Part shown: positions 1 through 64,000 of the stretch, piece after piece | Numbering within the stretch: the stretch's first letter is position 1 | How the letters are laid out: the number at the start of each line of letters is the position of its first letter | From: Apostichopus japonicus | Lineage: Eukaryota; Echinodermata; Holothuroidea; Aspidochirotida; Stichopodidae | NCBI RefSeq assembly: GCF_037975245.1 | Contig: NC_092575.1 | Coordinates: 17,139,810 to 17,203,809, forward strand | Direction of reading: 5' to 3' | DNA: 64,000 bases | The notes under the pieces: generated by a model | What the model was told of the DNA's origin: nothing | What the model saw: the letters and a program-made list of their open reading frames with translations, nothing else | Database searches by the model: none | Program-made: the position numbers and the translations under genes

Positions 1-150
1 TAAAAGTGCCATGAAAGGCCAACTAGTCAGCTATCCAGTATGGGTAGCGCTTAGCTGGTGATAACTTCTATCTAGACTATAAGACCACACTACTTTTGTG
101 ATTTAGTGTGTAAGTCAATGGGGCTTTTAATGAGCGTATGCTACCTTAAG
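1..150. repeat. Dispersed repeat, inverted relative to 5755-5900
   Basis: The first about 150 bases reappear as the reverse complement at 5755-5900 (shared blocks include taaaagtgccatgaaagg and gcttttaatgagcgtatgct), with scattered mismatches. It lies inside SLC22 intron 2 here. Either the ends of one large element or two independent insertions; the SLC22 exons between them favour the latter. Confidence 0.7.
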
Positions 151-238
151 AAAGAGGTTTCGCCTCTCATTTAAGAAAGAGGTTTCGCCCTCTGACCGTG
201 TCCTGTCTGTATATTTATATATATAGGTCTGTATATAC

Positions 239-469
239 CTTGAAGATTGTCGCTAACAGGAACCTCAATATGACGAATACAATGTAGTTTGGTGAAAACG
301 TGACAGCAATGCCGATGATATTGAAAAGAATGACTCCACCAATGGCCGTTGGCTTTCTGCCGTATTTATCTGATACTGGTCCAGCGATGATAGATCCAGC
401 AGCCATTCCACAGAATAAGATGGTCTGTGACAAGTCAGGAAGAAAGTCTCTTTCACAGACAAGATCCCA
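239..469 (-). CDS. SLC22-like exon 2
   Basis: Encodes 77 residues starting WDLVCERD and holding the MFS signature DKYGRK between two hydrophobic helices. Acceptor tttttag precedes it; donor AAG/gtatat follows. The intron continues to position 1. Confidence 0.85.
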
Positions 470-1187
470 CTAAAAAGTAACAATATTAAAATAAAGTAAG
501 GTGCAGCATGCACACACACACACACAATGAAACAATAAAAGTAATGAACTAAAGAAGAGAATATGATTTTAACTTGTTTGGGGGAAAGACTGACATTTGG
601 AGACTGACATGTTTTTTTTTTTGAATATGTACTAGTTCTTTGTCCCGCAGTAAAATGAAATTCTAACGATAGTTCAAACCAACTTGGGGTTACAAATTGT
701 AATTTATGTTTCTTTGTTTTCTTATACGATTGTCCATCATACCGCCACCGATAAGGTGATTGAGATCAAGTAAGTGTAACTTCATTTCAAATCAGTCCAA
801 AAGGTTGTTTCCGGATGACAAGCTAGGGAGTGAATCGTTTCAAGCTATTTTTCTCACCTCTGAAACGATAGATTGTCCATACAGTTCAGTTTCATATTCC
901 CAACCATTGGAACACGACTGTGTATTTTCACCAGCTTCTCCTGGTGGTTCGACAAACTCTTCGCATCTAGACAAGACGCCATCTTGAATTGGTATGCTAT
1001 CATTAATCGTGTATCCTGTCGCGGCCAAAGCGCAATGATGTGGCTGTACCTCTGCGTAAAACACGACACTAACCACCAAAAAAGCGATTTGAATATTCAC
1101 CAAAGATACCACGATAAGTAAAAGAATCTGAGTCCTTCCTAATGGTCGAGTTGCTTCTAGCGCTTCGTCGATCTCCATGGAATCCAT
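239..1187 (-). CDS. SLC22-family organic ion transporter, N-terminal two exons (partial gene)
   Basis: Two exons in phase 0 on the minus strand: 1187-858, ending GAG before a gtgag donor, and 469-239, starting TGG after a tttttag acceptor and ending AAG before gtatat. Together they encode 187 residues of a major-facilitator transporter. Visible landmarks are the N-terminal DEALEATRPLGR segment, a first membrane helix (roughly residues 20-45), a large extracellular loop with LSRCEEF and SCSNGWEY, then SIVSE joining WDLVCERDFL across the splice. A second helix precedes the MFS loop motif GPVSDKYGRKP. These are typical of OCT/OCTN/OAT-type SLC22 proteins, which carry organic cations, carnitine or anions across the plasma membrane; substrate cannot be told from this part. 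Family members are about 550 residues, so roughly two thirds lies beyond the left edge. The start is the first Met of an ORF with the expected N-terminus. Confidence 0.85.
858..1187 (-). CDS. SLC22-like exon 1
   Basis: Encodes 110 residues: cytosolic N-terminus, first membrane helix and most of the Cys-containing extracellular loop. Donor gtgag directly follows the codons for SIVSE. Confidence 0.85.
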
Positions 1188-1205
1188 AGTCTCATCTACA
1201 TATGT

Positions 1206-1462
1206 GGAGTGTTAGGTCAGTGGTTAACGTCGGTGCCTTTCAATCATAAGGTCCCCGTTCGAGTCACTCCCAGATTAATGTATGTCGTCTAGTTGCAGAG
1301 TTGTTGACAATTAACAATTCATAATCATGGACGTTAAATATGAATCTAAGAGACTGACTTCGGTCAGCTTGTGGATAGTTGATAAGCCAATGAGGCTTCT
1401 TCGCGAGTTCCTGCTTGCAGGAGGATCTAAAATACATACATACATACATACACGCATACATA
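1206..1462 (+). repeat. tRNA-derived SINE (family A), full length
   Basis: Starts with a tRNA-like head holding an A-box-like gtcagtggttaacg and a B-box ttcgagtcactcc. A family-specific body follows (gacttcggtcagcttg, cgcgagttcctgcttgcagg), then a (cata)n tail. Close copies lie at 18826-19044 and 56214-56464, and a tail-only copy at 25311-25411. It sits just upstream of SLC22 exon 1 relative to that gene's direction. Confidence 0.85.
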
Positions 1463-2158
1463 AATGGAAACTTATAGGCTTTTGTTTCTTTTTATAGCTT
1501 CTAGAACTACATATAGGTTTTAACTCTTCTCATCGCCTTGTCAAATGTTATTTTGCAACCTTTGAATATTGACATTAAACTCACTTCACTATATATATAT
1601 ATGTGAAATTGTGTTATTTTATTGATGGTTTATAGGTTTATGTACATTTGAACGTTTCAAAGCAGTTACAAAATATGCGCAATAATAAAACAGGACCATA
1701 AAAAAATTAACCGTTTTGCAACGTGTATAATATTTGTCGTCGGCTCAGCTTCATTATAGGGCATATACATATGTAGGGTTGGTAGCTATATAGATTGTCG
1801 CAATAATTTAAAGACAAAATCAGCTTGAAAGACGAAGGAGAAATATAGCCGAGTAAAGCCTCTCAAAAAAAAAAAAAGGAAAATGGAAAACTTGGCATAT
1901 CTTTTATTTATCATTTCGTTACAAAAATTGTTGTTGGGCATTGCACAAAATTAGGTAGGGAAATTGCATTTTTCTGCCTACAAAGCATTTATGGCGAAAA
2001 GCCAAATGTGTTGAGGGCAAACAAGTATCAAAAGCCAACTTTTTAGAATTAAGTTTGTGGCTTTAGTTCGAGTAAGAGGTCAACTTGAAGCCATGAGTAT
2101 ATAGGTACGACTGCTTGGTTCGATTAGTTGGTACAATCGCACGGATAAACCGTGAGTA
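1463..2158. other. Intergenic stretch without recognisable gene
   Basis: AT-rich sequence with an (at)n run near 1592 and an A-run near 1865. No open frame with a domain, and no splice pattern I could support. 2151-2158 is the left target duplication of the next element. Confidence 0.5.
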
Positions 2159-2806
2159 CAAGGGCGGCGGAAGCACTTTAAATCTGGGGGGGGGGGCACC
2201 GACATCAAAGGGCACTTTGCAGAAATTCGATTGGACTGATGCAGCCTTATATTTAGTACCCTTTTTAACTCTTATTGTATGATCTTATTTGCGTATACAC
2301 ATCACTCCACCAACGCCCCCCCCCCCCCCGTCAAGGTAATTATGCATACTAGCACTGCAATATCCAATGTGCAAATTGGGAAGCAAGGAACAAGTTTTCT
2401 TTTGAGACAAAATGAGGTGAAAACATGCTAGTTGCTAATGTAGGAATCTTCCGAATTAGAGTTTATTTCTTGTTAATATCTTAACATTTTTTTTCCATTC
2501 GAAATAGCTTTGAGTTTGACCCACAGAAATTCATTAAAAGTCAGGGGCGTAGCCAGGATTGGCAAAGTTGTATGCACGACTATCTGAGCGGAGCGCCACC
2601 ATCAGTTGGCGCGGAGCGTACAAGAAAATTTTTGGTTTTACAAACCCCTCAGATGGAACGAAACGGCCCTTCCCGAGTGTTTATTCTGGTTCCCTGGCTA
2701 ACTTGAGACACCTCAATTTTTATGTAGAAAAAGGGCACATTTTTAACCTGAGGAAAAGTGGGGGGCACGTGCCCCCTGTGCCCCCCTCCCGGTTCCGCCG
2801 CCCTTG
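2159..2806. mobile_element. Non-autonomous hAT-like DNA transposon (family CAAGGGCGGCGGAA)
   Basis: Terminal inverted repeats CAAGGGCGGCGGAA and TTCCGCCGCCCTTG are perfect over 14 bases. They are flanked by the 8-bp direct repeat cgtgagta at 2151-2158 and 2807-2814, the target-duplication length of hAT elements. Inside are poly-G and poly-C runs near the ends and a block beginning caggggcgtagccagg that may be a nested second family. No transposase is encoded. Relatives are at 19812-20552 and 22204-22836. Confidence 0.85.
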
Positions 2807-3127
2807 CGTGAGTACGAGCACTGTAAATTGCTATTGTAGCAACCTGTTTACTTGTACTGAAAATTGTACAGGCAAACAGGCTTACATACCGTAATGAAAA
2901 TTCTTGAACATAAATTTACTTCAAAAATCACAAAATACTGCACCATTTTGCATCTAAGCACACTTAATTATTCCAAACAAATCCAAAGAGGACCCCCCCA
3001 GGACGGCGATCACTGGGGTGCTGTGGGCCTCCACTACTGAAGGTTGCCCACGGGCCTGCAAATGTCTAAATACGGCCCTGGCTGTGTATTATATAGTTGA
3101 GCTACAATGGGGATATAATGGTAGATA

Positions 3128-3563
3128 TAGATCTTAGGTAGAAGCCCGAGAAGCGTTACTGTATAGAATTGCAGCCGAAATGCCATGATAGGTAGTTTTT
3201 ACAAAAAGTCAGCCAGGAAAGAACTGGGCACGAGAACCAAACTACCGAACGACTGATCCGCTCTCTACCCCAGTCCCCTTACATCGAGACTGTGACTGTG
3301 TGATCATCGTCAGGTGTGTATCAGATACTACTACACATGAGTTTAGCCAAAAGGCCAGGCAGCGATGATAGGTACTTTTTAAGAAAAAGTCACCCAGGAA
3401 AGAACCTGGGCACGAAAACCAAACTACCAAACGACTGATCCGCTCTCAGCCCCAGTCCCCTTGCATCGGGACTGTGACTGTGTGATCATCGTCAGGTGTG
3501 TATCACCATTCCCTAAGGGAACAGATACTACACATGATCTTAGCCAAAAGGCCGAGAAGCGAT
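3128..3563 (-). repeat. Tandem repeat with U2-snRNA-like 5' head
   Basis: On the minus strand, 3563-3520 reads ATCGCTTCTCGGCC, then TTTTGGCTAAGATCA, then GTAGTATCTG: the 5' end of U2 snRNA including the branch-point-pairing GTAGTA. An unrelated body follows, then a hairpin (CCCAGG..CCTGGG) and TGACTTTTTC near 3385. A second unit runs 3366-3199 with a more diverged head and the same body and T-run. A third U2-like head fragment is at 3157-3128. The Sm site and the 3' half of U2 are not seen, so these are U2-derived repeats rather than functional snRNA genes. Confidence 0.7.
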
Positions 3564-3599
3564 AGGTATATAGTTGCTCAGCCAGAAAGAAGCTATGAG

Positions 3600-3910
3600 C
3601 TATTGTAAGTGAAAATTCAGTTAGCACAGTTGCGGAAATGTTGCTATTGGCGGGGCAATTTAACTCGCAATAAGCTTATAAAAGAAAACGTTTCGTGTGG
3701 AAAATTGTTTAAGGTATTGTTAAGTTCAGTTAGCAGTGTTGCTATTGACGTTAAAGCAACTTTACTCGCAAGAAGCTTATTGTTAAGTTTAGTAAGCAGA
3801 TCTATTGTGAAGTTGAGTTTGCAGAGTTGTCTGGAATGTTTCTATTTGTGATGAGTTGCTATTGAAGTCAGGGCAGTTGAGCGTGCAATAAGGAGATAGG
3901 AAAAACATGT
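3600..3910. repeat. Short-motif degenerate repeats
   Basis: Recurring phrases such as aagttcagttagca, gttgctattg and actcgcaataagctta appear several times in different order, suggesting an old degenerate tandem array. No gene seen. Confidence 0.45.
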
Positions 3911-3913
3911 ACC

Positions 3914-4236
3914 GAGAGTTGCGGAGGGCGCCGAGAGTTGCGGTGGGCGCCGAGGGTTGCGGAGGGCGCCGAGAGTTGCGGAAGGCGCCGAGGGTTGCGG
4001 AGGGCTCCGAGAGTTGCGGAGGGTCGCGGAGGGCGCCGAGAGTTGCGGAGGGCGCCGAGGGTTGCGGAGGGCGCCGAGAGTTGCGGAGGGCGCCGAGAGT
4101 TGCGGAGGATGCCGAGAGTTGGGGAGGGCGCCGAGAGTTGCGGGGGGCGCCGAGAGTTGCGGAGGGCGCCGAGAGTTGCGGAGGGCGCCGAGAGTTGCGG
4201 AGGGCGCCGAGAGTTGCGGAGGGCGCCGAGAGTGCC
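3914..4236. repeat. 19-bp GC-rich minisatellite
   Basis: About 17 copies of a 19-base unit, gccgagagttgcggagggc, with few substitutions and one or two irregular units near 4017-4035. Because 19 is not divisible by 3, every frame cycles through the same peptide phrases. That keeps long spurious frames open on both strands (RRAPRVAEGAE-like and its antisense). No start context or splice signal supports translation. Confidence 0.95.
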
Positions 4237-5110
4237 TAATCACGTTTAATTGGTAATAAGGATTTATGGCATATTAGTCTTTTGCAATGACATAGGCAAC
4301 CTTTGAAGTCATAAAGTGAAACGATTTTACACTTTCTCAAATGTAATTCAACAGTACGGAAATACCCTTACCGTGTACTCGTGCAGACAATTATGTTCAT
4401 TAAACAGTACCGTAAACTCGCAGCTGTCGAAAATAAAGCGAAAATACACGTTAAGCACCGTTGGTGCTGAACGCGTATGCTAACTTCAATTTGATCTAAT
4501 TACGTTACAAAACGAATGAGCGGCTGAATGTGCAGCTCACTTGACTCTGGTTACGTCGGTAGCATTGTCGAATAAGTAACTGAATGTAGGGTAGCAGTTA
4601 CAGTGCTGCCAAGTCACCCGCTTTGGGCGGGTGTCACCCGCATTTTCGGGTCGTCTCCCGCTCACCCGCCCACCTGTCCGAATCTCCCGCATTTTCCAAA
4701 AAACTCCCGCATTTTTGAAGAATCTCCCTCATTGTAGGCCCACAGAGTTTTTCCTGTGAAAGTGTATCATTGCTAGCGTGAAATTCATTTCATCACACCA
4801 AAACCGCCAGGATCGGAAATTACTCAAAGCCGATCGTGCTAAATATGCCCGGCTGAAAGCAACGTTACCTATACGATTCGTGAAAAATAGTACCGTTACG
4901 ACACACGTGAACGCTACAGCGTCCGCAAACTTTCAGAGATTTTTTTTATTTCAAGATATTTTTTCCTCTGGAATGAAAAAAAAATAGACACAATACAAAT
5001 ATGGAGACATTATAGATTCAGCTTAGATGACCCGGGAAGTGATGTTTCCGGCCATCTGAGGGGCCGTAAGATCCCAAAATTTTCATGTACGCTTCGCGCC
5101 AACCCATGGT
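4237..5110. other. Intergenic stretch with repeat fragments
   Basis: Holds a block of repeated ctcccgcatttt phrases (about 4615-4730), resembling the end of an interspersed repeat. Around 5028-5118 a fragment is related to the interiors of the short hAT-like elements (ccgggaagtg, gtacgcttcgcgcc). No supported gene. Confidence 0.5.
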
Positions 5111-5754
5111 GGCGCTCCGCTTAGATGGTGTACGTAACCAACAGCACCAGACAATTTTCACCCGCCTTAAAAACATCTGACCATGGCATCTCTGCAGTTA
5201 CTCTTTCGCGATTGTCGAACCACGGAACGCGGAATAAGGAACTAACTTCACATCGGTATGATCGGACTACGGGACGCGTTTTTCCATTACGAATAGGAGG
5301 CGGGTCTTCAGCAAAACATCGTAGTATGCATGTATGGTTCAAGACGGCACATCGTAAACTGCTACTAGTGCCAAGCTGGCTAGGCTAAGTACACTGTTAC
5401 ACTTTGAGTGAGCAATCGCGTAGAACGTAACTTTCTTGTTAAAACACGACTCTTTATGATAATTCCCCCATTCGTCCCGGGAAAAAATACGCCCACAGGA
5501 ACTACATTCAGTGCAGCACAGTGGATGTGGGTGGCCATCACCACCGAAAGTAAAATGATAATAAATCAAATCTTAACCTTAAATTTGTTACCAAAAATAT
5601 CTATACCAACTAAAACAACTAAAAATGAAACAAATATAAATATAATAAACACAAAATCTACTTATTATTTAAATAAATATGTATGAAGATGGTATTATAT
5701 TTAGCCATATGAAGTTGCAGCACAAATTCTTATCCTATCGATTCATGATTACTA

Positions 5755-5900
5755 TCAGGTAGCATACGCCCATTAAAAGCCCCATAGACTGACACTAAAT
5801 CACAAAAGTAATGTGGTCTCTAAGTTTAGATAGAAGTTCTCACTAGCTAAACGCTACCCGTCACTGGATAGCTGACAAGTTGTCCTTTCATGGCACTTTT
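5755..5900. repeat. Dispersed repeat, inverted partner of 1-150
   Basis: Reverse complement of the first 150 bases of the window, including gtagcatacgcccattaaaagc at the left and catggcactttta at the right, with scattered substitutions. Confidence 0.7.
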
Positions 5901-7438
5901 AGTTTTCCGTACCATGACCGCGCAGTTTTTTTGCTATCAGAGCCTGAAGTTTTTGTCACATGTAATCAAACCGCTTCACTCAGTAGTAAACAATTTTCGT
6001 ACGCTGCACCTGGGAGGCCTGAAGGGGTCAACAATTCTGCGCCAAATGTACTTCCATTCATGCTCTTCAACATGCAAGCCACAAAAAAAAAACAGATCCT
6101 GATTGATAACTGGTCAAAAAAGGGTTCTGCTACTGCGTTTTGGCACTTTTCCTGAGATAGGAGAACATTCGGGCGGATTGATATAAACTCTAATAGGAGT
6201 ATGCCACCATCAGCTGATAATACATCGTCTGCTACCCAACCCAAGAGCAGATTGCAACAGACTGGAGCAGACGTGCCCTGATAAAAGTCATAAAAGTTGG
6301 CTGTTTTTTCGGTGACGTGTGAGAGGCATCGACTTGCATATATTCTGTAACCATCGAGAAATCGTACAGTTAGCATGCTATTTTGTTTAACGTTGGGATC
6401 AACTAGGCTAGGCCTTAACTATATTATCATCATTACATGAAACTAAATTATACTGTGAGTAGGTTAGACAATCATGTATTACGGCAGTATTATACTACTC
6501 AGTACTAGTACTACTACTAGCCTGTTGTTAACTAAGAGTACTATAAGAGTGAGCGTTCTTTGTGCTTTTCTTTTGTTGATTTCATTCACCTTATGTCTAC
6601 ACACTCATATCTCTGATACTGAGGACAACATTGTCTGAGTTCTCTACTTTCATGATTTTTCTCAAGGTTCTTTAGTGGTGGTCTGTTGAGCCGTTCTTTA
6701 CTACAGTATATGTGTTACTGTTAGAGTTTGCCATGTTTTGTGTTTATAACCCTGCCTATGTATATTTGAGTATATGAGGCGATGAAAAGGTCATGACATG
6801 ACACAGCCTTGAAAACTTGTACAAATACAGGCTATGGAAACAAAGAATTGGCATGTTAAATAAATTATTCCTGACATAACATGATCATACTAAGTACTGC
6901 TTGAATTTCTAAGCTCATTTTAAGAAATGCTTCCGAAGGAAAAGTATTCTCATATGATTTCACTTTTAATACTTGTTGTAAATGGCGAGGGCGGCCATAT
7001 CTAAATAGGTTGGATGTGTTTTTTGCTTTTCTTAAATAGTGATATATATTTGACAAGTAACTCATCACTTGTACGGTCTTCTTTAGTTAGGCTCACTTTG
7101 CGCTTTAGCAAATCGTGATTGATTACAACTAATATGAGCCATAGCAATCTACCTATACATGAAATGAAGCAATCCTTTCCAGGTGGGATATATATATTTT
7201 TTTTACAAATGCTAGGCCGTTGTCAGCTGTTGCATGTGCAGTGTGACCCTCGATCTATAACTGTAGCCACACTTCCACCTCACTTACAGAAATATTAAAT
7301 ATACACATATTGCACACCTTCAAACTGATTTTGTCAGCAACAGCTTGTATACTATTGTAAATAGAAAATTCTGTTTTAATTTGAGCTTCATAACAATTTT
7401 AAACATTATGTTCATGTGTTGAATTCTCTCTCATCTTA
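5901..7438. other. Intergenic region upstream of PIPOX-like copy 1
   Basis: A 136-codon frame on the minus strand (6376-5966) resembles nothing I recognise and overlaps an equally long plus-strand frame, so I do not call it. The last 200 bases should include the promoter or a 5' non-coding exon of copy 1, since a splice acceptor (tctcatcttag) ends at 7439, 11 bases before the start codon. Confidence 0.4.
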
Positions 7439-7450
7439 GAATTTTCAAAG

Positions 7451-7546
7451 ATGTATGATTCCATTGTCATTGGAGGTGGCATTGTCGGCTCCTCGGCTGC
7501 CTATCATCTCAGCCGAAAAGGAAAACGAACCCTCCTTCTGGATCAG
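7451..7546 (+). CDS. PIPOX: PIPOX-like copy 1, exon 1
   Basis: 32 residues from ATG to LLLDQ, holding the dinucleotide-binding GGGIVG motif. Donor is gtttgt, phase 0. The peptide is identical to exon 1 of copy 2. Confidence 0.93.
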
Positions 7547-10500
7547 GTTTGTACAGCGTAACTTTCTCCAAGCAAGAAGATGCAAACTATTACCGTACCA
7601 TAGATCCCTGCTAGTTGTTGGCAAAGTCTTCTTCTACCCTCTCTTCTCCCCCCCCCCAACCCCCCTCCACAAAGAAAGCAAATTAGCCGAAACTGATGCT
7701 TATATGTAGTGTCCCACTATCCCCTCCTAATAAACTAATGGGATATACTAGCAGTAGTCATCAAAAGCTCTAAGTTGCTTCATTTGCACACACTTTAAAT
7801 TTTGTGTACAGTGTGCTGGTATGGTGAAATATGTTGTAGATTAACAAGGCATGCATTTCCAGCCTTCAATTTACAGCTCTTCTGATAAAATTTTGCATTT
7901 TACTATCATGGTTTTGTTCAGTCAATGCTTTTTATATAATTAATTTGAGAGTCTATACATCAATTGACCAGCCTCCTCTGATTAAGAGTATGTCTGCAGA
8001 AGAGACAAATGTTTAACAGTTTGACAAGAAATGCTCAAACATTGTATTATTAACTTTGGCTTTGTGTGCGCTAGATTAAATTCAATTAATGCTGCTAGAC
8101 AGTATGTTAGACTGTGACCAATTACAATGCATAATTGCAGGTATAAAGCACAAATGTTTTAATTTATTAAAGCTATTAACAAACATAAACATACATGTCA
8201 TTTTTGTTTGCTGGACGATACAGTAGCCTTTTGAAGTGTTCACAATATAAGTTTCTGTTTGGTATAAACTGTAAAGCATATATATATCATTCTGTGTACT
8301 TGATGACAATCACAATGACATGGCAAATTCTGTGCAGTATGTATTCCTTGTGTATGGCCCAGACACTGGAAATGGGGTGTGGCAGTCATCATATATTTTT
8401 CAGTACGGCAAAAGTATGGAGCGATGCGATGGCTTCAGTAAGTTTACTTGATGCTGTAATATATTCTAGGCTACTTCTGGGAATGACAGGGGTATAGGAA
8501 GGGGGTTTAATAAGATTGAGACACCATAACTTTTTCATAATTATCCAAAGTGGTCTCCAGAGTTCTATTGTTTATTGTTGAGTGACACATTTATGATACC
8601 ACAAACAAACTCCCACCTTTGCACTGTCTTATCTCATTGCTGTTATCGACAATTCCAGACACATTGGTATACACCCCTGGTTCTTGAAGCGTGCATTTGT
8701 ATCGCTTATGCTGCTAGATCATTATAACCATTGTCAACACTTTTCATGAAAGACATAGCCTACATATATATATTTGTATATATGAAATATTAATCTATAT
8801 TGCTACGATAGCTTTCAACTCATGCTCTGATATCGGCTTTAAAGTTCAGAACTACAGTATATTGCTCGCAAAAATTACATATAATTTTCACAGACGTTTT
8901 ACAGTTATAGGAGTACTTCCCGTAGGGTACTCATTTCTGGTTTCAAAAAGTAATTGATAGTTTGATAAAATACTTGTAGAAAATTAAACCAATGGATTAA
9001 TTGTGTGCAACTTCAAGCTATATGGATATGGCTATATACCACATTGTCCAGACCTGGTATGGTCATTTCAACATTTTGAAATGTTCTTACTTCACAGAAT
9101 CAAAAAATCTCAGTCATTTTTGCTTCTATTCGTGACTTCTTCAAGAACTTCATCCTTTCTGCGCTGCACATTTCCTTAAATTTTTTGTCTTTCTTTTCAA
9201 TTCAGGGAGCCTTTTTATTCTCCTCCTGATTTTAATTAGTAGATAATATTTCATTTTCTGTTAGTTTAATCTCCCCACTACCAGGGGAAGCTCACATGGA
9301 CCGGGCCGAATCTACCGATCCTCATATTCAGATCAGCTTTATGCTAAAATGTCAATAGAGGCATATGATCACTGGAAGCAACTAGAGAGGGAAACCAACA
9401 CGAACCTGTATCAGTAAGTTTTTGGATTGTCATTTGGTGCTTTACAAATCAATGCATGTTTTACATATATACATTATACATTAGGTACTGTATACATATA
9501 CATTACAATATACATTACAGGTAAAATTCATAAGTCTTCGCATAATGTAATTTAAGAGAAACACAGCCAAGAAAGTGTATTCTGTGTGGAACAGTCTGTT
9601 TTGAGTCGGTCTGGAACAGTCTGTTTTGAGTCGGTCTGGAACAGTCTGTTTTGAGTCAGTCATGTTCTTCAGTTGCAAAACAAACATAATTATATCAACA
9701 AAAAGATAGGCAGATAAAGTTTTAAATAATGGTACTGTTCAATTGTGTTAATGTCAAATTTCTACTGGTCAGAATGAAATAAGAAAAATGTACAAACACA
9801 GTTCACGGATAAAGTGTCAAGACAATTGATTTTAGGAGCTCCAACAGAAACTAATTGATGACAGACTTAGACACATGACTTCACTAATGTCCTGTCCAAG
9901 AGAATTCTGTTCAAATCATAACAGTAACCCACACAAACTGTTTTGATTGGCTAAAGGCAGCATTCTGATTTGCATGTCATTAGACATGAAAATTGAAGTT
10001 GGTCAGAAATGCCTGTCCGTCATGAATATGAAAGAGATGTGCATGTGAAAGCTTGCCATCCCTCAAACCAGTTAGAACCAGTTTGATGGCGAGACAATTT
10101 GGCAGAGTGCCAGGAATACAGACTATAAATAGATAATATCATGACATTGCAAATATTAGAAATCTGGAGGTTTGATAAAAATAGTTTCTAGCTTTATAAT
10201 ATTCTAGTATGTTCCTCTTCATAGAAAACTTGGAATGCTAGTCATCGACAAACCTCCGTTTAAAAATTTAGAGGCAGTGAAAGCAACTAACATGGCTTTG
10301 GGAGTGGATTTTGAGGTCTTGAGTCCAGAGGAGCTCCATAAGCGATATCCAGGTCTCCTGAACATACCCAGGGACCACAAAGCAATATTGGAGACAAATG
10401 CTGGACTAATAAAGGCTGACAAAGCTCTGGAATGTCTGAGGGTACGGTATGCCAGTATTTTCTGGATTTTCCAACTAACTACGATTTAATTTCACGACCA

Positions 10501-11087
10501 CCTCCATTTCATTTAACAAAGTCTGTTCAAAGTATCTCTTTCGAGATCCCGCTTTAGGAATGACAAATGATTTCGAATTGGTTAGCATGCATCATTTTTG
10601 ATCTCTAGAGTAAGGCAAATATGTCACCAAAACAGAACCAGTATTGTGCGCGATACAGGTGACAAATGCCTACAGTGGAATTACGACCTTCCTTACCGGT
10701 TTCGAACCTCTGGACATACAATCAGCGTCCATAGCCTATTGGTTAGGGTGTCCGCATATACAGCTGGAGGCCCGGGTTCGAATCCTGGTGGAGGCTGGAA
10801 GTTTTTTCACTGTTCTGGATTTTTAACTCATTACGATTTCAATTATATATTTTGATTTTGCCTGTGTCGTTTACCTCCATTTCATTAACGAAAGTCTGTT
10901 CAAAGTATCTCTTTGGAGATCCGGCTTTAGGAATCACAAATGACTTTGAGTTGGTTAGAATCATGTTTGATCTCTAGGGTAAGGCAAATATGTCACCAAA
11001 ACAGAACTAGTATTGTTAGATACAGGTAAAAAAAAACTTATCCTCATGAATAAATCTGTGCATATTTCTATCTATATATGTACGGTA

Positions 11088-11121
<34 letters not shown>

Positions 11122-11358
11122 GTCACCAAAAACAGAACTAGTATTTTTCAATACAGGTGTCAAACGCCTACAGTGAAATTATGACCTCCCTTACCGGTTT
11201 CGAACCTCTGACATACAATCAGCGTCCATGGCCTAGTTGGTTAGGGTGTCCGTGTACAAAGCGGGAGGCCCGGGTTCGAATCCCGGTGGGGGCTGGAAGT
11301 TTTTGCACTGTTCTGGATTTTCCTTCTCATTACGTTTTCATTTATATATATATTTATG

Positions 11359-11398
<40 letters not shown>

Positions 11399-14300
11399 GG
11401 ATACCGTATATATATAAAGATAGATATATGTACAGATTTATTCATGAGGATAAGTTATTGTTTTTCAACTTTCTTTTTTCTTCTCATGAGTGTCTTAATC
11501 TTAACAATAGCCTTGATGTAGAATTGATGCAGGTACCTTTTCCCACTACTTATAGATGTAGTGAACTGAACCATATCTTTTCTTACAATTCTTTGATGGC
11601 AAACAATTTATTAAACATGATAATTTTATATCTATCTACTTAATAAAGTGTGTTGTATGTGTTACTTTCCGTAGACACAGATCAAGAAGTTTGGTGGACA
11701 AATAAATGACTCGGAGAAGGTAGAAAATATCATCCCTGGATCAGTTGTAACTGTAAAAACTGAGAAGGGAACTTACAAGACCAAATCTCTAATCATTACT
11801 CCTGGTCCATGGATATGTAAACTCATGAAACCACTTGGTTTGAATCTTCCCGTTCAGGTAATTAAATCTGTTAACAGTTTGCAACCTGTTTTACTTTGCA
11901 GTATGTTCAAGGTAATAATATATACCAACTTAAAGTCTTGTTCAGAATCCCATAGACTTTTTCGTTGTACTCATAGGAAGTAGTTCTTTTGAATGGACTA
12001 CTTTTTTTTTAATTAAAGAAGGCAATAAAAATATAACATATTCAGTGCAGAAGAAACTGTTGAAAATCAATATGCCTCTGTCGGGGCGTAGCCAAGGGGG
12101 GGGGCGAAGGGGGCAGCCGCCCCCCCCCTTGAGCATATTTTTTAAATTTTGTTTTAATGTTTTTATGATATCGCTAGTATTTTCAAAGAGCAAATGCTAA
12201 GATGCAACTTACAAGGCCTGGGAAGTGCCATTTCCAGCGATCTGGGAGGCATTTTCAGCCAAAATTTTCTTGTACGCTTCGCTTAGATAGTTTGCAATGC
12301 CCTATCTACACTTTTGCCCCTCCCTTGGCAAATTCCTGGCTACGTGCCTGTGCCTCTGTGATGTAAAAATATGAAAACGTTATTGAAAAGTTACATTATT
12401 ATTTGAAGGCTTGTAAATGTGAGGTCAGATGAAATTTCACTTTAGTTGAATAACAAAATATTTGATGATGGTTTTTATGTATGGAGGTCGCTGAAAGCTA
12501 AACAGGAGTTCATATCTCATTTTAGTGTCCTGTATAGTTGTAATCTATGTTGATATCTCATAGTTTAATAAAGCAATACACTTTTTTAGCATTAAATCTG
12601 CTCTGAGATGAATATAACATATTAAAATTGAATTTTATTCAGTTTTAGCTATTGTTTATTTGCATGGCAGGAGATAATGTTAGATTGACAACACATCCAG
12701 CTTGAATGTTCCTGAGTAGGGTACAATATTCAAACAGACGAATTCAGGTTAACCCACTGTTTTATTATTACTTATAACTCAACCCAAACATGTTCTTTTA
12801 ACTTCAGTTCCATGACATTCATCATCATTTGACCCTGTAATTGTAAACATAACATTTGATGCCAAACTTATGTTTGTTGATCAGTTTTGTGAACAGATGA
12901 ACAATTGAAAGTGTTATCAAACGCAATTTAATTGATGCACCTCACTTGTTTTGAGGGTCATTTATCAACAATTGAAAGTGTTATAAAACTACAACCTGCA
13001 CTGATAGCCAAGTGTTTTAACTACCTACAACCAAATAATTTGTACAGTAAGTCCTACAAGTTAAATTTTATTCATGTCTTTGTCATCTTATTTGTTGCAA
13101 GGAGATATCTACCTTAAAATAAACTTAAATGTAAAACAATATTCAACCCTTCCATTATGCTTGTATGTTTTTAAGCATTAAGAAAGCTTAAGACTGTTTT
13201 ATATTTTTGCTTCATAATTTTGCAGGTTGTAAGAAACACTCTATACTTTTGGAAAGAGGAAATACCAGGACAAACCAAAAACTATCCATGTTTCTGTGAC
13301 TATGGCATTGATGTACCAGAGGGATTTACAGAACCTTGCTTCATGTATGGATTTCCAAGTGTAGAGTACAATGGATTGAGAAAGGTGAGGAATTTTGATG
13401 TGTATCAAAAGGGGAGAAATAGACTGAGGGCAAAGGAACTGGAAGGGGATTTAGTGAGGAATCATTTGTACCTTAATTAGTACTTTACCTTTTGTTTGCA
13501 GTAATTCAAACTTCACTTTGAATGTATGAGCTTGATCAACATTGTGAAACAATGAATAAGTGAGTCAAGATTTAAAAGCCCTTGTCCAAGCTAGCCTGAC
13601 AAAATACATAAAAGATGTGAAGCAGAGAGCGATTGAAATTATCTTTGCAGCCAGGGGCGTAGCGAGGAATTTGCCAAGGGAGGGGCGAAGTCTGTACGCA
13701 AACTATCTAATCCTAGCGCCACGATAAGTTGGGGCGGAGCGTACAAGAAAAGTTTGGAGGAAAATGCCTCCTAGACCGCTGGAAATGGCATTTCCCAGGC
13801 CTTTTAAGTTACATCTAAGCATTATTTATATTTTGAAATTACTAGCGATATCATAAAAATATATGCTCAAGGATCGCCTCCTTTGCCCCCATCCCCCCCC
13901 TTGGCTACACGCCTGTTTGCAGCTCAGTTCTAATCAGAATACCGGTTATCCATCGGGCATTAATTGAATTCTGCTGATTAGTTGATGACTTTCAAGAATC
14001 ACCACTGACTACTGCATTCTTCAAAGATCATTCCAACTAGGAAACATCAGTCCCTCAAATAGTGTTGTTTTACAGAGCTCTTGTTTGCAGTTTTATCAGG
14101 TACAGAGCTTTTCCATCCTATTCTATTTGCAGGGATGTGCCCAGGATTTCCTGAGTGCCGGGTATACTGATCGCCGTCCTGGGGGAGGGGTCTAAGATTT
14201 TTGAAGGTGCTCAGATGCCAAATGCTGGCACTTGTGTAGCATTGAAGCACATACACTAGTTTTGCTAATAATTTACAATTTTTTATTTTTTTTAGTGAAA

Positions 14301-17300
14301 TGTATTACGTACCTGGTAAAAGTTATTAGTTTGTTTTCAAAGAGATTTTACAAGGGACCGATTGAGAGCCGTAAGTAATGTTTCTCACATGCGTAACTGA
14401 TGCATTATTAGTCTGTAAGATTTTGGCATAGACTAGGCACAATTTATGTTGAATATATTGTTAGAAATGTCGGGATTTTAGATGTAAATAGTGCTGGGCG
14501 CGATTCACGATTTTTAAGACAGTGCTGGGCGGTAATTTTTAGTGCTGGGCGCGGCCGCCCAGTACCGCCCAGCGTGGGCACATCCCTGTATTTGTATTGA
14601 ATTCTCTATCTACTTTGCATTCAGTTTGGTATTCACCAGGGTACAGAGGTGGATCCAGATGAACGAGACATCACTGATGCTGACAAGCCTGAAGAGATTA
14701 AATTTTTGATGAATTATATGAAAAACCGATATCCGGGTTACAGAAAGAATTCTGAACCTGCTATCATTGAGAAGTGCTTGTACTCGGTAAGTATACTATG
14801 CAATACCGTCTTCATAGTGGAAGCGGTATAAACAACAATTAAAGGGTGTGAAGACTAGCGCAAAAAGAAATGTCTAATGCCGGTAATCTGACCTAGTTTC
14901 GAATGAGGTGTAACAGAAGTGTTAGACACCACCATCGATCCCAGAAAATACACACACAGCTTGCTATACCACCGTCGGTAATAAGACACTAGTGTACAGT
15001 CAGTACATACAGCTGCGGTCAATACCCACAGCATGAACATCTCAGGTCCAGCTAAAGATAACAAGGTATCACGTTTCATACTGTCTGCATTTTGTAGCGA
15101 CAAGAAAAACACTTCACAATGGAGGGACAGTTGAGTCAGACATTAAATTAATATGGAATAAGAACTTAAGCAGGCTAATTGTTGGCAAACCAAAATCATA
15201 TTATAAAATTCCCTTAAATTCCAAGTATTGAAAACAAAATGCGTTTGTGGGTTTTAACACAGAAATATTTCTCTGTTTGCTGCATACCCTCTCGTTACTT
15301 TCCTTCATCCCACCTCATCCAGTTTGTACTTATATGCAAGCTAAACAGAAGTAGGGGCCGGGGGGGGGGGGGGTGGTGGATGGTGGATCAGATCTGCTTT
15401 ATGTTCCAATGTAATGTTGTATTCCTTTAATAATCTTGTAGCTGCCTTCTTTAATTCTAAACTTTTATGTATTAAATGTAGCATAGATTTTAATTTTCAA
15501 TTAAGACATAAAAGTTTCTTTTTTTGCCCCCTGGAAGCTGTTTCTGAAGTTTTATTTAAACTCTGTTCCATTAACTTCTCTTGGCACGTGATCATTCTGA
15601 TATAAAATATTTGCATTTGTAATTTAATCTTTGAAGATATTTCTACCTGCATGACAGAATATTCATAGCTGCATTGTTATGGTTTAATAATACAATTTGT
15701 GAGATGTTTGATTTATCTCATACTTGTATCATGTAAACCACATTCAAAGTGTAAACATCAGGTTTTTGCTGTGTCATTCTAGAAAAGCTAACAAGTGGGT
15801 TTCAATGGTAGGATTGACCTTTGGGTTGAGGCAGTTTGGAATGCAAGCTTGTGAGGGTTGGAACATTTTTGTATCAACTAATCTAGGATTGTCTTAATAA
15901 AACAATATCTAATTATCTTGAGACAAAACTTGACAAACACTTTATTGAATCAGGAATTCAACAAAGATAGAACTATAATTTGCTGCATCATTCTAATCAG
16001 TTGTGTGTGCAAGTGGGAGGGGGGGGGGGGGGTAACAGGGGGTCATGACCCCACTTCCTTGGCCAATCAGGGGAAAGAGTTCAGTATTTATTATCACAAA
16101 CTTGAGTTGAGACTGTACTATGGACTAAATATACTGTTGAATGCACCATTTGAGGTCTAACCTTTGAACGTTTTCTACGTTTTGCTGAGTTTTATTCAGC
16201 AAAAACCTATGTGTCAACCCCCTCTTTCATTAAAACTTTTGACCTACAGACAGCCTGTCTATAAAGGTTCGTACCAAACTAAGTCTGGGAAATTGGAATT
16301 TACTCCCTTACTACTCTTTTCCTTTAAGGATAGCCTCTCAGGGGTAGAAGAGAGTAACCACTCCAATGTAGTGCAAATCCATTTGCAAAAGGAGTTACCT
16401 AGGGAACATAGGAAGATATAATTGCATATGTTACTGTTAATTATTAAGTTTGATATGTCTTCATGTAAAAAATCGTAGAAAGTACACCACTGGTAATATG
16501 TGTGATACTATATGATTATTAGATTTTTGAACTACATAAAAAACAAAGTAGGACCTAACAGATAGGGCCCTAAAATTTGTTTTTAAGGAATTATAGCCCT
16601 GATTTGATATGATAAAATTTGCATCTCTTTATTTTCAGTTAACGCCTGACCAAGACTTTATCATTGACACATTGCCAGGTTATCCAAACATTTCCTTTGG
16701 CTGTGGTTTCTCTGGTAAGAATTTTTCTGTCCTAATATTATTACATATTAAAACAATGTTAAAACTAACGAGCATAGATCATCATGCAATTAAGGTTGTT
16801 AATGGAGTGTCTAGTCTATGAAACATTCATTCAACTAGCTCATAAAGTTTATGGTGATTGGATGTGGATGTTTGTGATATTGCATTAATATATTGTTAAT
16901 ATACTTACTCTATAACCATTGATGTATGAAGTCCCTTTATAAATTACAAAGTATATTATGTTTCTTCCCATTTGGTTTGATCTGATTATTTTCAATGTTA
17001 TTATTACTTATGATTTCTTACTGAGCTAGTGTATGTGTATTTCATAATAAAAAGAAAATGGATTAGGATATATTTGCTTGAATAAATTTAAATTGACACC
17101 TATTAGTCAAATTTTAATACTTGTGGACAATTTATAGTTAAATACATTGGTATTGCCCGATTTCATGGCACTATGTATGATATGTGTGTGTTGTACCTAT
17201 CAGTTGTGGAATATAGTTAAGAGAAGGAGAGCAACAAATAAAAGGTTTAACAAACATCAGTTGTCCCCAAGTTATAAAAGATGTGTATTTTCAAGGATAC

Positions 17301-17631
17301 TTTGCCAAACTTCATGCATCATATCGTTTATTGTATGCAACGGAGCAATAATGATTATGGTTAGACATTTGTTAAATGCGTATTTGATTGTTTATATTTT
17401 GGATGATTTAGCATTTTTATTATTTATATATTTATTCAAGGATGTAACCCATTGTTTCATGTTCTTATTGTTTTGTTGTTTTTTGAACATAACCTGATAG
17501 GTCATGGATTCAAAATGGCTCCAGTTACTGGGAGAGTCCTCGGAGAGATGGCTCTAGGAGAGAAGGTCTCGTATGATGTTTCATCCTTAAGCATGAAGAG
17601 ATTCCCTGGTGTTATTGCTTCCAAATATTGA
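7451..17631 (+). CDS. PIPOX: Peroxisomal sarcosine/L-pipecolate oxidase-like flavoenzyme, copy 1 (complete, 8 coding exons)
   Basis: Exons 7451-7546, 9265-9413, 10225-10441, 11675-11857, 13226-13384, 14625-14786, 16639-16714 and 17501-17631 join in frame to 390 codons plus stop, the length of vertebrate PIPOX. All introns are GT-AG. Landmarks in order: Rossmann FAD motif VIGGGIVGSSAAYHLS (residues 6-21); GSSHGPGRIYR, holding the His and Arg matching flavin/substrate-site residues of monomeric sarcosine oxidase; GLRK joined to FGIH across intron 5, giving the oxygen-activating Lys and the His four residues later; IEKCLYS with the Cys expected to hold FAD covalently; and CGFSGHGFKMAP near the C-terminus. 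The family oxidises sarcosine or L-pipecolate with O2, giving H2O2, in peroxisomes. The protein ends SKY, a non-standard version of the SKL-type peroxisomal signal. An acceptor just 5' of the ATG implies an upstream non-coding exon. Which amine is preferred cannot be told. Confidence 0.93.
9265..9413 (+). CDS. PIPOX: PIPOX-like copy 1, exon 2
   Basis: Begins FNLPTTRGSSHG after acceptor ttctgttag and ends in phase 2 before gtaagt. Carries the conserved active-site His and Arg of GSSHGPGR. Confidence 0.92.
9587..9660. repeat. 25-bp tandem repeat in PIPOX copy 1 intron 2
   Basis: Three copies of ctggaacagtctgttttgag plus tcggt, the last slightly changed. Intronic. Confidence 0.9.
10225..10441 (+). 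CDS. PIPOX: PIPOX-like copy 1, exon 3
   Basis: Acceptor cttcatag; reads KLGMLVIDKPPF through ADKALECLR; donor gtacgg; phase 2 in, phase 0 out. Confidence 0.92.
10490..11343 (+). repeat. Two tandem copies of a tRNA-headed SINE (family B) in intron 3
   Basis: A unit of about 370 bases occurs twice (about 10490-10858 and 10864-11343). Each has a tRNA-like promoter: A-box-like cctagttggttagg and B-box gggttcgaatcc, at 10737-10794 and 11224-11294. Each ends with ggctggaagttttt, cactgttctggattt. The second copy is interrupted by an AT-rich insertion at about 11027-11116. Confidence 0.75.
11037..11456. repeat. Inverted repeat enclosing the second SINE head
   Basis: acttatcctcatgaataaat at 11037 is matched by its reverse complement at 11437-11456, each next to (at)n runs (11085-11116 and 11364-11396). 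The arms enclose a tRNA-like SINE head, so a transcript could fold into a long hairpin. Confidence 0.8.
11675..11857 (+). CDS. PIPOX: PIPOX-like copy 1, exon 4
   Basis: 61 residues from TQIKKFGGQIND to GLNLPVQ, with the conserved LIITPGPWICKL turn near the flavin domain. Acceptor tttccgtag, donor gtaatt. Confidence 0.92.
12081..12350. mobile_element. Short hAT-like element (GGGGCGTAGCCA family) in intron 4
   Basis: Ends tcggggcgtagccaag and tggctacgtgcctg are imperfect inverted repeats, flanked by a perfect 8-bp duplication tgcctctg at 12073-12080 and 12351-12358. 270 bases, no coding capacity. Confidence 0.88.
13226..13384 (+). CDS. PIPOX: PIPOX-like copy 1, exon 5
   Basis: 53 residues, VVRNTLYFWKEE to YNGLRK; acceptor ttttgcag, donor gtgagg. 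The last codon is the Lys matching the oxygen-activating Lys of sarcosine oxidase. Confidence 0.92.
13652..13915. mobile_element. Short hAT-like element (GGGGCGTAGCCA family) in intron 5
   Basis: Ends caggggcgtagcgagg and ttggctacacgcctg, flanked by perfect 8-bp duplication tttgcagc at 13644-13651 and 13916-13923. Interior resembles that of 12081-12350 in opposite orientation. Confidence 0.88.
14130..14588. mobile_element. Short DNA transposon with 14-bp perfect ends in intron 5
   Basis: CAGGGATGTGCCCA at the left is matched perfectly by TGGGCACATCCCTG at the right. Flanks share tatttg, so the target duplication is imperfect or shorter. The right part repeats agtgctgggcg. It ends only 36 bases before exon 6. 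Confidence 0.8.
14625..14786 (+). CDS. PIPOX: PIPOX-like copy 1, exon 6
   Basis: 54 residues, FGIHQGTEVDPDERD to IEKCLYS; acceptor gcattcag, donor gtaagt. Holds the presumed covalent-FAD Cys. Confidence 0.92.
14843..15115 (+). mobile_element. Fragment of TTAA-targeting element in intron 6
   Basis: Begins right after ttaa with agggtgtgaagactagcgc, and is related along its length to the intact element at 50519-50853. The right terminus is not recognisable. Confidence 0.6.
16639..16714 (+). CDS. PIPOX: PIPOX-like copy 1, exon 7
   Basis: Reads LTPDQDFIIDTLPGYPN and on to CGFS; acceptor attttcag, donor gtaaga, phase 1 out. Confidence 0.92.
17501..17631 (+). CDS. PIPOX: PIPOX-like copy 1, exon 8 (terminal)
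   Basis: Reads GHGFKMAPVTGRVLGEMALG and ends ...VIASKY then TGA; acceptor aacctgatag. Confidence 0.92.
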
Positions 17632-18825
17632 GAAGAATCTTGGCAAAGAACGGTAATTTTAAAAGTTAAACGGTGTCAAAAATTGTCACATTGGGGATTA
17701 AATAATGATACTCTGATTGATAACGTTTATCATGCATTTATATTACCCTTTGTAATATATGTTAATGAAAGCAGCAGGTTTTTTTATCACAGTAAATATT
17801 CCACCGCTCACAGAAATTCCTCAGGGTACCTGAGCTGCAATGTTCAAAAAGTATTATTGTCTTTAAAAACAGTTTTTATTTCCAACGTGCTTCTAATAAT
17901 ATTATATAATATAAAAACAGGTCATTTGCCAAAGAGAACTTGTGTTTTTTAGTTTAAAGTTTCAGAACTTAAGTATTTAAATGATTTTTTGTTGAGCAAG
18001 CCTTTCTCCTCTGGGGTTATTTCTCAAGCTCCATTGTGAATGTCTGATTCAGTTGTGAAGATGTTCACATTACAAACTCATTCAGAGTATAAATACTACC
18101 CCAGGTAGAAAAAGTATATGTAGAAAAAAAGCAGTATTTTTTCATACAAAATTCTAATGTAAATAAGTATCAAATGGTATTAAAAAAGTACTGAAATAAG
18201 TGATACTAAAGTATTACTATAAATTTATCTAGACAATGTTAGCATTTCCAAATGTGGAGAAGAGTGTTCAAAGATATGCTGATTTATCTGCAGTGTGCTA
18301 TGTTACAAAATCTGTGAAAATAATTGCCATGATCAATTTTACAGATTAGTTTCAATTCAACATTAATAGATGTTGCTTAAATACGAATTCAAACGAATGA
18401 CATCTGAGCTGTTTACATATTTTTTTAAAGTAATTGGTCATGTATTTATTGAAAGTTTTGTGCCAATTTTCTAATTATTATTAAACGAAATCTTACACAC
18501 ATTACCGTTTAGTTAACCTGCGATGCCTCATATTGAATGAGCATTTAAAGCAAACACCCAAAACAACTGCTCGAAATAAGAATTGTAATTAATCAGATAT
18601 AAAGACATCATTCAAGATTAGTCAGACATACAGATATATTGTTTAAGTAACTAATAATTTCGTCCATGTGAATGTCAGCATTAATCCATGTAAAATTCAT
18701 TAAGAAAACTTAAATCTTTTAACTTTTACTTCATTATTTGAGTAAGACTTTGTTTTGTCAAATTATTGAACCACAATTTCATCAAACTTACCTACTGTAA
18801 CCACATGATCATGACGGAAGCTATA
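17632..18825. other. 3' flank of PIPOX copy 1, AT-rich, no gene seen
   Basis: Presumed 3' UTR and intergenic sequence. Several aataaa-like signals are possible but none stands out. No supported coding exon. Confidence 0.45.
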
Positions 18826-19044
18826 GGCTTGTTAGCCCAGTGGTTAACGCCGGTGCCTTTCAATCATAAGGTCCCCAGTTCGAGTCACTCCATGATTAAT
18901 GTATGTCGTCCAGTTTACAGAGTTGTTGACAATTTATGATCATGGACGTTAAATATGAATCTAAGAGACTGACTTCGGTCAGCTCGCGGCTTTGATAAGC
19001 CAATGATGGCTTCTTCGCGAGTTCCTGCTTGCAGGAGGATCTAA
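18826..19044 (+). repeat. tRNA-derived SINE (family A)
   Basis: Same head (cagtggttaacgccggtgcc, ttcgagtcactcc) and body as 1206-1462, but lacks a long (cata)n tail and ends gcaggaggatctaa. Confidence 0.85.
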
Positions 19045-19811
19045 CCCACAATACGAGACCCAAGGAATGGGAATGTATACCTGCAAAACATGATCTTGGT
19101 TAAAGATTGAGTAAAGATCTCATTCTGTGTCAAATAAAAAGCCGGCATTCTGTCACTGTTTAACTACTCAGTGAACAGTGAAAAGATGTGGCAGCTCACA
19201 GACATGAATTTACAACACTAATTTACAAGACTGATACCAAGTATCAATTTTTTCCTAATGGATGGAAAAATGTGACCAGTTTTTAGTTTTTAATTACACC
19301 GTTCGTTTTTCATATCTCTTTTCTTTTTGCTGTCTTTTCTTGTTATTCTCCTTCTTTTATTTTATCGTCTTGCATTCCCGGCATACAGCTTTAAAGTTGA
19401 CATTGTAATGAATCTATAGCAATGAAATACAATCTTTATTGGTGGATTGATTAATTATTCATATGGTTAGAGTTTTATTAAGTCAACTAATACTGATCAC
19501 CGAAGAAATCAATATATGTTATTTTTAACAATTTAAAATTTTTAAGAAAAGTCACCCAAGGACGATTTTATATATATTATTCAAGTAAAGCGTAGAACTT
19601 GAAAGGAATATTGTATAATATTTTTTTTTTTTTGATACGCTATTTAATCATAAGTCGCAAAGCCACTGCAATAGTAGCAATAAATATTTGAAATATTTGA
19701 ACAGTAATTAATATGCTTATTGTTTGCTTCACATATTGTATTTGAAACAAAGCAGCTCATTGATGAGCATGAAATTCGGAATTAAGCTCTTCGTGTTATT
19801 GTGTGATGTTG

Positions 19812-20552
19812 ACAAGGGCGGCGGAAGCACTTTTAATCTGGGGGGGGGGGCACCAACGTCGAAGGGCACTTTGCAGAAATTCGATTGGACTGATGCAGCC
19901 TGATATTTAGTACCCTTTATAACTCTTATTGTATTATCTTATTTGCGAATACACATCACTCCATCAACGCCAACCCCCCCCCCCCCCCCACCTCAAGTAA
20001 ACAATGCATACTAGCACTGCAATATCCAATGTGCAAATTGGGAAATTGGAAAATCATTATAAAGTCCAAGTCCCTGCACACGCGATCGATACATGCATGA
20101 AAGCAAATGAAATATGTCAAAATACTGAAAGAAAAATAATTTTCTATGTGTTTTTCAATGGTTAAACTGATATTATTATTATCATTATTATTGTAACGAC
20201 TTTCCCAATAATTCTAACCAATTTGGAAGGGTTATAACACGGCAAATGATTGTATGTTATTGGCTTGCGATGTAATAACCAACGTATGCCTATATGATAT
20301 GCATATTAAGATGTTGAATATTTTTCGGGCAAGTCGTTACAGCCCCCCCCCCCCAAATCATATTGGGCTCCTACGCATGTGGTAGTAAACATTTAAAACT
20401 TCCCGAAATATTTCATTCGACTTGGTTTCGCTTTGTAAACTCTTTATTTATTTAGAAATTTTTATGTAGAAAAAGGGCGCATTTTTAACCAGAGGAAAAG
20501 TGGGGGGCACGTGCCCCCTGTGCCCCCCCCGGTTCCGATGGGTTCCCCTTGG
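19812..20552. mobile_element. hAT-like element (CAAGGGCGGCGGAA family), decayed, with nested insertion
   Basis: Left end caagggcggcggaagcac is intact. The right end ggttccgatgggttcccctt is decayed. Flanks gatgttga and ggtgttga match at 7 of 8 bases. The middle differs from the relatives at 2159 and 22204 because other sequence, including 20193-20340, lies inside it. Confidence 0.7.
20193..20340. mobile_element. Nested small inverted-repeat element
   Basis: gtaacgactttccc at the left and gggcaagtcgttac at the right form terminal inverted repeats of at least 10 bases enclosing 148 bases. It lies inside the decayed element at 19812-20552. Confidence 0.6.
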
Positions 20553-20919
20553 GTGTTGACTGGTTCTGATGTAGTTACTTTGTATGTAAATAACTGCATC
20601 AGTTGTTATGATTATTAATGAATATGAATAGTATTGGAAAGGCTTTGAGCCAGTTGGAACAATTATTTTGATGCTTAGTACCACTCTCTATTGTATTTTC
20701 AAACCACGCTTCAAAGTAGCTGATCTGATAAATATGAATATTTCAGAACATTTATCTAATAGAAGTTGGATATTCATATTGCTCGGTAGGTGTCATTAAT
20801 CTGTCTAGCTAGAATGGTTTGGCAGCTTAATAAAGTGAGTTACAATTCTCACGCAGACCCCTCCCCCACCCCCAGCACCCTCCATTATCACTCTCATTAA
20901 CAACGAAACATAATTCCAG

Positions 20920-21138
20920 GACGCCGTAGCTAAGTTTATAAAAGGTGCATGGAGCTATTTACCCGATCGTCCAAGAGCCGTAGTTGGAGTCCTAATCTAC
21001 GGCTATGGATCGTCTGCGTCCACAAACTACACCAAACCCATGACCCATGATATTCCAGGAGGACTGAGCCACGACCCACTGCAAACCCCCACCTCGCAGA
21101 ATCGGTGCTCAGATTGTATCACACCAAATTTTGGATAG
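20920..21138 (+). CDS. Candidate orphan exon, weakly similar in style to IgGFc-binding-type N-terminal domains
   Basis: After a plausible acceptor (cataattccag) an open frame of 72 codons runs to TAG. It contains AVVGVLIYGYGSSASTNY, reminiscent of the VGVLIYGYG-like strand seen in IgGFc-binding-protein N-terminal domains of invertebrates. That is pattern memory only, and no partner exons were found nearby. Could be the last exon of a gene whose other exons lie elsewhere, a gene relic, or chance. Confidence 0.25.
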   Translation, partial: DAVAKFIKGAWSYLPDRPRAVVGVLIYGYGSSASTNYTKPMTHDIPGGLSHDPLQTPTSQNRCSDCITPNFG

Positions 21139-21479
21139 TGGACTTAATATTAAATCAAAATTGCTTAATCGATCTCCGTCGACAAGCTTCGAAACTGTAG
21201 ATAAATTTCCCCATAGCTGGATGATATGCCACGACCCACGAACCTGCTTCACCATCCACTTTTGGGTCGCACCCATAAAGTTTATAGACCCTCGAAGTAC
21301 GCCATGAAGACCTGGATCTTCGTGCGCTTTCACTCTATACTCTACCCAACTCTACGTCTCTATACTCTATCTCGTTGGATTGTACACCGCGATGCTAAGA
21401 CGTAATTTATCCCCTTCATGGCCTGAATCATATTAGCTCATTGACTGGACTGCACCTTCACGACAGCAGTAAACACATG

Positions 21480-21819
21480 CAGTGGCGTAGGAAGGTACTT
21501 TTGAGTGGGGGGGGGGCTGAAGACTGATGGCCGGCCTGGGGGAGGGGTCTAAGGAATTTTTTGCATTTCCAGGTAGCCTCAGATGCAATTTGGTGCAATA
21601 TAGCACACTTCAACACCCACTCCATTTTGTAAACTTAATTTTGTATTTTCAACTGGCCTTAGATGCAATTTGGTGCTCCAAATGAGATTTTTTTTCTCAT
21701 TTGGAAATGAAAAAGGGGTTTTCTGACTTGCGAACCGGGGGGCGGAATGATACTTCCGCCCCTCCACATTTTTCACTGGGGGGCTGGCGCCCCCCAGCCC
21801 CCCGGTTCCTACGCCCTTG
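21480..21819. mobile_element. Short hAT-like element (CAGTGGCGTAGGAA family)
   Basis: Ends cagtggcgtaggaa and ttcctacgcccttg are near-perfect inverted repeats, flanked by a perfect 8-bp duplication aacacatg (21472-21479, 21820-21827). 340 bases. Siblings at 31317-31685, 58477-58856 and, reversed and truncated, at 39665-39915. Confidence 0.9.
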
Positions 21820-22203
21820 AACACATGCCTATGCAAGATCACATGGCTTCATCTAATCCTATTAAAAATAGCTATTTAATACGTACCACCAAGTTTTCCC
21901 TGTAAATTGCATTAACAATGAACATGTCATTGAAATAAGGAAATTGGTAGGCTAAAATATGGAAATGTTAAAGACATGTTTTACGATATTTTGTTCTCAT
22001 CGCCGTTCTGAGTGTAAATAACACCATATTTGATAAGCAATTTCCCCTCCAGTGAATCACTTTGCCCACCATGTTAATTGAGGTCGCTCATTACCCACCC
22101 AGTAAAATATTTTGCCCTCAAATGTTTAATTCAGAGATATTTGCACAAAAACAACAAACCAAGCTTGAAGTATGATAATTTATTAAATGTCGACATCAAG
22201 GGC

Positions 22204-22836
22204 GGCGGAAGCACTTTTAATCTGGGGGGGGGGGGGGCACCGACATCAAAGGGCACTTTGCAGAAATTCGATTGGACTGATGCCTTATATTTAGTACCCT
22301 TTATAACTCTTATTGTATTATCTTATTTGCGTATACACATCACTCCATCAACCCCCCCCCCCCCTCCTCAAGATATGCATACTAGCACTGCAATATCCAA
22401 TGTGCAAATTGGGAAACAAGGAACAAGTTTTCTTTTGAGACAAAAATCATGCTAGTTGCTAATGTAGGAGTCTTCCGAATTAGAGTTTACTTCTTGTCAA
22501 TATCTTAACAAATTTTTTTCCATTTGAAATAGCTTTGAGTTTGACCCACAGAAATTCATTAAAAGTCAGGGGCGTAGCCAGGATTTGCAAAGTTGTATGC
22601 ACGACTATCTGAGCGGAGCGCCACCATCGGTTGGCGCGGAGCGTACAAGAATTTATTTTGTTTTACAAACCCCTCATATGGCTGGAAACGGCCCTTCCCG
22701 AATGTTCATTATGGTTCCCTGGCCTCTTGCTAACTTGAGACACCTCCATTTTTATGTAGAAAAAGGGCACATTTTTAACCCGAGGAAAAGTGGGGGGCAC
22801 GTGCCCCCTGTGCCCCCCGCTTCCGCCGCCCTTGAA
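22204..22836. mobile_element. hAT-like element (CAAGGGCGGCGGAA family)
   Basis: Left end caagggcggcggaagcac, right end cttccgccgcccttg; interior collinear with 2159-2806. A possible duplication aatgtcg lies in both flanks, offset by three bases on the left. Confidence 0.8.
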
Positions 22837-23036
22837 TGTCGTATTATATAGGTCAACGGTATATCATTAGCGTTTTTGTGATAAGTGAACTTGGCTAACT
22901 GTAGCTATAGGCTATATAGTATATATTATCCTGGGTAATAATAAGTTTGACTTGATTGCTCCTTTTTGCCTTAAAACATATCATGAGCAGTGTTTTGTTG
23001 AATGATGTTGAAATCACTATTATTTATTATTTAAGG

Positions 23037-23393
23037 TTTACAGTCTTGTCCAAGGCCCTCTCACACTCCTTTACAACTTAGCCCTGGTCATCGGTAACAT
23101 GTCACGCCTACACACCAAAGTGTGCACAATTCAATCAATCTCTCCTGGAGCACCATAGTGCACCACAACCACGTGAGTTACCATGGGGACTCCCTATAGG
23201 GTGTAGCCACAAACTGGCGCACGCAACTATATTTACAAGTTACCTCACAAGTCCCCATTTATACACCTGGGTGAAGAGAGGCAATGGAGGATAAAGTGCC
23301 TTGCCCGAGGACACAACGCAATGATCTGGTCAGAACTCGAACCTGTAATCCTTAGATCACAAGTAACTACTTGACCACAACGCCCTCTCTATT
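23037..23393 (-). repeat. tRNA-derived SINE of a widespread deuterostome type, minus strand
   Basis: Reverse complement begins agagggcgttgtggtcaag with B-box ggttcgagttc, then gtcctcgggcaaggcacttt and cacccaggtgtataaatggg, a core seen in many invertebrate deuterostome SINEs. Confidence 0.8.
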
Positions 23394-23399
23394 ATGGTA

Positions 23400-24542
23400 C
23401 ATCAATTGTATATATGAAAAATAACAAACTACTAAAATAAGAAAATAGCCACTATATAGGTGCAGGGCAAACGAATTAAAGCTGTTCGCTCAGAAAATCA
23501 TTCTTATTTACTTCACTGAGACAAGTACAGCTTAAAAATAGTTATGAGTTAATACTGTTATACAAGACTTAGCATGACATAGAGATTGTCCGCCGGCTAG
23601 AATCCCACAGCAACTTCCGAGAAGTTCATAAAAGTTTCCTTCGCCAGGAAATCATCTATAATCTAGGCCTATATGATATCGTAATCCAACTAATAATTCG
23701 AGTACACGACAATCATACCCTTGGCCAGTGTGGTATGAAGTTAATAAACACTGTCCATTTCCATATATAGCTAGATATTTGAGAAACTAACTCATTGAAC
23801 TACTGAAAGAACAACAACAATAAAGCTATATATAGCACCACCGAACAATGCTGAATCCATGAGTGTGTGCAGTGATACTCAGCTGATTACATATTGACTG
23901 CTACCGGGCGCAGAACTCAAAATTGCATTCAAGGCTAGAGCAGACGAGCTTGGTAATAACGTATTGTGTAAAGCGGTAACAGGTAAGTATAGCAACACAT
24001 GTTCTGTTTCATTCAGAAATGGTGGATTATGCATGATAATGTATTCATTTAACATTAGGAAACTATTCCGTATTCATTGATGTAGCATTGGTTATATTAT
24101 AGTACGTATAACGACACCGTTCTTAGTCAATGATGTTTGGGTTCAACTCATCCTTTAGAAAATCTTGCTTGATCAAAATGGCCTAGAGCAATAGCCGTCA
24201 AAGAAAATATAATAGACCGAAAAAAGAAACAACTCTTCTACAGTTATAGGTTTACATTATTTGCATATGTTATATATTATCAGCTGTTGCACGTATGGGC
24301 GGACACTCTAACAGAGGCCACAAATTCACATTCACCATATGAATATACTGTACATAATAGCTGGTTACACACCTTCAATGGACGTGTATATGAACAATTG
24401 TTAGTTGCAAACTACAGCCGACGATATACTGTACGCAGAAAGCTGTGTTTTAACCTGAACTTTAGAGCAAAGCTACTGCAACTTTACTTAGTAGCCTACT
24501 TTCAAGTCGGTTGAATTCTCTCTCATTTTAGAATTGTCAAAG
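23400..24542. other. Intergenic region upstream of PIPOX-like copy 2
   Basis: No coding exon supported. A good donor (acag/gtaagtat) at 23983 could end a 5' non-coding exon joined to the acceptor tctctcattttag that lies 11 bases before the ATG at 24543; this pairing is inference. Confidence 0.35.
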
Positions 24543-24638
24543 ATGTATGATTCCATTGTCATTGGAGGTGGCATTGTCGGCTCATCGGCTGCATATCATC
24601 TCAGCCGAAAAGGAAAACGAACCCTCCTTCTGGATCAG
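24543..24638 (+). CDS. PIPOX: PIPOX-like copy 2, exon 1
   Basis: Same 32-residue peptide as copy 1, with FAD-binding GGGIVG; donor gtttgt. Confidence 0.92.
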
Positions 24639-25693
24639 GTTTGTAAATTGTGTCACTTTTATTTTAATAACGTTTGTTCTACAGAAGACCCATACGTTAG
24701 TTCCGTGGGGGTTGTTGGCATGTTGGCACGTTGGCAAAGACATGTCTTCTGCCCCCCCCCCCCCATATAAGTAGACATATACAATTTTGCTGAAAATATG
24801 TGGTGTTTTACTCAGTCTTCTTCCAAATAACTTGGATATATAGCTGCTAAACATTTTCAATTGAAGATGACGTACACACACACTTTAACGTGCACACACA
24901 TACACGCACAGGCTAACCTTTATACCTTTTACTATAGTTTATATCTATATAGGTATATAGTATATATCTTTCTATGTTTTGTTTACTTTTTGCTATTGTT
25001 CTCGGGTTAAACTCTCGTAAACAACAGCAGTTGTTAAGTGCAAACATATGGCGCTACAACCAAACCTAATTTTGTACTGTATTGCCTAACTGTACTGTCT
25101 GGCCAGATTACCTGTCGCGACAAAACGGTAAGAAACTGCGATGTGCTGGTACACTGTATGCAGTGACACAGTGCTCTGCTTTATATATTTTGCTAGACAT
25201 TTTGTCAACAAAACTCATGAAAGAGAGTATAGCTGTTATTGTTACAGCAACGGGTGCTTGATGATCAGAAACTGTAATTTATCTCTTTCATCTCATATCC
25301 TGACACAAGCCGAGAGATTGGCTTCGGTCAGCTTGCGAGTCTATAAGCCTCCATGGCTTCTTTCGCGAGTTCCTGCTTGCGGGAAGATCACAAATACATA
25401 CATACATACATACAAGCTGGGCTTAAGCGAAATTTACAGTTGCCGTATCATTATCTAACAGAAAAGATAAAAGGATATTAACTGATTTAGTTATGTATGA
25501 TTATTTGTATTCTTCCGTATTTCAACTTCTAAAATCGGTATAAAAGCCTTTAAATCTGATCACACTACTTTCAGATAAAATCAATGTATACGTGTATTCC
25601 ATGCAATTGTTAATACTATGCATAACAGAGGATATTTTCCTAACAGAGACAAGTTTATGAAACGATGGTTTCCTGCAATCTACTGTGACAACA

Positions 25694-25739
<46 letters not shown>

Positions 25740-28161
25740 CATAGCTTTAATATTTCTTGCGTTGTACATTTGTTAATTCTCCACTGAAGTTACTATTGAA
25801 ATATTGCCACAAATGACAGGCCAAATTCAGTTCGTTAGTGGTTAAAATTAGGAAAATGATACAACCAAAAGAGGTTACGTGAAGGTAGAAATCAGTGGTG
25901 GGAGCTGGTTTTGGAAGGTGAGAGGGGATATCATACTTTTACCGACTGATTAAATTGTGGTATGAACCTTTAAAGGGCCAGAGGCGAATCCAGGTTTTTT
26001 TTTTATTATAAAGGAGTAAACGTGGATGAAGCCGATTGCCATCATAGCATGTAAATCCAGCCAATGGCAAGCTTATTCAGGCATCCTCTCAACTGCTTCC
26101 CAATTCTTTCCATCTTTCTTTATTTCTTTGGGGTTTTGGTTCTGCCATTGCCATGATTTTTATTCGTCTATAACAATTTTTATGTTCATTAGTTTCATCT
26201 CCCCACTACCAGGGGTAGCTCACATGGAGTAGGCCGAATTCATCGATCCTCCTATGCAAATCAGCTTTATGCTAAAATGTCATTAGAAGCATTAGAACAC
26301 TGGAAGCAACTGGAAAGGGAAACAAACACAAATCTTTATAGGTAAGTTCCTAAAATTAATTCAAAATTAAATAAGACTGTTAGCAAACTGCTTATCCACT
26401 AGAGAGCCTGTGTAAGAGAATGTGTAAAAGAAAGTTGGCCTGACGTTTCGCTCCTAGCAGGATCTTCTTCAAAAGCTAAATGACAAGTATCAGTAACAGA
26501 AGGTACAAAAACACGACAGTTTTTTCTTGGGTCTGTCTTCTACTATAAATTAGTAAAATGAGAAGCATTTACACGTTGTTTCTTGTATGACAAGATATAT
26601 ACTTTATATGTTTCCGTCTCATACACGTGCAGAGAAAGACGTGAATCTTCGATCATTGGTGGAAATTGATAAATTGATGCATATATGTTATTGGTATGGT
26701 ATTGAAAGGAAATCAAAATGTCACGTGACATTCATTTATTCGCAAATTTGCAGAACACCCGTTAAGAAACAATTTTTAAACATTTGATAAGTAGTTCTCT
26801 TTTTCTTATATATAGACAAACAGGAATGATAGTCATCGACAAACCGCCATTTAAGGAGCTGGAGGCAATGAAAGCCAACAATAAGGCTTTAGGAGTGGAG
26901 TGCGAGATCTTGAGTCCGGAGATGGTCCAAGACAGATATCCAGGACTCGTGAAGATACCCAAAAATCATAAAGCACTTTTGGAGACAAATGCTGGATTTC
27001 TTAGAGCTGACAAAGCTCTGGAATGTCTAAGGGTATACTGAAACTCATTTACATATTAATGGTTCTTTACCGAATAATTTAGGGATTGCATCTGCAAGTT
27101 GGCAGCAACTCAGAGTTTTTATGAATTTTGTTATCATAAAAAATGATTGGCAATTGCAATGTATTTTTTTACAAGAATTGCTATATATATGTTGGTTTGT
27201 GCTGGTGCCGATCCCCACGCTAAATAATCACAGGAAACGATGTAATCTGCTTCTTTTTTTGGGGGGGGGGGTACTTTTTTGAAAGAGTGTAATTTATTCT
27301 ACAACTTCCCCACACAATATACGATATTCCAGTAATACCATCAATACAAGTAACAAACAATAATAATGAATATATCGCACTATATACTTCTTCTTTACCT
27401 TGATATTGAGATTTTGACCATTTTGAATAGCATTTCCTATGCAATACCACATGAATGCAAAACCACATGCATGAATTATGCAATAAGTACACATTACGTA
27501 ACGGTACAAGAAACAATTAACGGTTCATATGATATATATGTTAGAGGGCTTTCATCTCCGAGAATTGTTTAAAATTTGTGTGAAATTTTCATAACATAAT
27601 GTCACTGGTTGAGATTGAATGATATAAACTCTATGCCATTCTGGTTTTCATCTTGTTATAATAACATTTAAGTGCTTCGATTTAAATAACTGTTAGCCTC
27701 TGGCTGATTGCACTGTGCTATTGTTATTAACAAAGCATATAAATTATGTGCTACCCTCTATATAGATGCAGATCAAGAAGTTTGGTGGACAAATAAATGA
27801 CTCGGAGAAGGTAGAAAATATCTTGCCTGGATCAGTTGTAACTGTAAGAACTGAGAAGGGAACTTACAAGACCAAATCTCTAATCATTACTCCTGGTCCA
27901 TGGATATGTAAACTCATGAAACCACTGGGTTTGAATCTTCCCATACGGGTAATTAAATCTGTATTCAGTCTGTAACTTGCGCTATCTGTAATATGTACAT
28001 AAAACAAATGCATGTATAGTTACTTGATGATGGGATATATACTTACCAGTATGATCATAGACAAAGTCATAATGGGCCATTTGTTTACTTTTCCATATCT
28101 CGTAACTTATACTGATCACTGCTGTTACTGTTATTACTAAGATCAATACAACAATATCCCT

Positions 28162-28215
<54 letters not shown>

Positions 28216-28438
28216 GTTGGCGTCTATCTTGGCGCAGAGTGCTCTATGTCCATTGGACAGAGCGGAATATATGTTGATACTAGATGAGACTAGTGGAACA
28301 CTAGTAGTTGTAACTCACAGTAGTTGTAATTCACGCGTTATAGCGATCTTCAGACAACTCTGAAGTTGTCTGAAGATCGCTATAACGCGTGAAACTCCGA
28401 GTTACAACTACTAGTGTTCCACTAGTCTCATCTAGTAT

Positions 28439-28496
<58 letters not shown>

Positions 28497-31400
28497 TTTT
28501 GACAAGCTGAATTACTTTTGTGGTCCAAAGATATCATTGAAACACAATTCAGAGAGATTAGTGAACAAAGTAATATTTCTTCCAAGTCAAAACATGGAAC
28601 ACGTTAATGTGTGCACAGAGGTGTAGCAATGGGGATGTTCAGACGGCTCATTGAACCAGGGGTCCACACGTCCAGGGGTCAGGCGCGGCGGAACGGGAAA
28701 ATTATTGGGGGGGGGGGGCTAATGTGTGGAGACTATCTAAGCGGAGCGCCATCATCGTTTGGCGCGGATCGTACAATAAAATTTTGGGTTTGAGTGTTTT
28801 ATGCTGCGAATACCTAGCCCTAAAATATGGGTATCAAGCCTGCAATTTCTCAGATTGCACGTAAAAATCTGTAAAAACATTGTAATATTCCTTCCAAGTC
28901 AAAACATGGAACACGTTAATGTGTGCACAGAGGTGTAGCAATGGGGATGTTCAGACGTTTCATTGAAACAGGGGTCCAAACGTCCAGGGGTCCACACGTC
29001 CAGGGGTCCCAAGTGTTAATTTCAACATTTGGACTCCTCGGATCCACTTCTGCCAGTCTGGTGAGATAGCCAGACAGAAATTTGTAGCTTTTATATTAAT
29101 AGCTTTGTGACAACTTCATGCTGTTTAGATTCAATAAGGATGAAGGTCCCCAGCTTTCACTTGTGAACCGGGGTCCTTGAAACCCTATAGTTAAGCAAAT
29201 GTGTCTCTGCATGTATGTCATACATGTTACAAAAGTAGTGGTGAATGGTTGCTTGTTGTCAAACCGAACTACTTTTCGCATTATACTTATTCTGATAAAG
29301 GTCAAGCGACAAGCATTCACATTCTAGTTTGTATATTTGTTTGCTTTCTTAACATATGACGTTTTGACGAAAAAAGCTCTGAAAACTTCTTAAATTATTG
29401 AAAGTCCATTCCCATAATGTTCCCAAGAATATTAACATGAACTTTCGAAAGGAGCTATTTATATGTAAAAGATGTTACATATGATCGTATTACTTAGTTT
29501 AACATTGAAATATCCAAAGGTTTTCATGTATTTTTTTTCTTCTTTCGCTTCGGAATGATTTCAGGTTGTAAAAATCACTCTGTGTTATTGGACAGAGAAA
29601 ATACCAGGCCAGTCTAAGAAATATCCAACATTCTGTGATTTCGGCATTGATAAACCAGATGGTTTTACAGAACCAGTCTATGTTTTCGGATTCCCGAGTA
29701 TAGAATATAACGGACTGAGAAAGGTAAGGAATTTTGAAAAATGCGGAAGTGAGAAAGTAATCTCAGAACAAGAAAGAAGGAGAAGGGGAATTGTCACATA
29801 TGTCATATAATTTTCCCGGGCCTTTTAATATACACACTTAAATAAGCCACAATTAACCATAAAGATTAGCATATAGGCTATGGCAGAAATAATTATGATG
29901 AGCATGGTTGTCACAAATAGCTAAGAAATATGTTGCTCCGTTTGGGAGATACCCATATATGGTTTTAAAATGCATGTCTGTAAGCGGTCATTTTTTGGGG
30001 GGGTAAATATGTGTTGCCATAGTGCCCCGAAGATCTGAAACGTTTAATTCTCTTTATTTTTATGTTTTCGAGGGTATAGAAGAAGAATGCTTACATTGTT
30101 GACGCTGAAACGAAATCAAGAAAAAACAAATACAATAAAATGAAGTAAACAGGTTGCTCGATGACGTCATATTTAGACTTGATCAAGTCTTCGGCCTTGT
30201 GTGCAGGAAAATTAAACCTGTGATATCTTCCAAAGGGAATAAGATATTTCTTACATGCTTGGGAAAGTTATGAATGGGACAATTATCTCTTTTACAAAGA
30301 GCAATAACGATGATCATGAGGTTTTGTACCCTTTTAATGACCAAAGTATTGCTGTTTCTAAATCCTGATAGAAGTTTGCACGGAAAGACACCTTTTTTGG
30401 ATGACCGTATGACAAGTCGTCAACTATCCGCACGTCAGACCAAGGCCGTGTAAATTTTCAGACTAACTTAAGGCATATTTCATCACTGGATTCCAAGCTT
30501 CTTTACACACCAGTATATATTGTTCCATACGCTGCGTGTTTGTTTTATTTTGCATTGTGAAGAAATATGCTTTAAAATTGACTCAAAAATAAATAAACGG
30601 AATGATTTGCCTGTTCATCGGCTGTATAACTTTTTAATAAGTGTCAGTATAGTCTTTAGAATGTTTTAGAAGGTTACTATATAACAATTGCAACAGGATG
30701 TGAGATTTTTGTGCTCAGTTTTATTTGGGTTCCTTGATGGAAACTTTACGTCCATACAGCTCTATCTTTTCCTACTAAAATAAGCTATGTGCTGCACTTA
30801 AGAAGATCGTCGCAGTTTGAAACATCTGCAGTCCTTTTATACAAACTCTGCAAATTTTTATACACTTACCTAAACAGATGAGGGGGGGGGGGTGGCTTTG
30901 TACGTTAATTTGTATATTTTGCCTATTTTGTATATTTTGTTCTCTACTCAATTTTATGCAGATCAGTGTTCACCATGGTACGGGGGTCGATCCAGATCAA
31001 AGAGACAGCTTCATCGCAGATGAGACTAAAGATGTTCAATTTTTGTTGAATTACATGAAGAGACGATTCCCCGAATACGGAGATAATCCAGACCCTGCTA
31101 TCATTGAGAAGTGTATGTATTCTGTGAGTACTTCATGTTTCACTGCCTATACACCGTGGGAGCAAAATTATACAAAAAGGAAGGAAATATCGCATACCAT
31201 ATCGATATATCGATGTATCAATATATCGAAAACAGTTGTATTTGTGTACTTTAACACGAGGCAAATATATATGATACGTTACCCGTGCACCCTGTCCATT
31301 CATTCTACCTATACACCAGTGACGTAGGAAGGTACTTTTGACTGGGGGGCTGAAGATCGATGTCCGGCCTGGGGGAGGGGTCTAAGGGGAGGGGGACACC

Positions 31401-34400
31401 CCCTCCCCTTTGGAATTTTTTGCATTTCCAGGTGGCCTCAGATGCAATTTGGTGAAATATAGCACACTTCAACACCCACTCCGTTTTGTAAACTTAATTT
31501 TGTATTTTCACCTGGCCTTAGATGCAATTTGGTGCTCCAAATGAGATTTTTTTTTTCTCATTTGGAAATGAAAAAGGGGTTTTCTGACTTGCGAAGCGGG
31601 GGGGGGGGCGGAATGATACTTCCGCCCCTCCACATTTTTCACTGGGGGGCTGGCGCCCCCCAGCCCCCCGGTTCCTACGCCCTTGCTATACACAGCTCAA
31701 AAGTGTCTGTTTATGAAACTAAAATAGAGAGGAGATGTTGGCGAATCTTCTAACTTTACTAACTTTTTATACAATTTCCTTAATCTTGTAGTCAGGAACA
31801 TTTGATTTGGTGTTTGATTCAAAGTCTGTTCTCCTTGTTAACACAATGCAAAACGTTTGAAAATGCTTTTTGGTTTGCTTGCAGCTATATATAAGCTAGA
31901 TATATGTTTTATATGCACAGTCACGGTACATGACAGAATTTCAATCGCAATTGGTCACGATAATAACTTCATCATGTTTACATATTTTAGAACAGCTCGC
32001 AGAAAGTTATGCTTCATATGAATTTTTGTTTTTATAATATCTAGTAAACACGAAGGTCGGGTGAATAACGTTAGATATGAAGAGCAAAATAATTTTGACA
32101 TTATATAATTACATATAATTTTAGTACAGGGATTACGTTATCTTAATTAAATCATCTAATATATTAGAGAGAAAGAGGAAAAACCTCAAGTTTTATTGTG
32201 TCATTCTAGTCTAGTTCACAATTGTTAACAGGCGCGTAGCCAAGTGGAGGGGGGGCGAAGGGGGCAGCCGCCCCCCCCCTTCAGCATTTTTTTTTAATGT
32301 TTTTGTGATATCGCTAGTATTTTCAAAGAGAAAATGCTAAGATGCAACTTACAAGGCCTGGGAAGTGCCTTTTCCAGCGATCTGGGAGGCATTTTCAGCC
32401 AAAATTTTCTTTTATGCTTCGCGCCAAAATGGTGGCGCTACGCTTATATAGTTTGCAATGCCGAATCTACAGTTTCGCCCCTCCCTGGCTACGCGCCTGA
32501 TTGTTAATAAACTATGTACGTACCAATCCCACTATGGCGTTCTTAAGGACAATCAAATGACGAATATGTCATGTTTGTCTTTCTTGAATCAAGAGATAAA
32601 CATAGATAAAATCATCATTTTGCTGTGTCATTCTATATAGTAGCTATAGAGTTAACAATTGCTAGCGAAGCGGCTTATTCAATGTGCGTTTTTGGTTCCT
32701 TGCTTTAGCAAAAGGAACCTATGTAGTCAAGTTTGCGTGTGTGTGTGTGTGTGTGTGCGTGTGTGTGTCTGTGTGTGCATCTGTGACACTTGCTTGGGTA
32801 CACTGTAACTCAACAAGGGAAAGTTGGACTTAACTCAAACTTGATATATAGATCCGCCATAGTGAGAAGGTGTGCCCTATTGTTTTTGGTGCCTGTGAAG
32901 GTCACCAAAGGTCAGTTAGAGGCCAAAAACCCAAAATATTAAAACTGCAATAACTCCCAGTGCCAATGTGCGACATGGTTGATATTTTGGAACAAGTTGT
33001 GAACTGGTAAGGGGAATATTTTGAAACTTAACGGTCATGTGATCCAAGGTCACCAAAGGTCAATTAATGTTAAAAAACAACTATTTTTGTGATAACTTGA
33101 GGACAAAATGTCCGTTAGGGTTGGGATTTGCTTCAATGTATTCCAATTGTCGACCCGCATCTGGGTGACCCATGACCTCAATTTGACCTCTGGTGACCTT
33201 TACGTGTTTTGGGGGATTCTTAAAGTTTTGATGTTATTTTCAGATGTCAAAGGTACCTTCTGATCATAAATGTCAATAGGTTAACCCCGTGTGACCTTTA
33301 TGTGCGAAGTTATATGGGGTCAAAGTTTTTCGGTCAGAGTTAGGATGGTTGTACAGACTTGTCGTATTGTTTTTAAGAATCAGGAGATCAAACTACATCT
33401 GAAACCAAGGTCCAAAGGTCAAAGGTCACATTAGAAAAAAATGTGCTTAGTTTGGTAGGAAACGAGCAAAAATGAAAATGTTTGGTTTTGATGCTAGATT
33501 TGGATACCAAAGGTACCTTCCGATCAAAAATATCAATGGGATGACACCCGTGTGACCTTCGTGTGCGAAGTTATACGAGGTCAAAGTTAATTTTCAGACA
33601 TTTAATGCAATAACTCCCCGTTCAAAGGTGTGACATGGTTGATATTTTTGGACAAGTTGCAAATGGAATAGGGGAATATTTTCAAACGTAACGGTCATGT
33701 GATCCGAGGTCACCAAAGGTCAATTAATGTTAAAAAACTTGTATTTTGGGAGGAGAAAATGGGCAAAGAAAAATATGTTTAAATTTGTATAATTTGATGC
33801 TCTATTTAGGTCTCACCAATCAAAAATGTCAATAAGTTGACCCAAGTTGACCTTTGTATGTTAAGTTACATGAGGTCAAAGTTAATTTTCAGACATTTAG
33901 TGTAATAACTCCCAGTGCCAAGGTGTTACACGGTTGATATTTTGGGACAAGTTGCAAATGGTATAGGGGAATATTTTCAAACTTACCGGTCATGTGATCC
34001 AAGGTCACCAAAGGTCAATTAATGATAAAAAAGTAGTATTTTTGCGATAACTTGAGAACAAATTGTCCGTTAGGGTTGGGAGTTGCTTCAATGTAATCCA
34101 ATTGTCGACCCGCATCTGGGAGACCCTTGACCTCAATTTGACCTCTGGTGACCTTTTCGTGTTTTGTGCATTTTTACAGTTTCGATGCTATTTTCAGATG
34201 TTAAAGATACCTTTTGATCATAAATGTCAATGGGTTGACCCCGTGTGACCTTCGTGTGCGAAGTTATACGAGGTCAAAGTTAATTTTCAGACATTTAATG
34301 CAATAACTCCCAGTGCCAAGGTGTCACACGGTTGATATTTTTGGAGTAGTTGCAAATGGAATAGGGGAATATTTTCAAACTTAACGGTTATTTGATCCAA

Positions 34401-37400
34401 GGTCACCAAAGGTCAAACAATGATAAAAAAGTAGTATTTTTGCGATAACTTGAGAATATTGTCAGTTAGGGTTGGGAGTTGCTTCAATGTAATCCAATTG
34501 TCGACCCGCATCTGGGTGACCCTTGACCTCAATTTGACCTCTGGTGACCTTTTCGTGTTTTGGGGATTTTTACAGTCTCGATGCTATTTTCAGATGTTAA
34601 AGGTACCTTCTGATCATAAATGTCAATAGGTTGACCCCCGGATGAGCTTTGTGTGTGAAGTTATACGAGGTCAAAGTTAATTTTCAGACATTTAATGCAA
34701 TAACTCCCAGTGCCAAGGTGTGACAAGGTTGTTTTTTGGACAAGTTGTGAATGGTATAGGGGAATATTTTCAAACTTAGCGGTCATCTGATCCAAGGTCA
34801 CCAAAGGTCAGCTAATGTTAAAAAAACTAGTATTTTGGGGGGAGAAAATGGGCAAAGAAAAAATGTTTGAATTTTTACAGTTTTGATGCTCTATTTAGGT
34901 CTCACCAATCAAAAATGTCAATTGGTTGACCAACGGGTGACCTTCGTGTGTGAAGTTATGTATACAAGTTCAAAGTTAATTTTTAGACATTTAATGCAAT
35001 TAAATCCCAATGCCAAGGTGTGACACGGTTGATATTTTCGGACAAGTTGTGAATGGGGTGGTGGAACTTTTTCAAAGTTAAAGGTCATGTCATCTGAGGT
35101 CATCAATGTTATCATATCTGTTGACCCGCTTGTAGGTTACCTTATATTTCTTACATTTTCGACGCCATATTTAGATCTCAAAAGTGCCTTTTGATCAAAA
35201 ATCCGATCACATTTTGTGATCACAAAAGTGTTGGCTATAGTGTTGGTTACTTTATGGGTACATGAAGGACCACAATTAATTGGACTATTTGAGCCCAATC
35301 TTGCTTGATAATATTATGTGTATTGTCATATACCCAAAGCAAGGAACCACGGTGCCCTTGGGCTCTTGTTTATTTAAACAAAGTGTACATTATTTTTTAA
35401 TAAAAATATCACATTTTCAACAAATTTAGCAAGTTGCGTGCAATTTACAAGAAGAGAGGGCAATCCATGCATGGAGTTACAGATCTCATCTCCCTCCATG
35501 ACAGAAGTGATTGTTGAGTTATACTTCTGAATGCATCTGCTTGCTATCTTTAAAATATCAGATTTGTCCCATGATGCTCTATATATCTTGTGGTTTAATG
35601 ACTTTTTCCATACTGATATGCAAGTATTGGCTAAAATAACAGTTTCTGTGGGTATTTGATCTTTGACACATGGTCAGTGACCAGTACACACCAAGTTTTG
35701 CACGTGATCGGACTCATCGTGTAGGAGTTCGTGACACACTTTTTCGCACATTTTAGGTCTTGCCCATGCAGTGCAGGCAGACTGCCCTATTTTCAGGTCG
35801 TAATGTTATGGCACAGTCCGGCCTGCGTATTTTTTTCCAGGGCGAACGTGGGCATCGGCCAATCAAATCCCTGGATTCCAAACATGTGACGCTTTTCAAA
35901 AAACATGTTCTGAATCTTTTTTCCTAGTTTTGACCCCAGATTATGAACGAGAATCCTTCATTTTCATAAGAACTGGATCCCTAACCCACTTTCTAAACCC
36001 TAGTTCTGATTTCAAACGAATTTGTAAATTCCTGAAAAACCTGAGACCCTTATCCGTCCTGGGAATAAAAATCAGGCGTCCGGCCTTGATCATCATATGT
36101 TAAGAAATCGACATTTGTCTATAGCTATGGAACGTTTGGTTTTCCGTAGGTTTCGTTTAACTCCAAGCAAAGACTCTGCTCTTTTTTAAAGGCTGTTGAT
36201 TGTCGCAACGAAAGCTTTTTCATCTGAGTGATGTCCGCCCCAAAGAGTTCAATTTTTTTTTCCTTATTACTAGCTTGGTTTGAACTATTTTGTGAAGTTG
36301 TTAGATGATGGAGATAAACACACCTAGATCCGTGCCTATAACGGCAAGGGGAATATGTGTCTACGGGCAAGTATAATTTGAATGTACAAATTGGGACGAA
36401 AATTGCTTGATTTTTATATTAATTATGAGAGTCTCTACTAGATTATATCGAGATCGAATTAACATAATTTTTTATTAGTTCTAACGGAACAATATCTCCA
36501 TGAGGTCAATAAAATGAATTATTTAAAATGTCGGCCTACACTGTAACCGTATAGTCTGTACTGATGGAATTTTAAGAATGTGCTAGAATTGCAAATACTA
36601 TATATACCGGTGTAGTATAAACAAAAATGTGACGTAGCCTTTAATATAATCTTTGTTATAGGTTTATTTAATGTCAGTGTATACAACGAAATACAATTAT
36701 TACATCCTATAATCTACAGAGAGAAAAGAAAAGGAATTTAGATAAAAAGATATAGCAAAGAATAGATTTCAATTTTGAAATACGAGATTCCCCATTTACG
36801 TGTTATAGGTTAGAGTTAAACCATATAGCTATAGTTGATTGGCTTAACGACTTATTTTACACACATAAGCATACTGGGATTCACAAGGAACATCATTCCA
36901 AGAACCATTATCATGATTTTTGTCAGAATTCCAAATGACTACGCAATCTTCTCCTCCCGCATCATTTGGTTCAGCTTGGTCCCAAAATGTGAATTTTGGA
37001 GAAAAACCTTTCACGTCGACAAAGTTCCCTTCGTTTTTTCTGTCGTTGTAGCCGAGCCACACGGGCTGCAATAAAAAGAGAGTATATGTTTGTTTTAGAT
37101 CGCACCTAGTATTTAGAAAGTCTCTTTTTCAGCGTCCGGAAGTTTGGTTTGCAGGCTCTTCATACAGGCCAAGGTGCCTGTATCAAAAACGACACACACA
37201 GACATTCCCACAACACAACACACACGACATACAGCCCCCCACCCCCACCCACCCCTAGTGGTTTTTCCAATTTCATTGGTATCACTAAGTGTCGCGGAAT
37301 GTGTTGTGCCTCGTAGAAAGTATACAGACTGACCATATTTGACAAGCAATTATGACCGACTGGATTAAATATGTTGGTCCACGGCAACGTCATGGGATGT

Positions 37401-40400
37401 TTATTTGGCCACCCCTTTCGAAAATGTTTCGGATGTGAAATGTTTTATTGACACGAAGTGATATGCTTTTAAAACTTAGTCGGAATAGAAATGAACTGAA
37501 AACTTTAGCATATGAAAGAAATGGAAGCAAACCTGCAAAATGAGTTTCAGTATATAATTTCATACTGTACAATCATATTTGTTAAGGTTTCTGATAACAT
37601 TAAAGACCATTATTTAGCTGTTTGAATTTGCATTGTATAGAATGGAGAGTGCCTCGAATAGTTATAATCTCACTTGTTTATGATCGGTAGTGAGCTGTCC
37701 AAATTCCATGAACGTTTTACGGCGTTTCCTCACAATATAATAAAGGCCATTTGTAATCCTGGATCGATCCTTTCCCCATAAAAGTCTTTGTCTATAGGAT
37801 AAACTATAACGATGCATGAAACATTATCTACCATGTATTTTCCTAGTCAAGTCAAACTAACAAGTATGTCAAAATTGTGGTTCTAATTTGGGACCAAAAT
37901 AATACCTAATAATCACATGTATAGCTTGAATGACGATGGCAGCTCTTTCCGTGATATTCGTACGACTAAATTGAACTCTATAAATAGGCTCAAGATATCA
38001 GTGTCTTTTTCAGTCAGTTTAAAAAGTATTCATACTAAATTTTCAGTTGATTCTCGCCCACCCAGGCGGGTAGCGAGTAATTTGCAAATAAATTTACAAA
38101 TATGCACAAGGGGGCGGTCGCTCCCTTCGCCGCCCCCCACCCCCTTGGCTACGCGCCTCCCCCCCCCCTCCTCTAACCTCAACCTATCTTACGGTTGATC
38201 TGATTCAGAACGTAAAAATATCTTCATTTGAAATAACAGATCCTTAGCACAACACAAGGTGGGTTAAACATTTGCTTGCATTGGAACCTAACATGATAAG
38301 GAACTTAAATGATGTTGTAGTATTATTATATTTGGCATTGCAAAGTTATCTCATTTCAATGTCCACACTACAAGCGATTATGATGATTAAGAAAACAACA
38401 ATATTTCATGTTAAGTCATACCGTGTCACTTCTTATGGTCTTCCATAAATTCAATAAAAAGGTGTTTTCCTTAGATGAAGTAATGGTGGCCAGATGCCCT
38501 ACGAGGCGACGTCCTTGATATAAACTGTACCGGTTGCAATTAGCTTCAGCGTCAATCCAGGTACTTTTAGGACTGTTGAAAAATCTAGGATTAATTGAAT
38601 TTGAAAGATCGATATAACTTCAAGTGTCATTTTTTTGTATCTGTCAAGAAATCGGTTAAAATCTACCCGATACAATAATATACATAACATTTCATATCTA
38701 TAACACAATTATTAAACTTAATCTCTGTCAATAACAACAGAACTGTGAAAACTTCGTTCCGACATTAAAATCGTTTACATTTTGTTAACAGGTACACTGA
38801 AAGGTACTCTCAAGGGTCGTTCCTGAACTGGAACGGTGCGTATAAGATTAAAGATATATTTTGGTCTGACGTCAATTGGTTAGCAAAATTGCCGATAAAT
38901 ATCTGAATCTTTAGGTCAAGATCCACATCGTCATAGCATTTTGTATCACGAAGATATGATTTTTGTTTCCTTTGTGATAATTTGTAGATGCAACTGGTAA
39001 CAGAGGTCATCAAGGCAATTGTGTCAAACATGTCGTTGTCTTTCTTGAAAATAGTCAATCGTTTATCCACGCAGGAAATTTGGTTACAAAAGAACTGCAC
39101 TTCGTTGAAGTTAATCAACAGGGTAATTGAAATAATTTAAGTGAAGCTCTGACTTTGAAAGATCTTCTCCCCGGATAACACCACAGAGTCTACCACTACA
39201 TTAAGTTAACCAATTACCGCTTTATTTGATAACCGAAAATTGAGAACATTTCACTTTTCGTAGAGAATTCGAGAACATATTAATTAAACGCCTCAGAGGC
39301 TCAAATAATGTGTACTTCTTTCATAGGCCAGTTAAACAGGTCAACCTTAGATATGTCATTCACCTAGTAAATAACAATCCGATCATATGCATTATTTTCA
39401 TTGCCGCACCCAAGCACCACTATCAAAATGTTCAGAATCACTTGTCAAGTACAGAACATCGATATAGTTGGTCCGTATAGACCCCCTAACTCCCTGTAAA
39501 CACCCTTCTCTTGTGGTTAAATTAATTTCACAATGTTTAGTTATAGCAGGGAGTTGTAACAACTCCCTGGTTATAGTCAGAATTAAGGTTATATCGACTG
39601 TCATTTTCATTATTCCTGTCGAGTGAATACACCGGCGTACTCCTGGTATTTTGATACTAAGGACAAGGGCGTAGGAACCTGGGGGCTAGGGGCGCCATCC
39701 CCCAGTGAAAAATATGGGGAGGCGGAAGTATCATTCCGCCCCCCCCCCCCTCCCCGCTTCGCAAGTCAGAAAACCCCTTTTTCATTTCTCAATCAATGAT
39801 AACAACATTCGTCATTTTACTCAGAACATTTTGGCAGAAAAAAATCTCATTTGGAGCACCAAATTGCATCTAAGGCCAGGTGAAAATGCAAAATTATTTA
39901 CAAAATGGAGTTGGTAGGACCTTTTCAATGTCATCTGCGAATTAATCAGGTCACACATCTTCAGTATATGCGTGCTTAGTTCTACAATATACGCCCTTAT
40001 TGCATTTCGTGAAATCTGTCATACTGTATAGTGTTTATGTTATTATGTAGAATAAAATGGTCACGCTTGTCCGTATATACGAGCGTTTTAAGGCAGGATG
40101 TGAGATGAAGGATTTATAGTGGTATTGGCATTAGAAAAATATCTAAACTATGTGATCCCAGTATGTATACGTTAAGAGCTCAGGACAATATCATATCTTG
40201 CACTATATAACGTATACTAGCTTACGATCAACCAGACTCACCTGGCAACTGACTATTTGCGCAAAGTTACAATCATATTATATTATGGCCTTTACGGACA
40301 CCGTGGTGGGGAAGGGGGCGGGAGGGGATTGACATATACCAACTGAGTTGCTCAGAACAACCTTTGTAAAATCCTTTAAAAATTTCGGACGTTAATGGGA

Positions 40401-43400
40401 GAAACGCATTGTGATCCTACTTCTTATGCTCGAGTGTATATACATGCACAGTGCATGTTGAGAACAATCATATATATCGATTACCTCTATATGTACGAGA
40501 ATTTTTGGTGGCTATATTGAAAGTATACGGTATATACGCACCTTTATGTTAAATTTTCATCCAACTGTGGGTCTCCTACAGGGTTTGGACCCAGTTTATC
40601 AACGTTTACTTTAGTTCGATATAATCGGCCAGTTTGTTTTGAAAACTTTACTGAATTATCTTACCGATAGCAGGCATTTCCCCCAGAAAGTCCATCCTAC
40701 AGGACAGGTACCGCAAGCCTTAGGCCGTTTACGTCTGGCACAGACTTGGCTCACAAACAGGACCACAAATAGTAGTACGCTGATCTTCATTTTGGTCGAT
40801 GTAGAAAGATCTTCAAAGTTGAGACAAACAAATTTCTTATCAAAATTCTTTCTTCAACGGAGACGAATTGTCAATTGAACTTTTGTGTGGCGTGTCTTGT
40901 AATTTTAAGTTGCACTACAGATATAGTCGGTCGGACGATCATTCCGGAGCCACCAATTGGAGGTTAGGAAATTTTACCACCTGTGACGTACGACCATGAC
41001 AATGGAGTATAGTTACCGTACTAAATAGTCTATATTGGCCAACGATCTGAACGGATTGGATGGAACTTTCGCGACAATGTTACAGGTAACCTAGGCCACG
41101 CCCCTTAGTTACCCATATATCCTGCGCTCTATGGGCGGCAGCTGTGAGCCTTCAACCAAGAATTGCGTTGCTTTATGGACGCCCTTGCTTCAATCAGGGA
41201 ACTGTCGTTTGTAAATGGCAGCTACGAGCAAATTAAACACAAAATGTTTGAATGGATAGTAATCACCGCATTAAGACAAAGAAACGTTATGTGATATCCA
41301 CAAAGCCATAAATTGTAGAAAACCTTCAATTGTAGTCGATGTATTCTAAATGTCGATATAGTCTAAATGAACCGACGTTGTAACTTGTTGCGCCTACATC
41401 ATCCACGTATGGCCTACAGATGTGATAGACTAACTGTAAGATGAGTTGCCGCTACCTACTTCCATGTACGGTACCATTTACCATGACGTTAACTCTACTG
41501 CTGTCTTCGCAGGTAGATAAAACAATGTATACACCATAACATACATAAGCTGCGCATTAACAGCAAATTCAGCGATGAAGTTACGTGATATAGGCTATGA
41601 TATAGGCTATATATGTGTGTATATAAATCGACTTCCCGTTGCATTCATGCATTTGTCAAGTGGCCGATACCGTATAATTGTCCAATTTTCCAATTCATCT
41701 AAATGTAAGTAGGCCTACTCACTGATAGAATAGGCCAAAACCTGAGAGCAGACAGTAAAAGTTTACTGAGTAATTTAACCTTCCAATGACACAATATTGT
41801 AGTCGACATGTATGGCAAGCCATGTGGGACAAACACCGCATAATATATCTGCCTATTAATTCCAATATATACGCGTATTAATTCGAATATGTGTTGTGCA
41901 TGTGTAAATTTCCGCTTTTTGAAGCAATCTCGCGAGCCCGCCATAACATTTATCGTTGGTATATGTACACAGCAAGAGCGGAAATGTGTTTTCGTGTGCA
42001 TTCGAATTAATCCGTGCATATATTGGATTTAATCCCCATATGTATTTTATTTGATACGTGTATATATTCGAATTAATACGTGTATATATTCGAATTAATA
42101 CGCGGATATATTCGAATTAATACGCGGATATATTTAAGCCATTTGATTGGCTAATAATATGTACGCGTATATATTCCAATTAATACGCGTATAAATTCCA
42201 ATTAATACGCGGATATATTATGCAGTGTTTGTCCCACATGGCTTGCCATAGATATGCAGCAGCAAGGATGCGTCCCTGCGCTTTCTCTAGGTTGATTTGA
42301 GTGATGCATTCTGGGAATATCTACACGGATAGGCGGCAGGCTGAAGAAAATTCTTCCATATTCTGGTGGGTAGCTTATACATTACTCTACATACATTGTG
42401 TCAGACACGGTTGGTGCATGCATGGGCAGTTTTTCTTTTCAGAATTAATGTTGTTTACAATACCTCACCGATGGTAGGTTTGTTAATTTATCGTTTCGTC
42501 AAGATTAAACAACATCCATGTCATATCCAAACAACAGTAAAGATCATCGCGGATAAGAGCCATGGGGACAGAGAGAGAGTGGTGGGTATGGGGGGGGTGG
42601 GGTCGACATCGTAAATGTTTACTTATGGATGGATATGCGTCAAATGTAGTGATGCTTCTAGATGAGAAACATCTCAAACACTTTCTATTGATATCTGATA
42701 AAAGGTCAAGAAAGGAACTTCGTCTTTTCAAGTAAATTGTGACGTTTTAACATTCACAGAATTGTAGTTTAGGTTATTTGATTAAGTCATGCTTGCATAA
42801 GTTATTATTAGTGTTGGTTTGGTTTAAGTTTACATTTGTAACAGTTTGCTTTAGTGTGGAAAACGAATCTACTTGTAGTTCTTTATTTGAGATTCATAAG
42901 GAAGGCCCATGTCTCATGATTACTCTCAAACATAACGTGTATTTCTGATAATAAGGGCATTTCTGATACTACGAAGCTACAAGCGATAGGCTTCATTCCT
43001 TTCCGCATACATATTTAGAATAGATATAACTACACGCTACACAAATATTCGGACACCTTAGTCAGGTGTAAAAAGAGTGATTTCAATCACGTTAGTCTAC
43101 CTTAACCCCCCAGACTGTTCAAAGTGCTTGAACCCGGAAAGAAGAGCCATTATCCCTATTGAGACCATGACAGTGTGAACGTACTTTAAGGATCAATTCA
43201 AATTCCTTCAAGTTTCTTTTATTATGGTCAGGCAAATTACCCATGATTATGGCAAACTTAAGACAGTCGATATTGTGTTGTGGAAGATTAAAATGTTCGG
43301 ACACTGGAAAACTGGTTTTATTGAGTCTGATTGTGCTTTTATGACATATATGGCGGCTTAAGGAGTTTTTAAAAACATATCTAATTTATAAGAAATTTCA

Positions 43401-46400
43401 CCGAAAATTAAGGAAGAAATGAATCTGTATACAAACGCGGTTTTTGTTGTGATTACTGTAGGTAGTACTGTACGGAGCGTGGGTTATGTCGCAATCTGCA
43501 ATTGCGAAAATGACGTCACGTTCGAGTCTGTTCAAATCATATTTGAGATGTCCATCCTTAACGATTAAACCTCGTTTCTCTGTCAAACGCAACATTAGCG
43601 TTCTCATACTTTGACAACATGTTTGAAAAATTATTTATCATTTTTTAAGGTTACTTTTCAGGGCTACCAGACAATCCTTTTAAGCTGCTTTCCACTTAGA
43701 AAATTGTTTCCTACCTCGTTTTCTGTTGTAGAATATACGCGTTGACGAAGATTGGCTGCCCTTGAAAGAAAGGTTTTCAATTAAACCCAAGTTTTAAAAG
43801 TTAAAATGATACCAAGAACGTTTTTTGGTAAACATCCCAAACTTTGAGGATTTTTCATTTTAAAATAAGGCAAATACTCTCCTCAAATTTTTGGTACAAA
43901 CAGCTAGGGTGGTACGATATCTCTTCTAGAAAGAGAACCCAGATATTTTCAAAATGACGCGTTTTGAGTTATCGGCTGTCATATACGACCTCTTTTGTAC
44001 ATCAGAGCAAGTTTACTGCCTCCTAAACTAATATTGAGAAATGCTAGAACCCTGAAATTTGTAAAGGTGTAAGAAATTTATACTTATAATTAAAGTAGAA
44101 GACCCTCACAGCTCTAACATGGTTACGTTGGTATAACTTTGGCATCAAAACCCCTTCCTCATGCTGAATCGCAGCATGAAACAGCAACTTTAGAGCTGCA
44201 CAACTTGCAAATATATTATAGGAAAGCATTTTTATCATTATTTTGCATTGTTTGTACTAGACATAATAGCCTCTGAAAGAATCAAGTACCCTAAAGCAAT
44301 GATTTAGGAACAATTTAAAATTTAAAATATCACATATTTCAGTAGTGAAAAATACCAAAATCGTATATTTTGAAACAGTTAACCTAACTCCACAAGACAA
44401 TGTTTTTAAAGATTAATTTTTCAAATTCATATTCTTTGGGATAGACTCTATAGGAATCTGTAATGGGAAGGTAGAAGAATATTTAATTGCTGAGAAATGA
44501 GACCTCAAAAATCAAGAAAATGCCAAAATGACACGGTGGGGACAAATTGTGGAATTTAAAAGTGTGATAAATCGGCCAATTTTGAAGCAATGTAACTGAA
44601 ATTTTCAGAATATGCTTATTTTATGGTGTTTCAAGCATTTAGAATCTTTAAATAATGTCGAACTACAAGATAATCCAAATCTGGTGATTTGATACGGTAT
44701 GGAATGAACATGGATATATGATTCTACCTGCATGGTAAAGTATTTATTTCTTGTATCATGGCAGAGATGTATACGTTATCAGAAAATCGTTGATAATCTG
44801 AAAACGATGCACCGAAAGTGCAGTGACTCACTCAGTGAGAAATATAGAAATATCATGTCACCTCTAACTTGGTGTATAAGCTTCCACATATCAATATCAG
44901 AACCACGTGACATGGGGCATGTTACCAAGGCCATCTACGTTCAATCAATATCATTGTAACTTGATTCTAATTTAACTCATGGTTTTATTGAGGGAGTTCG
45001 ATTGTTTTTCCTTGTTGCATATGCCAACACTTATCACTTCCTTAAGAATTCCTTAACAAATCTTGTCTAGAGGGGCTTTATCCTACTTATACCCCCTCCC
45101 CGCCCCTACCCCACCCCACTCCGCCAGACTGACTCACAGAATAGTATACAACAAGACAAATCCTGATGGTGTACAGTACACATAAATTCATAACATTGTT
45201 TGTTATACAATATTGTTATACAATATTGTTTGTTTCAAAAGCTGCAACTATATCTATCACTTTGCATCTAAACAGCCCGATTTTTACCTAATTTATTTTT
45301 AACGGGAAGCGGAGATCTCCCTTCTTCAGACCTCTCCCATCTCCTTATCAAAGATGGTGGTTGCGCGCCTGCTCTTTCTTGATAAATTATCTTAAAACCC
45401 GGAAATATTGCTTTGTGCTTGGGCTTTTAGTTATTATTACAATGTTGCCAGGCAATGATCAATCGAAAGTTTGGCAGAGTCAAATATTTGAAGTGGGAAG
45501 GGGAGGGGAGTAGGGGGGTAGTTACACTAAAATGGTTGTTAACATCAGCTAATTCACCAAATCGATGAAATAGGCTATCAGCTTCCAAAACATGACTCGG
45601 AATCATAAAATGACTAACCGTGGTCTTAGGTAAGGTCTTTATCATTTGCCTACACGTTATAGCAGGGGTGGGCAACCTACGGCCCGCGGGCCACATGCGG
45701 CCTGCCAGTGAGTTTTTTTTTTTGCGGCCCGTGAGATGTCTCAAGAAAAAGAAAAAATCAATATATTTTACATCATCACAAAAACGAGCTAGTTGCTTAG
45801 AATTTATCGGCACTAATGATGCTGTCAGGTATAGGCCTATTATCCCCATCAATTATCAACTGTACTGTATACAGACATTATGGGTTTTTTTTAATACAGA
45901 TTTAGTACACACACCTATTGCTTGAAAGTCCTCGGAATCAAATATTTGAAATCAACAGCAGGTCGTGGATTAGGTGCAGCCCAGTCAAGTTTTAACTCAT
46001 TATATCTGGCCCATTAATTCAAAAAGGTTGCCCACCCATGCCTTATAGGAATATTCATCATATTTTATTATATTTTATTTGTTTATAATCATGATTTTCG
46101 AGGCAAACTTAAGAGGCGGTAGTGAGTGCAGGCTGGCGTATACGTGTATTTTTTTTTTGTTCTAGACATTAGATTTTAAGAAATAGAGATAAATCTAAGA
46201 ACGAGACACTATCATGTTATTTTCCGTAGAACATGAATATTTATAATTAATAATTAGCCTTGATCAAACCAATCAAATTACTTTAAAAAAAATGATTGAC
46301 CACCAACCAAACTAAACGACTGGTAAAAACGTTTGAACTTGAATATGAACGCTTTGTATACTCTAACCTTGCCCACGAATTGTCAATCATCGAAATTAAA

Positions 46401-48858
46401 AGTTTTCGGGGTTGTGTATTAAACGGATAGTACATTGGTAATCCGATATTTAAGCTCACAACCCGCATCATCTTGCATATCACCCTGTTTCCAAGTATTA
46501 AATTTGTTTCCATGATGCAGTTACATCCGTCCTGTCCATATCATTTTGTCTACAATAATCATCACGTGGTGAGATCACGGTATGACTGGCAACGTTAGAA
46601 ATGATCTCCGTAATATTGAACTCAACTTATCCCGTCCCACTTTCTACCCATTCAATCCCCACGCCCCTCTGCGTCCGCCCAAAGGGCATAATTTCCAATA
46701 CAATGATGAGCAAGAGGGTAATCCACGAAGTTGCATATCTGAACGCCAGCATAACATTGATTTCAAAGGAACAAATGTATTATTACCGTATCTATGCAAT
46801 CTGGCAATACCATTTTTTTGAAGGTGACATGACTACCTTCCTTTTTAAACGCTATACTGAACAAAACTAGGCTGGAAGTCCTGACTCCAGAATCATACTT
46901 TTAACAGTAATAAATCTATTGTGAAATTTTCCTCTTTTTCTTAACTTATTTTGGTCCATTTTATACTAAGTTTTATCACTAGGAAGATTACCACTCATTG
47001 TCAATCAAGGATATTCTAAAATTACATGAAAGTAATTATACATTATTATGAATAGTCCGACTTGCGAAGGTGAAACTCGTCACAAAACTGCGACTCTCCC
47101 ATTTCTATCTTCAACGCGTCGCGCGTGGCGCGTCGCGGGTGGCACCAAAGCCCACACCAAAGCCCGTCAGTTAGGCCAAAGTTTCACACATAACTGGACC
47201 AGGCCACGCACAATATTGAACTTTGTAGCCTAGTTGAATTAATCATATTCCAAGGCCTGACATAATAGTCAGGCTAGTGCAGTTTTAGCCATAGATCTAG
47301 GTTTGGTATAGGCTAGGTTTACGCTCCTCATTTTCACTTGGCATGTAACTAAGAACTGGTCATCGGTATGAAATATACATTTGACCATTAACCACGCATA
47401 CATATTGATAGTACTTGACAATTCCATGATATGTACATGTGAAGGTTCCATTTCATTCCATGTTTCCCCTTGGAGTTATAGGGGAACAATTAAATAACTT
47501 TGACCTCTGACAATTGGTTCCGTTGGTCTGCGAGACACAAGGGTTTACCCTGGAGTACCTTCCAACCAAGTTTGAAGAAATTCGGTCAGGGGGTTTAGGA
47601 GGAGTTTTGACACAAAATTAGGGGACACACGCAAGCGCACATTCACACGCGCGCACCCACCCCCACACTTCCTCACATTTCTGATGTGGGGTGAAGTACA
47701 ATGTCGCATATCCCTATGATATAAGATAATAATATTTATGTCCTCTATCCACTACTTCTTTAATTTGAGTCATTTCCGATTGTTTTCAGTTCACACCTGA
47801 CGAAGATTTTATCATTGACACTTTGCCTGGCCATCCCAACATTGTCTATGGTTGTGGTTTCTCTGGTAAGAGAATTTTCTCTCCTATCAATATCGATATT
47901 TCAACTATGATAAACCATTATGTCCAAGATATTATCTCGTATGCATGAACTCAGCTACGTTACAAGTTATAGACGAATGGGATATCAGCAGCAGTTTCAG
48001 AGCCCTGTTCCATATCTCAAGTCCACTAATGCTAAAACGACACTGGCAATAGTTCCCTTCGATAATTAAAGTGGTTATTGCATTATGAACGTCTAAGACA
48101 TTAATATCATATTTTGTCAACAATTGCTGTCTAGAACAACTTTCAAATTTGATTTCTTCCCATTTTGTTTGATGTGTGTATGTTATGTTATCCTTCGTTT
48201 ATGATTTACGATGATATGATGAATATGTGTACATTCGACTTAAACAATTGATTATATGATAAATTTGCTCGAATAAGTAAAATAAACCCATTTAATCAGG
48301 AACACAAAAAATTAAGTTTTTCTTGCAGGAAAATATTTTGACTTTTACTTCGTTAATGCTGAAGACTACTCAATATGCTATACATTTTTATATATGCATT
48401 GTATGTCATAAATGCCCCAAAAAGGTTGTGATGGTTAATAATTTAAGTATCATATCAATACAATTAAAGTCATTCATCTTACATGAATTTCGTAATGTAT
48501 CGTTTGTTCATAAAGTTTGCCATATGGTTTGCCTCTGTTGTTTCATTCCGGCTTTGAGGAAACAATATTTAATATTTAATCAAATAAATTTAATAATTTC
48601 ACACTCATGACACTTATATCACAATGCTAACAGTAGCAAATGTTAAATAATTAAAAGATCATATGAAGGATGTAAGTTATTATTTAATATTCTCATTCTT
48701 TTTTGTTTTTTTAACATGACCTGCTAGGTCATGGATTCAAAATGGCTCCAGTCACTGGGAGAGTCCTCGGAGAGATGGCTCTAGGAGAGAAGGTCTCGTA
48801 TGATGTTTCATCCTTAAGCATGAAGAGATTCCCAACTGTAATTGCTTCCAAATATTGA
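24543..48858 (+). CDS. PIPOX: Peroxisomal sarcosine/L-pipecolate oxidase-like flavoenzyme, copy 2 (complete, 8 coding exons; hosts a lectin gene in intron 6)
   Basis: Exons 24543-24638, 26193-26341, 26816-27032, 27766-27948, 29565-29723, 30962-31123, 47790-47865 and 48728-48858 have exactly the lengths and phases of copy 1 and give 390 codons plus stop. Conserved features: identical exon 1 with the FAD GGGIVG motif; GSSHGVGR; YNGLRK joined to ISVHHG, giving Lys and the His four residues on; IEKCMYS with the flavin-linking Cys; CGFSGHGFKMAP; C-terminus ASKY. No stop or frameshift was seen. Intron 6 is 16.7 kb against 1.9 kb in copy 1 and contains a C-type lectin gene on the other strand. Exons 7-8 could in principle belong to another copy, but their phases and position make copy 2 the simplest owner. 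Divergence from copy 1 outside exons 1, 4 and 8 is clear (for example EMVQDRYPG against ELHKRYPG), so this is an older duplicate. Confidence 0.88.
25311..25411 (+). repeat. 5'-truncated SINE family A insertion (only in first version)
   Basis: Only the tail part of the SINE (gcttcggtcagcttgcg, cgcgagttcctgcttgc, then (cata)n), flanked by acaagc on both sides (25305-25310, 25412-25417). The matching place at 49790-49795 has a single acaagc and no SINE. Confidence 0.9.
25693..25738. repeat. (AT)n microsatellite
   Basis: Pure TA dinucleotide run in PIPOX copy 2 intron 1; a shorter counterpart is at 50250-50281. Confidence 0.95.
26193..26341 (+). CDS. PIPOX: PIPOX-like copy 2, exon 2
   Basis: Begins FHLPTTRGSSHGVGR after acceptor gttcattag; ends phase 2 before gtaagt. 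This exon has no counterpart in copy 3. Confidence 0.92.
26395..26510 (+). mobile_element. Penelope-like element terminal fragment
   Basis: gcctgacgtttcgctcctag, caggatcttcttcaaaagct, aaatgacaagtatcag is the phrase found at termini of Penelope-like retroelements in many animals. No coding part here. In intron 2 of copy 2. Confidence 0.55.
26816..27032 (+). CDS. PIPOX: PIPOX-like copy 2, exon 3
   Basis: QTGMIVIDKPPFKELEAM onward to ADKALECLR; acceptor atatatag, donor gtatac. Confidence 0.92.
27766..27948 (+). CDS. PIPOX: PIPOX-like copy 2, exon 4
   Basis: MQIKKFGGQIND to GLNLPIR; acceptor ctatatag, donor gtaatt. One base differs in meaning from copy 3 (TVRTEK here, TVTTEK there). Confidence 0.92.
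28150..28495. mobile_element. Foldback element flanked by microsatellites (only in first version)
   Basis: A (ta)n(ga)n run at about 28161-28211 and a (ta)n run at 28443-28491 flank an inverted repeat centred near 28358. Inner arms run 28332-28358 and 28363-28391. Outer arms run 28268-28317 and 28399-28447 (start gttgatactagatgagac), with a small asymmetric interior loop. The copy 3 intron has none of this at the matching place near 55600. Confidence 0.85.
28560..29010. repeat. Local duplication with gtccaNacgtccagggg minisatellite
   Basis: A block containing gtgtgcacagaggtgtagca and the 15-16 base motif occurs at 28560-28680 and again at 28890-29010, with about 200 bases between carrying a hAT-like fragment. 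The second version of the segment has the block once (55755-55905). Confidence 0.8.
29565..29723 (+). CDS. PIPOX: PIPOX-like copy 2, exon 5
   Basis: VVKITLCYWTEK to YNGLRK; acceptor atttcag, donor gtaagg. Confidence 0.92.
30962..31123 (+). CDS. PIPOX: PIPOX-like copy 2, exon 6
   Basis: ISVHHGTGVDPDQRD to IEKCMYS; acceptor ttatgcag, donor gtgagt. Confidence 0.92.
31317..31685. mobile_element. Short hAT-like element (CAGTGGCGTAGGAA family) in intron 6
   Basis: Ends cagtgacgtaggaa and ttcctacgcccttg; perfect 8-bp duplication ctatacac at 31309-31316 and 31686-31693. Shared with 58477-58856 at the same site, so it predates the duplication. Confidence 0.9.
32229..32499. mobile_element. Short hAT-like element (GGCGCGTAGCCA family) in intron 6
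   Basis: Perfect 14-base ends CAGGCGCGTAGCCA and TGGCTACGCGCCTG, flanked by perfect duplication attgttaa (32221-32228, 32500-32507). 271 bases. Same insertion at 59399-59669. Confidence 0.92.
32690..35360 (+). repeat. Array of degenerate 300-400 bp units rich in AGGTCA half-sites
   Basis: After a (tg)n run at 32729-32768, a unit with aataactcccagtgccaagg, ggggaatattttcaaactta, aaggtcaccaaaggtcaa recurs about six times, near 32945, 33605, 33900, 34300, 34695 and 34992. Units of two slightly different types alternate. No coding frame persists. The whole array recurs at 59870-62540. Confidence 0.85.
36844..37065 (-). CDS. C-type lectin exon 3 (terminal)
   Basis: Acceptor tttttattgcag; PVWLGYNDR, EPNDAGGEDC, WNDVPC, YVCKISR then stop: the calcium-binding half of the domain. 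Confidence 0.9.
   Translation of the reverse strand, partial: PVWLGYNDRKNEGNFVDVKGFSPKFTFWDQAEPNDAGGEDCVVIWNSDKNHDNGSWNDVPCESQYAYVCKISR
36844..40790 (-). CDS. Secreted C-type lectin, nested antisense in PIPOX copy 2 intron 6
   Basis: Three exons on the minus strand: 40790-40665, 38584-38422 and 37065-36844. Exon 1 has a signal peptide (MKISVLLFVVLFVSQVCA), a basic stretch RRKRPK and CGTCPVGWTFW. Exon 2 has FFNSPKSTWIDAEANC and LVGHLATITSSKEN. Exon 3 has PVWLGYNDR, the calcium/mannose-type EPN motif, EDCVV, WND, the last Cys pair and stop. These are the marks of a single calcium-binding C-type lectin domain, about 169 residues in all. Exon 1 as written ends in phase 0 but exon 2 needs two bases. 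One G fewer in the run of five Gs (40680-40684) would restore the frame and the expected Cys-Tyr-Arg before FF. So this copy carries a single-base frameshift or a homopolymer sequence error. Likely role is carbohydrate recognition, for example in innate defence; the ligand is unknown. Confidence 0.82.
38063..38160. mobile_element. Truncated hAT-like element in lectin intron 2
   Basis: caggcgggtagcgag at the left and ttggctacgcgcctc at the right with only about 70 bases between; an internally deleted relative of 32229-32499. Confidence 0.65.
38422..38584 (-). CDS. C-type lectin exon 2
   Basis: Acceptor aatcctag; reads FFNSPKSTWIDAEANC to TIRSDT, donor gtatga; phase 0 out. A second acceptor (tttttcaacag) 12 bases downstream keeps the same frame. 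Confidence 0.8.
39665..39915 (-). mobile_element. Reversed, truncated hAT-like element (CAGTGGCGTAGGAA family) in lectin intron 1
   Basis: caagggcgtaggaacc start, gcggaagtatcattccgccc and tttggagcaccaaattgc match the reverse complement of 21480-21819. The other end is missing, and an unrelated stretch (39788-39838) interrupts it. Confidence 0.75.
40665..40790 (-). CDS. C-type lectin exon 1 (signal peptide; apparent +1 G)
   Basis: ATG at 40790, hydrophobic leader, then the first two Cys. Donor gtaaga. The frame shifts against exon 2 at the G5 run 40680-40684. Confidence 0.8.
41811..42250. mobile_element. TA-flanked foldback MITE with internal inverted tandem repeats
   Basis: tatggcaagccatgtgggac at the left and gtcccacatggcttgccata at the right are inverted repeats continuing about 40 bases (cgcataatatat). 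The right part holds several tandem copies of cgaattaatacg(c/t)g(t/g)ata. TA at both ends fits a Tc1/mariner-type target. 440 bases. Confidence 0.8.
42260..43110. other. Intronic stretch, no feature seen
   Basis: Part of PIPOX copy 2 intron 6; AT-rich and apparently unique, no supported exon or element. Confidence 0.4.
43119..43400 (-). pseudogene. Penelope-like/GIY-YIG retroelement C-terminal fragment
   Basis: Minus-strand frame reads SRHICHKSTIRLNKTSF, then PVSEHFNLPQHNIDCL, then KEFELILKVRSHCHGLN. This fits the C-terminal GIY-YIG-type nuclease part of Penelope-like elements (pattern R.H..I.., PV.EHFN..H, E..LI.K, GLN). The catalytic start of the domain upstream (to about 43607) is degraded. 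A dead fragment in intron 6. Confidence 0.6.
43620..45650. other. Intronic stretch, no feature seen
   Basis: Low-complexity AT-rich sequence without supported exons. A C-rich patch lies near 45090-45120. Confidence 0.4.
45663..46040. mobile_element. hAT-like element (CAGGGGTGGGCAACCT ends)
   Basis: caggggtgggcaacct at the left and aggttgcccacccatg at the right; flanks cgttatag and ccttatag match 7 of 8. Interior begins acggcccgcgggccac, a palindromic start common in animal hAT elements. 378 bases, no transposase. Confidence 0.8.
46041..47780. other. Intronic stretch before PIPOX copy 2 exon 7
   Basis: Contains a dispersed-repeat phrase (accaagtttgaagaaattcg, aggagttttgacacaaa) followed by an ac/gc-rich run at about 47570-47670. 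No exon seen before 47790. Confidence 0.4.
47790..47865 (+). CDS. PIPOX: PIPOX-like copy 2, exon 7
   Basis: FTPDEDFIIDTLPGHPN and on to CGFS; acceptor tgttttcag, donor gtaaga. Assigned to copy 2 by position. Confidence 0.88.
48728..48858 (+). CDS. PIPOX: PIPOX-like copy 2, exon 8 (terminal)
   Basis: GHGFKMAPVTGRVLGEMALG, ending ...TVIASKY and TGA; acceptor acctgctag. Almost identical to exon 8 of copy 1 at DNA level, unlike the flanking introns. Confidence 0.88.
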
Positions 48859-48967
48859 GAAGAACCTGTACGAATCATCAATCATTACTAAAGGTGGTAA
48901 TGAGATTAGAAAAGATGACCACCTGGGTTTGATGACATCATGGGCCATGGCAGACTTTACTTTCATG

Positions 48968-49275
48968 TAATAATAATAATAATAATAATAAGAAGAAGAA
49001 GAAGATGAATTTGTAAAGCGCTTTTATCCAGTTAAAAACAACTGCTCAGTAGCGCTGCAGGAGCAAAGTACCCAAAATGGACACAACAGTTATTAAACAA
49101 ATGGATACGCATTCATGAATAAGAACGTCTTGAGTTCTTTCTGGAAAGTCGACAGATGCTGGATTGTTTTCAGATGTAAAGGGAGACTGTTCCAGAGCTG
49201 TGGAGCTGATCTAGCAAAGCAACGTTCCCCATAGGTGGAAGTGCGAACAGTAGGAATGTGTTTTTGTCTCTTCAA
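48968..49275 (-). mobile_element. 3' end of a CR1/L2-type LINE
   Basis: Minus-strand frame 49275-49093 reads RTSTYGERCFARSAPQLWNS then LPLHLKTIQHLSTFQKELKT, the usual C-terminal tail of CR1/L2-like ORF2. It is followed by a 3' UTR with gcgctttacaaat and a (ctt)n(att)n terminal microsatellite at 49003-48970. 5'-truncated. Confidence 0.8.
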
Positions 49276-49565
49276 TACGAGCTTCTTATATTATGCTAAA
49301 TACATTTTAATAACAGATTGATCAGTGATCCTTAGTATGTACACCTTGGTTGTTTAAAACTGTATTCTGGATACATGATAGTCTTAATTATCACATTGAT
49401 GTATAGTATAAACAAATCCACTTCAAATACACGTTTATATACGTGTGAGATTTAAAAAAAATGAGTTTGTTTCGTTGACATTGCATTGATTCAATATCGA
49501 AGTAGATTTGAAATGTTACCAGCACTTTTTACTGAAACTGGAATGTACATGATTCAAAATATATA
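49276..49565. other. Junction region before second version of the duplication
   Basis: AT-rich unique-looking sequence between exon 8 of copy 2 with its LINE tail and the start of homology to 25085. Exon 1 of PIPOX is not present here. Confidence 0.5.
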
Positions 49566-50247
49566 GCCTTACTGTACTGTCTGGCCGGATTGCCTGTCGC
49601 GACAAAACGTAATAAACTGCGATGTGCTGGTACACGCTATGCAGTGACACAATATACTCTGCTTTATATATTTTACTATACAGTTTGTCAACAAAACTCA
49701 TTTGAAAGAGAGTATAGCTGTTAGTGTTACAGCAACGGGTTCTTGATGATCATAAACTGTAAATTATCTCTTTCTCCTCATATCCTGACACAAGCTGGGC
49801 TTTAACGAAATTTACAGTTGCCGTATCATAATCTAACGGAAAAAGATGAAAGGTGTAGTTAGCGTATTGTATTTAATTTGTTCATGGTGAATCTGCACTT
49901 TATGAATGTATAAGCGTAGCTTTTTTCAGATTTTCTATGTTTTTTTTCTTTCTTTGACATTGGTATTATCCATTATTGTAAATGTAATTGTAAAAAAGAA
50001 AAAAAAGTGAAATAAACGAAACGAAACGAAATAACTGATTAAGTTATGACCAATACTTGTATTTTTTCCGTATTTCAACTGCTAAAGTCAGTACAAAAGC
50101 TTTTAAATCTGTAACACTCCTTTCAGATAAAATCAATGTATACGTGTATTCAATGCCTAATTGTTAATACTATGCATAACAGAGGATATTTTACTTACAT
50201 AGACAAGTTTATGAAACGATGGTTTCCTGCAATCTACTGCTACAACA

Positions 50248-50285
<38 letters not shown>

Positions 50286-50518
50286 TAGCTTTAATATTTC
50301 TTGCGTTGTACATTTGTTAATTCTCCATTGAAGTTACTATTGAAATATTGCCACAAATGACAGGCCGAATTCAGTTCGTTAGTGGTTAAAATTGGGGAAA
50401 TGATACAACCAAATGAAGTACGTGAAGGTAGAAATCAGTGATGGGAGCTGGTTTTGGCAGGTGGGAGGGGGATATCATACTTTTGCCGACTAATTTAAAT
50501 TGTGGTATGAACCTTTAA

Positions 50519-50853
50519 AGGGAGTGAAGACTCGCGCACAAAGAAACGTCTGATGCCGATAATCTGGCCTAGTTTCGAATGAGGTGTAACGGAAGTGTTA
50601 GACGCCACTATCGATCACAGAAAATACACACACAGCTTGCTACCGTCCGTAGTTAGACACTAATGTACAGTCAATACATCCAGCTACGGTCAATACCCAC
50701 AACACAGTGTACATAGCGGCGATGGACATCTCAGGTCTAGATAAAAGATAACAAGGTATCACGTTTCATTACTGTCTGCATTTTGAAACGGCAACGGAAA
50801 TTTAACTTTTTTTCAGAAGGCGGCACGTGGTTTGGGGCGAGTCTTCAATGCCT
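50519..50853 (+). mobile_element. TTAA-targeting MITE (only in second version)
   Basis: ttaa at 50515-50518 and 50854-50857 bracket inverted ends agggagtgaagactcgc and gcgagtcttcaatgcct. The first version at 25972 has one uninterrupted cctttaaagggccag. The TTAA target fits piggyBac- or Kolobok-type elements. 335 bases, non-coding. Confidence 0.88.
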
Positions 50854-51178
50854 TTAAAGTGCCAGAGGCGAATCCAGGTTTTTGCTTTATTAAGTAGTAC
50901 GTGGATAAAGCCGATTGCCATCATGGCATGTAAATCCAACCAATGGCAAGCTTCTTCAGGCATCCTCTCAACTGCTTCCCAATTCTTTCCATCTTTCTTT
51001 CTTTCTTTGGGGTTTTGGTTTTGCCATTGCAATGGCGGCCAATATAACAGAAAATACACTTGATGTCACTGTTAAAGGTCAGTGGAAGTGTAGACTTGAC
51101 TTTGAAGATTCTGATTCCTTCTGATTAGTATTGAAAATCCAACCACCAGACTGACTTTTAGTCGATGCAGTGTGAAAA

Positions 51179-53216
51179 TTAGACAGATTTACTATTTACG
51201 TAATCTTTTTGGTCCGCCTCCATGCGCAACCTAATGTCTCTGTGCACGAGGGGGACGACAGCCTCGGCCCTCCAGACGTCCCCATCGAAAACTAGGCGGC
51301 ATCTGCTGTTCCAGATGTGTCTCCTGATGATAGCGGCAAACAACAACAGCAGATCCCTAACCCAGGTTGGGCACACAGGGGGCATCAAACCATCCAGAAC
51401 AAAATAACTACTAATGGCCCACTGTGTGCAACCAATAACACCAATAACGAAGGCGTGAAACCATCATTCCCACACCAACCGGACAAAGGGACACTCCAGC
51501 AAAAGGTGTTGCATAGTCTCGATGGCTTTACAGCCCACACGGGGACAAATCCCATCACCTAATCGCCACCTGACTAGGCGAAAATGGTTAGTGATGAGGA
51601 CCCCATGTGCAATCCTCCTCGCCAAGTCCCGGAGACGGCTATCTAGTGACTTACAACACACAGAACGCCACACATCTGGAGAGATGGCAGTTTGGCAAGC
51701 CGACGGGCACACAGGCGCGAGCATTGAACATAACACAGAGGGGGCCACGTTCAGCAGAACATCTGGCCCACCCTCCCCTTTGATTCTACGAAGTGAGTCA
51801 CCAATCTGAGTATACACCCCCGAAGGGCGTGTCGCCTTTGGCCGGTTATTGGAAAAGGATCCGGGCCAGTGGTGGCGAAAAAGAAACCCACCCCAGAACC
51901 TAACAAAAAAAAGGCAAAGGGAAACGAGTGATTCTCAAATGCAACGAAAAAACCTTTCAAAAGGAGAAATCGCAGTTTAGATGGTAGGTGGACCAAACCA
52001 TGCCCACCGCTCAAGGGGGTCTTTTAATGAACGGTCCTTTTGACAAGGTTTGGTTTGCGCTTTCCCAAAATGAAATAAAAAATGATCCTCTCCAATCGCA
52101 CCAAGGCATGATCCGGTGCAGCGATCACCGTACCAGGATACCAAAGGAGAGGAACAATAATACGATTGACAACTGGAACCTTCCCAGGGAGGGAGAGCCA
52201 TCTCCGACTGAATGTGTCGAGCCTTGCCTCCACCTGAACAGCCTTTTCGGCCTAAGCGGTGGCCTCCGGGGCACCATAACCTAGCCAGATGCCATTTACC
52301 CTGATCATGACATCTGACCAAGTAGCATCGAACGGGAGGGATTGGCCGCGCCAACCTCCTAAACTCAGCCCTTTGGTCTTGGACTTGTTAAGTCTGGCAC
52401 CAGTAGCCTCTTGAAAGGTGGCCAAAACCTTCGATAAAGGCTTGAAGGAGGCGATGTCCGACACAATACAAGTGACGTCATCGGCATATTGCACGCATTT
52501 AACTCTAGCCCCAACCGGTACATTGAAGGGTCGAAAACCCAAGCATCTGTCCAGCGAGGTACTGAGCGTTTCGCTGAAGAGAACATACAACAACGGGGAG
52601 AGGGGACAACCCTGACGGACTCACCATCGAACCGGGAAGGGACCAGAAGTAAATTCGTTAACAGTGACCATGCTCGTGACGTCCTTATATAGTAACGAGA
52701 CCAAACGAATAAACACTGAGTTCAATCCAAAGGACTCTAAGGATCTGAACAGAAAGTCGTGATCTACCATGTCAAAGGCCCTCTCCTGGTCCAAGGAGAC
52801 CAGTGCACATGGCAAATCACGAACTTTAACAAACTCGATCAAGTCTCTCATCAACCAGAGGTTATGTTGAATACACTTGCCTCGCACAACACAAGTCTGG
52901 AGAGGACCTACAAATCCGGCATCACATCCGCTAAGCGATTTCCTAATGCTTTGGCCAGGATTTTGTAGTCCACGTTTAACAGCGTTATTGGACGCCTTTT
53001 AGGGTTCAAAGGGTCTCCCGAATTTGGGAGGAGAACAATATTTCCAACCCGCTGTGTTTGGCTTATGTAAAAAGCGGTAGCGAACACGTCTCTCAAGTCC
53101 CCTCTGAGAACCTCCCAGAAGGTCCTATAGAACTCAGCAGGGAGGCCATCGGGACCGGGGGACTTTTCCTTCTTCATCGCTTCTACCGCTGTCTAGAGCT
53201 CACCAACGGAGAGATT
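51179..53216 (-). pseudogene. Decayed LINE (Tx1/L1-like) reverse transcriptase and C-terminal zinc-finger region
   Basis: Read on the minus strand: SPGPDGLPAEFY (RT start), RRPITLLNVDYKILAKALGN, LVSLDQERAFDMVDHDFL, RQGCPLSPLLYVLF, YADDVTC (catalytic YADD), then LLLECPFVRLVWE of the C-terminal zf-RVT region and a tail to 51182. The frame changes at least twice (53177-52908, 52887-52024 and 51817-51182 use three frames). A TGA stands just before the RQGCPLSP motif, so it is not functional. The N-terminal endonuclease is missing. No clear poly-A was found at the low-coordinate end. The RPI.LLN.DYKILAKAL phrase favours the Tx1/L1 side of LINE diversity. Confidence 0.85.
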
Positions 53217-54094
53217 CGAACCCAAGCTATCGTTTTTAATCTGGGGGGGGGGGGGGGGCTTGTCTATACCAGACAACAAGTCTTCCTGGAGATCCTCGCT
53301 TACAGCAGCCCTGGAGTACAGGTTCGAAAAGAACGACCTAAATACCTCAGATGACTAGTGACCTGACTTAGCGTGTGTTGTTCACAGAATTGGCGTTGTG
53401 TTTATGAAGGGTGCACAATCATACAAAATCTCCCAATGAGTCGGTATTCACATCTGGTCGGTTTTCCCTCAAGTTACCCTTTATATAGTTGACTCAATGT
53501 AATCAGTCTTACATGACACTCGTAACTCCCATATAATAACGGGCTTTGCGACAGTGTCTATCCACGGTCGATCACACCTCAAAGTTCCCCAATCAGTCCT
53601 AAGTGGCTACCTGAGCCAAAGGGACACAATTAGAATTCCAGCCATAACATATAGTCAGGGTGCTAGCCCAGTTTCATTTTCACGTTTGAGGACGGAAGGT
53701 TTGATGGTCCCGATCAGTAAAGGGCACAGGGGTCTGGGGAATGAATATATATGAAATTTCCTTTTTTTCCAGGCGGCCATCTTGGATTCTGGCCGCCATA
53801 TTGGAAGTGGTTGGCCCAAGCAACATGCTATGACCATCATCTGTTTCAGTGAGCGCGGAAACACCTGAATTGACCCCTCATTTGTTCATCTCCGATTTTT
53901 AAAGCCAGATATATGACATTTCCTTTTTTTCTGGCGGCCATCTTGGATTTTGGCCGCCATCTGGAAAATCGGAGCCGATCAAGTGGGTTCCACGGATCAA
54001 ATAAATAGATAGGTCGAAAATAAACTCCATGCCAAATTTGGTACTTTTGTCGGGCCGGTAACGTTAATCCTGAAAATTGTTGCTAAGCCACCTG
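53217..54094. repeat. Right part of replacement block, with tandem ggcggccatcttgga repeat
   Basis: A G-run at 53243-53259, then two copies of a phrase with tttcctttttttc, ggcggccatcttggatt, tggccgccat at about 53755-53805 and 53920-53965. No gene seen. Confidence 0.55.
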
Positions 54095-54282
54095 ACTAGA
54101 GAAAGACTTGAATCTTCGATCATTGGTGGAAATTGATAAATTGATGCATATATGTTAGTGGTATATGGTAATGAAAGGAAACCAAAATGTCACTTGACAT
54201 TCCTTTATTCGCAAATTTGCAGAACACCCGTCAAGAAACAATTGTTAAACATTTAATATTCTTTTTCTCTTTTCATTTATAG

Positions 54283-54499
54283 ACAAACAGGAATGATAGT
54301 CATCGACAAACCGCCATTTAAGGAGCTGGAGGCAATGAAAGCAAACAATAAGGCTTTAGGGGTGGAGTGCGAGATCTTGAGTCCGGAGGTGGTCCAAGAC
54401 AGATATCCAGGCCTCGTGAAGATATCCAGAAATCATAAAGCACTTTTGGAGACAAATGCTGGATTTCTAAGAGCTGACAAAGCTCTGGAATGTCTAAGG
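54283..54499 (+). pseudogene. PIPOX: PIPOX-like copy 3, exon 3
   Basis: QTGMIVIDKPPF to ADKALECLR; intact splice sites (cattatag... atttatag/, gtatac). Confidence 0.85.
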
Positions 54500-55225
54500 G
54501 TATACTGAAACTCATTTACATATTAATGGTTCTTTACCGAATAATTTAGGGATTGCATCTGCAAGTTGGCAGCAACTCAGAGTTTTTATGAATTTTGTTA
54601 TCATAAAAAATGATTGGCAATTGCAATGTATTTGTTTACAAGAATTGCTATATATATGTTGGTTTGTGCTGGTGCCGATCCCCACGCTAAATAATCACAG
54701 AAAACGATGTAATCTGCTTTTTTTAAGGGGGGTAACTATTTTGAAAGAGTTTAATTTATTCTACAACTTCCCCACACAATATACGATATTCCAGTAATAC
54801 CAAAAATAAAAGTAACAAACAATAATAATGAATATATCGCACTATATACTTCTTCTTTACCTTTTTATTGAGATTTTGACCATTTTGAATAGCATTTCCT
54901 ATGCAATACCACATGAATGCAAAACCACATGAATTATGCAATAAGTACACATTACGTAACGCGGTACAAGAAACAATTAATGGTTGATATGATATATATG
55001 TTAGAGGGCTTTCATCTCCGAGAATTGTTTAAAATTTGTGTGAAATTTTCATAACATAATGTCACTGGTTGAGATTGAATGATATAAACTCTATGCCATT
55101 CTGGTTTTCATCTTGTTATAATAACATTTAAGTGCTTCGATTTAAATAACTGTTAGCCTCTGGCTGATTGCACTGTGCTATTGTTATTAACAAAGCATAT
55201 ACATTATGTGCTACCCTCTATATAG

Positions 55226-55408
55226 ATGCAGATCAAGAAGTTTGGTGGACAAATAAATGACTCGGAGAAGGTAGAAAATATCTTGCCTGGATCAGTTGTA
55301 ACTGTAACAACTGAGAAGGGAACTTACAAGACCAAATCTCTAATCATTACTCCTGGTCCATGGATATGTAAACTCATGAAACCACTTGGTTTGAATCTTC
55401 CCATACGG
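55226..55408 (+). pseudogene. PIPOX: PIPOX-like copy 3, exon 4
   Basis: MQIKKFGGQIND to LPIR; acceptor ctatatag, donor gtaatt. Confidence 0.85.
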
Positions 55409-56176
55409 GTAATTAAATCTGTATTCAGTTTGTAACTTGCGCTATCTGTAATATGTACATAAAACAAATGCATGTATAGTTACTTGATGATGGGATATAT
55501 ACTTACCAGTATGATCATAGACAAAGTCATAATTGGCCATTTGTTTACTTTTCCATATCTCGTAACTTATACTGATCACTGCTGTTACTGTGATTACTAC
55601 AATGGAGTTATGTGCTTCTTTTCACAAGGTTGGTTCTTTTCAAAGTTTGAACAAATAGTAAATTCAAGATCAAAACAACAATTTTGACAAACTAAATAAC
55701 TTTTGGGGTCTAAAGATATCATTGAAACACAATTCAGAGAGATCATTGACAAAAAGCAATATTCTTTCCAAGTCAAAACATGGAACACGTTAATGTGTGC
55801 ACAGAGGTGTAGCAATGGGGATGTTCAGACGGTTCATTGAATCAGGGGTCCAAACGTCCAGGGGTCCAAACGTCCAGGGGTCCCAACGTCCAGGGGTCCC
55901 AAGGGTTTAATTTCAACATTTAGACTCCTCGGATCCACTTCTGCCAGTCTGGTGAGATAGCCAGACAGAAATTTGTAGCTTTTACATTAATAGCTTTTGT
56001 GCCAAGTTCACGCTGTTTAGATTTAATAAGGATGAAGGTCCCCAGCTTTTCACTTGTGAACCGGGGTCCTTGAAACCCTATTGTTACGCTAATGTGTCTC
56101 TGCATGTGTGTCATACATGTTACAAAAGTAGTGGTGAATGGTTGCTTGTTGTCAAACCGACCACTTTTCGCATTAT

Positions 56177-56464
56177 ACGTGGAGTGTTATACGCGTGGAG
56201 TGTTATACGCATGGAGCGTGGAGTGTTAGCTCAGTGGTTAACGCTGGTGCCTTTCAATCATAAGGTCCCCGGTTCGAGTCACTCCCAGATTAATGTATGT
56301 CGTCCAGTTACAGAGTTGTTGACAATTAACAATTCATAATCATGGACGTTAAATATGAATGTAAGAGACTGACTTCGGTCAGCTTGCGGCTTTGATAAGC
56401 CAATGAGGCTTCTTCGCGAGTTCCTGCTTGCAGGAGGATCTAATATATATATACATACATACTT
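56177..56464 (+). repeat. Full-length SINE family A with stuttered 5' end (only in second version)
   Basis: The SINE proper runs 56214-56464 (gttagctcagtggttaacgc, ggttcgagtcactcc, cgcgagttcctgcttgcagg, (cata)n tail). It is preceded by three short repeats of cgtggagtgttatacg. The first version at about 29285 reads straight through (cattatacttattctgat). Best-preserved A and B boxes of the family in this window. Confidence 0.9.
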
Positions 56465-56734
56465 ATTATGATAAGGGTCTAGCATGCACATTCTAGTTTG
56501 TTTTATTTGTTTGCTTTCTTAACATTTGACGTTTTGACGAAAAAAGCTCTGAAAACTTCTTAAATTATTGAAATACCATTCCCATAATGTTCCCAAGAAT
56601 ATTAACATGAACTTTCGAAAGAAGCTATTTATATGTTAAAGATGTTAAATATGATCGTATTACTTAGCCTAACATTGAAATATCCAAAGGTTTTCATGTA
56701 TTTTTTTTCTTCTTTCGCTTCGGAATGTTTTCAG

Positions 56735-56893
56735 GTTGTAAAAATCACTCTGTGTTATTGGACAGAGAAAATACCAGGCCAGTCTAAGAAATATCCAACA
56801 TTCTGTGATTTCGGCATTGATAAACCAGATGGTTTTACAGAACCAGTCTATGTTTTTGGATTCCCGAGTATAGAATATAACGGACTGAGAAAG
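56735..56893 (+). pseudogene. PIPOX: PIPOX-like copy 3, exon 5
   Basis: VVKITLCYWTEK to YNGLRK; protein identical to copy 2 in this exon. Confidence 0.85.
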
Positions 56894-58128
56894 GTAAGGA
56901 ATTTTGCAAAATGCGGAAGTGAGAAAATAATGTCAGAACAAGAAAGAATAAGGAGAAGGGGAATTGTCACATATGTCATATAATTTTCCCGGGCCCTTTT
57001 AATATACACACTTCAATAAGCCAGAATTAACCATAAAGATTAGCATATAGGCTATGGCAGAAATAACTATGATGAGCATGGTTGTCACAAATAGCTAAGA
57101 AAAATGTTGATCCGTTTGGGAGATACCCTATCGTTTAAAAGTCATGTCTGTAAGCGGTCATTTTTTTGTGTGTGGTAAATATGTGTTGCCATAGTGCCCC
57201 GAAGATCTGAAACTTTTAATTCTCTTTATTTTTATGTTTTCGAGGGTATAGAAGAAGAATGCTTACATTGTTGACGCTGAAACGAAATCAAGAAGAAACA
57301 AATACAATAAAATGAAGTAAACAGGTTGCTCGATGACGTCATATTTAGACTTGATCAAGTCTTCGGCCTTGTGTGCAGGAAAATTAAACCTGTGATATCT
57401 TCCAAAGGGAATAATATATTTCTTACATGCTTGGGAAAGTTATGAATGGGACAATTATCTCTTTTACATAGAGCAATAACGATGATCATGAGGTTTTGTA
57501 CCATTTTAATTACCAAAGTATTGCTGTTTCAAAATTCTGATAGAAGTTTGCACGGAAAGACTACACCTTTTTTTGGATGACCGTATGACAAGCCGTCAAC
57601 TATCCGCACATCAGACCATTAGACTAACTTCAGCTAAATTTCATCACTGGATTCCAAGCTTCTTTAGTCACCAGTATATATTGTTCCATACGCTGCGTGT
57701 TTGTTTTATTTTGCATTGTGAAGAAATATGCTTTAAAATTGACTCAAAAATAAATAAACGGAATGATTTGCCTGTGAATCGGCTGTATAACTTTTTAATA
57801 AGTGTCAGTATAGTCTTTAGAATGTTTTAGAAGGTTACTATATAACAATTGCCACAGGATGTGAGATTTTTGTGCTCAGTTTTATTTGGGTTCCTTGATG
57901 GAAACTTTACGTCCATACAGCTCTATCTTTTCCTACTAAAATAAGCTATGTGCTGCACTTAAGAAAGATCGTCGCAGTTTGAAACATCTGCAGTCCTTTT
58001 ATACAAACTCTGCAAATTTTTATACACTTACCTAAACAGATGAGGGGGAGGGGGGGGGGTGGCTTTGTACGTTAATTTGTATATTTTGCCTATTTTGTAT
58101 ATTTTGTTCTCTACTCAATTTTATGCAG

Positions 58129-58290
58129 ATCAGTGTTCACCATGGTACGGGGGTCGATCCAGATCAAAGAGACAGCTTCATCGCAGATGAGACTAAAGAT
58201 GTTCAATTTTTGTTGAATTACATGAAGAGACGATTCCCCGAATACGGATATAATCCAGACCCTGCTATCATTGAGAAGTGTATGTATTCT
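58129..58290 (+). pseudogene. PIPOX: PIPOX-like copy 3, exon 6
   Basis: ISVHHGTGVDPDQRD to IEKCMYS; donor gtgagt. Confidence 0.85.
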
Positions 58291-58476
58291 GTGAGTACTT
58301 CATGTTTCACTGCCTATACACAGTGGGAGCAAAATTATATAAAGAGGAATGATATATCGCATACCATATCGATATAGCAATATATCGAAAACAGTTGTTT
58401 TTGTGTACTTTCAACACGAGGCAAATATATATGATACGTTACCCGTGCACCCTGTCCATTCATTCTACCTATACAC

Positions 58477-58856
58477 CAGTGGCGTAGGAAGGTACTTTTG
58501 TGTGGGGGGGGGCTGAAGATCGATGGCCGGCCTGGGGGAGGGGTCTAAAAAATTCCAAAGGGGAGGGGGACACCCCCTCCCCTTTGGAATTTTTTGCATT
58601 TCCAGGTGGCCTCAGATGCAATTTGGTACAATATAGCACACTTCAACACCCACTCCGTTTTGTAAACTTAATTTTGTATTTTCACCTGGCCTTAGATGCA
58701 ATTTGGTGCTCCAAATGAGATTTTTTTCTCATTTGGAAATGAAAAAGGGGTTTTCTGACTTGCGAAGCGGGGGGGGGGGGCGGAATGATACTTCCGCCTC
58801 TCCACATTTTTCACTGGGGGGCTGGCGCCCCCAGCCCCCCGGTTCCTACGCCCTTA
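58477..58856. mobile_element. Short hAT-like element (CAGTGGCGTAGGAA family), second version
   Basis: Counterpart of 31317-31685 with the same ctatacac duplication (58469-58476, 58857-58864). Confidence 0.9.
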
Positions 58857-59398
58857 CTATACACAGCTCAAAAGTGTCTGTTTAGCAACTAAAATAGAGA
58901 GGAGATGTTGGCGAGTCTTCTAACTTTACTAACTTTTTATACAATTTCCTTAATCTAGTAGTCAGGAACATTTGATTTGGTGTTTGATTCAAAGTCTGTT
59001 TTCCTTGTTAACACAATGCAAAACGTTTGAAAATGCTTTTTGGTTTGCTTGCAGCTATATATAAGCTAGATATATGTTTTATATGCACAGTCACGGTACA
59101 TGACAGAATTTCAATCGCAATTGGTCACGATAATAACTTCATCATGTTTACATATTTTAGAACAGCTCGCAGAAAGTTATGCTTCATATGAATTTTTGTT
59201 TTTATAATATCTAGTAAACACGAAGGTCGGGTGAATAACGTTAGATATGAAGAGCAAAATAATTTTGACATTATATAATTACATATAATTTTAGTACAGG
59301 GATTACGTTATCTTAATTAAATCATCTAATATATTAGAGAGAAAGAGGAAAAACCTCAAGTTTTATTGTGTCATTCTAGTCTAGTTCACAATTGTTAA

Positions 59399-59669
59399 CA
59401 GGCGCGTAGCCAAGTGGAGGGGGGGCGAAGGGGGCAGCCGCCCCCCCCCTTCAGCATTTTTTTTTAATGTTTTTGTGATATCGCTAGTATTTTCAAAGAG
59501 AAAATGCTAAGATGCAACTTACAAGGCCTGGGAAGTGCCTTTTCCAGCGATCTGGGAGGCATTTTCAGCCAAAATTTTCTTTTATGCTTCGCGCCAAAAT
59601 GGTGGCGCTACGCTTATATAGTTTGCAATGCCGAATCTACAGTTTCGCCCCTCCCTGGCTACGCGCCTG
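59399..59669. mobile_element. Short hAT-like element (GGCGCGTAGCCA family), second version
   Basis: Counterpart of 32229-32499, with the same attgttaa duplication; appears identical by eye. Confidence 0.9.
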
Positions 59670-59869
59670 ATTGTTAATAAACTATGTACGTACCAATCCC
59701 ACTATGGCGTTCTTAAGGACAATCAAATGACGAATATGTCATGTTTGTCTTTCTTGAATCAAGAGATAAACATAGATAAAATCATCATTTTGCTGTGTCA
59801 TTCTATATAGTAGCTATAGAGTTAACAATTGCTAGCGAAGCGGCTTATTCAATGTGCGTTTTTGGTTCC

Positions 59870-62540
59870 TTGCTTTAGCAAAAGGAACCTATGTAGTCAA
59901 GTTTGCGTGTGTGTGTGTGTGTGCGTGTGTGTGTGTGTGTGTCTGTGTGTGCATCTGTGACACTTGCTTGGGTACACTGTAACTCAACAAGGGAAAGTTG
60001 GACTTAACTCAAACTTGATATATAGATCCGCCATAGTGAGAAGGTGTGCCCTATTGTTTTTGGTGCCTGTGAAGGTCACCAAAGGTCAGTTAGAGGCCAA
60101 AAACCCAAAATATTAAAACTGCAATAACTCCCAGTGCCAATGTGCGACATGGTTGATATTTTGGAACAAGTTGTGAACTGGTAAGGGGAATATTTTGAAA
60201 CTTAACGGTCATGTGATCCAAGGTCACCAAAGGTCAATTAATGTTAAAAAACAACTATTTTTGTGATAACTTGAGGACAAAATGTCCGTTAGGGTTGGGA
60301 TTTGCTTCAATGTATTCCAATTGTCGACCCGCATCTGGGTGACCCATGACCTCAATTTGACCTCTGGTGACCTTTACGTGTTTTGGGGGATTTTTAAAGT
60401 TTTGATGTTATTTTCAGATGTCAAAGGTACCTTCTGATCATAAATGTCAATAGGTTAACCCCGTGTGACCTTTATGTGCGAAGTTATATGGGGTCAAAGT
60501 TTTTCGGTCAGAGTTAGGATGGTTGTACAGACTTGTCGTATTGTTTTTAAGAATCAGGAGATCAAACTACATCTGAAACCAAGGTCAAAAGGTCAAAGGT
60601 CACATTAGAAAAAAATGTGCTTAGTTTGGTAGGAAACGAGCAAAAATGAAAATGTTTGGTTTTGATGCTAGATTTGGATACCAAAGGTACCTTCCGATCA
60701 AAAATATCAATGGGATGACACCCGTGTGACCTTCGTGTGCGAAGTTATACGAGGTCAAAGTTAATTTTCAGACATTTAATGCAATAACTCCCCGTTCAAA
60801 GGTGTGACATGGTTGATATTTTTGGACAAGTTGCAAATGGTATAGGGGAATATTTTCAAACGTAACGGTCATGTGATCCGAGGTCACCAAAGGTCAATTA
60901 ATGTTAAAAAACTTGTATTTTGGGAGGAGAAAATGGGCAAAGAAAAATATGTTTAAATTTGTATAATTTGATGCTCTATTTAGGTCTCACCAATCAAAAA
61001 TGTCAATAAGTTGACCCAAGTTGACCTTTGTATGTTAAGTTACATGAGGTCAAAGTTAATTTTCAGACATTTAGTGTAATAACTCCCAGTGCCAAGGTGT
61101 TACACGGTTGATATTTTGGGACAAGTTGCAAATGGTATAGGGGAATATTTTCAAACTTACCGGTCATGTGATCCAAGGTCACCAAAGGTCAATTAATGAT
61201 AAAAAACTAGTATTTTTGCGATAACTTGAGAACAAATTGTCCGTTAGGGTTGGGAGTTGCTTCAATGTAATCCAATTGTCGACCCGCATCTGGGATACCC
61301 TTGACCTCAATTTGACCTCTGGTGACCTTTTCGTGTTTTGTGCATTTTTACAGTTTCGATGCTATTTTCAGATGTTAAAGATACCTTTTGATCATAAATG
61401 TCAATGGGTTGACCCCGTGTGACCTTCGTGTGCGAAGTTATACGAGGTCAAAGTTAATTTTCAGACATTTAATGCAATAACTCCCAGTGCCAAGGTGTCA
61501 CACGGTTGATATTTTTGGAGTAGTTGCAAATGGAAGAGGGGAATATTTTCAAACTTAACGGTCATTTGATCCAAGGTCACCAAAGGTCAAACAATGATAA
61601 AAAGGTAGTATTTTTGCGATAACTTGAGAATATTGTCAGTTAGGGTTGGGAGTTGCTTCAATGTAATCCAATTGTCGACCCGCATCTGGGTGACCCTTGA
61701 CCTCAATTTGACCTCTGGTGACCTTTTCGTGTTTTGGGGATTTTTACAGTCTCGATGCTATTTTCAGATGTTAAAGGTACCTTCTGATCATAAATGTCAA
61801 TAGGTTGACCCCCGGATGAGCTTTGTGTGTGAAGTTATACGAGGTCAAAGTTAATTTTCAGACATTTAATGCAATAACTCCCAGTGCCAAGGTGTGACAA
61901 GGTTGTTTTTTTGGACAAGTTTTGAATGGTATAGGGGAATATTTTCAAACTTAGCGGTCATCTGATCCAAGGTCACCAAAGGTCAGCTAATGTTAAAAAA
62001 ACTAGTATTTTGGGGGGAGAAAATGGGCAAAGAAAAATGTTTGAATTTTTACAGTTTTGATGCTCTATTTAGGTCTCACCAATCAAAAATGTCAATTGGT
62101 TGACCAACGGGTGACCTTCGTGTGTGAAGTTATGTATACAAGTTCAAAGTTAATTTTTAGACATTTAATGCAATTAAATCCCAATGCCAAGGTGTGACAC
62201 GGTTGATATTTTCGGACAAGTTGTGAATGGGGTGGTGGAACTTTTTCAAAGTTAAAGGTCATGTCATCTGAGGTCACCAATGTTATCATATCTGTTGACC
62301 CGCTTGTAGGTTACCTTATATTTCTTACATTTTCGACGCCATATTTAGATCTCAAAAGTGCCTTTTGATCAAAAATCCGATCACATTTTGTGATCACAAA
62401 AGTGTTGGCTATAGTGTTGGTTACTTTATGGGTACATATAGGACCACAATTAATTGGACTATTTGAGCCCAATCTTGCTTGATAATATAATGTGTATTGT
62501 CATATACCCAAAGCAACGAACCACGGTGCCATTGGGCTCT
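59870..62540 (+). repeat. Array of degenerate AGGTCA-rich units, second version
   Basis: Collinear with 32690-35360; differs by a longer (tg)n run (59907-59942) and scattered single bases. Confidence 0.85.
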
Positions 62541-62904
62541 TGTTTATTTAAACAAAGTGTACATTATTTTTTAATAAAAACATCACATTTTCACCAAATT
62601 CAGCAAGTTGCGTGCAATTTACAAGAAAAGAAAGCAATCCATGCATGGAGTTACAGATCTCATCTTCCTCCATGACAGAAGTGATTGTTGAGTTATACTT
62701 CTGAATGCATCTGCTTGCTATCTTTCAAATATCAAATTTGTCCCATGATTCTCTATATATCTTGTGGTTTAATGACTTTTTCCGATACTGATATGCAAGT
62801 ATTGGCTAAAATAACAGTTTCTGTGGGTATTTTGACATTTGACACATGGTCAGTGACCAGTACACACCAAGTTTTGCACGTGATCGGACTCATCGTGTAG
62901 GAGT

Positions 62905-63110
62905 GTCACGAGTATGCTTGACGCAAGCCTAACGACTATCGTGCAGCTGGATAAATTTACTGATGAATATTCATTTGTTGTCTGTTTTGCTCACGAAGTT
63001 CAAATTAGTAGCATACGACATTCTAGTATATGCTTTGTTTAATTCACTGATTGCTCGACGGGCATCAATGGAATTTGTGCAAGTCTTTGTTAAGATTAAT
63101 TTGCAAGGAG
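62905..63110. mobile_element. About 0.2-kb insertion (only in second version)
   Basis: aggagt stands on both sides (62899-62904 and about 63106-63111), while the first version near 35720-35727 has it once (gtgtaggagttcgtgac). The inserted sequence shows no clear terminal repeats or tRNA-like head, so its type is unknown. Confidence 0.75.
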
Positions 63111-63111
63111 T

Positions 63112-64000
63112 TCGTGACACACTTTTTAGCACATTTTAGGTCTTGCCCATGCAGTGCAGGCAGACTGCCCTATCTTCAGGTCGTAATGTTATGGCACAGT
63201 CCGGCCTGCGTATTTTTTTTTTCCAGGACGAACGTGGGCATCGGCCAATCAAATCCCTGGATTCCAAACATGTGACGCTTTTCAAAAAACATGTTCTGAA
63301 TCTTTTTTCCTAGTTTTGACCCCAGATTATGAACGAGAATCCTTCATTTTCATAAGAACTGGATCCCTAACCCACTTTCTAAACCCTAGTTCTGATTTCA
63401 AACGAATTTGTAAATTCCTGAAAACCTGAGACCTTTATCCGTCCTGGGAATAAAAATCAGGCGCCCGGCCTTGGTCATCATATGTTAAGAGATAGACATT
63501 TGTCGATAGCTATGGAACGTTTGGTTTTCCGTAGGTTTCGTTTAACTCCAAGCAAGGACTGCTCTTTTTTAAAGGCTGTTGATTGTCGCAACGAAAGCTT
63601 TTTCATCTGAGTGATGTCCGCCCCAAAGAGTTCAATTTTTTCCTTATTACTAGCTTGGTTTGAACTATTTTGTGAAGTTGTTAGATGATGGAGATAAACA
63701 CACCTAGATCCGTGCCTATAACGTCAAGGGGAATATGTTTCTACGGGCAAGTATAATTTGAATGTACAAATCGGGACGAAAATTGCTTGATTTTTATATT
63801 AATTATGAGAGTCTCTACTAATTTATATCGAGATCGAATTAACATATTTTTTTATTAGTTCTTACGGAACAATATCTCCATGAGGTCAATAAAATGAATT
63901 ATTTAAAATGTCGGCCTACACTGTAACCGTGTAATCTGTACTGATGGCATTTTAAGAATGTGCTAGAATTGCAAATACTATATATACCGGTGTAGTATAA
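63112..64000. other. Right flank, collinear with 35727-36620, no gene seen
   Basis: Matches the stretch just right of the AGGTCA array in the first version and ends about 240 bases before where a lectin exon 3 would be expected. Confidence 0.6.

Follow-up and report, generated by a model that had tools for sequence, protein, structure and literature searches.

The 64,000-nucleotide stretch of Apostichopus japonicus DNA analyzed here (the window) contains a long, near-identical direct repeat, which raises the question of whether the chromosome carries both copies or whether the assembly joined two alleles. Self-BLAST of the window bore out the direct duplication that the initial annotation had placed at 25085-36620 and 49566-64000: positions 25,080 to 36,620 match positions 49,562 to 64,000 in the same order and on the same (plus) strand, with E = 0 for the long blocks. 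The first copy begins in intron 1 of a PIPOX (L-pipecolate/sarcosine oxidase) gene, approximately 440 bases past exon 1, and the second runs on to about 80 kb in the sequence fetched beyond the window. Since position 64,000 aligns with 36,620, the right end of the repeat is only the window edge, and in the fetched sequence the homology extends to 49,406 and 77,946, respectively.

Identity between the two copies is uneven. With gaps excluded, mismatches in BLAST blocks amounted to 18 of 235, 32 of 504 and 11 of 189 bases across 25.1-26.15 kb, 40 of 1516 at 26.6-28.1 kb, 95 of 6486 at 29.3-35.7 kb and 20 of 901 at 35.7-36.6 kb; BLAST blocks were used for the left flank, where MAFFT window values (e.g., 30%) represent alignment noise around inserts. 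Five indels of 190-339 bases each separate the copies, and the segment 26,155-26,630, which holds PIPOX exon 2, is swapped in the second copy for 51,035-54,097, a decayed LINE on the minus strand at the expected place of this exon (RVT_1 above and zf-RVT below the Pfam cut-off). PIPOX intron 6 contains an AGGTCA-rich array with a period of about 398, located at 32899-35102 in the first copy and at 60073-62276 in the second; of the 93 AGGTCA motifs in the window, the first array accounts for 34 and the second for 35.

Tandem units, their borders and the assembly question

The two copies constitute units U2 and U3 of a larger array, in which four close units, U2 to U5, lie on one chromosome and one contig; the AGGTCA-rich array is also found in U4 and U5. 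As befits a tandem segmental duplication array, the direct copies U2 to U5 have reproducible borders, the units ranging from 25 to 49 kb in size. At the U2-U3 junction (49562-49564), the 3′ flank common to U2-U5 on the left meets PIPOX intron 1 on the right, with about 3 bases at most possibly shared. Up to 49,564, the 3′ flank of U2 matches its counterparts in U3, U4 and U5, and a search of the window for a repeat bridging position 49,562, of a kind that might have misled an assembler, found none. Unit borders were of two kinds, one in intron 1 (U3) and the other in the middle of exon 2 (U4 and U5), and the spacer/exon-2 junction is common to U4 and U5 over 74 identical bases (32 to the left of the join and 42 to its right). 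The source assembly is of the HiFi/hifiasm type. Across the 264 kb covered, the array itself is free of gaps (N), and the sole N stretch falls outside it.

An assembly artefact, in which two alleles of one heterozygous locus were fused in one contig, is very unlikely because two haplotypes do not explain four such units. A case for it can be built on the heterozygosity of A. japonicus, given as 1.59% by k-mers and about 2% by simulation in the accessible part of a study of a different animal (PMC5638244), and on the likeness of U2 and U3, whose most similar tract (0.35% divergence) could reflect shared ancestry. However, the units number four rather than two and thus exceed the haplotypes, no N lies between them, U4 and U5 have a junction in common, and by reasoning the order of the units mismatches that of two concatenated haplotypes. 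Moreover, over the 14,028 sites that could be aligned in all four units, all six pairs differ by 3.01-3.49%, roughly twice the reported heterozygosity and with no close pair, although this figure covers only these shared blocks and elsewhere the identity of the pairs ranges from 80 to 99%. The two-haplotype join was therefore rejected as the main explanation, and of the two possibilities raised by the initial annotation, the true tandem duplication prevailed. It is also quite improbable that the array is real yet includes one unit, such as U5 beside U4, that is an allele placed in tandem. Besides sharing their 5′ junction, U4 and U5 are of similar length (approximately 48 kb), and they resemble each other closely in certain tracts, with identity of up to 98.9% over 1.1 kb; nevertheless, their overall distance of 3.22% is not below that of the other pairs and reaches about 10% in stretches, and their PIPOX breaks differ, U4 being broken in exons 3, 4 and 6, which are intact there in U5, and U5 once in exon 5. 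Judged from the sequence, this long repeat most likely belongs to the chromosome itself, as part of a series of four or more duplicated blocks, and the artefact question is thereby answered to the extent that an assembly sequence allows.

Divergence mosaic among the units

The relationships between the units switch from tract to tract. The three possible pairings were favored by 70, 47 and 43 informative sites, and these sites were clustered, the pairing changing 45 times along the array compared with a minimum of 85 in 1,000 shuffles. U2-U3 divergence was lowest at 31832-35263, a tract that includes the AGGTCA array, where it fell to 0.35% versus 1.53-1.76% in the other five pairs. This tract carries 11 substitutions in 3,431 aligned bases, the remainder of the 29.3-36.6 kb block 109 in 3,839, and the corresponding log-likelihood gain was 41.7, whereas the maximum among 100 shuffles was 9.7. 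Both the switch test and the tract test thus point to exchange between units, and the tract probably arose by recent conversion.

The age ascribed to the duplication, which had been called young, needs qualifying, as the U2-U3 comparison forms a mosaic spanning 0.35% to about 8% divergence. We give almost no credence to one young tandem duplication of U2 with uneven identity due to mutation noise: most of 29-36 kb is indeed less than 4% diverged, but the low-divergence tract lies well beyond the 100 shuffles, conflicting site patterns are clustered, and the existence of further units, four in all, already contradicts it.

PIPOX genes and the nested C-type lectin

An older PIPOX gene, U1, was recognized by tblastn with window-derived exons and by per-exon distances to U2. 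It lies on the plus strand at 7451-17631 and comprises eight exons (7451-7546, 9265-9414, 10223-10441, 11678-11857, 13226-13384, 14631-14786, 16642-16716 and 17500-17631; ends approximate within a few bases); no lectin exon was found inside this gene. The U2 gene (24543-48858, plus strand) likewise has eight exons (24543-24638, 26193-26342, 26814-27032, 27769-27948, 29565-29723, 30968-31123, 47793-47867 and 48727-48858; ends again approximate within a few bases) and is alone among U2-U5 in retaining all of them. Its spliced protein matches Pfam DAO (PF01266; E 2.1e-53) and the monomeric sarcosine oxidase 1zov (E 9.3e-56), and the combination of the DAO domain with an N-terminal GxGxxG motif, which binds FAD, predicts a PIPOX/monomeric sarcosine oxidase.

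In U3, PIPOX exons 3-6 are present on the plus strand at 54281-58290 (54281-54499, 55229-55408, 56735-56893 and 58135-58290) and exons 7 and 8 lie past the window end at 76.4 and 77.3 kb, while exons 1 and 2 of this unit were not found. Exon 1 is missing from each of U3-U5, and so is exon 2, in whole or in part; a search of the array and its flanks located exon 1, which encodes the GxGxxG stretch, at U1 and U2 and nowhere else, and no PIPOX copy in U3-U5 therefore joins the DAO domain to the FAD motif. Between U2 and U3, exons 3-6 differ at 7 of 219, 2 of 180, 1 of 159 and 1 of 156 bases (11 in 714); 6 of these changes are synonymous (153.5 sites) and 5 are nonsynonymous (560.5 sites). This pattern looks constrained rather than dead, which counts against the explanation that we favor below. 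The suggestion that the duplication creates a new PIPOX-lectin unit thus holds for the lectin, which has an open frame, but not for the enzyme, and on the predicted exon structure no new complete PIPOX gene results from the duplication.

The lectin gene of U2 is located antisense in PIPOX intron 6 (36844-40790, minus strand), as indicated by Pfam Lectin_C (E 6.6e-12) and by gene models, with modelled exons S (40665-40790), B (38422-38584) and A (36844-37065) whose ends are approximate. As assembled, its frame is shifted by one extra G within a G-run of exon S, a single-base homopolymer change that could be an error. The frame is open in U3-U5, encoding 170 aa, 169 aa and a protein with an altered C-terminus that reaches a stop, and the U3 gene lies right after the window end at 64.2-69.4 kb. 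Lectin_C scored above the curated cut-off in the three sequences scanned (U2 exon A, U3 protein and U4 protein), and the EPN and WND motifs, which bear on sugar choice, are present in all four array lectins.

Intron sequence had been described as being as conserved as exon sequence, which is true of the PIPOX exons; the pooled lectin exons are far less conserved than their introns. They diverge by 7.6-15.9% as against 2.7-3.8% in non-coding DNA (P 3.6e-5 to 6.6e-27), i.e., 2-5 times more than their own introns, in all six pairs, which share sequences and hence are non-independent. Some single exons are near-identical, with 2 differences in 163 bases of exon B between U2 and U4 and none in exon S between U4 and U5. 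Lectin dN/dS was 1.11-1.41 across the six pairs; dN was not significantly above dS in any of them, so diversifying selection is putative, and the claim of such selection from dN>dS alone was dropped. What had been a near-identical duplication is consequently recast as one in which the introns are alike and the nested lectin exons are not.

Lectin exon divergence might instead stem from pieces copied in from more distant lectin genes rather than from selection preserving or driving the differences, a possibility that we regard as rather doubtful. Synonymous sites in the lectin exons exceed non-coding DNA in five of the six pairs (P<0.05), and related lectin exons abound in the genome (at least 84 matches, with 150 of 192 candidates scored), both of which speak for such copying. 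The closest outside locus among the matches listed, which lies on C22, is nevertheless 17.8-20.3% away from all four units in exons A and B and is therefore unsupported as their recent donor, and no other donor appeared among these matches. We read the pattern as conversion homogenizing the array while selection, a step that we infer, holds the lectin exons apart.

Proposed history and comparable systems

We consider it probable that this is a real tandem array in which a nested lectin was duplicated together with PIPOX, with conversion patching the units and the lectin exons kept distinct. The ancestor would have been a PIPOX gene with an antisense C-type lectin in intron 6, duplicated together with the adjoining 3′ flank. 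The two border types would go back to initial joins that lacked long homology, and later exchange between long repeats would have added units; the borders and the copy number are observed, and the order of events is our reconstruction. PIPOX would then have decayed in U3-U5, because copies without exon 1 could not make the normal enzyme, while the nested lectin stayed open; U2 would have retained PIPOX, with its lectin frameshifted as assembled. Ectopic gene conversion, to which the mosaic relationships testify, continues to patch the units, and selection for differing sugar-binding faces may hold the lectin exons apart. More tentatively, the duplication may un-nest two genes that occupied the same DNA, one unit keeping the enzyme at the cost of the lectin and the others keeping diversifying lectins at the cost of the enzyme; such reciprocal decay would resolve the conflict between a conserved host and a fast-evolving intronic gene, with conversion erasing differences nearly everywhere but in the lectin exons. 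Should reads and expression bear this out, the locus would provide a small, natural test case for how a fast-evolving immune-type gene breaks free of the conserved gene in which it is nested and for how conversion and selection share out one 25-49 kb unit.

The U3 lectin matches the C-type lectin CEL-I (PDB 4wqq; E 2.3e-19, residues 28-169), which presumably originates from the sea cucumber Cucumaria echinata; the array lectins are known from sequence, and their sugar specificity is putative. SpTransformer proteins belong to a different family from the C-type lectins. According to the accessible part of the source, false heterotype duplications (PMC9516828) also present near-identical adjacent copies in heterozygous species; here, in contrast, there are more than two copies at near-equal distances, with no gap and with a junction common to two copies. 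The snake small serum protein array (PMC6609765) resembles the present locus, as far as its abstract goes, in being a gene array with reported accelerated evolution and with an inactive copy disrupted by LINEs, but its genes are unrelated and the abstract does not mention a nested-gene unit. The SpTransformer (Sp185/333) clusters of the purple sea urchin, likewise an echinoderm, are described in the accessible part of PMC8634487 as having arisen from duplications and deletions of regions with a short immune gene that is diversified through exon changes; in A. japonicus, however, diversification affects a gene lying inside an intron of a metabolic gene, which is itself duplicated in the process and is decaying.

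Four PIPOX units in a tandem array

Self-comparison bore out the near-identical direct repeat proposed in the initial annotation: 25,080-36,620 pairs with 49,562-64,000 in the same order and on the same strand, and the match stops at 36,620 because the window (C15:17,139,810-17,203,809), which holds no N, stops at 64,000. A 1.2-kb probe, searched against the genome (671,581,487 bases in 35 contigs; 40 of 1,280 candidates scored), picked out, among the matches listed, four closely related sites in tandem on C15; the remaining 37 of the 41 listed matches had only 74-87% identity over short lengths, as a dispersed repeat would give. In 200 kb fetched around the window (coordinates continued beyond 64,000), the four close units of PIPOX (L-pipecolate/sarcosine oxidase) occupy 24.5-49.56 kb (U2, with the first repeat copy), 49.56 to ~80 kb (U3, with the second), 97.4-129.5 kb (U4) and 146.0-175.5 kb (U5), each with one C-type lectin gene. 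Mutually homologous spacers lie at ~80-97, 129.5-146 and 175.5-192.3 kb. The first contains minus-strand pieces of a gene resembling the outer dynein arm docking gene ODAD1; Pfam ODAD1_CC was detected in three of four pieces scanned, one below the curated cut-off.

Up to 49,564, U2 has its 3′ flank in common with U3, U4 and U5; past this point U2 runs into intron-1 sequence and U3 to U5 run into spacer. A junction between spacer and exon 2 is common to U4 and U5, with 32 identical bases to its left and 42 to its right. We infer an order of duplication events in which the first joins would have formed with little homology, perhaps ~3 bases in common at 49,562, and further unit copies would have arisen afterwards via unequal exchange.

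The initial annotation had also considered that assembly joined two alleles, and we regard such an artefact as very improbable. The array is free of N gaps, and excerpts of Sun et al. (2023; PMC10344927) describe an A. japonicus assembly of 671.60 Mb in 34 scaffolds and 23 chromosomes, made with hifiasm from 64-fold HiFi reads. Over 14,028 gap-free sites, in four blocks picked where all four units align, the six unit pairs differ by 3.01, 3.30, 3.04, 3.49, 3.32 and 3.22%, against a heterozygosity of 1.59% by k-mers and ~2% by simulation given for a different animal in excerpts of PMC5638244; outside these blocks pair identity is ~80-99%. Overall, all pairs thus appear too far apart to be allelic.

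Along the repeat, U2-U3 identity in BLAST blocks is a mosaic, with mismatches of ~6-8% in the first kb, 2.6% at 26.6-28.1 kb and 1.5% at 29.3-35.7 kb. The 3.4-kb tract 31,832-35,263 has 11 substitutions in 3,431 sites versus 109 in 3,839 in its surroundings and includes an AGGTCA-rich array. The two such arrays (32899-35102 and 60073-62276, period near 398) hold 69 of the 93 AGGTCA motifs of the window, presumably nuclear-receptor half-site-like; their in-register identity between units (98-99.7%) far exceeds that of repeats inside one array (81-91%). Across the four units, 160 informative sites split 70/47/43 over the three possible unit pairings, and the pairing switches 45 times, compared with a mean of 104 and a minimum of 85 in 1,000 shuffles. 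These conflicting, clustered sites show that the units exchanged tracts.

Elsewhere in the window, 218-469 is a minus-strand exon of a major-facilitator transporter (Pfam MFS_1, E value of 7.8e-10). A U2 snRNA-like match (3480-3563, minus strand), tRNA-like matches (10724-10797 and 11221-11295) and a 19-base minisatellite (3912-4233) are probably repeat-derived.

The PIPOX host gene, copy by copy

All eight PIPOX exons are present in U2 (24.5-48.9 kb; 24543-48858) and in the preceding unit U1 (7.4-17.6 kb; 7451-17631). Spliced, the U2 exons encode a 390-aa DAO-family protein (Pfam E value of 2.1e-53) near monomeric sarcosine oxidase (E value of 9.3e-56), in agreement with the name PIPOX given initially. 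The second repeat copy starts within intron 1, and exon 1 is therefore missing from U3; exon 2 is also absent, 51,035-54,097 with a decayed LINE standing in place of 26,155-26,630, and exons 3-8 were found. Since exon 1 codes for the N-terminal GxGxxG stretch, a nucleotide-binding motif, U3 PIPOX by itself should not yield a normal enzyme. U4 has a partial exon 2, exons 5, 7 and 8, an extra exon 7 (114772-114849), and exons 3, 4 and 6, all three interrupted by frame breaks; in U5, exon 2 is partial, exon 5 is broken, and exons 3, 4, 6, 7 and 8 are present.

In exons 3-6, U2 and U3 are separated by 6 synonymous changes over 153.5 sites and 5 nonsynonymous changes over 560.5 sites. Polarised by U1, four synonymous and two nonsynonymous changes fall to U2 and one of each to U3, with one synonymous and two nonsynonymous changes ambiguous. 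These rates do not demonstrate decay in U3 and point to constraint or to conversion from U2; we argue the loss of U3 PIPOX solely from its missing exons.

Outside exon edges, the introns of U1 and U2 share almost no similarity, and the two genes are old paralogues. Their synonymous differences amount to 7/97 in exons 1, 4 and 8 versus 76/161 in exons 2, 3, 5, 6 and 7 (P of 1.8e-12, with the grouping picked after the values were seen), which looks like short-tract conversion at the former. An inverted, minus-strand PIPOX relic with exon 7 (twice) and exon 8 lies ~0.5 Mb from the array (C15:17,798,527-17,808,036); none of the 84 lectin matches listed falls there. C15 also carries older PIPOX-like genes, 38-68% identical per exon, around 0.32-0.35 Mb and around 7.13 Mb.

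Divergence of the nested lectin genes

In U2, the lectin gene lies antisense in PIPOX intron 6 and, by predicted gene models, has three coding exons (S, B and A). The reading frame is open in U3 (170 aa), U4 (169 aa) and U5, where an altered C-terminus still reaches a stop; in U2, as assembled, it is frameshifted by an extra G in a G-run of the first exon. EPN and WND motifs are retained in all four lectins.

Taken together, the lectin exons are more diverged than the surrounding non-coding sequence: 60/502 versus 155/4026 (U2-U3), 40/502 versus 129/4015 (U2-U4), 40/498 versus 152/4032 (U2-U5), 80/502 versus 126/4063 (U3-U4), 61/501 versus 142/4060 (U3-U5) and 38/498 versus 110/4053 (U4-U5), with P from 3.6e-5 to 6.6e-27 across six non-independent pairs drawn from four sequences. 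Divergence is raised at nonsynonymous sites in all six pairs and at synonymous sites in five at P<0.05 (U2-U5, 0.092); dN/dS is 1.11-1.41, with dN significantly above dS in none of the six. Variable codon columns among U2-U5 number 19/55 in exon B (a gapped column counted) and 32/72 in exon A. As amino-acid selection alone hardly explains the raised synonymous rate, the lectin exons may have an older history than their introns. Exon B differs at 2 of 163 bases between U2 and U4 and exon S at none between U4 and U5; exchange has therefore reached lectin exons too. In the simplest reading, conversion would homogenise the introns and PIPOX remains, and selection would protect lectin differences by discarding many converted exons.

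Alternatively, the exon divergence could have been imported from other lectins. For a related lectin locus on C22 (L034, L039), the distance to the array is 11.6-12.2% in non-coding sequence and 17.8-20.3% in exons A and B, the two exons compared; this marks it as an older relative and speaks against a recent donor of these exons. Similarity to the nested lectin extends into its introns (73-91% in BLAST blocks), and the lectin segment may therefore have shifted from one chromosome to another; C22 gave no PIPOX match. Separately, related C-type lectin exons that share 42-55% identity with the U4 lectin are densely clustered at C1:10.50-10.94 Mb.

Comparison with known arrays

Searches of the open-access literature on PIPOX tandem duplication, A. 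japonicus lectin expansion or sarcosine oxidase, and nested genes with tandem duplication or C-type lectins turned up no account of this locus. The novelty lies in one gene nested within another, with losses that appear to be reciprocal. The lectins would act in immunity. Tandem arrays of immune genes are known, also in echinoderms, where SpTransformer (PMC8634487) is an example.
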